Source: Frigoribacterium sp. ACAM 257 (GTDB lineage Bacteria; Actinomycetota; Actinomycetes; Actinomycetales; Microbacteriaceae). Taken from it: DNA of 64,000 nucleotides. Location: the NCBI RefSeq assembly GCF_007954365.1, contig NZ_VOLO01000008.1, positions 1 to 64,000 on the forward strand. The letters run 5' to 3'. Made by a program: the position numbers and the translations under genes. Below are positions 1 to 64,000 of this stretch, piece after piece. The first letter of the stretch is position 1, and every line of letters begins with the position of its first letter. The notes under the pieces were generated by a model. The model worked only from the letters and a program-made list of their open reading frames with translations, was not told the origin of the DNA and did not search any database.

Positions 1-2
1 GC

Positions 3-134
3 TACGAGCAGCTGCTCGCCGACCGCGCCTCGTACGAGGACTACGACGCGGGGCAGCACTTCGGCGGCCACGGGTACGGGTTCGTCCGCCTGCAGCAGCT
101 CGCGCTCGAGCACCTGATGGGCGCAAGGAACTAG
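3..134 (+). CDS. 3' end of an unrecognised protein (partial)
   Basis: Only the last 43 codons are in the window, in frame 3, ending at TAG (132-134). The tail reads as a soluble, Tyr/His/Gly-rich C-terminus and contains FGGHGYGFVRLQQLALEHL. Codon use is strongly GC-biased, like the conserved chromosome at the right of the window and unlike the genes that follow, so this is probably the last native gene before the accessory island. A hairpin sits directly downstream. I do not recognise the family from this fragment. Confidence 0.6.
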   Translation, partial: YEQLLADRASYEDYDAGQHFGGHGYGFVRLQQLALEHLMGARN

Positions 135-150
135 CGCGCAGCCGACGACA

Positions 151-186
151 CTCAACCCCGGTCACACCTTCAGGGCCGGGGTTGAG
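151..186 (+). terminator. Terminator-like hairpin after the first gene
   Basis: CTCAACCCCGG (151-161) pairs perfectly with CCGGGGTTGAG (176-186) around a 14-nt loop, 16 nt after the stop codon at 134. No clear U-tract follows, which is common for GC-rich actinobacterial terminators. Confidence 0.6.
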
Positions 187-188
187 CT

Positions 189-200
189 GTCGACAGAAGC
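189..200 (+). repeat. 12-bp direct repeat, left copy, flanking the island
   Basis: GTCGACAGAAGC occurs here and again at 27348-27359, immediately before the surviving part of thyX. The two copies bracket the whole low-GC-bias region. This may be an attachment or recombination scar. No integrase or transposase was found, so the role is inference. Confidence 0.4.
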
Positions 201-302
201 AAACGTCAAGCTCAAAGATCAGGACATGATCGAGCCCCAGACAACTGACCACATGGGCCGTGGAAGCGACTTGCGGCATCTGCTCAGTGCCAGCACGAAA
301 GC

Positions 303-866
303 GTGGTCTACTGCGGTATGCCGAGGTGGAAGATCAGATCCAACGACGAGCTACTCGACGCCATAGATGATGCCCTGGCTCAGCGACTGGACGGGACACC
401 ATGGGCCCTGCACGACGTGTCGCCTGCAGCCGGCATGAGTCCTGGAGGTCTGATCAAGAGATTCGGCTCGAAAGAAGAGTTGGCGTTGGCCTTGACGCAG
501 CGGTGGGTGGCACGTATTCCCGAAGCGCCGCTAGACCCCGGGGCAGGGATGACCGAGTTGCGTCACTACCTTGAGACCCACTTCTCCGTTTCGTCGTCCA
601 TTAACGCCCTATCAGGGCTTCGTACGTTGGTGCAGGGCTTGGGGTCCGCCGCTGTTGCGGCGTCGGTGCGTGTGGGTTGGGACAGGCAGAGGTCATACAT
701 AGCTCAATGCCTAAGAAGCCTCCCGCTTCGAGACGGTGTCGACGCTGAGATCGCGGCGCTGACCCTGCTCGATGGGCTCCACGGGCATCTGTTCCGGCAA
801 GCCGTTGACTTGCATCCGAACACGCCCACACGCATTTTGGACGACTTCGTCAAGTTGTGGCGTTGA
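303..866 (+). CDS. TetR-type transcriptional regulator
   Basis: A protein of up to 187 residues with a TetR-like layout. The N-terminal region (about residues 12-60) has the pattern of a DNA-binding helix-turn-helix (DVSPAAGMSPGGLIKRFGSKEEL), followed by an all-helical C-terminal ligand domain. The GTG at 303 gives the longest form. An ATG at 318 starts at MPRWKIRSNDELL, which is a more usual TetR beginning, and neither start has a convincing ribosome site. It is the first gene inside the island, stands alone on the + strand and faces an AraC-type regulator. The ligand and target genes are not evident. Confidence 0.7.
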   Translation: MVYCGMPRWKIRSNDELLDAIDDALAQRLDGTPWALHDVSPAAGMSPGGLIKRFGSKEELALALTQRWVARIPEAPLDPGAGMTELRHYLETHFSVSSSINALSGLRTLVQGLGSAAVAASVRVGWDRQRSYIAQCLRSLPLRDGVDAEIAALTLLDGLHGHLFRQAVDLHPNTPTRILDDFVKLWR

Positions 867-911
867 GTCGCGCTGGCAACGAGGAGATCGCGGCTCAGCT
901 TGAGTGAGCTA

Positions 912-1994
912 TTAGCGCTCGCCCCGCGTTGAAAACGCTCGCGTGCCTACAGCCGGATGACATGTTGCGGGGCGTTCGAGGGTCTCGCGGGGGTACTCAG
1001 CGAATCTTTCGTTGTAGACCGCAGAAAAACGCCCAAGGTTATTGAACCCCCAGCGTGTAGCCACGTCGGACACCAAAGTGCCGGGCACGCATTTAACAGC
1101 AAGCTCGTTCCGAACCCTGTCGAGGCGAACATTGCGCAGAAATTTCGTCGGAGTCAGCCCAAGATGATCTCGCATCTGCTTCTGAAGGGTCCGTGGGTGC
1201 AATCCAGCCGCTACCGCGATTTCAGCTGGACTAACAGGCAGATGGGCGGTTGCGTGGACGTATTCGACGGCGAGCCGAAGTCGACGGGTGCGCTCGGTTC
1301 GCAACTCCGTCGGAACGTCGACCGCTTGCCACTGGAAGAGATCGAGAAGAGCGTGGGCCACTGAGCGTTGCGCGTGCAAGCGGTCTAATCGGCTGAAATG
1401 GGGGCTCACGATACTCGGGAGCGCTTCACCAAGCACGCGCCGCCAAGCAGTGACAGAGTTAGCAGTGGGGATAGCGGCGCGATCAAAGACGAGACGTTGC
1501 GAAGGGCCGCCGTGTCGTTCCGCAGCGATGTTCTCAAGAAAAGCCGACTCAAGCTTGACGATGTTGTGGCGGTGCGGGGTGACGGCGAAAGAGTAGGACG
1601 CCTCCGCAGGCGCCAAGAATGGAACTGCGTCAGTGCTCGTGAAGGCGCCCTCCGGGTGGCGAATCGTCACCGACCCCGAAGAAAGCCAAGTAACCACGTA
1701 GTTACGCGACCAAGGAACGACTCCTCGCAAGTGACCAGTGAAAGTGCCAGCTTGAAGGCTTAGAGATTGATCACCAGCCCTGACGTACCGACCTGAGAAT
1801 GTTCCCGCGTCCGCGTGAGCCTGGAACCGGCAGCCACCGAACTCCAACTCGAGCTGTGCTCGGGCCTCACCTACGTCCCTCCCCGACCATGCGTGTCGGA
1901 AGAATGGTTGGGTTGTAGTCAGGTCATGGCTTGACTCGCCGGGCGCTAGGCGGCCGTATGTGCTGGTCAAGGTCGTTCCTCCAGCCAAGTTCAA
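912..1994 (-). CDS. AraC family transcriptional regulator
   Basis: About 360 residues. The C-terminal 100 residues form an AraC-type double helix-turn-helix: RLRLAVEYVHATAHLPVSPAEIA, then GLHPRTLQKQMRDHLGLTPTKFLRNVRLDRVR and the second helix pair DVATRWGFNNLGRFSAVYNERF. The N-terminal 200 residues look like a cupin-like sensor domain of the AraC_binding_2 kind. The TTG at 1994 is the longest start; the true one may be further in. It is convergent with the TetR-like gene to its left. No inducer can be assigned. Confidence 0.8.
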   Translation of the reverse strand: MNLAGGTTLTSTYGRLAPGESSHDLTTTQPFFRHAWSGRDVGEARAQLELEFGGCRFQAHADAGTFSGRYVRAGDQSLSLQAGTFTGHLRGVVPWSRNYVVTWLSSGSVTIRHPEGAFTSTDAVPFLAPAEASYSFAVTPHRHNIVKLESAFLENIAAERHGGPSQRLVFDRAAIPTANSVTAWRRVLGEALPSIVSPHFSRLDRLHAQRSVAHALLDLFQWQAVDVPTELRTERTRRLRLAVEYVHATAHLPVSPAEIAVAAGLHPRTLQKQMRDHLGLTPTKFLRNVRLDRVRNELAVKCVPGTLVSDVATRWGFNNLGRFSAVYNERFAEYPRETLERPATCHPAVGTRAFSTRGER

Positions 1995-2099
1995 TCGGGG
2001 TCCAGTGGCGTTGTGGCAGAAGCGAAGGGGCTCGAATGTTGCCGACTGGCTCGCTTGGTTCGATCGACCGGTCCCGAGGTTGATCCACGCGGAAAAGAA

Positions 2100-2140
2100 A
2101 AGCAGGCGACGCGCCTCCGAGGGAGACGGGTCGCCTGCTT
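2100..2140 (-). terminator. Terminator of the GlsB operon
   Basis: An 11-bp perfect stem pairs 2100-2110 with 2130-2140 (AAGCAGGCGAC arm on the minus strand). On the minus strand it is followed by a U-rich run (TTTTCTTTTCC), giving a classic intrinsic terminator 13 nt after the stop of the gene at 2153-2416. Confidence 0.75.
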
Positions 2141-2152
2141 GGTCTGTTCTTC

Positions 2153-2416
2153 CTACGCGCGACGGCGCCCAAAAATGAGGCCGTAAATGAGAAGCACAAC
2201 AATCGAGCCGGCGATGGCGATCAGCCAGGTCTGAAGATCGAAGAACCCTTCAAGATTGATGTCGAAGATGATGCCCCCAAGCCAACCACCGAGGAGGGCG
2301 CCGACGACACCCAGAATCAGGGTCACGAACCATCCGCCACCCTGCTTTCCCGGCAAGATCAACTTCGCGATGGCTCCCGCGATCAGTCCCAGAAGAAGAA
2401 ATGCTACCCAGCTCAT
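2153..2416 (-). CDS. GlsB/YeaQ/YmgE family stress-response membrane protein
   Basis: An 87-residue protein of the transglycosylase-associated (YeaQ/YmgE) family, with three hydrophobic glycine-rich membrane segments: residues about 4-20, 29-48 with the conserved GGWxVTLILGVVGALLGGWLGG pattern, and 62-82. It ends in a basic FGRRRA tail. Length matches the family. An AAAGG ribosome site lies 7 nt before the ATG. These small inner-membrane proteins are associated with stress; no biochemical activity is established. It is probably co-transcribed with the small membrane protein upstream (2475-2624) and ends at a U-tailed terminator. Confidence 0.92.
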   Translation of the reverse strand: MSWVAFLLLGLIAGAIAKLILPGKQGGGWFVTLILGVVGALLGGWLGGIIFDINLEGFFDLQTWLIAIAGSIVVLLIYGLIFGRRRA

Positions 2417-2474
2417 TACTTACCTTTCCATGTTGTGTGCGGTCAGGTCCCGCGCCATAACGGCACGAGACCGG

Positions 2475-2624
2475 TCAGGAAAACTCTCCCAATTGCATCA
2501 GCGTTGCGGCCCAGAGGGCTGCAACGCCTGTTACTGCCATCACGCCCGCCAACACGAGACTTACTAGAAGGCCCAAAAAAATACTTTTGTTCCGGCTCAA
2601 TCGGTCTATCAAGTCTTTCGCCAT
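2475..2624 (-). CDS. Small single-span membrane protein (49 aa)
   Basis: The 49-residue frame starts with MAKDLIDRLSRNKSIFLG and contains one hydrophobic segment (about residues 16-43), giving a membrane protein with a short basic N-terminus. I chose this ATG because AAGGA lies 9 nt upstream. The longer in-frame start at 2783 has no such signal and would begin inside a promoter-like element. Only 58 bp separate it from the GlsB-like gene downstream, so the two probably form one transcript. No family recognised. Confidence 0.55.
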   Translation of the reverse strand: MAKDLIDRLSRNKSIFLGLLVSLVLAGVMAVTGVAALWAATLMQLGEFS

Positions 2625-3099
2625 CTCCAACGGTCCTTGTGATCGGTCTCTAGAGCCTCGTGGTGGAGGCGCGCTCGGCGCCGTCGAGTGGCGCCGCAGT
2701 TGGGCCACTGGAAGGACAAGTAAAGAATTACGGTGCCGGCTGAAGCTCCAGTGGGGCGCCCAACAAGTGTCGTTCTCGAGCATAATTCCCCGGCCGGGGA
2801 AAAAGCAAGTTGTCTCTCCTGGGCGCTTACCGCGGACCCAGCTTTCGCGGCGATTGATCTTCTACAAGCACCTCGAGTCGCACGCGAGAAGGCGCAATTG
2901 ATGTCGACGCGAATTGGCGAACCGATTGCTGAAAGCATCCGTATGCACTGGGGTTCCTGAGCCCCTCGAGCCGCGGGCGCGGGCAATTTCATCCTGGTGG
3001 CGTCATGAAAACGGGGTCCATGCGCCCTCTGGTGGCGACGGATTCAGATGCCGGCCCATCTGCCCCCTTCTGGCCGAAAGGCATTCGCTTCCTTTCGGC
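2625..3099. other. Long intergenic region between divergent units
   Basis: About 630 bp separate the minus-strand membrane-protein pair (start 2624) from the GH2 gene (start 3254). I see no convincing gene here. It holds palindrome site A (2786-2801) and, towards its right end, the GH2 promoter with site B. Confidence 0.6.
2779..2808. promoter_or_regulatory. Operator site A (TTCCC-N6-GGGAA) with promoter-like hexamers
   Basis: The 16-bp perfect palindrome TTCCCCGGCCGGGGAA lies at 2786-2801. On the minus strand it sits between TTGCTT (2808-2803) and TATGCT (2784-2779) with an 18-bp spacer, which would drive the small membrane protein and GlsB. On the plus strand CATAAT (2781-2786) overlaps its left edge, as the -10 elements do at sites B-E, but no -35 is visible. 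The direction is therefore uncertain. Confidence 0.65.
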
Positions 3100-3152
3100 T
3101 TGACCCGCAATCCTCCGACTTGTACGCTTTTTCCCGGACCGGGAAAAAGCGT
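3100..3152 (+). promoter_or_regulatory. Promoter and operator site B for the GH2-GH3-SDR operon
   Basis: TTGACC (3100-3105), a 17-bp spacer and TACGCT (3123-3128) form a sigma-70-type promoter. A perfect 29-bp inverted repeat, centred on A3138, spans 3124-3152 and overlaps the -10 box and start point. Its core is TTTTTCCCGG-A-CCGGGAAAAA. The same outer half-sites occur at 2786, 10702, 10848 and 24942. The position implies repression. The start codon is 102 bp downstream. Confidence 0.8.
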
Positions 3153-3253
3153 GGAGCGAGCCATCGGGCCGGTTGCGGCAGGTTCGCTCGTTCCGCCCTG
3201 GTCAGCACGTGGGCCATGTGCCGTCGAGTTTTACCAACGAGTAAGGAAGCTCA

Positions 3254-5653
3254 GTGGAACGCACATCATTTAACGACGGATGGGCGATCCGCCCTTCGAC
3301 CAGTCCCTTTCTCGAAATTCTTGGGCAGGCCGAGACGCCGAAACCCGTGACACTTCCACACGACGCTCTCCTCGGGCGTCCGCGTTCTGCTGAAAACCAG
3401 CCTGGCGCTCTGACGGGTTATTACGGCGACGGTGTTGTCGAGTACGTCAAGACGATCACAGTCCCTCATCAGTGGCAGAACCGCCGAGTCGAGCTACAGT
3501 TCGACGGTGTTTACCGCGGCGCGATGGTGTTCGTCAATGACGCCCTTGTCGGTCAACGACCGTACGGTTACATCCCTTTCTCGGTTCGCATTGACGACCA
3601 CCTTGTGGAGGGTGCGAACGAAATTCGTGTCGAATGCCGGAGCCATTCAGACGCTCGTTGGTACACGGGACTCGGGATCTACCGTGACGTATGGATGCTG
3701 CTTGGCGAACAGGTGCACATTGCCCGCAACGGGGTGCGCACGCGCACCCTCAGTGCCGACAGCGAAGTCGCCGTCGTTGCCATCGACACCACTCTCGAGA
3801 GTGACGACCGAGTACTTCGCACCGCGCTCGTGACCACGGAGATTGTCGATGCTTCAGGCCAAGTAGTGGCCGTCGATACCGCCACTTTCGCAGTGCGTCC
3901 TCGCGACACCTCGACGCTACGACAGCGCTTCACGATCGCCAGTCCGCAGCTGTGGAGTGCCGAGACGCCTCATCTGCACACGTGCCGCACAACCGTGAAA
4001 ATTGGAGAAGAGGTCGTCGAGGTGCACGAGGAACGCTTGGGCATCCGGGCGCTCGAGTGGGACGCGCGACGAGGGCTGCGTATCAACGGCAGCCCAGTCA
4101 AGCTTCGAGGTGGATGCGTGCACCACGACAATGGCGTCATCGGTGCAGCCACAATTGCGCGGGCCGAAGAACGTCGGGTCGAGTTGCTCAAGGCAGCCGG
4201 GTACAACGCCATCCGCTCTGCGCACAACCCGATCAGCGAGGCACTCCTCGACGCTTGCGACCGACTCGGTCTCATGGTCATGGACGAATTCACCGACGGC
4301 TGGACATCTACGACCGCCGGCTTTGGTTATGGTCACGATCTCGCCGATTGGTGGCGACGTGACCTTCCAGAGATGTTGGCCCGCGACTACAACCACCCCA
4401 GCGTGATCATGTACTCCATCGGCAACGAGGTTGCAGACACAGGAAACGACTGGGGAGCGACTCTCGGTCGCGACATGGTCGACCTCGTTAAGTCTATTGA
4501 CGACTCGCGCCCCATCACTAACGGTGTGAACCCGATGATGACGTCCCTTCATGATCTGAAAGCCGAGATGGGCCGCGAGGGAGGCGTGAACTCGCTCATG
4601 CGTGACCTCGGCGATCTCCTTGGGAATGTAGTGACCTCCGACATGGCGACGGACCGCCTCGAAGACGCTATGTCGCAACTCGACATCGCTGGTTACAACT
4701 ACGCCTCAGCCCGGTATGAACTTGACATCAAGCGACACTCTCAGCGCCTTCTTCTCGGAACCGAGGGGACGCCGAACAAGCTGCACGAGATCTGGCCCCT
4801 CGTCGAGCAATTCCCACAGATCATCGGCGACTTCGCTTGGACGGCGTGGGAGTACATCGGGGAGGCCGGTCTCGGCGCTGACAAGCCCGCAAGTGAGCCG
4901 TTCTTCGGGAACTACCCATGGCGCTTGTCCATGACCGGAGACATCGGCATCACCGGTCAACGGCGCACCATCTCGTACTGGCGCGAAATCGTTTGGGGCC
5001 TGCGCACAACCCCCCATCTGGCAGTGCACCGTCCGGAGGTATCGCGGGCCGATCTGCAGCCCTCGCTCTACACCTGGAGCGACAGCACGGAAAGCTGGAC
5101 GTGGCCCGGCTTCGAAAATCAGGTGATGACGGTAGAGGTCTACTCGGACGCACTCGAAGTCGAATTGCTCCTCAACGGACAGACTGTGGGGCGTGCCCCG
5201 GCTGGTCGAGACAACCGTTGGATGGCTACTTTCGAGGTCCCATATGAGCGGGGCGAGCTGACAGCTGTAGCCATCCGCGGCGGGGCACGCGCGGAGACTG
5301 ACTCGCTCCGCACTGCGCAACCGGACAGTGGACTCAGCCTGGTTACAGACCGCGACGTCATTCGGGCTGACGACACCGACCTTGCGTACGTGGACATCAC
5401 CATTGCCGACAGCGACAACATCGTGCATGTCCTGAGAGACGACGTGGTGACCGTCCGTGTAGAGGGAAGCGGAACCCTGCAGGGGCTGGGTAGCGCTGCG
5501 CCGGCGTCTGAGGACGACTACACCTCGGCCACCACGCGCCTCTACCTCGGTCGTGCGCTAGCCGTCGTTCGCCCGACGGGACCTGGTCAGATCCGAGTGA
5601 TCGCCGAGTCCTCTTCCGGCCTCAGGGCGGAAACCGCACTTCGCGCTGAGTAA
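3254..5653 (+). CDS. Glycoside hydrolase family 2 (beta-galactosidase/glucuronidase type), paralogue 1
   Basis: A 799-residue protein with the GH2 domain order: N-terminal sugar-binding jelly roll (about 1-165), immunoglobulin-like domain (about 170-270), TIM barrel (about 275-570) and C-terminal beta domains. The acid/base is Glu392 in SIGNEV and the nucleophile Glu504 in GTEGTPN; NHPSV precedes the acid/base. There is no signal peptide, so it acts on imported glycosides in the cytoplasm. The GTG start has AAGGAAG 4-5 nt upstream. It is first of three genes (GH2, GH3, SDR) behind operator B. The sugar released (galactose, glucuronate, arabinose or other) cannot be decided from motifs. A diverged paralogue lies at 13485. 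Confidence 0.92.
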   Translation: MERTSFNDGWAIRPSTSPFLEILGQAETPKPVTLPHDALLGRPRSAENQPGALTGYYGDGVVEYVKTITVPHQWQNRRVELQFDGVYRGAMVFVNDALVGQRPYGYIPFSVRIDDHLVEGANEIRVECRSHSDARWYTGLGIYRDVWMLLGEQVHIARNGVRTRTLSADSEVAVVAIDTTLESDDRVLRTALVTTEIVDASGQVVAVDTATFAVRPRDTSTLRQRFTIASPQLWSAETPHLHTCRTTVKIGEEVVEVHEERLGIRALEWDARRGLRINGSPVKLRGGCVHHDNGVIGAATIARAEERRVELLKAAGYNAIRSAHNPISEALLDACDRLGLMVMDEFTDGWTSTTAGFGYGHDLADWWRRDLPEMLARDYNHPSVIMYSIGNEVADTGNDWGATLGRDMVDLVKSIDDSRPITNGVNPMMTSLHDLKAEMGREGGVNSLMRDLGDLLGNVVTSDMATDRLEDAMSQLDIAGYNYASARYELDIKRHSQRLLLGTEGTPNKLHEIWPLVEQFPQIIGDFAWTAWEYIGEAGLGADKPASEPFFGNYPWRLSMTGDIGITGQRRTISYWREIVWGLRTTPHLAVHRPEVSRADLQPSLYTWSDSTESWTWPGFENQVMTVEVYSDALEVELLLNGQTVGRAPAGRDNRWMATFEVPYERGELTAVAIRGGARAETDSLRTAQPDSGLSLVTDRDVIRADDTDLAYVDITIADSDNIVHVLRDDVVTVRVEGSGTLQGLGSAAPASEDDYTSATTRLYLGRALAVVRPTGPGQIRVIAESSSGLRAETALRAE

Positions 5654-5706
5654 TCCACTTCCCTGCCCGAACCCCCGGGTGCCCACCAGCTACTAAGGAG
5701 TTCTCC

Positions 5707-7953
5707 TTGACTACATCCACTGAACAAACCGCCTTCGAGACCGCGGCCGCTCGCGTGCGCGAGGGCAACGACCTGGCCGTCGAGACCGACGGCCTTCTGG
5801 CGCAACTTACCGACGACGAGAAGCTCTGGCTGTTAGACGGCGACGCCGACTTCTGGGTGGGAATCGCCGAGATGAGCATCGGCTACAACTTGCACCCCAT
5901 CGTCATGGGAGAGATCAAGCGTCTCGGCATTCCTGGTCTCCGCTTCAGTGACGGCCCGCGCGGCGTCGTCATGGGCGCTTCCACGGCGTTCCCGGTGTCC
6001 ATGGCCCGGGGAGCCACGTGGGACCCAGACCTGGAAGAACAAGTCGGCCTCGCCATAGGCCGTGAGATGCGGGCACAAGACGCGAACTTCTTCGGGGGGG
6101 TGTGCATCAATCTGCCTCGCCACCCGGCATGGGGACGAGCGCAGGAGACCTACAGCGAGGACCCCTATCTGCTGGGTGAATTTGGAGCAGCACTTGTGCG
6201 GGGCGTCCGGCGCAACGCAATGGCGGTAGCCAAGCACTACGCGCTGAACTCGATGGAGAACGCCCGGTTCAAAGTGGACGTACAGGCCGACGACGCGACG
6301 CTTCACGAGGTCTTCCTCCCGCACTTCCGTCGCGTAGTCGAGGAGGGAGTTGACGGCATCATGACGTCTTACAACTCCGTCAACGGTGAATGGGCCGGTC
6401 AGAATGAGGTACTCCTCGAAGGCATCCTTCGAGACCTATGGGGATTCGAAGGCGTCACTGTCTCTGACTTCGTCTCGGGGCTAAGGGATGCTGGAGTGTC
6501 GGTACGCGCCGGACTCGACGTCGAGGCACCAATGCGCCAGCAGCGTGCCGCGCACCTGCCCGGCGATCTCGAGTCGGGCAAGGTTGGTTGGGAGCACATT
6601 GACCGTGCGGCTCGACGCATCCTTCGCACGCAACTAGCGCACTACGCTGCTGACCGGGAAGACAAGCCATCCGGAGACGTCGTGTTCTCAGCAGATCATC
6701 GAGCCCTGGCGCGAACGGTGGCCGCTACGTCCATGGTTCTTGTCAAGAACGACAGGGTCGATGATCGACCCGTCTTGCCGATCTCACCGGCCAACACCGC
6801 CTCCGTCGCTCTCATCGGTCGCCTCGCGGCTCTCCCGAACACGGGCGATCACGGTTCCTCGGCGGTCCGATCGCCCGAGGTCGCAACGGCCCTGGACGGA
6901 ATTCGCGAAGCGTTCCCGAATAGCGCTCTGCGAACCGCGCTTGACGACGACCCAGTAGCCGCTGCCGAGGCCGCGCGGGAAGCCGATGTCGCGGTCGTCG
7001 TCGTCGGCTACACCGCCGACGATGAGGGCGAGTACGTCGGCGGGGACATGATGCTTGATCCCGCTGTTCTCGCATTGTTCCCGCCCCTGCCTGAGGGGGT
7101 CGATCCTTCGTCCATGGGCGGCGACCCGGCTCAGGAGGACACAGACGCGGCTGCTGGTGGCATCGACGCTGACCCTGAGGGCGGTACCGCTTCCCCGATG
7201 ACGGGCGCCGCCGGTGCAATGGGTTCCGTCGTGGGTGGGGACCGTGCGAGCCTCAGGCTGCGTCCCATTGACGTGGACATCATTCGAGCGACGGCAGCTG
7301 CGAACCCCCGCACAGTCGTCGTCATTGTCACAGCTGGCGCCGTCATCACGGAGGAGTGGCGAGACGATGTTCCCGCAGTCCTTATCGGCTGGTACAGCGG
7401 CGTTGAAGGGGGCCACGCACTGACCGACGTTCTCACCGGTCAGGTCGATGCATCTGGACGTCTGCCGTATTCCGTTCCGACGAGCGAGTCTCACTTGCCC
7501 TACTTCGATCGAGACGCGACCAGCATCGTCTACGACCGTTGGTTCGGTCAGCGCCTACTTGACCGCGATGGAGTCGAAGCTGCCTTCCCCCTGGGCTACG
7601 GGCTCTCGTACACGACGTTCATGATCTCCGACCTCGTGATCACCACAGCCGCAGGGGACGCCTTCTCTGCTACGGCCCGCGTGACCAACACCGGGTCCAG
7701 GGCAGGGCGACACGTGGTCCAGCTCTACGGAGTCACACAAGCCGCCGACTTCCCGCAGCGGGTGATCCTCGGCTTTGCGACCGTCCTTCTCGAGCCTGGC
7801 GAGAGCGCGAAGGTCGACGTGGCGGGATCACTTCGACCCCTCCAGCGCTGGACTGACGACGGATTCATCTGGGCCGCACCGACCGCGGTCATCGAAGCGT
7901 CGTCATATTCAGGCGACCCTGACTCCGTTACGGCGTCCCTTCGACTGCCCTAG
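5707..7953 (+). CDS. Glycoside hydrolase family 3 beta-glycosidase, cytoplasmic
   Basis: A 748-residue GH3 enzyme with N-terminal TIM barrel, alpha/beta sandwich and C-terminal fibronectin III-like domain (from about residue 640). The nucleophile is Asp254 in VTVSDF; the upstream AKHYALNSMEN matches the substrate-site KH. The TTG start is supported by AAGGAG 6 nt upstream. There is no secretion signal. An unusual acidic, Gly/Ala/Met-rich stretch at about residues 455-515 sits inside the sandwich domain near the place where GH3 proteins carry variable loops. It follows the GH2 gene by 53 bp, so the two should act on the same imported glycoside. Confidence 0.92.
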   Translation: MTTSTEQTAFETAAARVREGNDLAVETDGLLAQLTDDEKLWLLDGDADFWVGIAEMSIGYNLHPIVMGEIKRLGIPGLRFSDGPRGVVMGASTAFPVSMARGATWDPDLEEQVGLAIGREMRAQDANFFGGVCINLPRHPAWGRAQETYSEDPYLLGEFGAALVRGVRRNAMAVAKHYALNSMENARFKVDVQADDATLHEVFLPHFRRVVEEGVDGIMTSYNSVNGEWAGQNEVLLEGILRDLWGFEGVTVSDFVSGLRDAGVSVRAGLDVEAPMRQQRAAHLPGDLESGKVGWEHIDRAARRILRTQLAHYAADREDKPSGDVVFSADHRALARTVAATSMVLVKNDRVDDRPVLPISPANTASVALIGRLAALPNTGDHGSSAVRSPEVATALDGIREAFPNSALRTALDDDPVAAAEAAREADVAVVVVGYTADDEGEYVGGDMMLDPAVLALFPPLPEGVDPSSMGGDPAQEDTDAAAGGIDADPEGGTASPMTGAAGAMGSVVGGDRASLRLRPIDVDIIRATAAANPRTVVVIVTAGAVITEEWRDDVPAVLIGWYSGVEGGHALTDVLTGQVDASGRLPYSVPTSESHLPYFDRDATSIVYDRWFGQRLLDRDGVEAAFPLGYGLSYTTFMISDLVITTAAGDAFSATARVTNTGSRAGRHVVQLYGVTQAADFPQRVILGFATVLLEPGESAKVDVAGSLRPLQRWTDDGFIWAAPTAVIEASSYSGDPDSVTASLRLP

Positions 7954-7970
7954 TTCTCACCGTGCCCGTC

Positions 7971-8007
7971 AGGCGACGTGTCTTGATCTCCTCGAGGCAC
8001 GTCGCCT
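7971..8007 (+). terminator. Intercistronic hairpin between GH3 and SDR
   Basis: AGGCGACGTG (7971-7980) pairs perfectly with CACGTCGCCT (7998-8007), loop 17 nt, followed by TT. It may end part of the transcription before the SDR gene, or stabilise the upstream mRNA. Confidence 0.5.
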
Positions 8008-8090
8008 TTCGAGGTTCACCCTCAAGTCCCCCTCTGGTCGTGGTCCCGTCCGCGGCCAGGCGAACATCACCTCCTAACGAAAGAGCGACT

Positions 8091-9080
8091 ATGACCCTCA
8101 CCTCGAAAAACACTCTGCAGGAATGGCTCGACGATGCCGTCGGCGGGCCGATCTTCCGCCGTTTCCTCGCTGAGGCCGGGCAGTCGGAGGAAGCGCTCTA
8201 CCCGGCACGCCAGCTCACGCTCCGAGCGATGATCGACCTCGGCGGAAATTCCTTTCCCCAGGAACTGGTCGACACACTCGTCAAGCAGGCAAATGGGGGC
8301 GTGATTCCTCCCGAAGAGTTGCAGGACTCAGCGGAGTCGTCGGGGCGCTTCTCAGGACAGACGCTCGTCGTGACCGGTGCCGGCTCCGGTATCGGGCGCG
8401 CGACGGCCCGACGAATCATCCGCGAAGGAGGGCGAGTGATCGCTGTGGATGTCGTACCGGGCGGCATTGCAGCTCTCGAAGCGGACTCTCCGGACGAACT
8501 GATCGTGACCGTGACCGCCGACATCACCTCACCGGACGGCATCAGCGCCATCATGGATGCCGCAGGAGCGAACATCGACGGTTTGGCCAACGTCGCCGGA
8601 GTCATGGACGGAATGACGCCCTTGCACGAGACAGACGATGGCCTCTGGCGGCGGGTCTTCTCCGTGAACGTTGACGGCACCTTTGCGCTCAGCCGCGCCG
8701 TACTGCCAGTGATGCTTTCGGCTGGCCGCGGGGCGATAGTCAATGTAGCGTCCGAAGCCTCCCTGCGTGGCAACGCAGCAGGGACCGCCTACACTGCCTC
8801 CAAGCATGCGGTGGTCGGCATCACGAAGAGTTCAGCGTTCCTGTATGGTCCGTCAGGAATTCGCGTTAACGCCGTCGCGCCTGGTCCAACTGCCACCGCA
8901 ATCGAGGGAACATTGGCGAGCGACTTCGCCCGCGAACGCCTCAGCCCGTTCTCTGGTCTCACGCCACCAGTGGCTGGCGCAGAGCAGATAGCAGCATCCA
9001 TCACCTGGTTGCTCAGCGAGGACTCCGCCAACGTCAACGGAGTCATCCTCGCCTCGGACGGAGGATGGTCCGTTCAGTAG
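8091..9080 (+). CDS. Short-chain dehydrogenase/reductase with an N-terminal extension
   Basis: A 329-residue protein. The classical SDR domain begins near residue 88: TGAGSGIG cofactor motif at 95-102, an Asp after beta-2 (VIAVDVVPGG) favouring NAD(H), and catalytic Tyr234/Lys238 in YTASK. The first 75 or so residues are an added domain with the pattern EWLDDAVGGPIFRRFL. From memory similar stretches occur at the C-terminus of some actinobacterial GH3 enzymes, which I cannot verify here. The ATG at 8091 has GAAAGAG upstream; longer starts lack a site. It is last in the GH2-GH3-SDR unit and probably oxidises a hydroxyl of the freed aglycone or sugar. Confidence 0.88.
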   Translation: MTLTSKNTLQEWLDDAVGGPIFRRFLAEAGQSEEALYPARQLTLRAMIDLGGNSFPQELVDTLVKQANGGVIPPEELQDSAESSGRFSGQTLVVTGAGSGIGRATARRIIREGGRVIAVDVVPGGIAALEADSPDELIVTVTADITSPDGISAIMDAAGANIDGLANVAGVMDGMTPLHETDDGLWRRVFSVNVDGTFALSRAVLPVMLSAGRGAIVNVASEASLRGNAAGTAYTASKHAVVGITKSSAFLYGPSGIRVNAVAPGPTATAIEGTLASDFARERLSPFSGLTPPVAGAEQIAASITWLLSEDSANVNGVILASDGGWSVQ

Positions 9081-9129
9081 TCAAAGTGCTCGCGCCGCCT
9101 CGCGAGGCGGTCAAGAAGGGCAAAGGCAA

Positions 9130-9160
9130 ACGTCCGCCAGCTTCTGAAGCTGGCGGACGT
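9130..9160. terminator. Bidirectional terminator between convergent genes
   Basis: A 31-bp perfect inverted repeat with arms 9130-9144 and 9146-9160 (ACGTCCGCCAGCTTC and its complement) lies between the SDR gene and the convergent MFS gene. A shorter palindrome, CCGCCTCGCGAGGCGG, is at 9095-9110. Confidence 0.7.
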
Positions 9161-9235
9161 CTGCCATTCCGCTGTTGCAGGGTGTCGTGTCGCCGATGCC
9201 GTGCTAATCCACCGGACGAACTACGACCAAATCGA

Positions 9236-10654
9236 TCACCGCGCTCGTCGGATGCGCGTGATCGCGAGGCCCGCGGCGAGAACGAGCACGAAACCCACGG
9301 GCCAAACGGGACCGTAGTTTCCGGCGGCAAGGGTGACTGCAATTCCCGCCACGATCGGGCCAAGAGCATTGCCCAAGTTCTGCCCGAGCGACGACAATCC
9401 GAGGTCGCGGCCAGCGGCCTCCTTGTCAGGGAGGACCTCAATGAAGAGAGCTTGGTCGACGACCACAAACATGCCGTAGCCGATGCCAGTGATGGCTACC
9501 TGGATGAACATCGAAGCAAGAGTGGGGAAGAAGAACGGGATGAGGAAGCTACCCGCCATGATGAAACCCGCCGCCATGACGAAGGGCTTACGGCGCTTGA
9601 CCTTGTCGCTCCAGCGCCCGCTGAAGTACATGGCGAGCAGGGTCGTCGGGAGGGCCGCGAACTGCAGGAGCGGCGCCGTCTGCGCGGCCTCGCTCACCGA
9701 CAAAGCGGGCCTGATGTAGCTCTGAAGCATGTACAGCGAGTACGTCGAGCTGATTCCATAACCCAGGTAGAGCAGTACCTTCGAGATCCAAGCCCAACGG
9801 TAGTCACGATCTGTCAGAGCCACTCCATAGGACTTGAGCACCAACCCGAAGCGAAGTCGCTTGGTCACCATGTCCCGTGAGGAGTTATCGCGAGCGAACA
9901 GGACGAAGGCCATCGTCAGGAGGAACAGAACGATTGCGATCGGTATGTAGGTTCCCAGGCCGATTGCATTGAACAACGCTCCCGCCGCGACGGCTCCAAC
10001 GATCGCGCCGAAGTAGGAGGACAGGCCGGCCATGGCCGACAGGCCGCCAATTCGCTCCTCCGGAACGCGGTCGGCCACTGTGGCAGCGAGGGGCCCCTGG
10101 ATGAGTCCCATGCACACCTGAATGAGCGACCAGACGACCACGAGGACCGCTACGGACGGCACGACGGGAAGTAGGCAGATGAGGGCTGTACCGGCGATGC
10201 TGCCAGCGGCGATCCACGGCGCCCTGCGACCGAACCTCGATCGAGTCCGATCGGACAGCATTCCGAGGAGCGGAGAGAACAGCATGGCTAGAACTACGCC
10301 GGCAGATGTCACTATCGACAGGCTCGTTGCGCGTGACGCGTTGAACGTCGACAGCAGCTCGAGCTGACGAGTCTGGTCGGGTGTCGCCGTCGCGGCTCCG
10401 GAGGCAACCTCGGTTTGCAGGGTAGTGAGCGCCTGCAAATCAACCCCCGAGTCGGGGCCGAAGACGCGCGCAAATTCGAGACCCTGGACGTGCAGCGGGA
10501 TGATGATGGCCAGCAACGACCCCCAGAGCAACGCCACGCCGAGGTTTGCCAGGGCGTAGAAAGTCGTGTAGCGACGCATGGCCGGGGTTTTAAACTCGTA
10601 AACCACTGCGTTGGAGACCGTCTTCGGGGCGGTCTCGGATGAGATGTCGGCCAT
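9236..10654 (-). CDS. MFS transporter, glycoside/cation symporter (GPH) type
   Basis: A 472-residue integral membrane protein with about 12 hydrophobic segments. The loop GMLSDRTRSRFGRRAPW (about residues 134-150) is the signature between helices 2 and 3 of MFS/GPH sugar symporters. The second half has the repeat SGRWSDKVKRRKP. An unusual soluble insert (about residues 65-105, with FGPDSGVDLQAL) sits between helices 1 and 2. It is transcribed away from the second glycosidase module, with operator C overlapping its promoter 48 bp upstream of the ATG. The likely role is uptake of the glycoside that the cytoplasmic GH2/GH3 enzymes cleave. Confidence 0.9.
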   Translation of the reverse strand: MADISSETAPKTVSNAVVYEFKTPAMRRYTTFYALANLGVALLWGSLLAIIIPLHVQGLEFARVFGPDSGVDLQALTTLQTEVASGAATATPDQTRQLELLSTFNASRATSLSIVTSAGVVLAMLFSPLLGMLSDRTRSRFGRRAPWIAAGSIAGTALICLLPVVPSVAVLVVVWSLIQVCMGLIQGPLAATVADRVPEERIGGLSAMAGLSSYFGAIVGAVAAGALFNAIGLGTYIPIAIVLFLLTMAFVLFARDNSSRDMVTKRLRFGLVLKSYGVALTDRDYRWAWISKVLLYLGYGISSTYSLYMLQSYIRPALSVSEAAQTAPLLQFAALPTTLLAMYFSGRWSDKVKRRKPFVMAAGFIMAGSFLIPFFFPTLASMFIQVAITGIGYGMFVVVDQALFIEVLPDKEAAGRDLGLSSLGQNLGNALGPIVAGIAVTLAAGNYGPVWPVGFVLVLAAGLAITRIRRAR

Positions 10655-10701
10655 GGCGCTTCTTCCTTGAAGGGGGCTGGTGTATCGACGACCGGAGTTA
10701 A

Positions 10702-10746
10702 TTCCCGGGCGGGGGAAAAGTACGCCCGAACGGTTGCATTAGTCAA
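10702..10746 (-). promoter_or_regulatory. Promoter and operator site C for the MFS importer
   Basis: On the minus strand TTGACT (10746-10741), an 18-bp spacer and TACTTT (10722-10717) form the promoter. TTCCC (10702-10706) and GGGAA (10713-10717), 6 bp apart, form the palindrome next to the -10 box. The sequence is nearly identical to site E (TTAATTCCCG at the left edge of both). Confidence 0.78.
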
Positions 10747-10821
10747 GTCCCCCCGGCAAGCGGTAGGTCACGCAACGGACTCCGACGCTTCTTGTCTCTG
10801 ACAGTGCCAATCCGATGTCGA

Positions 10822-10872
10822 TTGACGAGAGCGGCCAAACCCTCTAGCGTTTTCCCCACCTCGGGAAAAACG
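10822..10872 (+). promoter_or_regulatory. Promoter and operator site D for the GH3-GH2-TetR operon
   Basis: TTGACG (10822-10827), 17 bp, TAGCGT (10845-10850), then the inverted repeat CGTTTTCCC-N6-GGGAAAAACG (10848-10872, half-sites spaced as at A, C and E) overlaps the -10 box. The GTG start of the GH3 gene is about 114 bp downstream. This operator and site C face each other across the divergent promoter region. Confidence 0.8.
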
Positions 10873-10985
10873 AGTGCCGACGTCGGCGGTCCGACGTGGG
10901 CTGAGAACGACGAACGGTGACCGCGGCAGGCGTGCGTCCAACGGTCTTTGGCGTGACGGCAGCTGCGGCTCGAAGAGGAGAACCG

Positions 10986-13400
10986 GTGAGTAACGAACCG
11001 ACAGAAGTGGCGACGTCGAGGTCGACGGCGCAGATCGTGCAGGGCCTGCTGGAGAGCATGACGCTCGAGCAGAAGGTGGCGCAGCTGCAGTGCACCATCC
11101 TGGTTGCAGGACATCAGGAAGCGGCTCTGGCGAAATTCCCAAATGGGGTAGGTGCCCTCGGCAGCATCAGTTCCGGGGGCGACGTGGCCGCCGACGCGAA
11201 GTTCTACACCGAGCTGCAGGCGGACGTGAGTTCCCGTACGGGCGTCGGAATTCCTCCGCTGATGCACGGGGAGGCGGTCTCAGGATGGACTGGCCCTGGA
11301 GGCACGGTGTTCCCATCGGCCATCGGTCTCGGTGCGACCTGGAATCCAAGCGCAGTTGAGCGGATGACTGAGATCGTCCGTGACCAGATGATGGCCGTGG
11401 GCGTGCGTCAGGCACTGTCGCCCGTCATGGACGTCGCTCGCGACCCCCGGTGGGGCCGAGTTGGTGAGACGTACGGGGAAGACCCCACCTTGTGCGCGGC
11501 CATGAGCGTCGCGTTCGTGCGTGGTCTTCAGGGTCCGGATCTCCGGAACGGCGTCGCCGCAACGGGAAAGCACTTCCTTGGATTTGGTTTCTCCGAGGGG
11601 GGGCTGAACATGACCTCGAATCCCATCTCGCCACGTGAACTCCGCGAGGTATACGCGAAGCCCTTCCAGGCCGCGATCACCGAAGCAGGCCTGGCGGCGA
11701 TCATGAACTCGTACGGCACGATCGACGGTGAACTGCTCCTTACCTCCAAGCACATCCTGACGGACCTTCTTCGGGAGGAGATGGAATTCGGGGGAGTGGT
11801 TGTCTCCGACTACATGTCCATCAATCTCGCGGTCGACCTCAACGTCGTTGAGGACGCAGTTGCCGGCGGCATCGCCGCCCTCGTCGCCGGACTCGATGTC
11901 GAACTGCCCACGCCATTCGGGTTCGGCGACGGGCTCGTCAAGGCAGTTCGTGACGGGTCACTCGATCAGGCCGTCCTCGATCGGGCGGTGACGCGCTGGC
12001 TCACCACCAAGGTCGAGCTGGGCTTGTTCGAGCGGGAAGGAGCACGAACTGAGCTGCTCGAAACGGCATACGAGCCCGAGATGGCTCTCGGGCACAGCCT
12101 CACCGTTGCTCGTGAGGCGACCGTGCTACTGAAGAACGACGGCATTCTGCCTCTCTCGAAAGAGGCCACGAAGATCGCCGTCGTTGGCCCTCACGGGGAC
12201 TCCATCCGGTTGTTCTTCGGTTGCTACACGGGCCCCGCATCCATCGACCTCGCCATGAGCGGCACGATGTCCGAGATGGCAGGCATGCTCGACCTTCCCG
12301 AACTGATGGAGAACTACGACCTGCCTCCGCTTGCTCCGTTCTTTGAGGGCAGCGACGTTCGATCGGAACCCGAGGCCGTTGAGTCCGCTCTGCGCGGCAT
12401 CTACGGGCACAAGACGCCCACGATCGTCTCGGCTATCCGAGCAGCCAGCCCGAACGCCGACGTCGTCTACGAGAAGGGCTGCGACATCGCGGGCACCGAT
12501 CGCAGCCGGTTCGACGCCGCCATTGCCGCAGCAGCTGAGGCAGATGTCGTCGTCCTCGCCCTGGGCGGAAAGTACGGCTGGGGAAGCGGCAGCACATCGG
12601 GCGAAGGAATCGACACCGCCCACGTGGGGCTGCCGGGCATCCAAGAGGAATTCGCGGCGCGCATTGCCGAGACGGGCACCCCCACCGTGTTGGTGCACAT
12701 GGACAGCAAGCCGCTGGGAAGTGCCGCCGTCGCTGATCTCTTCCCCGCTGTGATCGAGTACTGGTTCCCGGGCGAGACTGGTGGTCAGGCACTCGCTGAG
12801 GTTCTCTTCGGCGACTACAACCCCGCCGGCCGCCTCCCCATGACAGCTGTGCGACATGCAGGGCAGATTCCCATCTATGCCGCCCACCGTCGCAGCAACA
12901 GTGTCAGCAGCGCCGGGACCATGATCATGAACCGGTACGTCGACGACACGAAAGAACCGCTTTTCCCCTTCGGCGCAGGACAGAGTTACACGACGTTCGA
13001 GTACTCGAACCTGTCCGTCTCGCCGAGCGTCCACGCGGACGGCAACGTTCAGGTCTCCGTCGACGTCTCGAACACCGGCTCGCGGGACGGCGACGAGGTC
13101 GTTCAGGTCTACGTCAAGGATGACTACGCCAGCATGGTCCGCCCCGTACAGGAGCTTGCTGGCTTCCGACGGGTCGCCATTCCCGCCGGGGCGACAAAGA
13201 CGATCCATTTCGAGATCCGGGCGAACCAGTTCGCGTTCCTGGACGTTGACATGCGGTGGCTCGTTGAGGAGGGAACCATGACTGTTTTCGTGGGATCCTC
13301 CTCCGCGGACATCAAGCAGACCGGCTCGTTCCGTATCGAGAACACCGCTGTAGTCCACGGCGCCCGTCGCGGCTTCTTCGCTACCAGCACCGTCGAATAG
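10986..13400 (+). CDS. Glycoside hydrolase family 3 beta-glycosidase, second copy
   Basis: An 804-residue GH3 enzyme. The GTG start at 10986 is chosen because AGAGGAG lies 5 nt upstream; a longer frame from 10917 has no ribosome site. The nucleophile is Asp275 in VVVSDYMS, with GKHFLGFGFSEGG in the substrate loop. The C-terminal fibronectin III-like domain contains VSNTGSRDGDEVVQVYVKD. No signal peptide. It resembles family members active on beta-glucosides or beta-xylosides (WGRVGETYGEDP motif); specificity is not decidable. It differs clearly from the GH3 at 5707, so the two probably remove different sugars. First gene of the unit behind operator D. Confidence 0.93.
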   Translation: MSNEPTEVATSRSTAQIVQGLLESMTLEQKVAQLQCTILVAGHQEAALAKFPNGVGALGSISSGGDVAADAKFYTELQADVSSRTGVGIPPLMHGEAVSGWTGPGGTVFPSAIGLGATWNPSAVERMTEIVRDQMMAVGVRQALSPVMDVARDPRWGRVGETYGEDPTLCAAMSVAFVRGLQGPDLRNGVAATGKHFLGFGFSEGGLNMTSNPISPRELREVYAKPFQAAITEAGLAAIMNSYGTIDGELLLTSKHILTDLLREEMEFGGVVVSDYMSINLAVDLNVVEDAVAGGIAALVAGLDVELPTPFGFGDGLVKAVRDGSLDQAVLDRAVTRWLTTKVELGLFEREGARTELLETAYEPEMALGHSLTVAREATVLLKNDGILPLSKEATKIAVVGPHGDSIRLFFGCYTGPASIDLAMSGTMSEMAGMLDLPELMENYDLPPLAPFFEGSDVRSEPEAVESALRGIYGHKTPTIVSAIRAASPNADVVYEKGCDIAGTDRSRFDAAIAAAAEADVVVLALGGKYGWGSGSTSGEGIDTAHVGLPGIQEEFAARIAETGTPTVLVHMDSKPLGSAAVADLFPAVIEYWFPGETGGQALAEVLFGDYNPAGRLPMTAVRHAGQIPIYAAHRRSNSVSSAGTMIMNRYVDDTKEPLFPFGAGQSYTTFEYSNLSVSPSVHADGNVQVSVDVSNTGSRDGDEVVQVYVKDDYASMVRPVQELAGFRRVAIPAGATKTIHFEIRANQFAFLDVDMRWLVEEGTMTVFVGSSSADIKQTGSFRIENTAVVHGARRGFFATSTVE

Positions 13401-13409
13401 CGGAACCTC

Positions 13410-13444
13410 GTGCGCCCGTCGCTCGCTCGGAGCGACGGGCGCAC
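13410..13444 (+). terminator. Strong hairpin between GH3 and GH2
   Basis: A perfect 15-bp stem pairs 13410-13424 with 13430-13444 (GTGCGCCCGTCGCTC arm) around a 5-nt loop, 10 nt after the GH3 stop. It either attenuates or processes the GH3-GH2 transcript. Confidence 0.6.
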
Positions 13445-13484
13445 CCCTTCTCACAATGAGCACCACCAACACGAGGACAACGAC

Positions 13485-15902
13485 TTGACCGCCCTGCCTT
13501 TCAACACGGAATGGATCTGCGGGTCTCCCAGCGGGATGTTTGGGGGTCTCGGCAACGGCGCAGACGAAGCAGTCGCAGTGCACCTGCCCCATGACGCGCT
13601 CCGAGACGCTACCCGGGACCCGAACGCCCCGGGCAAGGGGGCGGGTGCCTACTTCCCCAACGCGGCGTACTCCTACGCAAAGACTTTCCACGCCCCCGAC
13701 TCCTGGTCAGGAAAGGTGGTTCGCCTCGAAGTGCAAGGCGCTTACCGCCGAGCCCAGGTGTTTCTCAATGATGAGCTTGCAGGGACACGGGCAGATGGCT
13801 ATGCCCGATTCTTCGTTGACCTCACCCCCTACCTGAAGTTCGACGCGGCGAACACGATTCGCATCGAGGTCCGGTCCGGTCAGGACTCCCGTTGGTACAG
13901 CGGGGCCGGTCTGCACCGCCCCGTAGTCCTGCATGTCGACAACGCAATCCACATAGCCCCTGACGGAGTGACGATTCGAACGGTTCGGATCGAACCGGAC
14001 CAAGCCGTGATCGATGTCGACACTGCCCTCACCAATGCCGGGCTCGTCACAGGGCAACTGAGCGTTGACACGATCATGCTGTCTCCTCAGGGCGACATCG
14101 TCGAGAAAGACGAGACTCCCGTCACGCTCGCGCCAGGTGAGAGCACTCTCATTCGTCAGCGGTTCTATGTCCAAGATCCCGCCCTGTGGGGTCCCGACTC
14201 TCCTCATCTCTACACGGCACGGACGCAGTTGTCGGGCCAAGGCGACGAGGTGCTCACCACCTTCGGAATTCGCGACATCACGGTTGATCCTCGGAAGGGG
14301 CTGCGCATCAATGGGGAGCCGGTCCTCCTGCGCGGTGCCTGCATTCACTCGGACAACGGGCCCCTTGGCGCCGCAGCCATTGGCCGAGCTGACGAACGGC
14401 GCATCGAGCTGCTGAAGTCCGCCGGCTTCAACGCCATTCGAGCTGCTCATAACCCGGCATCACCAGCACTTCTGGACGCCTGTGACCGTCTGGGGATGTT
14501 GGTCATGGATGAGGCCTTCGACGTTTGGACGAGGTTTAAGACGACCGACGACTACGCCTTTGATTTTCCGCAATGGTGGGCGATGGACCTCGAATCCATG
14601 ATCGCGAAGGACCGGAACCACCCCAGCGTGATCATGTACTCGATCGGTAACGAAATCGCCGAGGTCGGAACACCCCACGGTGCACGCTGGGCTCGTCGCA
14701 TGGCCGAACACGTCCGCGCCTTAGACCCATCACGTCCCGTCACGAACGGGGTCAACCCCTTCCTTGCTGTGATGGATGAACTTCCAGCGATCCTCGAGGC
14801 TGCTGGCGGCCTAAACGAGGCGATGTCTGTCGAGGGCGGATTCGATTTTGTCGGCACCGGAGAAACTGCGACAAGACGCACCGCGGAATCCAGTGCGGCC
14901 CTGGACGTTCTCGGATTGAACTATTCCGAAGCCCGATACGCAGTAGACCGCGATCTCTTCCCCCACCGAGTCATCGTGGGGTCCGAAACGTTCCCCGGGG
15001 CCATCGGCAAGAACTGGGAAGCCGTGCAACGGAATCCGAACGTCATCGGCGACTTCACGTGGACAGGTTGGGACTACCTAGGTGAGGTGGGATTGGGTGC
15101 GCTTGCCTATGAGGGTGAAGGCGGAAGCGGCGGGCTAGAACGTGAGTTCCCGTTCCTCACGGCTTGGTGCGGGGACATCGACATCACGGGTTGGCGCCGG
15201 CCTCTGTCGTTCTACCGAGAGATAGTTTTCGGCATGCGCGCAGAGCCCTATATCGCTGTCCGACGTCCGGAACGGCACGGTGTTCCTATCGCCTCACAGT
15301 CGACCTGGGCATGGAGCGACTCAGTTTCGTCGTGGACGTGGCCGGCAAGCGAGGGGGACCCCGTCACTGTGGAGGTCTACGCCGACGCCGATGAGGTCAT
15401 CCTCATGCTCGATGAAGCGGAGATTGGTCGAGCCGAGGTGGGTACCGAGCGGCCGTTCATGGCTGTTCTCCAAACGGCGTACCGCCCCGGACGTCTCACT
15501 GCTGTCGCTCTTCGCGACGGCAAGGAATGCGGACAGACCACGCTCAACACGGCACCCGGCCGGGCACGACTCACCGCCGTGTCCGACAGTGCATCGCTCA
15601 TCGCGGACGACCAGTCACTCGCGTTCGTAGCTATCGAGTTTCGCGCCGAAGACGACACATTGGTCACTTCAGAAGAGCACCCTGTGACGGTGACCGTCGA
15701 TGGCGACGCAGTTGTTCTTGCGGGCCTGTGCAGCGCCAACCCGAAGACTACCGAACGCTTCGACGCTGACGTATGGAACACGTTCGACGGCCGCGCACTC
15801 GCCGTCCTCCGTCCGACCCGGGCCGGCGTCGCGACCGTCTCGATCTCCTCGCCCGGAGAAGACACGGTCACGATCGAGGTGACGGTCCAGGACGCCGGGT
15901 GA
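13485..15902 (+). CDS. Glycoside hydrolase family 2, paralogue 2
   Basis: An 805-residue GH2 protein with the same domain order as the enzyme at 3254. The acid/base is Glu390 in SIGNEI and the nucleophile Glu501 in GSETFPG. The TTG start is preceded by GAGGA at 7 nt. Shared blocks with the paralogue, such as DACDRLG and NHPSVIMYSIGNE, show common descent, but the loop after VMDE differs (AFDVW here, FTDGW there), which suggests different substrates. A 10-codon frame, ATG 13456 to TGA 13488, ends over the TTG start and could couple translation. Cytoplasmic, no signal peptide. Confidence 0.91.
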   Translation: MTALPFNTEWICGSPSGMFGGLGNGADEAVAVHLPHDALRDATRDPNAPGKGAGAYFPNAAYSYAKTFHAPDSWSGKVVRLEVQGAYRRAQVFLNDELAGTRADGYARFFVDLTPYLKFDAANTIRIEVRSGQDSRWYSGAGLHRPVVLHVDNAIHIAPDGVTIRTVRIEPDQAVIDVDTALTNAGLVTGQLSVDTIMLSPQGDIVEKDETPVTLAPGESTLIRQRFYVQDPALWGPDSPHLYTARTQLSGQGDEVLTTFGIRDITVDPRKGLRINGEPVLLRGACIHSDNGPLGAAAIGRADERRIELLKSAGFNAIRAAHNPASPALLDACDRLGMLVMDEAFDVWTRFKTTDDYAFDFPQWWAMDLESMIAKDRNHPSVIMYSIGNEIAEVGTPHGARWARRMAEHVRALDPSRPVTNGVNPFLAVMDELPAILEAAGGLNEAMSVEGGFDFVGTGETATRRTAESSAALDVLGLNYSEARYAVDRDLFPHRVIVGSETFPGAIGKNWEAVQRNPNVIGDFTWTGWDYLGEVGLGALAYEGEGGSGGLEREFPFLTAWCGDIDITGWRRPLSFYREIVFGMRAEPYIAVRRPERHGVPIASQSTWAWSDSVSSWTWPASEGDPVTVEVYADADEVILMLDEAEIGRAEVGTERPFMAVLQTAYRPGRLTAVALRDGKECGQTTLNTAPGRARLTAVSDSASLIADDQSLAFVAIEFRAEDDTLVTSEEHPVTVTVDGDAVVLAGLCSANPKTTERFDADVWNTFDGRALAVLRPTRAGVATVSISSPGEDTVTIEVTVQDAG

Positions 15903-15996
15903 CCTGGGCGAAATAAGCGACGGCCCCGACTGGGTTGTCGGTAGCGCCAAATGTCCCCAGGTGCAGGAGGATGGTCTGATGGAAGGGAAGTGAACG

Positions 15997-16674
15997 GTGG
16001 CAAGTGACGCTGTAACGAGCCGACGTGGACGACCGAGGCGGGTCAGCCGCGAACAGATCATTCAGGCTGCGAAGGCGCTTGATCCATCGACGTTGACGAT
16101 GCAGGCACTAGCAGACGAGATCGGGGTGGATCGAAAGACCCTTCATTACCATGTAGACAGCCGGGCTACGCTCCTGCAGCTTGTCGCGGCGGACACGTTC
16201 CGAGATGCGATGCGGACTCACGACTTCGTCGACTTTGACGACTGGCAAACCGCCGTGCGCTCGTTCGCGCACATCACCCGTGACGCTGTGAATGCAGCAG
16301 GTGCGTGGGCTGGATACGTCGCCATCGACTCCGAAGATGATCTTGAATCAGTCCGGCCTGCGGAGATCGCTGTCGAGAGGCTCGTAGAAGCGGGTTTGCC
16401 TGTGGCAGATGCTGGTCGAGCCATCGCCATGATCGCCGTCCTTGCTTTCTCTTCTGCGCGCGACCAGCTCGTGTCAGCCGACCATCGGCACCCGCAGGAG
16501 CAAGTTCTGAAGGACGCGATCGATCGGATGCCCAGCGACCGGTTCGGTCTGATCCGTCGCCTCCTGGGCGCGGGGGGGCCGTCTCTGGGTAGTGACGAGC
16601 AGTTCGACTTCGAACTGCGGCTCATCGAAACTGGGATCACCTACCTTCTAGAACAAACAGCTCCCATCGCCTAG
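15997..16674 (+). CDS. TetR family regulator, candidate repressor of the glycosidase regulon
   Basis: A 225-residue TetR protein. The basic start SRRGRPRRVSREQIIQAA leads into the helix-turn-helix TMQALADEIGVDRKTLHYHV (about residues 34-53), then a helical ligand domain. GTG start with AAGGGAAG upstream. It is last in the GH3-GH2-TetR unit behind operator D, so it would be autoregulated if it binds the TTCCC-N5/6-GGGAA sites. That is inference from position. It is convergent with the next TetR gene, and the two stop codons share the CTAG at 16671-16674. Confidence 0.85.
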   Translation: MASDAVTSRRGRPRRVSREQIIQAAKALDPSTLTMQALADEIGVDRKTLHYHVDSRATLLQLVAADTFRDAMRTHDFVDFDDWQTAVRSFAHITRDAVNAAGAWAGYVAIDSEDDLESVRPAEIAVERLVEAGLPVADAGRAIAMIAVLAFSSARDQLVSADHRHPQEQVLKDAIDRMPSDRFGLIRRLLGAGGPSLGSDEQFDFELRLIETGITYLLEQTAPIA

Positions 16675-17261
16675 CTGACCGTCTGCTCACCAGGCACGAT
16701 CAACCGGGCCAGGCGAGCGCAATCGCTGTCGGTCGCAGGCCCAGAATGCGACTGCTCCCACATGACAATGCCGAAGAAGGCAAGCTGAGTCGCGGGGTCC
16801 ACGTCCTCTTGGTCCAAGAGGCCTGCATCCGCCGCCCGCTGCAAGACGGTCCGAAAAGGTGTCGAGGCACGGAGCACGATGGCGGCGACCAGCTCATGAA
16901 GCTCTTCCGACGCTGCGCGGGTGGCTGCGGTCAAGGCTCGTCCCTCAGGCGTGTCTGAGCTTGAGCGAATTTGACGCATCAACAACTCAAGGTCGTGTTG
17001 TGTGGACCCCGTGTCGGGGGCGGCGTCGTACCGGTCCATAAGGGGCTGGACAACGGCACCGAGGAGTGCGCTGCGGGTCGGCCAACGCCTATAGACGGTC
17101 GTGCGGTTCACTCCCGCTTCGCGGGCCACGGCTTCCATCGAGAAGTCAGCGAAGCCGACGCGACCAAGTTCACTCACCGTCGCCCTAAGCACACGCTCAA
17201 CGACCTCAGTGCTCCGGGGTCCCTGCTGCACCCCCCGAGTTCTTCGCTTATCTCCGTCCAC
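16671..17261 (-). CDS. TetR/AcrR family regulator, divergent from an SDR gene
   Basis: A 196-residue TetR protein. Helix-turn-helix at about residues 38-60 (FSMEAVAREAGVNRTTVYRRWPTRSAL), typical AcrR type, followed by a C-terminal domain of the TetR_C type. It is transcribed away from the SDR gene at 17348. The 86-bp gap between them contains two strong palindromes, the usual layout for a TetR protein controlling itself and its neighbour. The effector is unknown but is likely a substrate or product of that dehydrogenase. Confidence 0.88.
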   Translation of the reverse strand: MDGDKRRTRGVQQGPRSTEVVERVLRATVSELGRVGFADFSMEAVAREAGVNRTTVYRRWPTRSALLGAVVQPLMDRYDAAPDTGSTQHDLELLMRQIRSSSDTPEGRALTAATRAASEELHELVAAIVLRASTPFRTVLQRAADAGLLDQEDVDPATQLAFFGIVMWEQSHSGPATDSDCARLARLIVPGEQTVS

Positions 17262-17285
17262 ACCTCAGACAGTACCCAACCTTCT

Positions 17286-17306
17286 ATGGCAACATGGCGT
17301 TGCCAT
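17286..17306. promoter_or_regulatory. TetR operator candidate 1 (divergent region)
   Basis: ATGGCAAC (17286-17293), 5 bp, GTTGCCAT (17299-17306): a perfect inverted repeat 24 bp upstream of the TetR start codon. Likely target of the TetR protein at 16671-17261. Confidence 0.65.
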
Positions 17307-17311
17307 TCAGA

Positions 17312-17331
17312 TGATCGCTGGGCAGCGATCA
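17312..17331. promoter_or_regulatory. TetR operator candidate 2, next to the SDR ribosome site
   Basis: A perfect 20-bp palindrome, TGATCGCTG-GG-CAGCGATCA, ends 5 bp before the AGGAGG (17337-17342) of the SDR gene. It differs from candidate 1, so it is either a second operator for another protein or an mRNA hairpin near the ribosome site. Confidence 0.55.
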
Positions 17332-17347
17332 CTCCTAGGAGGAAAAG

Positions 17348-18220
17348 ATGAACAGCGACCCAACCGAATTCGCCAAGACCATGGGCTTCGACAGGCTCCC
17401 TACGCACATCATCGAGAAGCGCGTCACAGACCTCATGGACCTGTCGGGCCGCAAGGCAATCGTCACAGGCGCTGGAGGGGGCGGACTCGGTCAGGCAATC
17501 GCCAATCGCCTTGCCGGGCTCGGCGCGGACGTCGCCGTGATCGACATCAATCACGAAGGCGCCGTGCGCAACGCAGCCATCGTCGAGGAGCGTTGGGGCA
17601 CCCGCGCGATTCCGTTTCAGGCGGACCTCTCGGACTGGGACCAGGTCCACGAAGTCGTGGCTCAGAGCGCGGACGCTCTCGGAGGGCTAGACATCATGAT
17701 CAACAACCCGGTGCAAGTCGTTTCAGACAGCTTCGAGAACCACACGAAAGCCGACATCGACTACACGGTGCATGGCAGCCTGACCATGCTCATGTACGGC
17801 GCCCACGCCGCTGTCGAGCAATTCTTGCCCCAGGGCCACGGGCGGATCATCAACATCGCCTCTGTCGGCGGGCGCATTCAGCACCGCGGCCTCACCGTCT
17901 ACAACGCGGCCAAGTCCGGAGTCATCGGCTTTACCCGCAACCTCGCCCACGAGTTCATGCCGCGGGGCATCAACGTCCTTGGCGTTGCACCAGGTCTCAT
18001 GATCAATCCGGTCTTGCGAGACGTTCTGGCCAATGCCTCTGACGAGCAGGGTTTCGCCGCACGCGGATCCATGCTCGAAGCGATTGATCGCTACATCCAG
18101 GTCGGCCGGGCGTCTTTGCCTGAAGAGGTCGCCAACATGGTGGCCTACCTCAGTACGGAAGCCGCCGACTACATGTGTGGTCAGACGATCGACGTCGCCG
18201 GCGGTCAGTCGATGAACTAA
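17348..18220 (+). CDS. Short-chain dehydrogenase/reductase
   Basis: A 290-residue SDR with cofactor motif TGAGGGGLG (40-48), where the usual GIG is GLG. VIDIN after beta-2 has an acidic residue favouring NAD(H). Catalytic Tyr185/Lys189 in YNAAK, with Ser in NIASVGG. AGGAGG lies 5 nt before the ATG. A 30-residue N-terminal extension precedes the Rossmann fold. It is controlled by the divergent TetR and closed by a strong hairpin, so it is a single-gene unit. Expected reaction: reversible oxidation of a secondary alcohol, possibly producing the ketone used by the monooxygenase at 20066. Confidence 0.9.
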   Translation: MNSDPTEFAKTMGFDRLPTHIIEKRVTDLMDLSGRKAIVTGAGGGGLGQAIANRLAGLGADVAVIDINHEGAVRNAAIVEERWGTRAIPFQADLSDWDQVHEVVAQSADALGGLDIMINNPVQVVSDSFENHTKADIDYTVHGSLTMLMYGAHAAVEQFLPQGHGRIINIASVGGRIQHRGLTVYNAAKSGVIGFTRNLAHEFMPRGINVLGVAPGLMINPVLRDVLANASDEQGFAARGSMLEAIDRYIQVGRASLPEEVANMVAYLSTEAADYMCGQTIDVAGGQSMN

Positions 18221-18250
18221 CAGTTGTCGCCTGCCGCGACAAGGTTGTGC

Positions 18251-18288
18251 GACGGGAGGGACGGGCGTCGTCGCCCGCCCCTCCCGTC
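18251..18288 (+). terminator. Terminator after the SDR gene
   Basis: A 17-bp stem with one mismatch pairs 18251-18267 (GACGGGAGGGACGGGCG) with 18272-18288 around a 4-nt loop, 30 nt after the SDR stop. Confidence 0.75.
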
Positions 18289-18388
18289 TCACTCACGGAC
18301 GAACCGGCTCACGGTAGCTCCGACAATTCATCGAAGAACAGGCAGCAAGGTTGCAAAGTCACCACGTGCCGATAGGAAAAGGAAATAG

Positions 18389-19387
18389 ATGCCCAGTTTG
18401 CGGCCTATCCGCGTCGGGATGATCGGAACGGCAGCCGTGGCCCCGATCGCCCTCATTGCGCCTGCCCAGAAAGTCAGTGGGGTCGACGTCGTGGCGATCG
18501 CTGATCGCGAGCCGGGGAGGGCTCGAGCCTTCGCGTCGCGGCATGGAATTCCTCACGTCGATCGCACTTTCGAGGAGTTGCTCGAGAACCCCGGTGTCGA
18601 TGCCGTCTACATTGCAGCGGCCGCGTCACACCATGAACATCTGGTGACGGCGGCGGTGCGTGCGGGAAAGCATGTGCTCTGCGAGAAGCCGTTCACGAGC
18701 AACGCTGGCGCGGCCCGGGAGGTCCTCAGGGTGGCGGCAGCCTCACCCGGCGTGGTCGTTATGGAGGCGTACCACCCTGCCTACCACCCTCTTCAGCAGC
18801 TGATCCGTAACGTGCTCAAATCAGGACAGCTAGGCCAAATCACAGCGGCTCGGGCTGTGCATGCTGTGCCCGTCATCTCGAGGGCGGCAGATCCATGGAA
18901 AAGAGAATTGGGCGGGGGCGGATTGCTCGACGCCGGCTACTACCCGGTCCGGCAACTCAGGGAACTTTTCGGCGAGCCCCAGTCGATACTCGACGCGCGA
19001 GCTTGGTCTAAAGGAGAGGTCGACCGGCGTTTTGAAAGCCGCATGCTGTTCGCAAAGAACATTCAGGGCAGCATCGTCTCATCCATATGGTCACGCACCC
19101 TTCTCGCTTCTCGACTCGAGGTGACGGGTGACAACGGGGCCCTGACTGTCAGCTGGCCCTACCACCCACAAATGGGCGCCCGCCTCACGGTGCGGGCGGG
19201 GGGTGTTCGACGCGTCAGACCAATCAAGCGCCGGTCGAGTTACATCTATCAACTCGAGGCCTTCCGCGACGCCATTCTCACCGGCGCTCGCCCCTTGACC
19301 AGTGCTGCCGACAGCGTCGCTCAAATCGAAACCATCGACGCGCTGTACTTTCGAGCGGGGTTGGCAGCGCGCCCCTCCCGGGCCTAA
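18389..19387 (+). CDS. Gfo/Idh/MocA family oxidoreductase
   Basis: A 332-residue NAD(P)-dependent oxidoreductase. N-terminal Rossmann fold with VGMIGTAAVAP (about 9-19), IADRE after beta-2, and the family EKP motif at 99-101 (LCEKPF) carrying the catalytic Lys100. The C-terminal alpha/beta domain has the substrate-binding stretch GGGGLLDAGYYPV, where D and the nearby residues occupy the usual active-site place. Family members oxidise sugars, inositols or cyclic diols. In this island it could oxidise a sugar or glycoside hydroxyl. It stands alone on the + strand, with its own promoter region after the SDR terminator. Confidence 0.9.
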   Translation: MPSLRPIRVGMIGTAAVAPIALIAPAQKVSGVDVVAIADREPGRARAFASRHGIPHVDRTFEELLENPGVDAVYIAAAASHHEHLVTAAVRAGKHVLCEKPFTSNAGAAREVLRVAAASPGVVVMEAYHPAYHPLQQLIRNVLKSGQLGQITAARAVHAVPVISRAADPWKRELGGGGLLDAGYYPVRQLRELFGEPQSILDARAWSKGEVDRRFESRMLFAKNIQGSIVSSIWSRTLLASRLEVTGDNGALTVSWPYHPQMGARLTVRAGGVRRVRPIKRRSSYIYQLEAFRDAILTGARPLTSAADSVAQIETIDALYFRAGLAARPSRA

Positions 19388-19412
19388 ACCAGTCAGTTGT
19401 GCTCTGGCTGGT
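19388..19412. terminator. Weak hairpin between convergent oxidoreductase and MarR genes
   Basis: ACCAGTCAG (19388-19396) pairs with CTGGCTGGT (19404-19412) with one mismatch around a 7-nt loop, in the 57-bp gap between the two convergent stop codons. Confidence 0.4.
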
Positions 19413-19444
19413 CGCCATCAGCAGGTTGGCCGCAGTTCGCATCT

Positions 19445-19891
19445 TCACTCGCGATCGGGTCGAAGCTCGCGGCTGATGGCCCGAAGTCCGATTTCCAACG
19501 CCTCTAGTTCGTCCAGCGACAAGCCTGACAGCACGTCCGCACCTAGCTCGGGCCGGGTCGCCATCAACTCACGGACCACAGCCCGACCGAGATCGGTGGC
19601 ATGAACGCGGCGCACCCGCTGGTCCTCCGGATCGGTTGTTCGCACGACCAGCCCGCTTGTCTCGAGACGGTCTATGAGCTTCGACATCGAGGGCATGGAT
19701 ACGGAGAAGGCCTTTGCGAGCCCCGCGCCAGTTCCTCCTTCATCGGTCGTCACTATGACCGAGAGGGCCTTCAGCTGCTGAATTGTCAGATCTGTAGTGA
19801 GCAGTGGGGCGAGTACACGGGGGATCGAGCGCACCGTGATGCCGACTGACAGTGCCTCAATCGCCGAGAGGGAGCGCGTGCGGGAGTTCAT
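19445..19891 (-). CDS. MarR family transcriptional regulator
   Basis: A 148-residue winged-helix protein. DNA-binding region about residues 45-100: LTIQQLKALSVIV, then GAGLAKAFSVSMPSMSKLIDRLETSGLVVRTTDPEDQR with the wing, matching MarR. I chose the ATG at 19891 rather than the TTG at 19927, because the longer form would place the start next to the operator at 19930. It is divergent from the monooxygenase-lactonase operon, which it probably represses until a phenolic or ring-type effector binds. The effector is inference. Confidence 0.85.
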   Translation of the reverse strand: MNSRTRSLSAIEALSVGITVRSIPRVLAPLLTTDLTIQQLKALSVIVTTDEGGTGAGLAKAFSVSMPSMSKLIDRLETSGLVVRTTDPEDQRVRRVHATDLGRAVVRELMATRPELGADVLSGLSLDELEALEIGLRAISRELRPDRE

Positions 19892-19929
19892 CCAGACACC
19901 GTAGAACTCAGGGGACACCCAGGGCAAAT

Positions 19930-19948
19930 GGTTAGATCGAGGCTAACC
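19930..19948. promoter_or_regulatory. Probable MarR operator
   Basis: GGTTAG (19930-19935), 7 bp, CTAACC (19943-19948): a perfect inverted repeat 39 bp upstream of the MarR start codon, in the region shared with the divergent monooxygenase gene. Size and position suit a MarR dimer site. Confidence 0.6.
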
Positions 19949-20065
19949 TATTCGTAAGCACTGATAGCCGACCCGCAGTCGTATCGGCGCGGTGGAGCAC
20001 ATGCCGACGCCCCTGTTCAAGGACGTTCTCACCTCGCCGGTTCGCGTGACGAGAGTGAGACACCC

Positions 20066-21874
20066 ATGGCTGACGCCACTGATTCTGAGAACCACCGACT
20101 CGAGCTAGCCAGAGAGAGATACCGCGCCGAACGTGACCGGCGGGCCCGGCCCGACGCCGCAACCCAGTACCACCCAGCGACGGGTGAATTTGGCTACTAC
20201 GCAAAAGATCCGTACACCGCTTGGGTGGATCGCGAGCCGCTGACTGACCAGGTCGAGGTACTCGTCATCGGAGCGGGCTTCGGTGGACTGCTCACCTCGT
20301 CCAGGCTTCGCGAGGCGGGCGTGACATCACTCCGCCTGATGGACGAAGCGGGTGACGTAGGCGGCACCTGGTATTGGAACCGCTATCCCGGGGTGCGGTG
20401 CGACATCGAGTCGTATGTCTACATGCCACTACTTGAGGAAGTCGGCACGATCCCATCAGAGCGCTACGCACCGGGTGAGGAGATCCGCCAACACGCAGTC
20501 GCCATCGCTGAACACTACAACTTGTACCGTGACGCCGTCTTTCACACGCGAGCCACCGGGCTCCGGTGGGACGAGGAGGAGGACGAGTGGGTCGTCCAGA
20601 CAGATCGAGACGACCAGTTCCGCGCGAAGTTCGTCATTACCTCCTCCGGGACCCTCACCCAGCCCAAGCTTCCGGGCATCCCGGGTATCGAGAAGTTCCG
20701 CGGCCACACCTTCCACACATCGCGCTGGGACTACGGCTACACCGGCGGCACGGCCAGCGGGGGCCTGATTAGACTCGCGGACAAGCGCGTGGCCGTCGTA
20801 GGTACGGGCGCTACCGGCCTTCAGGTGATTCCGCATGTTGGAGAGGACGCCCGAGAGCTGCTTGTGTTCCAGCGAACACCCTCGACGGTTGACGTCCGCG
20901 ACAACCGCCCGACGGACCCGGCGTGGGTCGCGTCGCTGTCTCACGGATGGCAGCGGGAGCGTATGGAGAACTTCCTCGCAGTCCTCGCCGGTGAACCGGT
21001 CGAGGAGGTTCTGGTTCATGACGGCTGGACCAAGACGATTGATCTCCAGCGTCAATTCTTGAGTGGGGCGGTCGACACGTCTCTCCCGGCTGAGGAACGC
21101 GAGCTGCGCGACGAACGCGCCGACCTTGAGACCATGGACCGGCTGCGGGCTCGCATCGACCACGTCGTCCAGGACAGCGCAACGGCTGCTGCTCTCAAGC
21201 CCTGGTACCGGTACATGTGCAAACGCCCAGGCTTCAGTGACACCTATCTACCGACCTTCAACCGGCCCAACGTGCACCTGGTCGACACAGCTGACGCGGG
21301 TGGAATCACACGCATGACCGAGACGGAGGTCTGGGTCGGCGACACGGCGTATGAGGTCGACTGTGTGATCTTCGCAACCGGCTTCGAGGTCGGCATCTCC
21401 GGAGTGATGTCTGGCGCCCTGCCGGTCGTCGGGAGGGGTGGTTGGACGTTACTCGAGGCGTGGGCGGAAGGTCCGCGAACGCTCCACGGGTTCTCGTCTC
21501 ACGGCTTTCCCAACCTGTTCCACCTCAGCGCCATTCAGAACGCAAACTCGGTGAACTTCGCGCACATTCTCTTGGAGCAAGCAGAACACATTGCTGCTGT
21601 CATCGCCCGCGGCCGTGAGGCCGGAGCCCGCTACCTCGAGCCCAGTGAGGACGCACAAGAGGCGTGGGTGCGGACCGTGCGCGAGACCGCCGCAGATACG
21701 AAGGCCTTCCTAACGGAATGCACCCCCGGGTACTACAACGGCGAGGGTACCCGCCAAGCCGGGGGTAACTCGTACAGCCCAGGACCCATATCGTTCCACC
21801 GCCTTCTCCGCGCCTGGCGCGAAGAGGGCATGAACGACATGCTCGTCGGCGCCGACGCGGAGGTTGTCCGATGA
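20066..21874 (+). CDS. Flavin-dependent Baeyer-Villiger-type monooxygenase
   Basis: A 602-residue class B flavoprotein. FAD motif GAGFGG (69-74) with GDVGGTWYWNRYPGVRCDIES following, as in cyclohexanone and cyclopentadecanone monooxygenases. The Baeyer-Villiger fingerprint FxGxxxHxxxWD is FRGHTFHTSRWD (211-222). NADPH motif GTGATG (246-251). The 65-residue N-terminal extension is typical of larger substrates. It inserts oxygen next to a ketone, giving an ester or lactone. Its stop overlaps the start of the beta-propeller lipoprotein gene by 4 nt. The substrate is unknown; a cyclic or terpenoid ketone fits best. Confidence 0.93.
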   Translation: MADATDSENHRLELARERYRAERDRRARPDAATQYHPATGEFGYYAKDPYTAWVDREPLTDQVEVLVIGAGFGGLLTSSRLREAGVTSLRLMDEAGDVGGTWYWNRYPGVRCDIESYVYMPLLEEVGTIPSERYAPGEEIRQHAVAIAEHYNLYRDAVFHTRATGLRWDEEEDEWVVQTDRDDQFRAKFVITSSGTLTQPKLPGIPGIEKFRGHTFHTSRWDYGYTGGTASGGLIRLADKRVAVVGTGATGLQVIPHVGEDARELLVFQRTPSTVDVRDNRPTDPAWVASLSHGWQRERMENFLAVLAGEPVEEVLVHDGWTKTIDLQRQFLSGAVDTSLPAEERELRDERADLETMDRLRARIDHVVQDSATAAALKPWYRYMCKRPGFSDTYLPTFNRPNVHLVDTADAGGITRMTETEVWVGDTAYEVDCVIFATGFEVGISGVMSGALPVVGRGGWTLLEAWAEGPRTLHGFSSHGFPNLFHLSAIQNANSVNFAHILLEQAEHIAAVIARGREAGARYLEPSEDAQEAWVRTVRETAADTKAFLTECTPGYYNGEGTRQAGGNSYSPGPISFHRLLRAWREEGMNDMLVGADAEVVR

Positions 21875-22887
21875 AGAAAACTGCTATCGCGGTACCGGTT
21901 CTGCTCGTCGGCGCACTCACGGCTTGCACGCAAGCAGAAACTATCCAAGCAGACGGTAGGGCCGCTCCGTCGACGACGACCTCCCCGGTCATCACTGCCG
22001 AACAAGTGCTGCAAGTGACTGAGGTGCACGACGCGACTGGTTCGACCTTGCTGGAGGGGCCGACCTTCGCCCCAGACGGAAGCCTCTTTGTTGTCGACGT
22101 GACAGCCGCGCCAGAAGCTGGCAACGTCCTGCGCGTCGATCTCGACAAGAAGAATGTTGAGCCGGTCTGGACGAATGGCACGTCCACATTGACCTCAGCG
22201 CAGTTCGGACCGGAAGACGGTCGGCTTTACGTCACAGATTTCCTCACCGGGACGATCCAGAGCATGACCGCCCTTGGCGAGGACGTGCGTGATGTGTTCA
22301 CCGGACCTGTCGAGGGCGTACCGATGCAGCCCGACGACATCGCGTTCGGCGCCGACGGGGCCCTCTACGTGACCGACGCGTCCGGCGCGCAGGACCCGTA
22401 CTGGGAGGCCTCAGGTCGCGTGATTCGAGTGGATCCAGCGACCGGAGAAGCAACCGTCCTCGCTAGCCGGCTCCCCTCTCCGAACGGCATTAGCTTCTCG
22501 CCCAATTACGGCGAACTCTGGGTGAGCTTGAACACCGGGAACAGGATCGATCGTCTCACCCTGAACGAGGCCGGAACCGAAGTCGTTTCGGCTTTTCCCG
22601 CGGTCCACGCCTCGCCCGGCGTTGGGCAGCTGGACTCGATCGCGGTGGACGCCGCGGGCAACCTGTACGTAGGGCTGCACAGCCGACCGGAGATCCTCGT
22701 CTACGACACCTCCGGATCTCTTCTGCAGACCATCACCGTGGCCGAGCAAGGACTCAGTTCCGCTACCAACCTCGCTATCAGGCCTGGAACCAATGAGGCC
22801 TACGCGACCATCAGCGGGCCGGCTGGCGGCTACATCTACTCCTTCGAAGCTCTAGCCGAAGGAGTGCAGCAGTCGAATGGTGGTTAG
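21871..22887 (+). CDS. SMP-30/gluconolactonase-like beta-propeller lipoprotein
   Basis: A 338-residue protein with a lipoprotein signal: MKK, a hydrophobic stretch, then the lipobox LTAC with Cys19. The rest is a six-bladed propeller of the SMP-30/gluconolaconase/LRE type, with repeated blades such as EGPTFAPDGSLFVVD, DDIAFGADGALYVTD, NGISFSPNYGELWVS and DSIAVDAAGNLYVG. Many relatives are metal-dependent lactonases. The ATGA overlap with the monooxygenase gene couples the two. A lactonase following a Baeyer-Villiger enzyme makes chemical sense, but the predicted site outside the membrane does not match a cytoplasmic lactone, so a binding role is also possible. Confidence 0.82.
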   Translation: MKKTAIAVPVLLVGALTACTQAETIQADGRAAPSTTTSPVITAEQVLQVTEVHDATGSTLLEGPTFAPDGSLFVVDVTAAPEAGNVLRVDLDKKNVEPVWTNGTSTLTSAQFGPEDGRLYVTDFLTGTIQSMTALGEDVRDVFTGPVEGVPMQPDDIAFGADGALYVTDASGAQDPYWEASGRVIRVDPATGEATVLASRLPSPNGISFSPNYGELWVSLNTGNRIDRLTLNEAGTEVVSAFPAVHASPGVGQLDSIAVDAAGNLYVGLHSRPEILVYDTSGSLLQTITVAEQGLSSATNLAIRPGTNEAYATISGPAGGYIYSFEALAEGVQQSNGG

Positions 22888-23363
22888 CCGAGCGTCCTCG
22901 GCCGGACGCCATGGCGCGTCGTCGCTCGAATGGCACTGGACGAATTGGCTTGGCTCAGAGGCTAGATGGCAACCGCCCGCACACCAACCTTTGTGACAGG
23001 ACAACACGGCTGGAAGTCGCGAGCGCGAGTCCCTGAGCGGAATTACTGCTGCAGGGTCTCGCGCTTTCGCGTGCCTAGACCATGGGACCTTGGTTAGTGC
23101 CGCTTCGCGCTCAGCAGCGGGTTCGCTGTCGAAGTGCTGGCGGTGCATGCCGCCCCAACTGCGAGTAAGTCTTGGCGCGACGATGGCCCGCGCGGGTGCG
23201 GTTTGGAAAGTCAGAACGGCCATGGTGCCCTAGTGCGATCGCGCAAGGATGCCCCCGCTGGTTCGAGAGCGATTCAATCCAGGCGGGGACTGCCGCCTGG
23301 CGCACTATCGGGGTCAATGTCTGGGCGTGGTTGGACCTGCCGAGCTGACGTCTCTGCCGCTAA
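22888..23363. other. Intergenic region, no recognisable gene
   Basis: About 475 bp between the lipoprotein gene and the convergent MFS gene. Frames on both strands have no family resemblance or ribosome sites. The only clear structure is the hairpin at 23022-23065. It could be decayed gene material. Confidence 0.5.
23022..23065. terminator. Long hairpin between convergent units
   Basis: AGCGCGAGTCCCTG (23022-23035) pairs with CAGGGTCTCGCGCT (23052-23065) with one mismatch and a 16-nt loop. It probably terminates the monooxygenase-lactonase transcript and possibly the opposing one. Confidence 0.55.
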
Positions 23364-24837
23364 TTACTCCTTCGACGAGTCGGGTGCTCGCCCGACGAAG
23401 AAGGACAGCAGGATAGGTAGCAGTGAGATGAAGGCGCCCCACACGAAGGCGGTGTGAACGCCTCCTGCTCGTGCCGCGATCTCGGTGGATCCGGCGGCAA
23501 GTGCCGAGGCAGTCCCGGTAGTCATGAGGGTAATGAATAGCGCCGTGCCGGCGGCGCCTGCAACCTGCTGAAGGGTGTTCACGATTGCGGACCCGTGCGA
23601 GTAGAGGTTCTTCGGCAGGGAACCGAGGGCGGACGTGAGCAGGGGAGTCAGCATGAAGCCGAGCCCAATGCTCAGCGCCACATGGATCGCGATGACCAGG
23701 ACGACACTGCTCTGCTCGTCCACCGTGGTCAGTCCCCACAGGGAGGCGCTGAGCAAGATCGAGCCGGGAATGACCAGCGGCCGCGGTCCGAAACGATCGA
23801 AGATGCGTCCGACGATGGGAGCTGTGACTCCCATCGCCACGCCTCCCGGAAGCAGAGCGAGCCCCGTCTCCAACGTGTTCATGCCGAGGACGTTCTGCAG
23901 GTAAAGGGGAAGGAGAATGAGCGAGCCGAAGAGTGTCGCCATGCTCACAATGACCAAAAGAGTAGAGATTGTGAACGCACGGTTGCGGAAGGGACGAAGG
24001 TCCATCAGGGCGCGATCCTGGTTCTGCAAAGACACGGAGCGGAACACGAATGCCCCGAGCGCGAGGGCGCCGACCAGTATGGGGATGAGGGGCGGAATGT
24101 GAGTACCTCCGCCAGCCGCTTCGCCCATGCTGCTGAGCCCGTAGATCAGACCGCCGAAACCGACGGCGGCGAAAAGCACGGACAAGATATCGAAACGGGT
24201 TCTACGGGTCTCCGCGACGTCGGTGATGAGGCGCGAACCGATCACGAGGGCGACGAGAGCGATCGGCAGAACGACGAGGAACAGCCAGCGCCAGGACAGG
24301 GCGTTGAGGATCAAGCCCGAGATTGTGGGGCCGACGGCCGGAGCCACTGCAATGACAATCGAGATCAAGCCCATCATTCGACCCCGACGTGAAGCGGGGG
24401 ACGAAGGTGAGGACTGTCGTCATGAGCAGAGGAAGCATCAGGGCGGTACCGCTGGCTTGGACAACACGACCGGCAAGCAGAACCTCGAACCCTGGGGCGG
24501 CGGCGGCCAGGGCGGTACCAAGCGTGAAGAGCGTCATCGCCGCGATGAACACCGATCTTGTCCCGAACCGTTGCAGGACCTGCCCGGTTGTCGGAATTAT
24601 GATCGCCATCGTCAACAGATAGGCCGTCGTAAGCCACTGGGCCGTGGCGGCGCTGATATCAAGATCTCGCATGAGACTCGGCAATGCCACGCCCATGATC
24701 GTCTCGTTGAGAATCACGACGAATGCCGAGGCGAGCAGGAGGCCGATGATCAACTTGGCCCTGGCTGAGAGCGGCTTCTCGTCGTCGGCCGTGGCGGTGG
24801 CGGAATTACCAGAAGTATCATTTTCGGCGCTCAGCAT
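23364..24837 (-). pseudogene. DHA2-type MFS drug/metabolite exporter, frameshifted
   Basis: Two overlapping minus-strand frames make one transporter of about 490 residues, the normal DHA2 length with 14 membrane helices. The first half (24837 down to about 24400) contains NETIMGVALPSLMRDLDI and QWLTTAYLL. The second half (about 24395 to 23364) continues from MMGLISIVIAVAPAVGPTISG. Reading shifts at the GGGGG run 24396-24400: removing one base restores FVPASRRGRMMGL, the expected motif-C context. This is a real mutation, a reversible slip or a sequencing error. Operator E lies upstream, so it belongs to the island regulon. Likely role: export of an aglycone or toxic intermediate. Confidence 0.85.
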
Positions 24838-24941
24838 GAATGTCCTTTCGCGGTGGCTTTAGACAGCGACGGGACACCGGCCGGGGCTTCGGGCAGAACG
24901 GCCAATGATGGATTCGAGCCCCATACTGAGCTGTTGGTTAA

Positions 24942-24987
24942 TTCCCGAGCCGGGGAAAAGTCTAGAAAGGTTGTTGAAAGCCGTCAA
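24942..24987 (-). promoter_or_regulatory. Promoter and operator site E for the DHA2 exporter
   Basis: On the minus strand TTGACG (24987-24982), 17 bp, TAGACT (24964-24959), then TTCCC (24942-24946) and GGGAA (24953-24957) with a 6-bp core form the palindrome directly after the -10. It has the same geometry as sites B-D. The ATG is about 105 bp downstream. Confidence 0.8.
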
Positions 24988-25337
24988 GTGGCGAGTTGCT
25001 CCGAGGTGGCGGACGTCCTTAGGGTGCTTCGCCTCAAAGAAAAAGCTGCGTCCCAGCGTTCTTGCGAGCCTAGATTGCTGAATCGGCAGGAATTTGCCCC
25101 GATGAGGCGGCATGTGATCGAAGTCAAGGGAGACGCCATTGCCGGCGCAGGGACACTCGCGACCTGCGTGCACAATCAGTGACGGGTTGAGGATCGCCAA
25201 GTCGGGATCAGGCCTGAGAACTATAGATTTATAGATCTGTTCGCAAGGCCTATCGGCCGAGTCTGCTCGGGGCATTACCCCTTGCTGCAGCCAGAAGGCC
25301 GCGCCCTGGCTATGGCTGCCTACTAACAGGCCTGGCC
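24988..25337. other. Intergenic region, no recognisable gene
   Basis: Between the exporter promoter and the end of the metallophosphoesterase gene. It includes a short A+T-rich patch with the direct repeat TATAGAT (about 25222-25236). Long open frames on both strands look like chance translations, with no known motif. Confidence 0.45.
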
Positions 25338-26177
25338 CTACGCGAGCCACGTCCAGGACAAATCGGTGAGATCAATCACGCCAACATTGCCCGGCATCTC
25401 CTCGGCGGCCATCGAGAAGACCCGGCGACCGTCAGGTAGGCGGCGTTCATCCTTCACATGCATGTGTCCGTGGCAGAGGACGCGGGGCGAAGTGCGAGTC
25501 CAAACGTCCGTGACTATGGCTCGCGACCTTTGGGAGGCCTCGAGGCCGTGTTCGGTGAAGAATCGGGAATTCGGGATCTGAAGGAGGCGATCAACCTTCC
25601 CCGTCCCGTTGTCAACGGCCTCATGGGCCAGCATGATGTCTACTGTTCCCGCTTGCGCGGCAAGGTCAGCGTCGCCTTGAGTAGGTTCTTCCTCGGGCCA
25701 CCAGTCCTTCCCTGGCGTCCTCTTTTCTTGGTCGGGAGATGCCGCTCCACCGAACGACAGAAAAGTCCGTCCCGAAATTTCGAAGCGGTAGCCCCGGGGC
25801 AAGAAAGAAATGCTTTCTAGGCGAGGGACCAAGTAGGGCGTGTTCGGGTGGGTGGCAAAGTAGGGGACTAGACGGCCCCAGTTGTCGTGGTTGCCCGGAG
25901 TGACAAGGATGCGTCGCACGCCGGACTCGCGCATCACATCTCTCAGAGCTTGGCGGTATGCAACCCAGGGCGTCTCTGACCCGAGGTTGAAATCGCCAAC
26001 GTGCAGCATCGTCCTGATCTCTGGCGAATACTCCCGTACGAGTCGCATCGCCTTGCGGGCGGCGCTCCGGCTACTATGCCAGTCGCCAGCGACAGCTACG
26101 AGTTGCTCGGCGGGTTCGATCAGCGGACTGGGCGGAGCTTCCGTCGGTAGAGCCAAGCCTTGGTCGTTCAGGCCCAT
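25338..26177 (-). CDS. Calcineurin-like metallophosphoesterase
   Basis: A 279-residue phosphoesterase with the full metal-binding set in order: GDWH (31-34), GDF (61-63), GNHDN (95-99), AHE (184-186) and GHMH (237-240). No signal peptide or membrane segment. The fold is certain; the substrate (nucleotide, nucleic acid or phosphoprotein) is not. It overlaps the upstream gene by 10 bp and is translated from the same transcript, so the two proteins should work together. The pair, with a divergent XRE gene, looks like a toxin-antitoxin or defence-type unit and not like part of the catabolic island. Confidence 0.9.
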   Translation of the reverse strand: MGLNDQGLALPTEAPPSPLIEPAEQLVAVAGDWHSSRSAARKAMRLVREYSPEIRTMLHVGDFNLGSETPWVAYRQALRDVMRESGVRRILVTPGNHDNWGRLVPYFATHPNTPYLVPRLESISFLPRGYRFEISGRTFLSFGGAASPDQEKRTPGKDWWPEEEPTQGDADLAAQAGTVDIMLAHEAVDNGTGKVDRLLQIPNSRFFTEHGLEASQRSRAIVTDVWTRTSPRVLCHGHMHVKDERRLPDGRRVFSMAAEEMPGNVGVIDLTDLSWTWLA

Positions 26178-26839
26178 TCACTGACCCGAATTGCTACTTC
26201 CCGAACCTGATCGGCCGGGGCATCGAGGTAGCGAAGCAACAGGGCTGCTACTGAGCTCGGAGCGCCGCCCCCTAGGAGAAACTCTCTCGGGCTCACTTCA
26301 CGGCCGCGAACGGATGGCAAGGCTGGAGAGCTGAGCGTCATTAGGGAACGGACTAAGCCCGGGTTCGCGTTGCTCGGGATGGCAGCCACAACAACCTGCA
26401 GGCGATCGCTAATGAATGCACTTGGAAGACCGTCTCGACCGTAGGTGAACTGCCATCTCGGGAAACGGAGATCAGGGGTGCCGTACGCCCAGAGGTGCCC
26501 GTCGCGCACGAACTTGTGCACTTGAGCATGATCAAAACCGAGGCCCAGCGTGACGTCGTTCGTCTCGAACGCTTCAACGGCGTCGATGCCCAGAGAGCGT
26601 CCCAGGACGTGCATCAATTCTGCGCGGGACAAAAACGGCACTGCGGCCCGCGGTGTGTCAGTCGCCCCGAGCCATTCGAGTTCGAGGTGGCGAAGAGCCG
26701 CATTCAGACGAGACGGTCGCGCGAGTGCCTGATAGAGAAATGTCAGATCGGCGATGGTGCCTCTGACAGGAAGGCCGAGGTCGACGATGGCTTGCTCTAG
26801 ATCGTGGAAGTGGCCCGAGGGGCCGAGGGCGTCAGGCAT
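26168..26839 (-). CDS. Putative Xre/MbcA/ParS-like antitoxin or DNA-binding protein
   Basis: A 223-residue protein without a certain family. Residues about 70-120 contain a possible helix-turn-helix (LSRAELMHVLGRSLG) and a HLWAYGTPDLRFPRWQF stretch, which resembles the phrase seen in MbcA/ParS-type antitoxins before their toxin-binding domain. The C-terminal part (RSLMTLSSPALPS, VSPREFLLGGG, SVAALLLRYL) is similar in layout to the NPALGGRTPxDLL element of that domain. The resemblance is from memory and not verified. Its ATG has no ribosome site, so the mRNA may be leaderless. It overlaps the metallophosphoesterase gene by 10 bp. Confidence 0.6.
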   Translation of the reverse strand: MPDALGPSGHFHDLEQAIVDLGLPVRGTIADLTFLYQALARPSRLNAALRHLELEWLGATDTPRAAVPFLSRAELMHVLGRSLGIDAVEAFETNDVTLGLGFDHAQVHKFVRDGHLWAYGTPDLRFPRWQFTYGRDGLPSAFISDRLQVVVAAIPSNANPGLVRSLMTLSSPALPSVRGREVSPREFLLGGGAPSSVAALLLRYLDAPADQVREVAIRVSEWA

Positions 26840-26870
26840 GAAAGCAAAATAGCGTCAATTTGGTCGTCGT

Positions 26871-26884
26871 GCTACAGCGGTAGC
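26871..26884. promoter_or_regulatory. Possible operator between the divergent XRE and antitoxin-like genes
   Basis: GCTAC (26871-26875), AGCG, GTAGC (26880-26884) lies in the 96-bp divergent region. GTCAAT occurs as a direct repeat at 26854 and 26894. Either could be the site of the XRE protein. Confidence 0.4.
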
Positions 26885-26935
26885 GCCACCAGTGTCAATG
26901 CAGTGCCAACTCCCCAAGAGCCGAACCTGACCGCC

Positions 26936-27169
26936 ATGAGACTTGCGTTCTCAACGAGGCGGAAGTCGGAGGGGCTCACCTACGACGTGGTCGCGGAACG
27001 GTCGGGAATCGCCCGGCGTACGGTTCAGCGTCTCGAGAATGGTGAGCGGGAGGGGAACATCAAGACTTGGTTCCATTTGGCGAATGCCGTGGGCATTGAC
27101 TTGCCAAGGCTGTCTAAATCGCTCTACGAGATTCCGATCGATGCGGCGAATCGCGACGAAACGAAGTAG
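26936..27169 (+). CDS. XRE family helix-turn-helix protein
   Basis: A 77-residue protein that is mostly one Cro/CI-type domain: RLAFSTRRKSEGLTYDVVAERSGIARRTVQRLENGERE (helices 1-4), then TWFHLANAVGIDLPRLSKSL. I chose the ATG at 26936, which begins at the domain; a longer frame adds no recognisable sequence. It is divergent from the antitoxin-like/phosphoesterase pair and likely represses it. Confidence 0.8.
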   Translation: MRLAFSTRRKSEGLTYDVVAERSGIARRTVQRLENGEREGNIKTWFHLANAVGIDLPRLSKSLYEIPIDAANRDETK

Positions 27170-27359
27170 TCGAGAGCCGGCAAAGTTGCTGCGTTCCGTC
27201 GGCCCAATCCCACTCGGGTGATTCAGCTAGCGGCGTTGGTAAGAAGAGTTCAGCCCGTCTGACCCGTCTGACAACCTCCGTGAGCGGCCGCGAAAGCGGC
27301 GTCCGTGTGCCAAGTCGCCCGGTGCTCTGAGTTATACCTACCCAACCGTCGACAGAAGC
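27170..27359. other. Right junction of the island
   Basis: The 190 bp between the XRE gene and the thyX remnant hold no gene. A tandem 9-bp duplication CCCGTCTGA lies at 27254-27271. GTCGACAGAAGC, also found at 189-200, lies at 27348-27359 directly before the first recognisable thyX codon. Confidence 0.5.
27348..27359 (+). repeat. 12-bp direct repeat, right copy, at the thyX junction
   Basis: Identical to 189-200. It abuts the point where homology to thyX begins, which makes it the likely right end of the island or of the rearrangement that brought it in. Confidence 0.4.
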
Positions 27360-27905
27360 GACCGGCACGGCTCGCCGTTCGAGCACAACTCGATGACGTT
27401 CTACGTGCAGGCGCCGATCTTTGTGTTCCGCGAGTTCATGCGGCACCGCATGGCGAGCTACAACGAAGAGAGCGGTCGCTACCGCGAGCTGAACCCCGTC
27501 TTCTACGTCCCCGCCGCGACCCGCAACCTGCAGCAGGTGGGAAAGCCCGGCGCCTACGACTTCCTGCCCGGCACGCCCGAGCAGAGCGAGCTCGTCCGGG
27601 CCGAGACCGAGCGCACCTCCCGCGAGGCCTACGCGGCCTACAAGCGCATGCTCGACGCGGGCGTCGCCCGTGAGGTCGCCCGCATCGTCCTGCCGCTCAA
27701 CATCTACTCGTCGATGTACGTCACCGTGAACGCCCGGTCGCTGATGAACTTCCTCAGCCTCCGCACGAAGCGCGAGGGCACGCACTTCCCGTCCTTCCCG
27801 CAGCGCGAGATCGAGATGTGCGCCGAGAAGATGGAAGACCTCTGGGCCGAGCTCATGCCGCTGACCTACGCCGCCTTCGGAACGAACGGCCGCGTCGCCC
27901 CCTGA
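27360..27905 (+). pseudogene. thyX: Flavin-dependent thymidylate synthase, 5'-truncated
   Basis: The surviving 181 codons are clearly ThyX: DRHGSPFEHNS, the signature RHRMASYNEESGRY (the RHRX7S motif), and ARIVLPLNIYSSMYVTVNARSLMNFLSLR. A full actinobacterial ThyX has about 245-250 residues, so roughly the first 60 are gone, including the start codon. No in-frame start codon occurs between 27282 and the internal ATG at 27393, which would delete the HGSPFEHNS region. The missing part is not at the left edge of the island either. dUMP methylation would then need another thyX or a thyA elsewhere. Followed directly by dapA, as is usual in the family. Confidence 0.85.
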
Positions 27906-27978
27906 CCGGGCGGGCGTCGACGACGGCCGGCGCGAGGCGACGCGTTCGGTGCGGGGGCGAGACAGTACGCTGGTCGAC

Positions 27979-28956
27979 GTGTCGAACATCAGCAACCCCT
28001 TCGGGCAGGTCCTCGTCGCTCTCGTCACCCCCTTCACCGCCGACGGCGAGGTCGACTGGCCGGCGGTCGAGAAGCACATCGACGACTGCGTCTCGGCGGG
28101 TGCCGACGGCATCGTCGTCACCGGCACCACGGGCGAGACCAGCACCCTGACCGACCCCGAGAAGCTCAAGCTCGTCGAGGTCGGCAAGTCGGTCGCGGCG
28201 GGGCGCGCCAAGATCATCACGGGCGGCGGCTCGAACGAGACCGCGCACGCGATACAGCTCTACAAGGCAAGCGAGAAGGCCGGCGCCGACGGCGTCATGA
28301 TCGTCACGCCGTACTACAACAAGCCCACGCAGGCCGGCGTGCTCACGCACTTCCGCATGATCGCCGACGCGACCGATCTGCCGGTCATCCTCTACGACAT
28401 CCCCGGCCGCACCGGCATCCCGATCAAGTACGAGACCCTGCTGCGAGCGGCGAAGCACCCGAACATCGTCGCCGTGAAGGACGCGAAGGGCGACTTCGCC
28501 GAGGTCAGCCGCGTCATCAACCAGACCGACCTGCTCTACTTCTCCGGCGACGACGCGAACGTGCTGCCGCACCTGTCGATCGGCGCCTCAGGCCTCATCG
28601 GCGTGACGGCGAACATCGTCTCCGCGCCGTACCGCACCATGATCGACGCCGTGAACGCAGGCGACCTGCACACGGCCACGGCAGCTCACAAGATGCTCGA
28701 GCCGCTGGTGCGCGCCGTGATGACGCACGTGCCGGGGACGGTCGCGGCGAAGTACATCCTGCACGGCCTCGGCCGCATCTCGAGCCCCCGCGTCCGCCTG
28801 CCGCTCGTCGGTCCGGAGGACAGCGAGGCCGCACTCATCGAGGACGAGCTCTCGCACGTCGGCGACATCCCCGGGCTCGACCTCAGCCGCTTCCGCCCCG
28901 ACCGCAACGCGGCGGCCGGCGGTGCCCTGCCCAAGGTGCACGGCACGACGCGCTGA
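27979..28956 (+). CDS. dapA: 4-hydroxy-tetrahydrodipicolinate synthase
   Basis: A 325-residue TIM-barrel aldolase that condenses pyruvate with aspartate semialdehyde in lysine/DAP synthesis. The Schiff-base lysine is Lys167 in AVKDAKGD, the Tyr pair 112-113 is in TPYYNKP, and the TTGET motif is at about 50-54. The GTG at 27979 begins the usual N-terminus; a longer frame from 27949 adds no homology. It lies 73 bp after the thyX remnant and precedes rnj, the normal order. Confidence 0.95.
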   Translation: MSNISNPFGQVLVALVTPFTADGEVDWPAVEKHIDDCVSAGADGIVVTGTTGETSTLTDPEKLKLVEVGKSVAAGRAKIITGGGSNETAHAIQLYKASEKAGADGVMIVTPYYNKPTQAGVLTHFRMIADATDLPVILYDIPGRTGIPIKYETLLRAAKHPNIVAVKDAKGDFAEVSRVINQTDLLYFSGDDANVLPHLSIGASGLIGVTANIVSAPYRTMIDAVNAGDLHTATAAHKMLEPLVRAVMTHVPGTVAAKYILHGLGRISSPRVRLPLVGPEDSEAALIEDELSHVGDIPGLDLSRFRPDRNAAAGGALPKVHGTTR

Positions 28957-29027
28957 CGGCGTCGCGCGCGGGCCGGCAGAGGCCTCGACACCCGGGGCAC
29001 GAGCCCCACCTCGACCCGAAGGACACG

Positions 29028-30704
29028 ATGCCCACGACCATCAAGACCCCGCGCAAGCTCGAGGACGGCACGCTCCGGGTCATCCCGGTCGGCGGTCTCG
29101 GCGAGATCGGGCGCAACATGACCGTCTACGAGATCGACGGCAAGCTGCTCGTCGTCGACTGCGGCGTCCTGTTCCCCGAGGAGCACCAGCCGGGCGTCGA
29201 CCTGATCCTCCCCGACTTCTCGCCCCTCCGCGACCGGCTCGACGACGTCCTCGCCGTGGTGCTGACGCACGGTCACGAGGACCACATCGGCGCGGTGCCC
29301 TACCTCCTCCGCCTCCGCGCGGACATCCCGCTGCTCGGCTCGCAGCTGACGCTCGCCCTGATCGAGGCGAAGCTCAAGGAGCACCGCATCAAGCCGTACA
29401 CGCTGACGGTGAGAGAGGGCGGGCGCGAGACGCTCGGCCCGTTCGACCTCGAGTTCGTCGCGGTCAACCACTCCATCCCCGACGCCCTCGCCGTCGCGAT
29501 CCGCACCTCCGCGGGCCTCGTGCTGCACACCGGCGACTTCAAGATGGACCAGCTGCCGCTCGACGACCGCATCACCGACCTGCGCGCCTTCGCCCGCCTG
29601 GGCGAGGAGGGGGTCGACCTGTTCCTCCCCGACTCGACCAACGCCGACGTGCCGGGCTTCACGGCCCTCGAGCGCGACATCGGCCCGGTCCTCGACGACG
29701 TCATCCGTCGTGCTCCTCGCCGGGTTGTCGTGGCGAGCTTCTCCAGCCACGTGCACCGCGTGCAGCAAGTGCTCGACGCCGCGCACGCGAACGGCCGCCG
29801 GGTCGCCTTCATGGGCCGGTCGATGATCCGCAACATGGGCATCGCGGCCGACCTCGGATACCTCGTGGTGCCCGAGGGCGTCCTCATCGACGCGAAGAAG
29901 GCGAAGGACCTCCCTGACGACCGCATCGTCTACATGAGCACGGGCTCGCAGGGCGAGCCGATGGCCGTCCTCGCCCGCATGGCGAACCTCGAGCACCAGA
30001 TCGAGATCGGGCAGGACGACACGGTCATCCTCGCCTCGAGCCTCATCCCCGGCAACGAGAACGCCGTCTACCGGGTCATCGACGGTCTCACCAAGCTCGG
30101 TGCGAAGGTCGTGCACAAGGGCAACGCGAAGGTGCACGTGTCGGGCCACGCCTCGGCCGGCGAGCTCCTCTACTGCTACAACGTGCTCCGCCCGAAGAAC
30201 GTCATGCCGGTGCACGGCGAGCACCGGCACCTCTACGCGAACGCCGCCCTGGCCGAGCGCACGGGCGTGCCGCGCGAGAACACGATCCTCGGCGAGGACG
30301 GCGTCGTCGTCGACCTGCGCGACGGCGTCGCCGAGGTGGTCGGCCAGCTCGACCTCGGCTACGTCTACGTCGACGGCTCGACCGTCGGCGAGATCACCGA
30401 CGCCGACCTGAAAGACAGACGCATCCTCAGCGAGGAGGGCTTCATCTCCGTCTTCCTCGCGATCGACGCCACGACGGGCCGTGTGGTCGTCGGGCCCGAG
30501 ATCCAGTCGCGCGGCTTCGCCGAGGACGAACGGGTCTTCGACGACGTGATGCCCAAGATCCTCGCGGCGCTGGCCGAGGCTGCCGAGAACGGCACCCGGG
30601 ACACCCATCAGTTCAGCCAGGTCGTCCGTCGGACCGTGGGGCGGTGGGTGAACACGCAGCACCGTCGTCGCCCGATGATCGTGCCGGTGGTCATCGGCGC
30701 CTGA
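29028..30704 (+). CDS. rnj: Ribonuclease J
   Basis: A 558-residue metallo-beta-lactamase/beta-CASP ribonuclease for 5'-3' exonucleolytic and endonucleolytic RNA decay and maturation. Zinc site HGHEDHIG (81-88), HTGDFKMD further on, the beta-CASP region with SFSSHVHRVQQ, and the C-terminal HGEHRHL motif. GAAGGA lies just before the ATG. It follows dapA by 71 bp and ends at a hairpin. Confidence 0.96.
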   Translation: MPTTIKTPRKLEDGTLRVIPVGGLGEIGRNMTVYEIDGKLLVVDCGVLFPEEHQPGVDLILPDFSPLRDRLDDVLAVVLTHGHEDHIGAVPYLLRLRADIPLLGSQLTLALIEAKLKEHRIKPYTLTVREGGRETLGPFDLEFVAVNHSIPDALAVAIRTSAGLVLHTGDFKMDQLPLDDRITDLRAFARLGEEGVDLFLPDSTNADVPGFTALERDIGPVLDDVIRRAPRRVVVASFSSHVHRVQQVLDAAHANGRRVAFMGRSMIRNMGIAADLGYLVVPEGVLIDAKKAKDLPDDRIVYMSTGSQGEPMAVLARMANLEHQIEIGQDDTVILASSLIPGNENAVYRVIDGLTKLGAKVVHKGNAKVHVSGHASAGELLYCYNVLRPKNVMPVHGEHRHLYANAALAERTGVPRENTILGEDGVVVDLRDGVAEVVGQLDLGYVYVDGSTVGEITDADLKDRRILSEEGFISVFLAIDATTGRVVVGPEIQSRGFAEDERVFDDVMPKILAALAEAAENGTRDTHQFSQVVRRTVGRWVNTQHRRRPMIVPVVIGA

Positions 30705-30718
30705 CCGGTTCGGCGCGA

Positions 30719-30759
30719 GGCCTCAGCCTGTCCGATATGTCATCCGTGCGGCTGAGGCC
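30719..30759 (+). terminator. Terminator after rnj
   Basis: GGCCTCAGCC (30719-30728) pairs perfectly with GGCTGAGGCC (30750-30759) around a 21-nt loop, 15 nt after the rnj stop. Confidence 0.65.
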
Positions 30760-30823
30760 CCCGTCGTCGTCGGGCTCCTAGGGTGAGCACGTTCCGTCCG
30801 TTGCTCCGAAGGGGGAGTCGCCC

Positions 30824-31840
30824 GTGCGCGTCGCCAAGACCTGGATCTTCCCGATCCTCCGCATCCTGATCTTCCTCGCGATCGCCGTCGCCCTGGTCAA
30901 GCTCGCCTTCTTCGCGGCACCCGACGCGGCCACCGGCTCCGTCGCGGCCCCGACCGGCGAGGTCGTCGAGCCCCAGGTGGCCGTGGCTGTCGGCACCGTG
31001 ACGAACGACGTGACCGTCGACGCCGCGGTCGAGGCCGACGCCGCGTCGACGGTGCCCGCGACCCTCGCGGGCACCGTCGTGACCGTGGTCGTCGAGAGGG
31101 GCCAGGTCGTCGCCGCGGGCGACAAGGTCGCCACGCTGCGCTCCGAGACCCCGCAGGAGGCGCTGGTCGCGGCCGACGGCACGGTCACCGAGCGCGCCCC
31201 GATCGTCAAGACCGCGGAGGTGACGTCGCCCGTCGCGGGCACCGTCACCGAGCTCCCCGTCATCAAGGACCAGGAGGTCGCCGTGGGCGATCCCGTGGCG
31301 AAGGTCGCGCCTCCGACGTTCCACGTCACCGGCTCGCTGGCGGCTGATCAGCTGTACCGCCTGGTCAGCCGCCCGGCCGAGGGCACGGCGTCCATCCAGG
31401 GCGGCCCGGCGCCGTTCGCCTGCACCGGCCTCTCGATCGGCGGCGCGGACGCGGCGTCGGGCGCCCCGACGGCCGGCGACGGCGGCGACGGAACGGCCGG
31501 GGGCAGCTCGGGGCAGTCGGTGACGTGCGCCGTCCCGGGCGACGTCACGGTGTTCGCGGGCCTGGCCACGAAGCTGACCATCCCGGCAGGCGTCGCGACG
31601 GACGTGCTCACGGTGCCGCTCACCGCGGTCGAGGGGGCCGCGGGCAAGGGCGTCGTGACCGTGGTCGGCGCGGACGGCGCCGAGGAGGAGCGGGAGATCA
31701 CGCTCGGCATCAACGACGGCACGACCGTCGAGGTGACGGGCGGTCTCGTCGAGGGCGACATGGTCCTCCAGTTCGTCCCCGGCGCCGTGGCCCCGCAGGA
31801 GGGCTGCGTGGACCCGACGACCGGAGAGGTCTACTGCTGA
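30824..31840 (+). CDS. MacA-type periplasmic-adaptor-like subunit of an ABC transporter
   Basis: A 338-residue protein with one N-terminal membrane helix (about 8-30) and an extracellular region built on lipoyl/biotinyl-like folds (TLAGTVVTVVVERGQVVAAGDKVATL and SPVAGTVTELPVIKDQEVAVGDPVAKV), the HlyD/MacA adaptor layout. A flexible Gly/Ala/Asp-rich loop is at about 205-230. The GTG start follows AAGGGGGAG. Its stop overlaps the ATG of the ATPase gene (TGATG). In a monoderm cell it would cap an efflux or lipid/peptide-handling MacB-like pump. Confidence 0.85.
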   Translation: MRVAKTWIFPILRILIFLAIAVALVKLAFFAAPDAATGSVAAPTGEVVEPQVAVAVGTVTNDVTVDAAVEADAASTVPATLAGTVVTVVVERGQVVAAGDKVATLRSETPQEALVAADGTVTERAPIVKTAEVTSPVAGTVTELPVIKDQEVAVGDPVAKVAPPTFHVTGSLAADQLYRLVSRPAEGTASIQGGPAPFACTGLSIGGADAASGAPTAGDGGDGTAGGSSGQSVTCAVPGDVTVFAGLATKLTIPAGVATDVLTVPLTAVEGAAGKGVVTVVGADGAEEEREITLGINDGTTVEVTGGLVEGDMVLQFVPGAVAPQEGCVDPTTGEVYC

Positions 31841-32643
31841 TGTCGTTGATCCGGCTCGAGGCCGTCACGAAGACGGTCCCCCTCGCCGACGACGCGACGC
31901 TCGACATCCTGCGCGGGGTCGACCTCGTCGTCGAGGCGGGCGAGCACGTGAGCATCGTCGGACGCTCCGGCTCGGGCAAGTCGACCCTGCTCAACATCCT
32001 CGGTCTCATCGACGCGCCGACCACGGGCACGCACTGGTTCGACGACGTCGACGTCAGCAGCATGCGCTCGGGGGCCCGTGACCGCCTCCGCGGCGAGCAG
32101 GTGGGCTTCATCTTCCAGCAGTTCAACCTGCTGCAGGGGCGCACGGCTCTCGAGAACGTCATGACGCCGCTGCTCTACGCCCGCGGACGTCGCTTCTGGC
32201 GCCGACGGGCGATCGCGGCCGAGATGCTCGAGAAGGTCGGGCTCGGGCACCGCGTCGACTCCATGCCGCACCGCCTCTCCGGCGGTGAGCAGCAGCGGGT
32301 GGCGATCGCGCGCTCGCTGGTGCGCGACCCTCGCGTCATCCTCGCCGACGAGCCGACGGGAGCGCTCGACATCGAGACGGGGGCGACGGTCATGCGCCTC
32401 CTCGACGACATCTCGTCCGACACCGGCGCCGCCCTCGTCACCATCACGCACGACCTGGCCGTGGCGGGCCTCGCCGCTCGGCACTACTCGCTCGACTCGG
32501 GCGTGCTGTCCGCCGCTCGCCTGGGCAACGGGCTCGCAGGAGCGTCGGCCCTGGTGCCGGCGGAGTCGCCCGTCCCCGTCCCCTCGAACGCTCCTGCCCC
32601 TTCGTCGGCACCGGCACCTTCCCCCGCCGAGGTCGCGTCGTGA
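31840..32643 (+). CDS. ABC transporter ATP-binding protein, MacB/LolD type
   Basis: A 267-residue ATPase: Walker A GRSGSGKS (about 41-48), signature [16 protein letters not shown], Walker B VILADEPTGALD, H-loop THD. The sequence RVDSMPHRLSGGEQQR is typical of the MacB/LolD/FtsE subfamily. The ATG at 31840 is chosen by overlap with the adaptor gene. The last 40 residues are a Pro/Ala/Ser-rich tail. It overlaps the permease gene by 4 nt. Confidence 0.94.
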   Translation: MSLIRLEAVTKTVPLADDATLDILRGVDLVVEAGEHVSIVGRSGSGKSTLLNILGLIDAPTTGTHWFDDVDVSSMRSGARDRLRGEQVGFIFQQFNLLQGRTALENVMTPLLYARGRRFWRRRAIAAEMLEKVGLGHRVDSMPHRLSGGEQQRVAIARSLVRDPRVILADEPTGALDIETGATVMRLLDDISSDTGAALVTITHDLAVAGLAARHYSLDSGVLSAARLGNGLAGASALVPAESPVPVPSNAPAPSSAPAPSPAEVAS

Positions 32644-33869
32644 GCGGTCTGCTCTCCGGCGTGGTCGGCGCGTTCGTCGAGGCCTGGTCAGAGCTGAGGG
32701 TGAACAAGCTCCGGGTCCTGCTCAGCTTGATCGGGGTCGCGGTCGCGGTGGCCGCACTGACCGCGGTCGTCGGGCTCGGCAGCCTCGCCGAGCAGTCCAC
32801 GCGCGAGTCGTCCGAGAAGTCGGGCGGGCGACCCGCCACCTACACGGTGTCGGCCTACAGCCAGGGGGCGACCGAGCTCGACCCGGTGCTGTTCGACGAC
32901 GAGTTCCGCTCGACGATGGCGCGCTACGACATCTCGTGGGCGTCGGAGAACCTCTTCACGACGCGGTCGGTCCAGCTGCCCGGCGGCCTCACCGACGTCT
33001 CGGCGCAGGTCGTCGACCCCGAGTACGGCGAGATGCACCGCGTGTCGATGGCGGACGGCTCGTGGTTCGTCGAGGGCGACGACCAGCGGATGGCACCGGC
33101 CGTGGTGGTGAACGAGGCCCTCTGGGACACGCTCGGCCGCCCACCGGTCACGTCCCACCCCACCCTCCTGCTGAGCGGCACGGACTCGGTGACGGGAGTC
33201 GTCGTGGGCGTCACGACGGCGCAGTACGCCGAGGAGGCGCCGGGGCTGTTCATGCTGCCGTCGGCCGACCTCGACCTCGTGCCCCTCTCGCAGGGCGGGT
33301 ACGCCGAGACCCCGCAGTACGAGATGTGGCTGCCGCCGTCGTCGGGCGACGAGCTGAGCACGATGGTGCAGGGCAACCTCGCCGCGGCGCTCGGCGACGA
33401 GGTGCAGGTCGACGTCAGCCGCTCCGACTACGCGGCGTACGCGGGCGACTCCGACCCGTTCAAGCCCATCAAGCTGATCATCACGGGCGTCGGCGTGCTC
33501 GTGCTGCTGCTCGGCGGGCTCGGGCTCGTCAACATCGCGCTGGTCACGGTCCGGCAGCGCATCCGCGAGATCGGCGTACGCCGGTCGTTCGGCGCCACGG
33601 CGCCCCGGGTGTTCTTCTCCGTCATGCTCGAGAGCGTCGCCGGCACCGTGGTCGCGGGCGCCGTCGGCGTCATGGTCGCCGTCCTCGTGGTGCAGAACCC
33701 GACAGTGCAGGGCTTCATCGCCCAGGGCTCGGTCGACGACCTGCCGCCGTTCCCCATCACCGCCGCGCTGATCGGCCTGGGCTCCGCGACGCTGATCGGC
33801 GCCGTGGCGGGCGTCCTGCCCGCCCTGGTGGCCGTCCGGGTCAAGGTCATCGACGCCATCCGCTACTGA
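32640..33869 (+). CDS. ABC transporter permease, MacB type
   Basis: A 409-residue permease. One helix near the N-terminus (NKLRVLLSLIGVAVAVAALTAVVGLG, about 20-45) is followed by a large extracellular MacB core domain (about 50-270) and three C-terminal helices (about 283-310, 325-350 and 368-395) with the FtsX-like IREIGVRRSFGATAPRVF coupling sequence. It completes the three-gene adaptor-ATPase-permease operon. The cargo is not evident. Confidence 0.92.
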   Translation: MSGLLSGVVGAFVEAWSELRVNKLRVLLSLIGVAVAVAALTAVVGLGSLAEQSTRESSEKSGGRPATYTVSAYSQGATELDPVLFDDEFRSTMARYDISWASENLFTTRSVQLPGGLTDVSAQVVDPEYGEMHRVSMADGSWFVEGDDQRMAPAVVVNEALWDTLGRPPVTSHPTLLLSGTDSVTGVVVGVTTAQYAEEAPGLFMLPSADLDLVPLSQGGYAETPQYEMWLPPSSGDELSTMVQGNLAAALGDEVQVDVSRSDYAAYAGDSDPFKPIKLIITGVGVLVLLLGGLGLVNIALVTVRQRIREIGVRRSFGATAPRVFFSVMLESVAGTVVAGAVGVMVAVLVVQNPTVQGFIAQGSVDDLPPFPITAALIGLGSATLIGAVAGVLPALVAVRVKVIDAIRY

Positions 33870-33896
33870 GCCCCTCGTCCCGCGCCCGGCCCGCCG

Positions 33897-33918
33897 CGCC
33901 GACCGCTTCCGGTCGGCG
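33897..33918 (+). terminator. Terminator after the MacAB-like operon
   Basis: CGCCGACCG (33897-33905) pairs with CGGTCGGCG (33910-33918) around a CTTC tetraloop, 28 nt after the permease stop and 27 nt before ftsK. Confidence 0.7.
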
Positions 33919-33944
33919 TCGGCGGCTGGCGGTAGCCTCGGGGC

Positions 33945-36893
33945 ATGGCCACGCCCACCAAGTCGACCGCGCGCTCGCGCTCGGGGCGCGGCGCGTCCGC
34001 CGGCACCTCGACGGCCCGCGGCGCGACCGCGGCGACCAAGAAACTGCCCGCCGCCAAGGCTCCCGCGCCCGTCGACGAAGGGCCCGGCGTCCTCGCGTCC
34101 GCCTGGATGGGCCTGGCACACGTCACCGGAGGCGCCTTCCGGCTCTTCGGCAGCGAGTCGCTCGACAAGTCGGAGCGCCGCGACGGCGTCCCGTTCCTCC
34201 TCGTCCTGCTGGCGATCGCGGGGGCCGTGGTCGAGTGGTTGAACCCCACGAGCCCGATCGCCGTCGGCTTCGACGCCTACACGTTCGGCGGTCTCGTCGG
34301 GCGGGTCGCGTACGCCCTGCCGGTCATCATGGTCCTCTTCGCGGGCTGGCTCTTCCGGCACCCGGCCTCCGTCCACGACAACACGCGCATCGGCATCGGG
34401 CTCGGCCTGATGATCGTGTCGATCAGCGCGCTCTGCCACATCTACGGCGGCCAGCCGCAGGCCGTCGAGGGCATGCGCGCCCTGGCGACCGGCGGCGGCG
34501 TCCTCGGTTGGCTCGTCGCGTCGTGGCTGGTCATGCTGGCGACCGAGTGGGTCGCGGTGCCGGTCGTGATCGTCCTGCTCGCGCTCTCCCTCCTCATCAT
34601 GACCAAGACCCCGCCGAACCGCATCGGCCACCGTCTCGGCGACCTCTACCGATGGCTCTTCGGCGAGACGACGGCCGACGGCGGGGCGGCCACGGCCGGC
34701 GACGGCTCCGCCGAGGGCGACGGCGGCGAGCCCGACGCCCTGCCGTGGTGGCGCCGCAACAAGAGCGGCCGCGAAGAAGACCCTGCGTACGACACGCCAG
34801 TCCTCACCCAGAGCGCCGCCGACGACGGAGCGGACCGCCGGGGACGGGGCTCCCGTCGTCGCGGCGCTGCCGGCCCGGTCTTCGTCGACCACGGTGCGAC
34901 GATCGGAGGCGACGCCCCGGCCGCGGGCTCGCTGAACGCCGGCGCGTCAGCCGCCGAGGCTCAGACCGACGTCTACCAGGCCGACCTGCTGCACGACCTC
35001 GACGCGGCGGAGGACGCGGTGCGGTCCTTCGGCATCGACGTCCCGTTCCACGACGGCGAGCCCGCGCCGACGACGTCAGCAGCCGATGGCGCCGGGGGCG
35101 TCCCCTCAGCGGCGGCGACGAGCGTCCTGCCGTCCGTGCCGGCCTCCACGGTCCCGGCCAGCACCTCCGCCGCCGCTCCCGGCGAGAGCGACGTCGCCGC
35201 CGACTTCCTCGCCGTCGACGACGACGAGCCCGCGCCCGCCTCGCTCGACGTCGAGGACGACTCGCCCGTCGCGCCCTACCGCCTGCCCGCGGCCTCGACG
35301 CTGAGCGTCGGCCCGCCCGCCAAGGCGCGCAGCGAGGCCAACGACGAGATCGTGCGCTCCATCACCGAGGTGCTCCGCCAGTTCTCGGTCGACGCCAGGG
35401 TCGTCGGCTTCAGCCGCGGCCCGACGGTCACGCGCTACGAGATCGAGCTGGGCCCGGGCGTCAAGGTCGAGAAGGTGACGGCCCTCAGCAAGAACCTCTC
35501 CTACGCCGTGGCCTCGAACGAGGTGCGCATCCTCTCGCCCATCCCGGGCAAGAGCGCCATCGGCGTCGAGATCCCGAACACCGACCGCGAGATCGTGTCG
35601 CTCGGCGACGTGCTCCGCTCCGGGGCTGCCGCCAAGAGCGTCCACCCCATGACGATCGGCGTCGGGAAAGACGTCGAGGGCGGCTACGTCGTGGCCAACC
35701 TCGCCAAGATGCCGCACCTCCTGGTCGCCGGTGCCACCGGCTCGGGCAAGTCGAGCTTCGTCAACTCGATGATCACGTCCCTCCTCATGCGGGCCAAGCC
35801 CACGGACGTCCGCATGGTGCTGATCGACCCGAAGCGGGTCGAGCTCTCGATCTACGCCGGCGTCCCGCACCTGATCACGCCCATCATCACCAACCCCAAG
35901 AAGGCGGCCGAGGCGCTGCAGTGGGTGGTGAAGGAGATGGACATGAGGTACGACGACCTCGCCAGCTTCGGATTCCGCCACATCGACGACTTCAACCGCG
36001 CCGTCGTCGCGAACGAGATCGTCCTGCCCGCCGGCAGCGCCCGCTCGCTGAAGCCCTACCCGTACCTGCTCGTCGTCGTCGACGAGCTGGCCGACCTGAT
36101 GATGGTCGCCCCGCGCGACGTCGAGGACAGCATCGTCCGCATCACCCAGCTGGCGCGTGCCTCGGGGATCCACCTGGTGCTCGCGACGCAGCGTCCGTCG
36201 GTCGACGTGGTGACCGGCCTGATCAAGGCCAACGTGCCGTCGCGGTTCGCCTTCGCCGTGTCGAGCGTCACCGACTCGCGGGTCATCCTCGACCAGCCGG
36301 GCGCCGACAAGCTGATCGGCCAGGGCGACGGGCTCTTCCTCCCCATGGGAGCCTCGAAGGCCATGCGCGTCCAGGGCGCCTGGGTGCAGGAGGCCGAGAT
36401 CGCCGAGGTCGTGGCGCACGTCACGCGCCAGGCGCGCCCCGACTACCGGCCCGACGTGGCCGCCGTCGTCGAGAAGAAAGAGATCGACGGCGACATCGGC
36501 GACGACCTCGAGCTGCTCCTCGCGGCGGCGGAGCTCGTCGTCAGCACCCAGTTCGGGTCGACGTCGATGCTCCAGCGCAAGCTGCGCGTCGGCTTCGCCA
36601 AGGCCGGGCGCCTGATGGACCTGATGGAGTCCCGGGACATCGTGGGCCCCTCCGAGGGGTCGAAGGCGCGCGACGTGCTCGTGACCAACGAACAGCTTCC
36701 CGGCGTGCTGGCCAAGCTGCGCGGGCAGGGCGACGACGTGCCCCGGGGCGGCGCGGCCGCCTCCTCGGCGCCGGCAGCGCTCGGCGCGGGCGACTACGGC
36801 GACGACCCCGTCGCCGAGATGACACGGGGCTACGACGAGGTCGACGGCGACGAGGAGTCGGAAGACGCCTGGGGCCTGACCGGCAGGGACTGA
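33945..36893 (+). CDS. ftsK: DNA translocase FtsK/SpoIIIE
   Basis: A 982-residue translocase that moves chromosome termini through the division septum. A Lys/Ala-rich start, four or so membrane helices (about 85-225), a long acidic/Ala/Pro-rich linker (about 250-440), then the motor domain with Walker A GATGSGKS (596-603) and Walker [10 protein letters not shown]. The winged-helix gamma domain is at the end (about 865-930, [20 protein letters not shown]). Length is normal for actinobacteria. Two bases separate its stop from the pgsA start. Confidence 0.96.
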
Positions 36894-36894
36894 C

Positions 36895-37536
36895 GTGACC
36901 GACGAGAGAACCCCCGACGCGCCCCGGGCCGCGACCTTCCCCTGGCGGGGACGCTTCGCGAGCCGTGGCGCGGGCCCCGCCAGCACGGCGAACATCGCCA
37001 ACGTGATCACGGTCGTCCGCATCCTGATGGCGCCCCTCTTCATCGCGTGGCTGCTGGTCGACGACGGTGCCGACGGCCCGTTGCGGATCGCCGCCGCCGT
37101 GCTCTTCGTCGTGGCCATCCTCACCGACAGCCTCGACGGCATGCTCGCCCGCGGCCTCGACCTCGTCACCGACTTCGGCAAGATCGTCGACCCCATCGCC
37201 GACAAGGTCCTCGTCGGCGGCGCGCTGGTCGGGCTCTCGATCCTCGGCGAGCTGCCCTGGTGGGTGACCGGGCTGATCCTCGTCCGCGAGATCGGCATCA
37301 CCGTGTACCGCTTCGTGGTGATCCGCGACCGGGTGATCCCCGCGTCTCGCGGCGGCAAGCTCAAGACCGTGCTGCAGGCCGTCGCGGTGACGCTGGCGCT
37401 CTTCCCGCTGTGGGTGCCCCTCGGCGACTGGGTGCACGGCCTCAACACCGTGGTGATGACGGCTGCCGTGGTCGCGACGCTCGTGTCGGGCGCCGACTAC
37501 GTGCGGGTCGCCGTGAAGCACTCCCGGACGCCGTGA
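36895..37536 (+). CDS. pgsA: CDP-diacylglycerol-glycerol-3-phosphate 3-phosphatidyltransferase
   Basis: A 213-residue membrane enzyme making phosphatidylglycerophosphate. It carries the CDP-alcohol phosphotransferase motif DSLDGMLARGLDLVTDFGK, completed by IVDPIADK, with all aspartates present, and several membrane helices. GTG start. It overlaps pncC by 4 nt. It is a 'pgsA' of the type found between ftsK and cinA in this group. Confidence 0.94.
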   Translation: MTDERTPDAPRAATFPWRGRFASRGAGPASTANIANVITVVRILMAPLFIAWLLVDDGADGPLRIAAAVLFVVAILTDSLDGMLARGLDLVTDFGKIVDPIADKVLVGGALVGLSILGELPWWVTGLILVREIGITVYRFVVIRDRVIPASRGGKLKTVLQAVAVTLALFPLWVPLGDWVHGLNTVVMTAAVVATLVSGADYVRVAVKHSRTP

Positions 37537-38024
37537 TCACCGCGGCCCAGGTCGTGCACGAGCTCGACCGTCAGGGCCTGACCATCGCCGTCGCCGAGTC
37601 CCTGACCGGGGGGCTGCTCGCGGCCGAGCTCGTCTCCGTCCCTGGCGCCTCCTCGGTCGTCGTCGGGGGAGTGGTCGCCTACCAGACACCGGTGAAGAAC
37701 TCGCTGCTCCACGTGCCCGCCGACCTGCTCGCGACGAGGGGCGCCGTCGACCCCGACGTCGCCGTCGCCATGGCGTCCGGCGTCCGACGGGCTCTCGCGG
37801 TCGACGGGAAGGCAGCCGACGTCGGTCTCGCGACGACGGGGGTGGCCGGTCCCGACCCTCAGGACGGCCACGCGCCGGGCACGGTCTACGTCGCCCTGAG
37901 CGCAGGAGGCGAGGCCCGCGTCACGAGGCTCGCCCTCGAGGGCGACCGCGAGACCATCCGATCGGCGACCGTCTCCGAATCACTGTCGATGCTGCACGAC
38001 TGGCTCACGGGGCCCCGGGAATAG
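37533..38024 (+). CDS. pncC: Nicotinamide-nucleotide amidohydrolase (CinA C-terminal domain only)
   Basis: A 163-residue single-domain CinA_C protein: AESLTGGLLAAEL, VVAYQTPVKNSLLHV and TTGVAGPDPQDGHAPGTVYVAL. It deamidates NMN to NaMN in pyridine-nucleotide recycling. The GTG at 37533 is set by the 4-nt overlap with pgsA; a longer frame reading through pgsA is spurious. It lacks the N-terminal MoCF-like domain of full CinA. Confidence 0.93.
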   Translation: MITAAQVVHELDRQGLTIAVAESLTGGLLAAELVSVPGASSVVVGGVVAYQTPVKNSLLHVPADLLATRGAVDPDVAVAMASGVRRALAVDGKAADVGLATTGVAGPDPQDGHAPGTVYVALSAGGEARVTRLALEGDRETIRSATVSESLSMLHDWLTGPRE

Positions 38025-38171
38025 CCGGGGTTTCGGTCTCGTTACATCTGGCGAGTTCACAAGCGTCACACAGAGCTGGCTGGCTACAGTTGCACCCAGT
38101 TCGACAGCAGTGTTCATCACCCACCCCCTGAATCCCGTCACGGTGGGTCCTACGTCGCAAGGAGGGGTCCC

Positions 38172-38480
38172 ATGGTTCTGGTCCGTCAAGAGATCGGCGA
38201 CGTCCTCCGCGACTTCCGCCTCCAGAAGGGCCGCACGCTGCGACAGGTCGCCAGCAAGGCGAGCGTCGCCCTCGGTTACCTCAGCGAGGTCGAGCGTGGG
38301 CAGAAGGAGGCGAGCTCCGAGATCCTCGCGTCCGTCGCAGACGCGCTCGAGACCCCGATCTCCGTCATCATGCGTGAGGTGGGCGACCGGATGGCCGTCA
38401 TCGAGGGCCTCAACCCGATCCCCGACACGCTCCCCGACGACATGGTCGCCGAGTTCGACACCGACCTGGTCGTGCGCTGA
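38172..38480 (+). CDS. clgR: XRE family regulator, ClgR-like
   Basis: A 102-residue protein with a Cro/CI helix-turn-helix (EIGDVLRDFRLQKGRTLRQVASKASVALGYLSEVERGQKEASSE). ClgR activates clp protease and other stress genes in actinobacteria, and its gene usually lies between pncC/cinA and recA, as here. AAGGAGG lies 6 nt before the ATG. The C-terminal tail is the short acidic DDMVAEFDTDLVVR. A strong palindrome follows. Confidence 0.88.
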   Translation: MVLVRQEIGDVLRDFRLQKGRTLRQVASKASVALGYLSEVERGQKEASSEILASVADALETPISVIMREVGDRMAVIEGLNPIPDTLPDDMVAEFDTDLVVR

Positions 38481-38516
38481 CGCCCGTCACCTCACGGCCC
38501 GTCGTGCCGCACATCC

Positions 38517-38550
38517 CGAGACGCCCCCGACCCGGGTCGGGGGCGTCTCG
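38517..38550 (+). terminator. Terminator after clgR
   Basis: A perfect 34-bp palindrome whose left half is CGAGACGCCCCCGACCC (38517-38533), ending 21 nt before the next ATG. Confidence 0.75.
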
Positions 38551-38571
38551 GCGTGCGGGTACCCTCGACTG

Positions 38572-38796
38572 ATGCGCAAGAGCGAGTTCCGCAGGGCGGT
38601 CGACGACGAGTTCGGCGAGGCGTACGGGCGGGTCGTCACCCGCGACCTCGTCCTCTCGTCGCTCGGCGACGAGACCGCCGACGAGGCGCTCCGCCGAGGC
38701 GTGCCGCCGCGTGACGTGTGGCTGGCCCTCTGCGAGGCGGAGGGTGTGCCCGTCGCCCGCAGGCACGGAGCCGGGCTGCCCGAGCCGCGTCGCTGA
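38572..38796 (+). CDS. DUF3046 family protein
   Basis: A 74-residue protein beginning MRKSEFRRAVDDEFGEAYGRVV, with LGDETADEALRRGVPPRDVWLALCEAEGVP: the full DUF3046 domain. It is conserved immediately upstream of recA in actinobacteria; function unknown. The ATG at 38572 is chosen because the domain starts there. A longer frame from 38110 runs through clgR and is a shadow. Confidence 0.92.
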   Translation: MRKSEFRRAVDDEFGEAYGRVVTRDLVLSSLGDETADEALRRGVPPRDVWLALCEAEGVPVARRHGAGLPEPRR

Positions 38797-39113
38797 TCTG
38801 CGATGCCGAGCCGCGCGACCGGCCGGTGCCCTGGCGTCGTCGGCGATCAGGTGTTCGACACGCCGGGGTCCGGGTTCGAACGTGCGTTCGGGACGGTGTA
38901 GCTTCCTCCACAAGGGCGTCGACGCCCGAGTGCTCCACCTCTCGTCGACGTCGTGTGAGCGATGTCGGTGGTCGGCCGTAGCGTTCCCACATCGACGTTC
39001 CACCGCTCCTGCATCCGCGGGGGCACCTGCCTTGTCGTCGAGACCGCCGCCCCCGGGCCGAGCGCGACGCGACAGCCTACAGGCGCACGGACAGCAACCA
39101 CGAAGGAGTCACA
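38797..39113. other. recA upstream region
   Basis: 317 bp without a gene. It contains the LexA box at 38876-38891. I see nothing else definite; a leader of about 200 nt would follow. Confidence 0.6.
38876..38891 (+). promoter_or_regulatory. LexA (SOS) box of recA
   Basis: TCGAAC-GTGC-GTTCGG matches the actinobacterial/Gram-positive SOS box TCGAAC-N4-GTTCGA except for the last base. It lies 223 bp upstream of the recA ATG. Confidence 0.85.
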
Positions 39114-40175
39114 ATGCCCTCAGCAGAGAACCGCGAGAAGGCGCTCGAGACGGCGCTCGCGCAGATCGATCGTCAGTTCGGCAAGGGCGCGGTCATGCGC
39201 CTGGGCAGTGACGAGCGGGCACCGGTCGCCGTCATCCCCACCGGCTCCATCGCGCTCGACGTCGCGCTCGGCATCGGCGGGCTCCCTCGAGGCCGCATCG
39301 TCGAGATCTACGGCCCCGAGTCCTCGGGAAAGACGACGCTAACCCTCCACGCCATCGCCAACGCCCAGCGCGGCGGCGGCATCGCGGCCTTCATCGACGC
39401 CGAGCACGCCCTCGACCCCGAGTACGCGAAGAAGCTGGGCGTCGACATCGACGCGCTGCTCGTCTCGCAGCCCGACACGGGTGAGCAGGCGCTCGAGATC
39501 GCCGACATGCTCGTCCGCTCCGGCTCCATCGACCTCGTCGTCATCGACTCCGTCGCGGCGCTCGTGCCGCGTGCCGAGATCGAGGGCGAGATGGGCGACT
39601 CCCACGTCGGCCTGCAGGCGCGACTCATGTCGCAGGCCCTCCGCAAGCTGACCGGTGGTCTCAGCCAGACCGGCACGACGATGATCTTCATCAACCAGCT
39701 GCGCGAGAAGATCGGCGTCTTCTTCGGGAGCCCCGAGACCACAGCCGGCGGCAAGGCGCTCAAGTTCTACGCCTCGGTGCGACTCGACATCCGCCGGATC
39801 GAGACCCTGAAAGACGGAACGGACGCAGTGGGCAACCGCACCCGCGTCAAGGTCGTCAAGAACAAGATGGCGCCGCCCTTCAAGCAGGCCGAGTTCGACA
39901 TCCTCTACGGCGTGGGCATCTCACGCGAGGGCAGCTTGATCGACTTCGGCGTCGAGCACGGCATCGTCCGCAAGTCCGGCGCCTGGTACACCTACGAGGG
40001 CGACCAGCTCGGCCAGGGCAAGGAGAACTCGCGCAACTTCCTCCTCAAGAACGCCTCCGTCGCACAGGAGATCGAGCAGAAGATCCTCGCGAAGCTCGGC
40101 GTCGGCGGGGCGAAGCCGGTCGAGGCGCCCGTCGAGTCGATCGAGGCCAAGATCGCCGCCCGGAAGGGCGCATGA
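39114..40175 (+). CDS. recA: Recombinase A
   Basis: A 353-residue RecA for strand exchange and LexA cleavage. Walker A GPESSGKT (67-74), [12 protein letters not shown] Walker [13 protein letters not shown] with the L2 loop, and the C-terminal domain. AAGGAG upstream of the ATG. Controlled by the LexA box at 38876. It overlaps recX by 4 nt. Confidence 0.98.
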
Positions 40176-40975
40176 CCTCTCACGACGACGAGTCCTCTGA
40201 CGACCTGGCTCCCGTGACGCCGCTGTTCGGCGTCCGCGGGGCCAGGTCCGGCAGGGCTGACCCAGAGCCGTCCGGGCACCCGGCCAGGGGCATCGCACCC
40301 GCCGAGGGCCTCGTGCCTGTCGTCGACGACGAGCGGGTCGAGGCTCCCGACGACGGCCCCCGGCGCGATCCGGTGCGTGACGCGGCAGCTGCCCTGGCGG
40401 CCGTCAGCGAGCACTGGTCGGACGGGGTGGCTGCGGTCCCCGCCTACGGCGACGAGGCTGAGGAGCCTCGTGAGGACCTCGACGCTCAACGGACCAGGGC
40501 CGAGAACGTCAGCCTCCACGCGCTCAGCCGTCGGGGCGTCTCGTCGTCCGAGATGGCCGCCCTGCTCGAGGCGCGCGACCTCGATCCCGAGGTCGTGGCT
40601 GACGAGGTGTCCCGGCTCGAGGGCGTCGGTCTGCTCAACGACCGCGAGCTCGCGGAGAACCTCCTCCAGACGAAGCAGGGCCGCAAGGGCCTCGGTCGCG
40701 GGGCAGTGACGTCCGAGCTGCGCTCGCGCGGGATCGACGCCTCCGTGATCGAAGGAGTCCTCGCCGAGACCGACGACGCCGACGAGCAGGCCAGGGCCGA
40801 TGAGTGGGCTGAGAAGCGCGCGGGCTCGCTGCGCGGGCTCGACAGGGCCACGGCCGAACGTCGGCTCAACGGTTACCTGATGCGTCGCGGCTACCGATCC
40901 GACACGGTCCGTCGTGCCGTCGAGAAGGCGCTGCCGCGGGGCGGCAGCAGCCGGGGCGGCGTCCGCTTCGAGTGA
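40172..40975 (+). CDS. recX: Regulatory protein RecX
   Basis: A 267-residue RecX, an inhibitor of RecA filaments. The first 105 or so residues are charged and probably disordered. The RecX three-helix repeats follow: [58 protein letters not shown] and [22 protein letters not shown]. Coupled to recA by a 4-nt overlap. Only 24 bp separate it from miaA, so no miaB is present between them. Confidence 0.93.
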
Positions 40976-40999
40976 CGTCCCGCCCTACACTGGGGCACC

Positions 41000-41941
41000 A
41001 TGTCGACGGTCGGTGAAGTGGTGCGCGGCGGCCTGACCGCCGTCGTGGGCTCGACCGGGACGGGCAAGTCCGCCTTCGCCCTCGACCTGGCCGAGCGCCT
41101 CCGTGACGCCGGTCGACCGGCCGAGATCGTCAACGCCGACGCGATGCAGCTCTACCGCGGCATGGACATCGGCACCGCCAAGGTGCCGGTGTCCGAGCGA
41201 CGTGGCGTGCCGCACCACCTCTTCGACGAGCTCGAGGTCACGGCCGAGGCCAGCGTCGAGTGGTACCAGTCGCGCGCCCGGGCCGTAGTCGACGACGTCC
41301 TGGCTCGCGGGGCTGTCCCCCTGCTCGTGGGCGGGTCGGGGCTGTACGTCTCGAGCGTCCTCTTCGATTTCCGGTTCCCGGGCACGGACGCCGTCGTGCG
41401 GCAGCGCTTCGAGCACCTGGCCGAGAGCGGGGGCCCTGGCGCGCTGCACGAGCTGCTGGCCCGGACCGACCCCGTCGCGGCCGAGCGGATCGGGCCGCAC
41501 AACGCCCGGCGCCTGGTCCGCGCCCTCGAGGTCGGCGAGATCACGGGCGAGCCGTTCTCCGCGGCCCTGCCCGACGAGGCTGAGCGGTGGCGCCCTTCCT
41601 CGATCGTCGGCATCGCCGAGGAGCGGTCGGTGCTCGTCGAGCGCCTGGACGCGCGCGTCCGTGGCATGTGGGCCGAGGGCCTGGTCGACGAGGTGCGGGG
41701 CCTGCTGCCGCTCGGCCTCGCGGACGGGATCACCGCCTCCCGGGCCATCGGCTACGCCCAGGCTGCAGCGCAGCTGCGGGGCGACGCGGACGAGGAGGCG
41801 GCGATCGACGAGACACAGGCGCTCACCCGTCGCTACGCCCGGCGCCAGGTGAGCTGGTTCCGACGGTACCCGGACGTCGACTGGTCGACCACCGGCGACC
41901 CGGCGGCCGTCGAGCGGGCCCTCGCTAGACTCCTCGCGTGA
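41000..41941 (+). CDS. miaA: tRNA dimethylallyltransferase
   Basis: A 313-residue enzyme that prenylates A37 of tRNAs reading UNN codons. P-loop GSTGTGKS (17-24), [19 protein letters not shown], and [12 protein letters not shown]. Its stop overlaps the dapF GTG by 4 nt. Confidence 0.95.
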
Positions 41942-42816
41942 CCACGACGCTCCAGTTCACCAAGGGACAGGGCACCGGGAACGACTTCGTGTTGTTCACC
42001 GACGCCGACGGCGAGACCGATCTCGACGGGGTGGCCATCCGCGCCCTGACCGACCGTCGTTTCGGCGTGGGGGCCGACGGCGTGATCCGAGCCGTCCGCT
42101 CCGCGGCCCTCCCTGCCGGCGCCGCGGCCCTGGCGAGTGACCCCGCGGCCGAGTGGTTCATGGACTACCACAACGCCGACGGCAGCCTGGCCGAGATGTG
42201 CGGCAACGGCGTCCGCGTCTTCGCGCGCTACCTCGTCGAGCGCGGCCTCGTCGACCTGCCCGTCGGGGAGGCCCTGACGATCGGCACCCGCGCCGGGGTG
42301 CGGACGGTACGGCGCGAGGGCTCGGGCTTCCGGGTCGACCTCGGCACCTGGACGCTGGGCGACGACGAGCCGACGGTCCGCGCTCGCGAGTTGCACGCCG
42401 CGAGGCCCGGCCTGTCCCTCTCGGTCGGCAACCCGCACGTGGTCGTCGCCCTCGCCTCCGACGACGAGCTCGACGGGCTCGACCTCTCGTGGGTGCCCGT
42501 TCTCGACCCTGCGCCCGCGGAGGGCGCCAACGTCGAGTTCGTGGTCCCGTCCGACCCGCTCGTGGTCGACGGCACCGGTCGCATCCGCATGCGCGTGCAC
42601 GAGCGCGGCAGCGGTGAGACGCTCTCCTGCGGCACGGGCGCCGCCGCCGCCGCCCTGGCCGTGCGGCACTGGGCCGGCGCAGGCGCTCCGGACGACTGGG
42701 CCGTCGAGGTCCCCGGCGGGGTGCTCGGAGTCCACGTCACGGCGGAGGCGGACGGCGACCACGTGTCGCTCAGCGGGCCTGCCGAGCTCGTCTTCAGCGG
42801 GGCGTTGACGCTCTAG
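41938..42816 (+). CDS. dapF: Diaminopimelate epimerase
   Basis: A 292-residue PLP-independent racemase converting LL- to meso-DAP for lysine and peptidoglycan. Both active-site cysteines are present: [10 protein letters not shown] and [12 protein letters not shown] start inside the end of miaA. Its stop shares CTAG with the stop of the convergent methyltransferase. Confidence 0.96.
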
Positions 42817-43436
42817 CCGAGAGCGGGAGGACGACGTCGGGCCCGCAGGACGCGGTAGCCCTTGCTCGTCGACGTCCTCTCGACACGGACGGTGTCTGCC
42901 ATCGTCGCGTTCATCCACGCCTGCAGCGAGTCGGCGCCGAGGTTCTTCTGCACGACGAGCCACGCGTCGGAGCCCGGCTCCAGGCGGGGCAGCCAGGTCT
43001 CCAGGAGGCCGTGGAGCACCTCCTTGCCGACCCGGATGGGCGGATTCGACCAGATCGACGCGAAGACGACGTCGTCGGGAACACCGTCGGGCGTCACGGC
43101 GTTGACGTTGACGAGGCCCGCGGCCTGTGCGTTCTCACGGACGAGGTCGAGGACCCTCTCGTTCACGTCGACGGCCCACACCGTCGCGTCGGGTGACGAC
43201 AACGCGAGGCTCAGTGTGATGGGGCCCCATCCGCACCCGACGTCCAACAGGTCGCCCGTCGCGGGCGGCTGCGGTGCACCGGCCAGCAGGACGGCCGTGC
43301 CCGGGTCGACCCGCTCGGGGCTGAAGACGCCCGACGCCGTCGTGAGCGTCAGCTCTCGCCCTGCGAGGGTCGCCGTGATCGTCCGCCGACGCAGCTCGCT
43401 CTCCGGCTTCGGGGAGAAGTAGTGGTCGTTGGTCAC
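42813..43436 (-). CDS. Class I SAM-dependent methyltransferase, RsmC/RlmG type
   Basis: A 207-residue protein beginning [17 protein letters not shown] motif [15 protein letters not shown] and the catalytic NPPI (SNPPIRVG), as in N2-guanine rRNA methyltransferases. I chose the GTG at 43436, where homologues start; an ATG at 43457 is the alternative. A frame reading back through hflX is not real. It converges on dapF. Confidence 0.88.
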
Positions 43437-43517
43437 GCGAGACAACCTACCGAACATCAGCTGCCCGGCCCGTGACGGGCCAGGCTCGACCCCCTCCGGA
43501 GGGCTAGTATCACTTCG

Positions 43518-45089
43518 ATGACAGACACCCCCACGACCCCGCTCGACGACGAGCGCGACGGGCAGGCCGGCGACGACGTCGTGGCTCGGGTCCTCGAGCG
43601 TGCGGCGTCGCGGGCGTCCGCCTACACGATCTTCTCGCCTGCCCAGGCGATCCAGACCCGTTCCCTCGACGGCTCGGGCGACGGCGACCAGTACGACCGC
43701 GAAGACCGGGCCGCGCTCCGTCGCGTGGCGGGCCTCTCGACCGAGCTCGAGGACGTCACCGAGGTCGAGTACCGACAGCTCCGCCTCGAGAACGTCGTCC
43801 TGATCGGTGTCTGGTCGCAGGGCTCGCTCTCCGACGCCGAGAACTCGCTCCGCGAGCTCGCCGCACTGGCCGAGACCGCAGGCGCCTCGGTGCTCGACGG
43901 CCTGCTGCAGCGCCGGCCGAACCCCGACCCGAGCACCTACCTCGGCAAGGGCAAGGCCGAAGAGCTGCGCCAGACCGTGGCCGCCCTCGGCGCGGACACG
44001 GTCATCGCCGACACCGAGCTCGCACCGAGCCAGCGGCGTGCGCTGGAGGACGTCGTCAAGGTCAAGGTGATCGACCGCACGGCCGTCATCCTCGACATCT
44101 TCAGCCAGCACGCCAAGAGCCGTGAGGGCAAGGCGCAGGTCGAGCTCGCGCAGCTCGAGTACCTTCTGCCCCGTCTCCGTGGCTGGGGCGACTCGATGTC
44201 CCGCCAGGCCGGCGGCCAGGTCGGCGGCGCTGGCGCGGGCATGGGCAGCAGGGGCCCCGGCGAGACGAAGATCGAGCTCGACCGGCGCCGGATCCACACG
44301 CGCATGGCCCGTCTCCGACGCCAGATCAAGGAGATGAAGCCGGCGCGTGACGCCAAGCGCGCGAACCGCGACCGCAACGAGGTCCCCTCCGTGGCCATCG
44401 CCGGCTACACGAACGCGGGCAAGTCGAGCCTGCTGAACCGGCTCACGAGCGCCGGCGTCCTGGTCGAGAACGCGCTGTTCGCGACTCTGGACGCGACCGT
44501 CCGCAAGAGCGCGACGACCGACGGCCGTCCCTTCACCTACGCGGACACGGTGGGCTTCGTCCGCAACCTGCCGCACCAGCTCGTCGAGGCCTTCCGCTCT
44601 ACTCTGGAGGAGGTCGCGGGCTCCGACGTCATCGTCCACGTCGTCGACGGGTCGCACCCCGACCCCGCCGCGCAGCTGGCGACGGTGCGCGAGGTCATCG
44701 GCGAGGTCGACGGCCGGGACATCCCCGAGGTCGTCGTCTTCAACAAGAGCGACCTCGTCGACGCCGACCAGCGGCTGGTGCTCCAGGGGCTCGAGCCGAC
44801 GGCCGTCTTCGTCTCGGCGCGCACGGGCGAGGGCGTCGACGAGCTGCTCGCCAAGCTCGCCGGGCTGCTGCCCGAGCCCGAGGTCGAGCTCGACCTCCTC
44901 GTGCCCTACGACCGCGGCGACGTGGTGTCGCACCTGCACGACTCGGGCCGCGTCCTGACGACCGACTACGACGAGCAGGGCACCCGGGTGCACGCCCGCG
45001 TCTACCCGAGCGACGTCGCGGCGCTCTCGCCGTTCGTGCGCACGGACATTGCCGACGCAGTCGAGAGTGCGGAGCCAGCCGCCTCCTGA
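43518..45089 (+). CDS. hflX: GTPase HflX
   Basis: A 523-residue ribosome-associated GTPase that splits stalled ribosomes. N-terminal HflX domain with NPDPSTYLGKGKAEEL, the glycine-rich GGAGAGMGSRGPGETK region, and a GTPase domain with GYTNAGKS (296-303), DTVGF and NKSD. ATG start. Divergent from the methyltransferase; convergent with lexA. Confidence 0.96.
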   Translation: MTDTPTTPLDDERDGQAGDDVVARVLERAASRASAYTIFSPAQAIQTRSLDGSGDGDQYDREDRAALRRVAGLSTELEDVTEVEYRQLRLENVVLIGVWSQGSLSDAENSLRELAALAETAGASVLDGLLQRRPNPDPSTYLGKGKAEELRQTVAALGADTVIADTELAPSQRRALEDVVKVKVIDRTAVILDIFSQHAKSREGKAQVELAQLEYLLPRLRGWGDSMSRQAGGQVGGAGAGMGSRGPGETKIELDRRRIHTRMARLRRQIKEMKPARDAKRANRDRNEVPSVAIAGYTNAGKSSLLNRLTSAGVLVENALFATLDATVRKSATTDGRPFTYADTVGFVRNLPHQLVEAFRSTLEEVAGSDVIVHVVDGSHPDPAAQLATVREVIGEVDGRDIPEVVVFNKSDLVDADQRLVLQGLEPTAVFVSARTGEGVDELLAKLAGLLPEPEVELDLLVPYDRGDVVSHLHDSGRVLTTDYDEQGTRVHARVYPSDVAALSPFVRTDIADAVESAEPAAS

Positions 45090-45105
45090 GTCGTTCGCTC
45101 CCCGC

Positions 45106-45152
45106 ACGACGAAGCGCCTCCGTCCCGGTCAGGGCAGGAGGCGCTTCGTCGT
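45106..45152. terminator. Bidirectional terminator between hflX and lexA
   Basis: A perfect 16-bp stem pairs 45106-45121 with 45137-45152 (ACGACGAAGCGCCTCC arm), loop 15 nt. The GCGCCTCC core recurs in the hairpins at 54311 and 57050. Confidence 0.8.
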
Positions 45153-45165
45153 CGTCGGGACGGCG

Positions 45166-45852
45166 TCAGACCGAGCGGAGCACCGCCACGACCTTGCCGA
45201 GGATCTGTGCGTGGTCGCCAACGATGGGCTCGAACGCGCTGTTCCGGGGGAGCAGCCAGGTGTGGCCGTCACGCTGACGGAAGACCTTCACCGTCGCCTC
45301 CTCGTCGAGCATGGCTGCGACGATGTCGCCGTTCTCGGCGTTCTGCTGCTGTCGGACGACGACCCAGTCGCCGTCGCAGATCGCGGCGTCGATCATCGAG
45401 TCGCCGACGACCCGCAGCATGAAGAGCTCGCCCTTGCCCACCAGCTGGCGGGGGAGCGGCATGACGTCCTCGACCTGCTGCTCGGCCGTGATGGGGATGC
45501 CGGCGGCGATGCGGCCGACCATGGGCACGTGGGCAGTGTCGCCGTCGTCGCTCGTCGACAGGATGCTCGTCACCGCGGCGACGGGGGCCGGATCGCCCAG
45601 CACCTCGAGGGCGCGGGGGCGGTTCGGGTCGCGACGGATGCGGCCGGCGAGCTCGAGCTGGTTCAGCTGGTGGGTCACGCTCGACAACGACTTGAGGCCG
45701 ACGGCGTCGCCGATCTCGCGCATGCTCGGCGGGTAGCCGCTTTGGGCGATGCTCGCCTGGATGGCGGCCAGGATCGACTCCTGCTTGGCGGTGAGCGCCT
45801 TGCGCGGGGGCGTCGCCGGGGCGGTCGCCGTGGCGCTGTGCCGGTCGGTCAT
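45166..45852 (-). CDS. lexA: SOS repressor LexA
   Basis: A 228-residue LexA. N-terminal winged helix ([29 protein letters not shown]), self-cleavage site Ala117-Gly118, and the Ser152/Lys189 catalytic dyad in VVGDSM and ATVKVF. All elements are intact. The region shared with the divergent LysM gene has a good SOS box (46005) and a weaker one (45932). Ends at the hairpin shared with hflX. Confidence 0.97.
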
Positions 45853-45931
45853 GTCTCTCCTGCCGTCGATGTCGGTGGTCGCTGGTGTACTCGTCCCACC
45901 GACTGGAACCTATCGGATCACAGCTGCGTGG

Positions 45932-45947
45932 CGAAACACATGTTCGA
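45932..45947 (-). promoter_or_regulatory. Weak LexA-box candidate near lexA
   Basis: Read on the minus strand, TCGAAC-ATGT-GTTTCG keeps one perfect half-site. It lies 80 bp upstream of the lexA ATG. Confidence 0.4.
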
Positions 45948-46004
45948 GTGTGTCGCGCATTCCTGCAGTGGATGTTCGAAGAACGCGGTTGCCAACGGGC
46001 CTGA

Positions 46005-46020
46005 TCGAAGATATGTTCGG
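46005..46020. promoter_or_regulatory. LexA (SOS) box between lexA and the LysM gene
   Basis: TCGAAG-ATAT-GTTCGG matches TCGAAC-N4-GTTCGA at 10 of 12 fixed positions. It is placed to control the LysM gene (ATG 46105) and perhaps lexA. Confidence 0.7.
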
Positions 46021-46104
46021 TACACGTCTTCGTGTCCGGCATTCCCGGCCGAGTGCCGGGCACGAACTCGTATGACCGACTCTCGCGGTGAAAGGACCCA
46101 CCTC

Positions 46105-46470
46105 ATGAGCAGCATCAGCAGCAGCACCCTCGGCACGACCCCCGGCACCGGCGTCCCGCGCACGCGCCTCCGCATCACGCGTCGAGGCCGGCGGGTCGTG
46201 GGCGCGGCGGTCGCGCTCGGCGCAGCGGGCATCGTCGCCACGGGCCTCCTACTCGGCCCGGGCGCCGTGGCGTCCGACCGGGCTGCGGACGTGTCGTTCG
46301 CCCAGGTCACCGTCGAGGGCGGCGAGTCGCTCTGGCAGGTCGCGAGCGAGATCGCCCCGACCAAAGACCCGCGCGACGTCGTGAGCGACCTGGTGCGCCT
46401 GAACAACCTGCCGAGCGCCGAGGTGGCCGCGGGCCAGACGCTCGCCGTCCCCGAGAAGTACAGCCGCTGA
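46105..46470 (+). CDS. LysM-domain membrane/secreted protein, SOS-linked
   Basis: A 121-residue protein with a basic N-terminus, one hydrophobic segment (about 30-52) and a C-terminal LysM domain (VTVEGGESLWQVASEIAPTKDPRDVVSDLVRLNNLPSAEVAAGQTLAVPE). AAAGGA lies before the ATG at 46105. Its position divergent from lexA, with a LexA box, matches the DNA-damage-induced cell-wall/division protein found there in mycobacteria (Rv2719c/ChiZ) and corynebacteria (DivS position). The analogy by position is inference; no hydrolase domain is visible. Confidence 0.85.
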   Translation: MSSISSSTLGTTPGTGVPRTRLRITRRGRRVVGAAVALGAAGIVATGLLLGPGAVASDRAADVSFAQVTVEGGESLWQVASEIAPTKDPRDVVSDLVRLNNLPSAEVAAGQTLAVPEKYSR

Positions 46471-46561
46471 CCTGAGTCGCCCTGCCCGGCCCGGTCCGTC
46501 CCGCCTGGCAGGTCATGGTCATGGTGAGGTCGCGGCTCCGCCCGCCGCTTACCATGGTGCC

Positions 46562-47647
46562 GTGTCCTTCAGCCTCGCCGACCTGCCCATCCGCGACGAC
46601 CTCAAGGGGCTGACGCCGTACGGCGCTCCTCAAGAGCGGGTGCCCGTCGCCCTCAACGTCAACGAGAACACCCACCCCGTCCCCGCCGACGTCGCCGCCG
46701 ACATCCTCGAGGCCGTCGGCGCGGCCCTCGTCGACGTGAACCGCTACCCGGACCGCGAGTTCTCGCTCCTCCGCGACTCCCTCGCGGGCTACCTCGGCCA
46801 CGGTCTCAGCCGTGACCACATCTGGGCGGCGAACGGCTCGAACGAGGTCATCCAGCAGATCCTGCAGGCCTTCGGCGGCCCCGGTCGATCGGTCCTCGGG
46901 TTCCCGCCCACGTACTCGATGCACTCGATCATCGCGGCGGGCACCGGCAGCACGTGGCTCGAGGGCGCGCGCGACGACGGGTTCACCATCTCGCCAGAGA
47001 CGGCGGTCGCCGAGATCGAGCGTCTCCGTCCCGACGTCGTCTTCTTCTGCGGTCCGAACAACCCCACGGGCACCCCGCTCGACCTCGAGACCGTGCGGGC
47101 CGCCTACGACGCGACGGACGGCATGGTCTTCGTCGACGAGGCCTACGCCGAGTTCATGCCGGCCGGCCAGCCCACGGCACTCACCCTGCTCGAGGGCCGG
47201 GAACGCCTCATCGTCTCGCGCACCATGAGCAAGGCCTTCGCGTTCGCCGGTGCCCGGGTCGGCTACATGGCGGCCCACCCTGCCGTCGTCGACGCGCTCC
47301 GTCTGGTGCGGCTGCCGTACCACCTCTCCTCCCTCACGCAGGCGGCGGCCGTGGCAGCCCTCGCGCACGCCGACGAGATGCTCGCGATGGTCGACGACAT
47401 CAAGGCACAGCGCGATCGCATCGTCCGTGTCCTGACCGAGCTCGGCTACAGCCCGTGGCCGACCTGGTCGAACTTCGTGCTGTTCGGGGGCGTCGACGAC
47501 CCGGCCGACGTCTTCCGTCGCCTCCTCGCCCGGGGCGTGATCGTCCGCGACCTCGGCATCGAGGGGCACCTCCGGGTGAGCGCCGGCACCGAGGCCGAGA
47601 CGACCGCGTTCCTCGACGCGCTGCGCGACATTAGGCTCTCCTCGTGA
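46562..47647 (+). CDS. hisC: Histidinol-phosphate aminotransferase
   Basis: A 361-residue PLP enzyme of histidine synthesis. The PLP lysine is Lys224 in [20 protein letters not shown] and NPNN-like [10 protein letters not shown] fix the substrate and cofactor. GTG start. First gene of hisC-hisB-hisH-priA; it overlaps hisB by 4 nt. Confidence 0.95.
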
Positions 47648-48258
47648 CCGATCAGCCTCGCGCCCGCACCGCCGCCTCGTCCCGCGAGACGAGCGAGTCG
47701 CGCATCCAGCTGTCCCTCGACTTGGACGGGACGGGGCGCTCGTCGATCGACACGTCCGTGCCGTTCTTCGACCACCTCCTGACGGCCCTCTCGAAGCACT
47801 CGCTCATCGACCTCGACGTGTCGGCGGCGGGCGACACCCACATCGACGTCCACCACACGGTGGAAGACGTCGGCATCGTGCTCGGGGCCGCGATCAAGGA
47901 GGCGCTGGGCGACAAGGTCGGCATCTCCCGTTACGGGGACGCGCTCGTGCCCCTCGACGAGGCCCTGGTCCAGGCCGTCGTCGACGTGTCGGGTCGTCCG
48001 TACCTCGTCCACACGGGCGAGCCCGAGGGCTTCGAGTACCACCTGATCGGCGGGCACTTCACGGGCTCGATGGTGCGCCACGTCTTCGAGGCGATCACGT
48101 TCCACGCCGGCATCACGGTGCACGTCCGGGTGCTCGGCGGCCGCGACCCGCACCACATCGCCGAGGCGGAGTTCAAGGCGTTCGCCCGTGCCCTGCGCCG
48201 AGCGGTCGAGCCCGACCCCAGGGTGACCGGGGTGCCGTCAACGAAGGGCGCCCTGTGA
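47644..48258 (+). CDS. hisB: Imidazoleglycerol-phosphate dehydratase
   Basis: A 204-residue single-function HisB (no phosphatase domain). Metal-binding motifs [24 protein letters not shown] and [16 protein letters not shown]. It overlaps hisC and hisH by 4 nt each. Confidence 0.96.
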
Positions 48259-48890
48259 CGACGCGTCCCACGGTGGCCGTCCTCGACTACGGCAGCGGCA
48301 ACGTCCACTCGGCCGTCAAGGCCCTCGAGCTCGCCGGCGCCGACGTCGAGCTCACCCGCGACCGCGGCCGGGTCCAGGCGGCGGACGGCCTCTTCGTCCC
48401 CGGCGTCGGGGCGTTCGGCGCCGTGATGAGCCAGCTGCAGTCCGTCCGCGGCGGCGAGATGATCGACCGCCGACTCGCGGGCGGCCGTCCCGTGATGGGC
48501 ATCTGCGTCGGCATGCAGGTGTTCTTCGAGGGCGGGGTCGAGCGCGGCGCGACGACCGGCGGCCTCGGCGAGTGGCCCGGCGTCGTCGACGAGCTGAAGG
48601 CGGACGTGCTGCCCCACATGGGCTGGAACCTCGTCGACGTCCCCGAGGGCAGCGTGCTCTTCGACGGCGTGCGCGACGAGCGCTTCTACTTCGTGCACTC
48701 GTTCGCGGCGCAGGCCTGGACGCTCGACGTGATCCGGCCGTTCCCCGAGCCCCACGTCACGTGGGCCGACCACGGCGGGCGCTTCGTCGCCGCCGTCGAG
48801 AACGGGCCGCTCTGGGCGACGCAGTTCCACCCGGAGAAATCGGGGCAGCCGGGCATCCGCCTGCTCTCGAACTGGCTCCGCACCCTGTGA
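48255..48890 (+). CDS. hisH: Imidazole glycerol phosphate synthase, glutamine amidotransferase subunit
   Basis: A 211-residue class I amidotransferase giving NH3 to HisF. Nucleophile Cys84 in GICVGMQ, His/Glu in QFHPEKSG, and [10 protein letters not shown] at the start. HisF is not in this window. Confidence 0.95.
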
Positions 48891-48966
48891 CCCGCATCCT
48901 CTGACCCGACCGCGATCACCGGCCCCCGTCGGCGACAGCACGCGGCACGTCCGCGAGAGAGACACC

Positions 48967-49716
48967 ATGAGCGACTTCTGCACGACCCCCGGCCTCACCC
49001 TGTTCCCTGCCGTCGACGTCGCGGGCGGGCAGGCCGTCCGCCTGACGCAGGGCGAGGCCGGCACCGAGACCGGCTACGGCGATCCCGTGGCGGCGGCCGA
49101 CGACTGGAAGTCGCAGGGCGCCGAGTGGCTGCACCTCGTCGACCTCGACGCGGCGTTCGGTCGGGGCGACAACCGGTCGATCATCAAGAAGGTCATCAAG
49201 CAGGTCAAGGGCATCGACGTCGAGCTCAGCGGCGGCATCCGCGACGACCGCTCGCTCGACGATGCCCTGAGCACGGGCGTCAAGCGCATCAACCTGGGCA
49301 CCGCCGCGCTCGAGAACCCCGAGTGGGCCGCGCACGTCATCGCCGAGTACGGCGAGGCCGTCGCGGTCGGCCTCGATGTGCGCGGCACGACCCTGGCCGC
49401 GCGCGGCTGGACGGAGGACGGCGGCGACCTCTGGACCGTCCTCGCCCGGCTCGAGGACGCGGGGTGCGCGCGCTACGTCGTCACCGACGTGACCAAGGAC
49501 GGCACCCTGACGGGACCGAACACCGATCTCCTCCGCCAGGTCATGGAGCGCACCGACCGTCCGGTCATCGCCTCGGGCGGCATCTCGAGCCTCGACGACA
49601 TCGCAGCCCTCCGCGAGCTCGTCCCCCTCGGCCTCGAGGGCGCCATCGTCGGGAAGGCCCTCTACTCCGGCGCATTCACCCTCGCGGCAGCCCTCGACGT
49701 CGCATCGGTGTCGTGA
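48967..49716 (+). CDS. priA: Bifunctional HisA/TrpF isomerase PriA
   Basis: A 249-residue TIM barrel. [17 protein letters not shown] carries the N-terminal aspartate and TDVTKDGT the second. In actinobacteria this HisA homologue also isomerises phosphoribosylanthranilate, so the PriA name follows from the lineage and was not tested. It overlaps the SseB-like gene by 4 nt. Confidence 0.92.
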
Positions 49717-50492
49717 GCCTGGAGCGCGACCCCTCCCACGCGGCCGACAGCGCCGGGCAGCCGTTCGCCGGCCGCACCTTCGCGCACCACGACACGGCCC
49801 ACGCGGGCGACGACGGCTCGGCCGACCCGCGCCTCCTCGAGGCTCTCGAGCGCTTCGGCACGGGCGGGCTGCCCGAGCACCAGGTCGTCGACGCCCTGCG
49901 CTCGGCCCGTCTGCTGATCCCGCTCGTCGCGGTCGCGGGCGAGGAGGGGCTCGACGACCACGGTCGCCGCGTCGACAAGACGCAGGAGCTGTCCATCGTG
50001 ACGGTGGCCGGCCCCGACGGCCGCGCGGTGCTGCCGGCGTTCACGAGCGTCGAGGCCCTGGGTCGCTGGGACGCCGTGGCGCGTCCGGTCCCCGTCGACG
50101 CGCGGCGGGTCGCGTTGGCGGCCGTCGCCGAGTCGACCGAGCACCTCGTGCTCGACCCGGGCTCGCCCACCGAGTTCGGCGTCCGGCGGCCGGCGCTCTG
50201 GGCCGTCGCCCAGGACCTTCCCTGGGTGCCCGCCCACGCGGACGACGCGGTCCTGCAGGCGTTCCTTGCCGCGTCGACCGACGAGGAGGCGCTGGTCGGG
50301 CTGGCGATCTCGCCCGGCTATCGAGGCGCCCGCCTCGGCACGCCCGAGATCATCGTCCGGCTCGCCGTGCGGGCCGGCCTCGACCAGCTGCAGCTGAGCG
50401 AGCTGCTGCAGCGCCTCCAGGCGTCGTGGCAGGCAGACCCGCTGATCGTCGACCGCGTCGACAGCATGTCCGTCAGCGTCGTCCCCGCCTGA
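49713..50492 (+). CDS. SseB family protein
   Basis: A 259-residue protein with the SseB N-terminal domain ([19 protein letters not shown], then [28 protein letters not shown]). GTG start set by overlap with priA; a frame reading back through priA is spurious. Conserved beside his genes in this group; function unknown. Confidence 0.87.
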
Positions 50493-50544
50493 CGCGGGTC
50501 AGATCGACGGGTCTGATGATCGGGTCAGCCCAGCTGGTCGCGGG

Positions 50545-50940
50545 TCAGGTGACCGGGCCGGTGAGCTTCTCGCCGGGGCCCTTGCCGACCGCGTCGGGGA
50601 TCGAGCTGGCCTCGCGGAAGGCGAGCTGCAGCGAACGGAGGCCGTCGCGCAGTGCGCGGGCGTGCTGGTCGCCGATCTCGGGCGCACTCGCCACGACGAG
50701 GCCGGCGAGGGACGAGATGAGCTTGCGTGCCTCGTCGAGGTCGGTCTGCGCCGCGGGATCGTCGGCGAGGCCGACCTTGACGGCTGCGGCGCTCATGAGG
50801 TGCACCGCGACGGTGTTGATGACCTCGACGGCGTTGACGTCGGCGATGTCGCGGACGGCGTCGGACGGGTGCTCGACCGGGATGCCGACGGAGGCGTCGT
50901 CGGAGCGGTCTGCGGGGTGGGTGTGCGGGGTGTGGCTCAC
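50545..50940 (-). CDS. DUF1844 family protein
   Basis: A 131-residue protein with VNAVEVINTVAVHLMSAAAVKVGL and LDEARKLISSLAGLVVASAPEIGDQHARALRDGLRSLQLAF, the DUF1844 core of helices. Conserved upstream of infC in actinobacteria, divergent from it as here. Function unknown. Confidence 0.92.
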   Translation of the reverse strand: MSHTPHTHPADRSDDASVGIPVEHPSDAVRDIADVNAVEVINTVAVHLMSAAAVKVGLADDPAAQTDLDEARKLISSLAGLVVASAPEIGDQHARALRDGLRSLQLAFREASSIPDAVGKGPGEKLTGPVT

Positions 50941-51234
50941 GTGCTGATCCTCTGCTAGGCTTCTTCAGGCTCGCAGCGTCTGCTGCGTGCGAAAGTGGAG
51001 ATTCTCCCACCCGCGCTTGACCGTTACACGAGGTTACCGGGTTGTTGGCACCCCGTTCGATCCGCACCACCCCGAAGAGCGATCCTCGAGGCGGAGCAGG
51101 CTGAGCAGCCAGGGTGCAGTGCACGGCCGTCGAGAGACGGTACGGGCCGCGAGAGCGACCGGTGCGCGAACCTCCTCTTTCCCTTCCGCCCCTCCGGGGC
51201 GGCAGGTGACGAAGCAACGACAGAGGAGTTCCGC
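50941..51234 (+). promoter_or_regulatory. infC leader region
   Basis: 294 bp between the divergent DUF1844 gene and infC, with no gene. A 7-bp hairpin (CCGCCCC/GGGGCGG, 51186-51202) sits 20 nt before the ribosome site. A long leader fits control of the infC operon by its products. Confidence 0.5.
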
Positions 51235-51861
51235 ATCAGCGATCCCCGTACGAACGACCGTATCCGCGTCCCCGAGGTCCGCCTCGTGGGTCCTGCAGGT
51301 GAGCAGATCGGCGTCGTTCCCATCGCCATGGCGCTGCGTCTCGCCGCAGAGGCCGAGCTCGACCTGGTCGAGGTGGCCCCCAACTCGAAGCCTCCCGTGG
51401 CCAAGATCATGGATCACGGGAAGTTCAAGTACGAGGCTGCGCAGAAGGCGAAAGAGGCCCGGCGTAACCAGGCGAACACCATCCTCAAAGAGGTCCGGTT
51501 CCGCCTGAAGATCGACAAGCACGACTACGAGACCAAGCGCAAGCGCGCCGAGGGCTTCCTCGAGGGCGGCGACAAGGTCAAGGCCATGATCCTGTTCCGC
51601 GGTCGTGAGCAGTCGCGTCCCGACCAGGGCGTGCGTCTGCTCCAGCGCTTCGCGGAGGACGTGTCCGAGCTGGGCAGTGTCGAGTCCACCCCCACCATCG
51701 ACGGCCGCAACATGGTCATGGTGATCGGGCCCCACAAGAACAAGTCCGAGGCGAAGGCCGAGGCCGAAGCTCGCAAGGCGGCGAACAAGCCCCCGAAGCA
51801 CCCCACGTCCGACAAGGCGACGGCCGATGCACCGGCCGAGCCGACAGAAGAGAGCAAGTAA
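51235..51861 (+). CDS. infC: Translation initiation factor IF-3 (ATC start)
   Basis: A 208-residue IF-3: N-domain [19 protein letters not shown], linker and C-domain [25 protein letters not shown]. The start is ATC at 51235, because AGAGGAG (51222-51228) lies 6 nt upstream and the protein aligns from there. Non-AUG starts of infC are known from E. coli (AUU), where IF-3 represses its own translation. A 30-residue Lys/Ala/Glu/Pro tail follows the C-domain. First of infC-rpmI-rplT. Confidence 0.94.
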
Positions 51862-51864
51862 CAC

Positions 51865-52059
51865 ATGCCCAAGCAGAAGACCCACTCCGGTGCCAAGAAG
51901 CGTTTCAAGGTCACCGGTTCCGGCAAGATCATGAAGCAGCAGGCCGGCATGCGCCACAACCTCGAGGTGAAGAGCGCCAGCCGCAAGGCGCGCCTCAACC
52001 AGGACCAGCTGTTGGCCCCGGCCGACGCCAAGGTCGCCAAGAAGCTTCTCGGTCACTGA
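51865..52059 (+). CDS. rpmI: Large ribosomal subunit protein bL35
   Basis: A 64-residue bL35: [20 protein letters not shown] at the start and the basic body with [17 protein letters not shown]. Three bases separate infC from its ATG. Confidence 0.98.
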
Positions 52060-52089
52060 CCGCTGACACGAACGTAGAGGAACAAGAAA

Positions 52090-52482
52090 ATGGCAAGAGT
52101 CAAGAGAGCGGTCAACGCCGCCAAGAAGCGTCGCGTCATCCTCGAGCGCGCCGAGGGCTACCGCGGTCAGCGTTCGCGCCTGTACCGCAAGGCCAAGGAG
52201 CAGGTCACCCACTCGCTCGTCTACTCGTACCGTGACCGCCGTGCGCGCAAGGGCGAGTTCCGCCGCCTGTGGATCCAGCGCATCAACGCCGCGTCGCGCC
52301 AGAACGGCCTGACCTACAACCGCCTGATCCAGGGTCTGTCCCTGGCCGGCATCGAGGTCGACCGCCGCATCCTCGCCGAGCTGGCCGTGCACGAGCCCGC
52401 CACGTTCGCGTCGATCGTCGCGACGGCGAAGGCCGCGCTGCCCGCCGACACCTCGGCTCCCAAGGCCAAGGCCGCCGCGTAG
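52090..52482 (+). CDS. rplT: Large ribosomal subunit protein bL20
   Basis: A 130-residue bL20: [34 protein letters not shown] and [32 protein letters not shown] provides the ribosome site. The C-terminus has an Ala/Lys tail. Closed by a terminator. Confidence 0.98.
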
Positions 52483-52510
52483 CCCGCACTGCGTCAGCAC
52501 CACCTCCCGG

Positions 52511-52542
52511 AGGGCCCGGACAGCGTCAGCTGTCCGGGCCCT
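52511..52542 (+). terminator. Terminator of the infC-rpmI-rplT operon
   Basis: A perfect 14-bp stem AGGGCCCGGACAGC (52511-52524) with 52529-52542 and a 4-nt loop, 29 nt after the rplT stop, followed by T. Confidence 0.85.
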
Positions 52543-52643
52543 TCGGCGTTCGTGCGGGCGTGAGGGAGCCCCTCGCAGTCCGCATCGTCCCGGGCGGGTG
52601 AGTCCGTCGGGGAGGCGCGGCACCGGTGCGGCATAGTGGTCGC

Positions 52644-53468
52644 GTGCGCACCCCTCTGATCGACAACCCCCGTTCGCCGCGAGTCCGGGCGGTGGCGAAG
52701 CTCTCCAAGCGGGACGCCCGCACCGAGACGGGGCTGTTCCTGCTGGAGGGGCCGCAGGCGGTGTCCGAGGCGCTCGCGTTCCGCCCCGAGCTGGTGCTCG
52801 AGCTCTACGTCACCCCGACCGCGCTCGAGCGGCACCCCAGGCTGGCCGACGCGGCCGACGAGGCGGGCCTCGAGGCCGAGTTCGTCACGGAGGCCGTGCT
52901 CGACGCGATGGCCGACACCGTGACCCCGCAGGGCGTCGTGGCGGTCTGCCGCCAGTTCCCGACGTCGGTCAAGGACATCTTCGCCGAGGGCGACGACGGC
53001 GGGCCGAAGCTCATCGCCATCCTCGAGGAGGTGCGCGACCCGGGCAACGCCGGCACGATCATCCGTGCCGCCGACGCGGCCGGAGCGGACGCCGTCGTGA
53101 TGACCGGTCGCAGCGTCGACCTCTACAACCCGAAGGTCGTCCGGGCCACGACCGGCTCCCTCTTCCACGTGCCCGTCGCCGTCGGCATCGACCTCGCGAG
53201 CGTCGTGGCGCGGTGCGCCGAGGCCGGCATCCAGGTGATCGCCGCCGACGTCAAGGGCGACGACCTGCTGCAGGCGCGCCGGGACGGCGTCCTCGACGCG
53301 CCGACGGCCTGGCTCTTCGGGAACGAGGCGCGCGGGCTCACCGATGACGACCTCGCCCGGGCAGACCGTGCCGTCGTGGTGCCCATCTACGGGCACGCCG
53401 AGTCGATGAACCTGGCGACCGCCGCCTCCGTCTGCCTCTACGAGAGTGCGTTCGCCCAGCGCTCGTAG
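52644..53468 (+). CDS. TrmH/SpoU family RNA 2'-O-methyltransferase
   Basis: A 274-residue SPOUT methyltransferase. SpoU substrate-binding N-domain ([26 protein letters not shown]) and knot motifs [25 protein letters not shown] and [25 protein letters not shown] start at 52644. Found next to rplT in actinobacteria. The rRNA or tRNA target is not decidable. Confidence 0.93.
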
Positions 53469-53550
53469 GTCGACCGGACAGCTCGTTTCGGTTGCGTTAC
53501 GAATCAGCTGTGAGTTTGACCCCCTTCCGGGCGTCTGTTTGTGTGGACCC

Positions 53551-54288
<738 letters not shown>

Positions 54289-54310
54289 GCCCGGGCGCCT
54301 CGTTCGCGAC

Positions 54311-54359
54311 GCGCCTCCTCGTGCCCCCGTCCCGGCTTCCCGCCCGGACGAGGAGGCGC
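54311..54359 (+). terminator. Hairpin between gluA and gluB
   Basis: GCGCCTCCTCGT (54311-54322) pairs perfectly with ACGAGGAGGCGC (54348-54359), loop 25 nt. The same 12-bp stem returns at 57050-57082. Confidence 0.6.
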
Positions 54360-54413
54360 CCACAGACTCCCGGACGTCGACCGTCGGCCGGGTCACCCAG
54401 CAAGGAGAACGAC

Positions 54414-55292
54414 ATGCGACTCAGCAAGGGATTCGTCGCCGTAGCCGCAGCGGCCGTGACGGTGCTCGGCCTCTCGGCCTGCACGGACTCGGCCGCCCCC
54501 GAGAGCTCGGTGGACGTCGAGGAGGTCGCGGACTTCCAGGACGGCACGACCATGGCGCGCCTGGCCGAGGCCGGCGAGATCACCATCGGCACCAAGTTCG
54601 ACCAGCCGCTCTTCGGCCTGGACGACGGCTCGGGCACCCCCCAGGGCTTCGACGCCGAGATCGGCAAGCTCGTGGCCGCCAAGCTGGGCATCCCCGCCAG
54701 CGGCATCACGTGGGTCGAGACGGTCTCCGCCAACCGCGAGCCGTTCATCCAGAACGGCGACGTCGACCTCGTCATCGCCACCTACACGATCAACGACGCC
54801 CGCAAGGAGGTCGTCTCGTTCGCCGGCCCGTACTACCAGGCCGGTCAGGACCTGCTGGTGCTCGAGGGCAACCCCGACGGCATCGAGAGCGTCGACGACC
54901 TCGTGGGCAAGAAGGTCTGCACCGTGAGCGGCTCCACCAGCGAGGCCAACATCGCCGAGTACGTCAGCGCGCCGACCGACATCATCGCGACCGACACCTA
55001 CTCGAACTGCCTCGAGCCGCTCCGCACCGGTGCGGTCCAGGCCGTCACGACCGACAACGTCATCCTGGCCGGCCTCGCCGACCAGAACGAGGGCGAGTTC
55101 GAGGTCGTCGGAGAGCCCTTCACCGAGGAGCCCTACGGCATCGGCCTGGCGCTGGACGACACGGACTTCCGCATGTTCGTCAACGACACGCTCCAGGACG
55201 CCGAGGACGACGGAACCTGGGACGAGCTGTGGGAGGCGACGGCCCGCACGGTGCTCGAGACCCCCGAGCCCCCGGCGATCGACCGCTACTAG
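54414..55292 (+). CDS. gluB: Glutamate-type ABC importer, solute-binding lipoprotein
   Basis: A 292-residue type II periplasmic-binding-protein fold with lipobox LSAC (Cys at about 23) after a hydrophobic signal. Typical segments: LAEAGEITIGTKFDQPLFGL, GFDAEIGKLVA, ANREPFIQNGDVDLVIATYTIN and VGKKVCTVSGST. It binds an amino acid outside the membrane and delivers it to GluC/GluD. AAGGAGAAC precedes the ATG at 54414. Confidence 0.93.
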   Translation: MRLSKGFVAVAAAAVTVLGLSACTDSAAPESSVDVEEVADFQDGTTMARLAEAGEITIGTKFDQPLFGLDDGSGTPQGFDAEIGKLVAAKLGIPASGITWVETVSANREPFIQNGDVDLVIATYTINDARKEVVSFAGPYYQAGQDLLVLEGNPDGIESVDDLVGKKVCTVSGSTSEANIAEYVSAPTDIIATDTYSNCLEPLRTGAVQAVTTDNVILAGLADQNEGEFEVVGEPFTEEPYGIGLALDDTDFRMFVNDTLQDAEDDGTWDELWEATARTVLETPEPPAIDRY

Positions 55293-55299
55293 CGACACC

Positions 55300-55337
55300 G
55301 GCGGGCACCGTGTCGCGTCCTGCGCTCGGTGCCCGCC
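55300..55337 (+). terminator. Intercistronic hairpin gluB-gluC
   Basis: GGCGGGCACCG (55300-55310) pairs perfectly with CGGTGCCCGCC (55327-55337) around a 16-nt loop, between binding protein and permease genes. It probably raises GluB over the permeases. Confidence 0.6.
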
Positions 55338-55390
55338 ACCGCCTCCGGCCCCTCGACGGGCCGCCGCCGCCCTGACCTGAGGACACCCTT

Positions 55391-56065
55391 GTGAACCCCC
55401 TGGACGTCATCCCCGGCTTCGACGCCGTGATCGACAACTGGCCCCGCTTCTGGGGCGGCTTCGTCACGACGCTGCAGCTCCTGGTCCTCTCCGGCGTCGG
55501 CGCGATCGTCATCGGCTTCGTCGTCGCGGCGATGAGGATCTCGCCCGTCGGGTCGTTCCGGGTCTTCGCGACGGTCTACACCGAGGCGATCCGAAACGTG
55601 CCGTTGACGCTCGTGCTCTTCTTCTGTGCCTTCGTGCTCCCGTACCTCGGCGTCGGCATCGGCTACTTCCCGTTGGCGGTGATCGGCCTGACGCTGTACA
55701 CCTCGCCCTTCGTGGCCGAGGCCGTCCGGTCAGGCGTCAACGGCGTCCCCGTCGGGCAGGCCGAGGCAGCGCGCAGCATCGGCCTGGGCTTCGGCCAGAC
55801 CCTGACGCTCGTGATCATGCCGCAGGCGATCCGCATGGTCATCCCGCCCCTCATCAACGTGATCATCGCCCTGACGAAGAACACGTCGGTCGCGGGCGGG
55901 TTCTTCGTCGCCGAGCTGTTCGCCGCCGGGCGCTTCATCGCCAACTCCCGTGGCGACGCGGTCATCACGACGCTGCTGTCGGTGGCTGTCTTCTACCTGG
56001 TCGTCACCATCACCCTGGGTCGCGTCGCGGCCCTGGTCGAGAAGAAGGTCGCGGTCCTGCGATGA
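55391..56065 (+). CDS. gluC: Glutamate-type ABC importer, permease 1
   Basis: A 224-residue His/Glu/Gln/Arg-type permease with 5 or so helices. It carries the BPD inner-membrane EAARSIGLGFGQTLTLVIMPQAIRMVIPPLIN, the coupling EAA loop. GTG start with GAGGA upstream. It overlaps gluD by 4 nt. Confidence 0.94.
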   Translation: MNPLDVIPGFDAVIDNWPRFWGGFVTTLQLLVLSGVGAIVIGFVVAAMRISPVGSFRVFATVYTEAIRNVPLTLVLFFCAFVLPYLGVGIGYFPLAVIGLTLYTSPFVAEAVRSGVNGVPVGQAEAARSIGLGFGQTLTLVIMPQAIRMVIPPLINVIIALTKNTSVAGGFFVAELFAAGRFIANSRGDAVITTLLSVAVFYLVVTITLGRVAALVEKKVAVLR

Positions 56066-57003
56066 GCACGAACGTCCTCTACGACGCCCCTGGCCCCAAG
56101 TCCCGCCGCACCTCGCGCATCATCTCCGTGGTGGGCGTGGTCCTGGTGCTCGCGCTCGTCGCCTACGTCGCCTACCTGCTCGGTCGACCGCGCGTCAGCG
56201 CGAACGGCGCCGTCACCGCCAGCGTGCTCGACCCTTCCCGGTGGGACATCCTGCTCGACCGCAACCTGTGGCGGAACATCGGCCGAGGCTGGCTGGCCAC
56301 GGTGCAGGCCGCCGCGGTCGCGTCGGTGCTCGCCGTTGCCATCGGCGTGCTGTTCTCGTTCCTCCGCACGGCACGCACAGCCTGGGTCCGCGTGCCGACC
56401 ACGATCGTGCTCGAGTTCTTCCGCGGCATGCCCGTGCTGCTCATGATGCTGTTCATCCTGCTGGTCTTCTCGACGGGCGCCTTCTGGGCCGTCGTGGCCG
56501 CGCTGGCCGTCTACAACGGCGCCCTCATCGGCGAGGCCCTGCGCTCGGGCATCGCCTCCTTGCCGAGGGGCCAGCGCGAGGCGGGGCTGGCCATCGGCCT
56601 CTCGCCGGTGCAGACGCGCTTCGCGATCGAGTTCCCGCAGGCGTTCCGTCAGATGCTGCCGATCATCCTGGCGCAGCTCGTCGTCCTGCTGAAGGACACC
56701 TCGCTCGGCTACATCGTCGGCTACGTCGAGCTCACGAGGCAGGGGCTCAACCGGCTCGGCACCTCCTACGGCAGCACGTACACGTTCACCTTGTTCGCCG
56801 TGGTCCTCGTGGTCTACCTGATCACGAACCTCCTCTTCTCCTACGTCGTGCGCGTCGTCGACCGACGCACAGGCCGTCGCGGCGTCGTCCGCACCAAGGG
56901 CGGCGGCGGTCTCGGCGGTCCTGGTCTGCTCGCCCGCGCCGGCCGTCCGAACATCCCCGCGACCACCGGCGCGGCCGGGGGAGGCGGGGGAGGCGGTCGC
57001 TGA
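56062..57003 (+). CDS. gluD: Glutamate-type ABC importer, permease 2
   Basis: A 313-residue permease with an extra N-terminal helix (about 18-40) and the EAA loop REAGLAIGLSPVQTRFAIEFPQAFRQMLPIILAQL. The C-terminus is a Gly-rich cytoplasmic tail of about 45 residues. It forms the heterodimeric channel with GluC. Confidence 0.93.
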   Translation: MSTNVLYDAPGPKSRRTSRIISVVGVVLVLALVAYVAYLLGRPRVSANGAVTASVLDPSRWDILLDRNLWRNIGRGWLATVQAAAVASVLAVAIGVLFSFLRTARTAWVRVPTTIVLEFFRGMPVLLMMLFILLVFSTGAFWAVVAALAVYNGALIGEALRSGIASLPRGQREAGLAIGLSPVQTRFAIEFPQAFRQMLPIILAQLVVLLKDTSLGYIVGYVELTRQGLNRLGTSYGSTYTFTLFAVVLVVYLITNLLFSYVVRVVDRRTGRRGVVRTKGGGGLGGPGLLARAGRPNIPATTGAAGGGGGGGR

Positions 57004-57046
57004 CAGGTCACCGCGCGGCACCGACCGCTCCTCCCCGGATCCGTGA

Positions 57047-58158
<1,112 letters not shown>

Positions 58159-58159
<1 letters not shown>

Positions 58160-60663
58160 TGCGGGTTCCGCTGAGTTGGCTCGGGGAGCACGTCGACCTC
58201 CCCGACGACGTCTCGCTCGAGCACGTGCACGCCGCGCTGGTGTCCGTCGGCTTCGAAGAAGAAGACGTCCACGTCGGCGACGTGACGGGCCCCCTCGTCG
58301 TGGGCCAGGTGCTCGAGCTCGAGCCCGAGCCGCAGAAGAACGGCAAGACGATCAACTGGTGCCAGGTCGCCGTCGGTCCCGACGACGTCCGCGGCATCGT
58401 CTGCGGCGCCCACAACTTCGTGGTGGGCGACAAGGTCGTCGTGTCGCTGCCGGGCGCGGTGCTTCCCGGGCCGTTCCCGATCGCCGCGCGCAAGACCTAC
58501 GGCCACGTCTCCGACGGCATGATCGCGTCGACGCGCGAGCTCGGCCTCGGCGACGAGCACGACGGCATCCTCCTGCTCAGCTCGCTCGGCCTCGACCCGG
58601 AGGTCGGCACCGACGCGATCGCGCTCCTCGGGCTCGACGAGGCTGCCGTCGAGATCAACGTCACGCCCGACCGCGGCTACGCGTTGAGCATGCGCGGAGT
58701 GGCTCGCGAGTACTCCCACGCGACCGGCGCCTCCTTCACCGACCCCGCCGACACCGTCGACGTCGCGACGGCTGACGGCTTCGCCGTGAGCGTCGTCGAC
58801 GACGCCCCGGTGCGCGGCCGCCAGGCCGTGGCGACCTTCGTCACCCGGGTGGTCCGCGGCGTCGACTCCGCGCGGCCCACCCCGACCTGGATGTCGTCCC
58901 GCCTGCGTCTCGCGGGCGTCCGCTCGATCTCGCTGCCGGTCGACATCACGAACTACGTGATGCTCGAGCTCGGCCAGCCGATCCACGGCTACGACCTCGC
59001 TGCGGTCCAGGGCGGGCTGACGGTCCGCCGTGCCGCGGCAGGCGAGAAGCTCGAGACCCTCGACGGCACCGTCCGCACCCTCCACGTCGAGGACCTCGTC
59101 ATCGCTGACGAACGAGGCGCCGTCGGCATCGCCGGCGTCATGGGCGGCGCGCGCACCGAGATGGGCGCGGGCACCACCGACGTCCTCGTCGAGGCCGCCA
59201 CGTTCGACCCGATCTCGATCGCGCGCAGCGCGCGTCGGCACAAGCTTCCGAGCGAGGCGTCCCGTCGCTTCGAGCGGGGCGTCGACCCCGCCGTCTCGGC
59301 TCCCGCGGCACAGCGGGTCGTCGACCTGCTCGTCGAGCTCGCGGGCGGCACGGCCGACTCGCTCGGCTCCTCCCTCGACGAGTCCGTCGCGCCCGGAGCC
59401 GTCGAGCTGCCGAGCGACCGCGCCGCCAGCCTGATGGGCGTCGACTACACCGCGGACGAGGTCGTGGGCGCGCTGCGCTCCGTCGGCGCCGTCGTCGTCG
59501 AGTCCGGCGACGGCTGGCAGGTGACGCCGCCGACCTGGAGGAGCGACCTCCGCACGTCGGCCGACCTCGTCGAAGAGGTGGCCCGCATCACCGGGTACGA
59601 CCGCATCCCGTCGGTCCTGCCCGTGGCGCCTCCCGGGCGTGGTCTGTCCCGCGAGCAGAAGCTCCGCCGCCGGGTCGCTGCCTCGCTGGCCGCGGCAGGA
59701 TCGGTCGAGGTCCAGGCATACCCGTTCGTCCGTCCCGACCAGAACGCCGCCTTCGGCTCGATCGACGGCTCAGTCACCGGCTCGGCTGTCCCTGCCGTCG
59801 CCCTCGCCAACCCGCTCGACAGCGCCGCGCCCCAGCTGCGTCGATCGCTGCTCCCCGGGCTGCTCGACGTCGTGCGCCGCAACACCTCCCGCGGGCTGGT
59901 CGACGTCTCGGTCTTCGAGAGCGGCACGGTCTTCCTGCCGGTCGAGGGCACGACCTACGGCACCGCCGAGGTGCCCGTCGGTGCCGAGCGCCCCGGTGAC
60001 GAGCTCCTTGACCAGCTGGCCGCCAGCCTCCCCGCCCAGCCCCGGCACCTGGCCGTGGCCGTCGTCGGAGACGCCGTCGACCGCCAGCCGGGGCAGCTGG
60101 TCGTCGCCGCCGGCCTGGCCGACGTGCTCGACGACCTCCGGGTCGCCGTCCGCGCCGCCGGGGCCGTGGTCGAGTTCCGCTCGGGGCGGCACCCTTCGCT
60201 GCACCCGGGCCGCACGGCCGAGGTGCTGGTGGCCGGCGAGGTCGTCGGCGTGGCCGGCGAGCTGCTGCCCACGGTGGCGGCCGAGATCGACCTGCCGCGC
60301 GTCGTCGCGGTCGGCGAGATCGACCTCGACCGTGTCCTCGCGCTGTCCGACGTCCCCGTCCAGCCGTCGGCGATCTCGTCCTACCCGGCCGCGACGCAGG
60401 ACTTGTCGCTTGTCGTGGGCGTCGACGTCGCCGCGGGCGACCTGCTCGAGACCGTCCGCGAGGGCGCCGGCGACCTGCTCGAGTCCGTGCGGCTCGTCGA
60501 CGACTACCGGGGCACCGGCCTGCCGGAGGCGACCAAGTCGCTGACGTTCGCGCTGCGGTTCCGCGCCGACGACCGCACGCTGACGGCCGCCGAGGCGACC
60601 GAGGCCAAGCAGGGGGCCGTCCGCCTCGCCGGAGAGCGATCAGGGGCGACGCTCCGCGAGTGA
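58159..60663 (+). CDS. pheT: Phenylalanine-tRNA ligase beta subunit
   Basis: An 834-residue subunit: MRVPLSWLGEHVDL, tRNA-binding EMAP-like domain (about 40-155), B3/B4 editing domain, B5 domain and the C-terminal ferredoxin-like anticodon-binding domain (SSYPAATQDLSLVVGVDV). ATG at 58159. A longer frame through pheS is a shadow. Confidence 0.96.
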
Positions 60664-60720
60664 CCTCGCGAGGCGCCGCCGCCCTCGATCCTCGACCGAC
60701 TCGACCATCAGGATGGACAC

Positions 60721-61770
60721 ATGCCTCACTCCGTAGCAGTCGCGGGCGCCAGCGGGTACGCCGGCGGCGAGCTCCTCCGGCTCCTCGCCGCGCACCCCGA
60801 CTTCGAGGTCACGACCGTCACGGCGTTCCAGAACGCCGGGCAGCCCCTCGTCGCCCTGCAGCCCCACCTGCGCTCCCTCGCGCACCTCACGCTCGTCGAG
60901 ACGACGGCCGAGACCCTCGCCGGGCACGACGTCGTCTTCCTCGCCCTCCCTCACGGCAAGTCCGGCGCGATCGCCGCGCAGCTGCCCGACGACGTCCTCG
61001 TCGTCGACTGCGGGGCCGACCACCGTCTCACCGACGAGGCGGCCTGGGCGCAGTTCTACGGCACCGAGTACCACGGCGCGTGGGCCTACGGGCTGCCCGA
61101 GCTGCTGCTCGGCGCGTCCGGCGGGCGTCAGCGCGACGCCCTGCGCGGCGCTCGTCGCATCGCCGTGCCCGGCTGCAACGTCACGGCCGTGACCCTCGGC
61201 CTCGCCCCGGGCGTCCGCGCTGGGCTTGTCGAGACGACCGACATCGTCTCGGTCCTGGCCGTCGGCCCGTCGGGAGCCGGCAAGGCGCTCGCGCCGCACC
61301 TCCTCGCCAGCGAGCTGATGGGGTCGGCCTCCGCCTACGGGGTCGGCGGCACGCACCGCCACGTGCCCGAGATCCAGCAGAACCTCCGGCTCGCCGGCGC
61401 GCAAGACGTCAGGATCTCGTTCACCCCCGTGCTCGTCCCGATGTCGCGGGGCATCCTCGCGACCACGACGGCGACGCTCGCCCCCGGCGTCGGCGCCCAC
61501 GACGTGCGCACCGCCTGGGAGCAGGCCTACGCGGACGAGCCCTTCGTCCACGTCCTGCCCGAGGGCGTCTTCCCCCGGACCGCCGACACCGTGGGCGCGA
61601 ACACGGCCCTCATCGGTCTCGCCGTCGACGAGGCCGCCGAGCGCGTCGTCGTCGTCAGCGCCATCGACAACCTCGTGAAGGGCACGGCCGGCGCGGCCGT
61701 CCAGTCCGCCAACATCGCCCTCGGCCTCCCCGAGACCGCGGGCCTCAGCACGGACGGAGTGGCACCGTGA
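60721..61770 (+). CDS. argC: N-acetyl-gamma-glutamyl-phosphate reductase
   Basis: A 349-residue NADPH-dependent reductase of arginine synthesis. [14 protein letters not shown] at the start, active-site Cys152 in [13 protein letters not shown], and [12 protein letters not shown]. First of argC-J-B-D, with a start 57 bp after pheT; argC overlaps argJ by 4 nt. Confidence 0.97.
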
Positions 61771-62924
61771 GCGTCACCGCAGCACAGGGCTTCACCGCAG
61801 CCGGCGTCGTCGCCGGCCTCAAGAGCACCGGCGCGCGCGACGTCGCCCTGGTCGTCAACACCGGCCGCAGCAAGGCCGCCGCCGCCGTCTTCACGAGCAA
61901 CCGCGCCAAGGCCCACCCCGTGCTGTGGTCGCAGCAGGTGCTGGGCGACGGCATCGCGGAGGCGGTGGTCCTGAACTCGGGAGGCGCCAACTGCTTCACC
62001 GGCCCGTTCGGCTTCCAGACCACCCACGCGACGGCGGAGGCCGTCGCCGAGTCGCTCGGCGTCTCGGCGGGCGACGTCGTCGTGTGCTCCACCGGCCTGA
62101 TCGGCGTCGGCGACCAGGTGTTCCGCGACAAGGTGCTCTCCGGCTCGCGTGCTGCCGCGACCGAGCTGAGCGCCGAGGGCGGCACGGATGCCGCGCACGC
62201 GATCATGACGACCGACAGCGTGCCGAAGCAGGCCGTCGTCAGCGGTGACGGCTGGGTCGTCGGCGGCATGGCCAAGGGCGCCGGCATGCTCGCGCCGGGC
62301 CTCGCCACCATGCTCGTCGTCCTGACGACCGACGCCGACCTTCCGGCCGAGACGCTCGACGCCTCGCTGCGCGCGGCCACCCGGGTCACCTTCGACCGCC
62401 TCGACTCCGACGGCTGCATGTCGACGAACGACACGGTCGTCCTCCTGTCGAGCGCCGAGTCCGGCGTGGCGCCGTCGGCCGACGACTTCACCACGGCGGT
62501 CACCGAGCTCTGTGCCGACCTGGCGCGCCAGCTCCAGGCGGACGCGGAGGGCGCCTCCCACGACATCCGCATCGAGGTCGTCGGCGCCGTCGACGAAGAG
62601 GACGCGGTCGAGGTGGGCCGATCGATCGCCCGGAACAGCCTCTTCAAGGCCGCCGTGTTCGGCAACGACCCCAACTGGGGCCGTGTGCTCGCCGCGATCG
62701 GCACCACGTCGGCCGCCTTCGACCCCTACGACGTCGACGTGTCGATGAACGGCGTCCGGGTCTGCCACGCGGGCGCACCCGACGTGCCGAGCGAGAGCGT
62801 CGACCTCACCCCGCGAGCCGTCCACGTGCTGGTCGACCTGCGCGCCGGCGACGCCGAGGCGACCATCCTTACCAACGACCTCACGCACGACTACGTGCAC
62901 GAGAACAGCGCGTACTCCAGCTGA
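61767..62924 (+). CDS. argJ: Glutamate N-acetyltransferase / amino-acid acetyltransferase
   Basis: A 385-residue ArgJ that recycles the acetyl group from N-acetylornithine to glutamate. Autocleavage before Thr181 in [13 protein letters not shown] at 61767 set by the overlap with argC. It overlaps argB by one base. Confidence 0.96.
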
Positions 62925-63922
62925 TGGGCGCACACGAGGTGACCCACAGCGCCGAGCAGGAGCTCGCGGCCGTCAAGGCCGCGACCCTGATCGAGTCGCT
63001 GCCCTGGCTCAAGCGCTTCTCCGGCAAGGTCGTGGTCGTGAAGTTCGGCGGCAACGCGATGGTCGACGAGGCCCTCGGCCGTGCCTTCGCGGAGGACATG
63101 GTCTACCTGCGGCTCGCCGGCCTGTACCCGGTGGTCGTCCACGGAGGTGGTCCGCAGATCTCCGCGGCCCTCGCGACCGCGGGCATCCCGAGCGACTTCC
63201 GCGGCGGGTACCGCTACACGAGCACCGAGGCCATCGCCGTGGTCCGCGACGTCCTGGCCGGGGACGTCGCGCAGCAGATCGTCGGGCTCGTCAACGAGCA
63301 CGGCGACCTGGCCCGCAGCGTGTCCGGCGAGGGCTCGACGCTGTTCCGCGGTCGCCGGCGCGGCACCGTCGTCGACGGGGAGGCCGTCGACCTCGGGCAC
63401 GTGGGCGACGTCGTCGACGTCGACCCGTCGTCGGTGCTCGCCGAGATCGAGGCCGGACGCATCCCCGTGGTGTCGTCGCTCGCAGTCGACGAGGGCGACG
63501 AGGGGTCGCTGCTCAACGTGAACGCCGACGCTGCGGCCTCCGCGCTCGCGGTGGCGCTCCGGGCCACCAAGCTTGTCGTCCTCACCGACGTCGCGGGCCT
63601 GTACTCCGACTGGCCGAACCGCGACTCGCTCGTGGCCGCCATCACCGTGTCGGCGCTCACGGACATGCTCCCGTCGCTCGAGTCGGGCATGATCCCCAAG
63701 ATGACGGCCTGCCTCGACGCGGTCGTCGGCGGCGTCGGGGGAGCGACCATCATCGACGGTCGCATCCCGCACTCGATCCTCCTCGAGGTCTTCACCCAGC
63801 GCGGGTCGGGCACCGAGGTCGTCCCCGATGACAGGGCCGCCGCCTACGGCGCGCCCGTCGTCGACTCGTTCCCGATCATCCCGGTCGGCGACGTCAGCAC
63901 CCCGCAGGAAGGACAGTCGTGA
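62924..63922 (+). CDS. argB: Acetylglutamate kinase
   Basis: A 332-residue amino-acid kinase: KVVVVKFGGNAMVD, VVVHGGGPQIS, LNVNADAAASALAVAL and IPKMTACLDAVVGGV. It overlaps argD by 4 nt. Confidence 0.97.
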   Translation: MGAHEVTHSAEQELAAVKAATLIESLPWLKRFSGKVVVVKFGGNAMVDEALGRAFAEDMVYLRLAGLYPVVVHGGGPQISAALATAGIPSDFRGGYRYTSTEAIAVVRDVLAGDVAQQIVGLVNEHGDLARSVSGEGSTLFRGRRRGTVVDGEAVDLGHVGDVVDVDPSSVLAEIEAGRIPVVSSLAVDEGDEGSLLNVNADAAASALAVALRATKLVVLTDVAGLYSDWPNRDSLVAAITVSALTDMLPSLESGMIPKMTACLDAVVGGVGGATIIDGRIPHSILLEVFTQRGSGTEVVPDDRAAAYGAPVVDSFPIIPVGDVSTPQEGQS

Positions 63923-64000
63923 CCACCACCCAGACCCCAGCCGGACACGACGCCCGTCGCGACTGGCAGAGCCGGTTCGGCGACGCGTTCATGCGCTCGC
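63919..64000 (+). CDS. argD: Acetylornithine aminotransferase, 5' end
   Basis: Only 27 codons are in the window: GTG start inside the end of argB, then WQSRFGDAFMRS, the usual ArgD beginning after argB. The assignment relies on operon order. Confidence 0.8.
   Translation, partial: MTTTQTPAGHDARRDWQSRFGDAFMRS

Follow-up and report, generated by a model that had tools for sequence, protein, structure and literature searches.

A putative local TetR-family regulon with TTTTCCC/GGGAAAA operators in a glycosidase gene island of Frigoribacterium

The window analyzed here, a 64,000-nucleotide stretch of Frigoribacterium sp. ACAM 257 (positions 1 to 64,000 of contig NZ_VOLO01000008.1), carries glycosidase, transporter and regulatory genes together with five copies of a palindrome, designated A to E by position. 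On the forward strand, B is followed by genes for a GH2 glycosidase (3254..5653), the GH3 glycosidase gh3b (5707..7953) and an SDR oxidoreductase (7962..9080), and D by the GH3 glycosidase gh3a (10917..13400, the longest ORF, whose real start may be later), a second GH2 glycosidase (13410..15902) and TetR1 (15997..16674), the proposed repressor. On the reverse strand, a transporter gene matching MFS_1 and also the MFS_2 sugar-transport model (9236..10654) lies behind C, and we infer that its product works in import under the control of that site. The first ORF downstream of A, also on the reverse strand, encodes a small hydrophobic protein of 49 amino acids (2475..2624, predicted start) that has no Pfam match; a transglycosylase-associated small protein (PF04226, E 1.2e-8; 2153..2416, reverse strand) is probably co-transcribed from A. 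Downstream of E, a DHA2-type MFS exporter gene (23364..24837, reverse strand) falls into two reading frames (23364-24377 and 24202-24837), so the target of E may be non-functional; the split may reflect either gene decay or a sequencing error. An earlier note on this DNA had listed the GH2-GH3-SDR operon, the GH3-GH2-TetR operon, the MFS importer and the DHA2 exporter as the controlled genes; the split in the exporter gene is a correction to that list.

The GC content of positions 1-27000 is 62.2%, against 71.4% for positions 28001-64000, and the cluster therefore looks acquired; the low-GC stretch is probably an island that ends just before the DapA-like, RNase J-like and FtsK genes. It also contains a second regulator gene adjoining that of TetR1, TetR2 (16671..17261, reverse strand), divergent from an SDR gene at 17348; the palindrome at this locus, TGGCAAC-N5-GTTGCCA (17287-17305), is unlike the five sites. 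Positions 20066-22887 encode a monooxygenase resembling the terpenoid enzyme PtlE and then a gluconolactonase-like protein, with an SDR gene upstream. The monooxygenase scored 719 bits on the neopentalenolactone D synthase model, under its cut-off of 1100, and together the three proteins could form a ring-opening route for a cyclic aglycone.

Searching the window with the pattern TTCCC-N5/6-GGGAA returned five places (2786-2801, 3131-3145, 10702-10717, 10852-10867 and 24942-24957), exactly those of the earlier note, where dinucleotide shuffles predict 0.10 and the maximum among 100 shuffles was 1. The candidate operators, called from sequence only, are A, TTTTCCCCGGCCGGGGAATT (2784..2803), C, TTTTCCCCCGCCCGGGAATT (10700..10719), and E, TTTTCCCCGGCTCGGGAATT (24940..24959), each in minus-strand reading, and B, TTTTCCCGGACCGGGAAAA (3129..3147), and D, TTTTCCCCACCTCGGGAAAA (10850..10869), on the forward strand. 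No weaker operators beyond these five were found in positions 1-28000 when up to 3 mismatches in 14 positions and spacers of 4 to 8 bp were allowed. Genome-wide (3,332,072 bases on 14 contigs), the same pattern occupies eight distinct places, five of them inside the window; by eye, the flanks of the other three resemble long stem-loops (L001, L002) or a tRNA-like stretch (L003). The longer form, TTTTCCC-N5/6-GGGAA, is confined within the window genome to the five island sites and is absent from all 15 congeneric genomes. Random scatter of the motif through the genome, which would have counted against a regulon, was thus not observed, and this exclusivity rules out a dispersed genome-wide regulon for this genome.

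Constant promoter geometry had been claimed for four of the five sites, and it is present at each: a TTGAC-type -35 element and a TANNNT -10 element stand 17 or 18 bp apart, with the -10 touching or overlapping TTTTCCC. At B, TTGACC (3100-3105) and TACGCT (3123-3128) are separated by 17 bp on the forward strand and the -10 abuts the operator. The -10 elements of the other three abut or overlap TTTTCCC: at C, TTGACT (10741-10746) and TACTTT (10717-10722), 18 bp, reverse strand; at D, TTGACG (10822-10827) and TAGCGT (10845-10850), 17 bp, forward strand; and at E, TTGACG (24982-24987) and TAGACT (24959-24964), 17 bp, reverse strand. Site A, which lay outside the geometry described in the earlier note, has a second register, in which the operator takes up the 18 bp between the -35 and -10 of a promoter on the minus strand (TTGCTT, 2803-2808; TATGCT, 2779-2784).

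The regulator encoded within this set of genes, TetR1, has the N-terminal helix-turn-helix and all-helical ligand domain of the TetR family by both profile and structural model. Its positions 12-217 match a TetR chain in the profile search (E 1e-19), the Pfam domain TetR_C_1 scores 25.6 bits (cut-off 21), and the all-helical predicted model (pLDDT 81.7) matches TetR(D) in Foldseek (E 1.2e-6); TetR_N (PF00440) gave no match at E 0.001, yet that region aligns with TetR chains in the profile search. The closest solved-structure and fold matches are tetracycline-repressor class proteins. By the curated score, TetR1 is not itself a tetracycline repressor: it reaches 38.5 bits on the NCBIfam equivalog NF010319, whose cut-off is 265. 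Palindromic operators overlapping the target promoters, a further family trait, are likewise seen here at the level of sequence.

Scanning for TetR1 identified three named loci, each with a protein 58% identical: in Arthrobacter sp. 135MFCol5.1 (G404, locus L032), Pseudarthrobacter sp. fls2-241-R2A-127 (G405, L033) and Arthrobacter bambusae DS999 (G406, L034). These Arthrobacter-type clusters match both GH3 types of the window, GH2, MFS, the SDRs, Gfo/Idh, TetR1 and TetR2 at 45-87% identity, in a gene order that differs from that of the window, and the G404 cluster additionally has xylose isomerase, xylulokinase and L-ribulose-5-phosphate 4-epimerase genes (all above curated cut-offs). By our own tally, TTTTCCC-N4-6-GGGAA falls in the cluster regions at 7 of 8 distinct places in G404 (contig 8, 30-73 kb), 7 of 7 in G405 (contig 1, 31-62 kb) and 8 of 10 in G406 (contig 15, in two groups, one per end); the reversed-pattern control gave 0, 2 and 1, respectively. 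The shorter TTTCCC-N4-8-GGGAAA is less confined, with 2 of 5 places outside the clusters in G404, 1 of 4 in G405, 3 of 6 in G406 and 2 of 4 in a further genome, G543, and none at all anywhere in G206. Other features of these loci deserve mention. GGCAAC-N5-GTTGCC, as in the window's tetR2/SDR gap, stands at 7836-7854 of L032 and is probably TetR2's own operator in a second local regulon; next to tetR2, L033 and L034 also encode a relative of the lactonase-like protein; and contig 15 of G406 (97,996 bases; L076, L078) has the cluster MFS near one end and, at the other, the GH3 that follows the MFS in G404, positions that give it a circular look and make a plasmid possible.

Among 398 genomes of the window's own family, TetR1 homologues at E <= 1e-20 were found in eight, the window genome counted in; those of G277 and G138, which belong to another genus, are 60-61% identical, and the other five 33-40%. 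The G277 and G138 loci are compact, running GH2 (plus Gfo/Idh in G277), GH3a, two operators, MFS, an imperfect operator, tetR1, GH3b and GH2, so that two operators lie between MFS and GH3a, as they do in the window. Both operators are kept in this gap in all three genomes, and the surrounding sequence has diverged. An imperfect motif copy lies directly upstream of tetR1 in G404, G405, G406, G277 and G138. The motif accompanies orthologous genes in these five genomes; its absence there would have counted against the proposal of the earlier note. An earlier run with TTTTCCC-N5/6-GGGAAAA matched 5 of the 398 family genomes. TTTTCC-N6-8-GGAAAA matched nothing in eight homologue genomes, because it covers neither the wider cores of G277 and G138 nor the GTTT arms of G543, and was replaced by an N4-8 pattern. 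TTTTCCC-N4-8-GGGAAAA matched nine of the 398 family genomes, six of which have one site each. The remaining three, with two sites each, are the window genome, G277 and G138; two or more perfect sites are thus present in 3 of 3 genomes with a TetR1 at least 60% identical and in 0 of the 395 others (Fisher p about 1e-7), which upholds the proposed co-occurrence of motif and regulator.

More widely, TetR1 orthologues are scarce: they occur in 2 of the 345 Arthrobacter-family genomes searched at E <= 1e-20, G404 among them, and in 4 of 396 in an order-level search at E <= 1e-25, where the four include the window genome and what is apparently the G543 record. Plasmids were considered as a carrier of the module and rejected, since none with the module was found: among 72,556 plasmid records TetR1 had a single match, at 32%, and all 566 records matching GH3a were below 60%.

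Both promoter registers recur in the operators of these relatives. We tested 18 sites (five in the window, eight in G404, one each in G405 and G406, and three in G277), with the remaining copies in G405, G406 and G138 left out. TTG-N16-18-TANNNT was present in one of the two fixed registers, on a single strand each time, at 17 of them, against backgrounds of 0.0009 and 0.0012 per oriented position at 120,000 random positions, a comparison that was not blind because the rule was written after the sites had been viewed. The single miss is the imperfect G277 site upstream of tetR, which has no in-register promoter. By eye, the gene facing away from tetR in G543 has TTGACG-17-TAGCGT running into TTCCCC, in the first register. 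The promoter of G404 operator s1 (L071, contig 8, 28815-28833), which adjoins tetR1, is on the strand facing away from tetR1, a direction in which we identified no target gene.

We also compared the start of the TetR recognition helix with the sequence upstream of each tetR gene. A TTTCCC/GGGAAA palindrome with up to two mismatches lay within 400 bp upstream of tetR in 7 of 7 loci with a DRK helix start (L032, L082, L083, L084, L080, L087 and L109) and in 0 of 4 without it (L085, L086, L088 and L017); chance would place one upstream of a given locus in 0.7-12% of cases. Copies of L032 (L033, L034), the weak matches L018-L031 and the window gene were left out of this 11-locus test. The L109 motif was sought as a prediction, whereas the DRK rule came to light later, and the seven loci include some close relatives. 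A related palindrome likewise precedes tetR in homologues with DRK that are 32-40% identical to TetR1. The window TetR1 has the DRK helix, yet no such palindrome lies within 400 bp upstream of its gene, which is third behind D, its nearest site. Two distant homologues are preceded by two tandem palindromes 20 bp apart (L080, 1396-1431; L109, 2215-2250), an arrangement that suggests two dimers side by side.

Could another regulator, or none, account for the five sites? TetR2 is the neighbor of TetR1, and the three Arthrobacter-type clusters have retained it together with the SDR divergent from it (53.7-53.8% and 86.5%). The tetR2/SDR gap, however, has its own conserved palindrome (TGGCAAC-N5-GTTGCCA in the window, AGGCAAC-N5-GTTGCCT in L032 and L034) and no TTTTCCC site, and the stretches compared around the G277 cluster (58.5 kb) and the G138 cluster (42.9 kb), both of which have TTTTCCC operators, contain no tetR2 match (blastp E <= 1e-15). 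We rejected TetR2 as the five-site regulator on these grounds and regard its binding there as very improbable. It is likewise improbable, if somewhat less so, that TetR1 is only a passenger in the cluster and the sites are bound by a LacI, AraC or other regulator encoded elsewhere. LacI regulators are common in catabolic clusters; that of G404 has one next to its L-ribulose-5-phosphate epimerase gene, and the window itself encodes an AraC-type protein at 912-1994. Nevertheless, no LacI was found among the 20 scanned ORFs of window positions 303-26839 or the five ORFs flanking the G277 cluster, and within this set a LacI regulator gains no support. Neither the AraC-type protein nor the TetR-like ORF at 303 has a match in the G404 region (E <= 1e-8), in the G277 and G138 regions or in five stretches of G405 and G406 (E <= 1e-15 for the latter two genomes), and presence of the motif tracks the recognition-helix type of the TetR. 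Of the four regulators compared, TetR1 alone was matched in all five other loci; TetR2 was matched in three, and the AraC-type protein and ORF 303 in none.

That the sites are chance palindromes or terminator-like stem-loops with no regulatory role is the least credible account, and we give it almost no weight. The stem-loop or tRNA resemblance of the three matches elsewhere in the genome speaks for it; against it are the far-above-chance count, the exclusive clustering, the fixed promoter register and the conservation over rearranged loci.

We therefore favor, at a probability of roughly 0.86, the reading in which a single local TetR-family repressor, TetR1, uses all five sites as operators and is itself encoded third in one of its own target operons. 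The earlier note's choice of the TetR at 15997 as regulator gains support from comparison, with orthologues accompanied by the same operators in rearranged GH2/GH3/MFS clusters of five genomes. Sites, promoter register and TetR1 are co-inherited across genera. Without inducer, a TetR1 dimer on TTTTCCC-N5/6-GGGAAAA would block RNA polymerase: at B, C, D and E the operator sits just downstream of the -10 and would cover the start point, and at A it would act from between the -35 and -10. The inducer, probably a polycyclic compound, may be a glycoside from plants or the corresponding aglycone, and its binding would release TetR1. Import (MFS), deglycosylation (two GH2 and two GH3 enzymes) and oxidation (SDR) would then be induced together, as would export (DHA2, broken here) and the small membrane pair, and additional TetR1 from the D operon would reset the switch to off. 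The enzymes probably act on a plant glycoside, and the combination of GH2/GH3 with the SDR and the neighboring monooxygenase and gluconolactonase-like protein suggests a cyclic terpenoid or steroid aglycone.

The most unusual feature of these candidate operators is their variable spacer. Across 19 operators (identical copies and the imperfect G277, G138, G206, G072 and G952 sites left out), spacers of 4, 5, 6, 7 and 8 bp occur: 5-6 bp in the window, 4-6 bp in the Arthrobacter group, 7-8 bp in G277 and 4 bp in G543. Each of the five positions of TTCCC is held in 37 or 38 of the 38 half-sites, a constancy that is partly by construction because such patterns had found the sites. Even orthologous operators differ, with 6 bp in the window against 7 bp in G277 for GH3a and 6 against 8 bp for MFS, and the recognition-helix stretch DRKTLHYHV is identical despite these changes. 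If TetR1-type proteins do bind the sites, they depart from the fixed half-site spacing that is typical of the TetR family, though not strictly defining, and a range of 4 to 8 bp is more than a rigid TetR dimer would be expected to accommodate. TetR1 might be the founder of a TetR subfamily in which the dimer recognizes two rigid TTTTCCC half-sites across such a spacer and DRK is a code for CCC/GGG, a tentative proposal that we rate below even odds. Its DNA-binding heads could be unusually mobile, for example held in the T-tracts by the N-terminal RGRPRR arm, or each half-site could be bound semi-independently. Such flexible spacing, if true, would challenge the rule of a single exact half-site distance for TetR dimers, and the DRK correlation offers a first candidate specificity code for the TetR1 subfamily. 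More broadly, the proposed regulator-operator pair would serve a glycoside catabolic module common to distant actinobacteria; its searchable motif could reveal further members, and its inducer would reveal a natural compound.

Nothing in the open-access literature, among the matches listed, contradicted the earlier note's statement that no motif of the form TTTTCCC-N5/6-GGGAAAA has been described, and within that scope the sequence comparisons support a new local TetR regulon whose operator has no counterpart. In the tetracycline system, the tetO operator overlaps its promoter and TetR autoregulates. TetR classes B, D and H resemble TetR1 in the helix-turn-helix with TetR_C_1, the promoter-overlapping operator and, as proposed for TetR1, autoregulation. 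They differ in operator and in targets: tetO is built on CTAT with 5 bp between its halves (PMC2723105), as against TTTTCCC with 4-8 bp and glycosidases as the predicted targets of TetR1. AmtR of Corynebacterium glutamicum is alike in that one TetR-type protein serves several palindromic boxes; its box is CTAT-N6-ATAG and the spacing was found to be essential, whereas the TTTTCCC spacing is variable (PMC2723105). By gene content, and not by sequence comparison, the nearest described systems are the GH2/GH3/GH78 loci for potato glycoalkaloid deglycosylation in Arthrobacter sp. S41 and Glutamicibacter halophytocola S2 (PMC9597252, PMC10653915). The main text of PMC9597252 makes no mention of TetR, LacI, a regulator or an operator. 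These loci have GH78, which is not found among the 20 scanned ORFs of the window; they share with the window GH2 and GH3 genes in Arthrobacter-type bacteria, and their substrate is a plant steroid glycoside.
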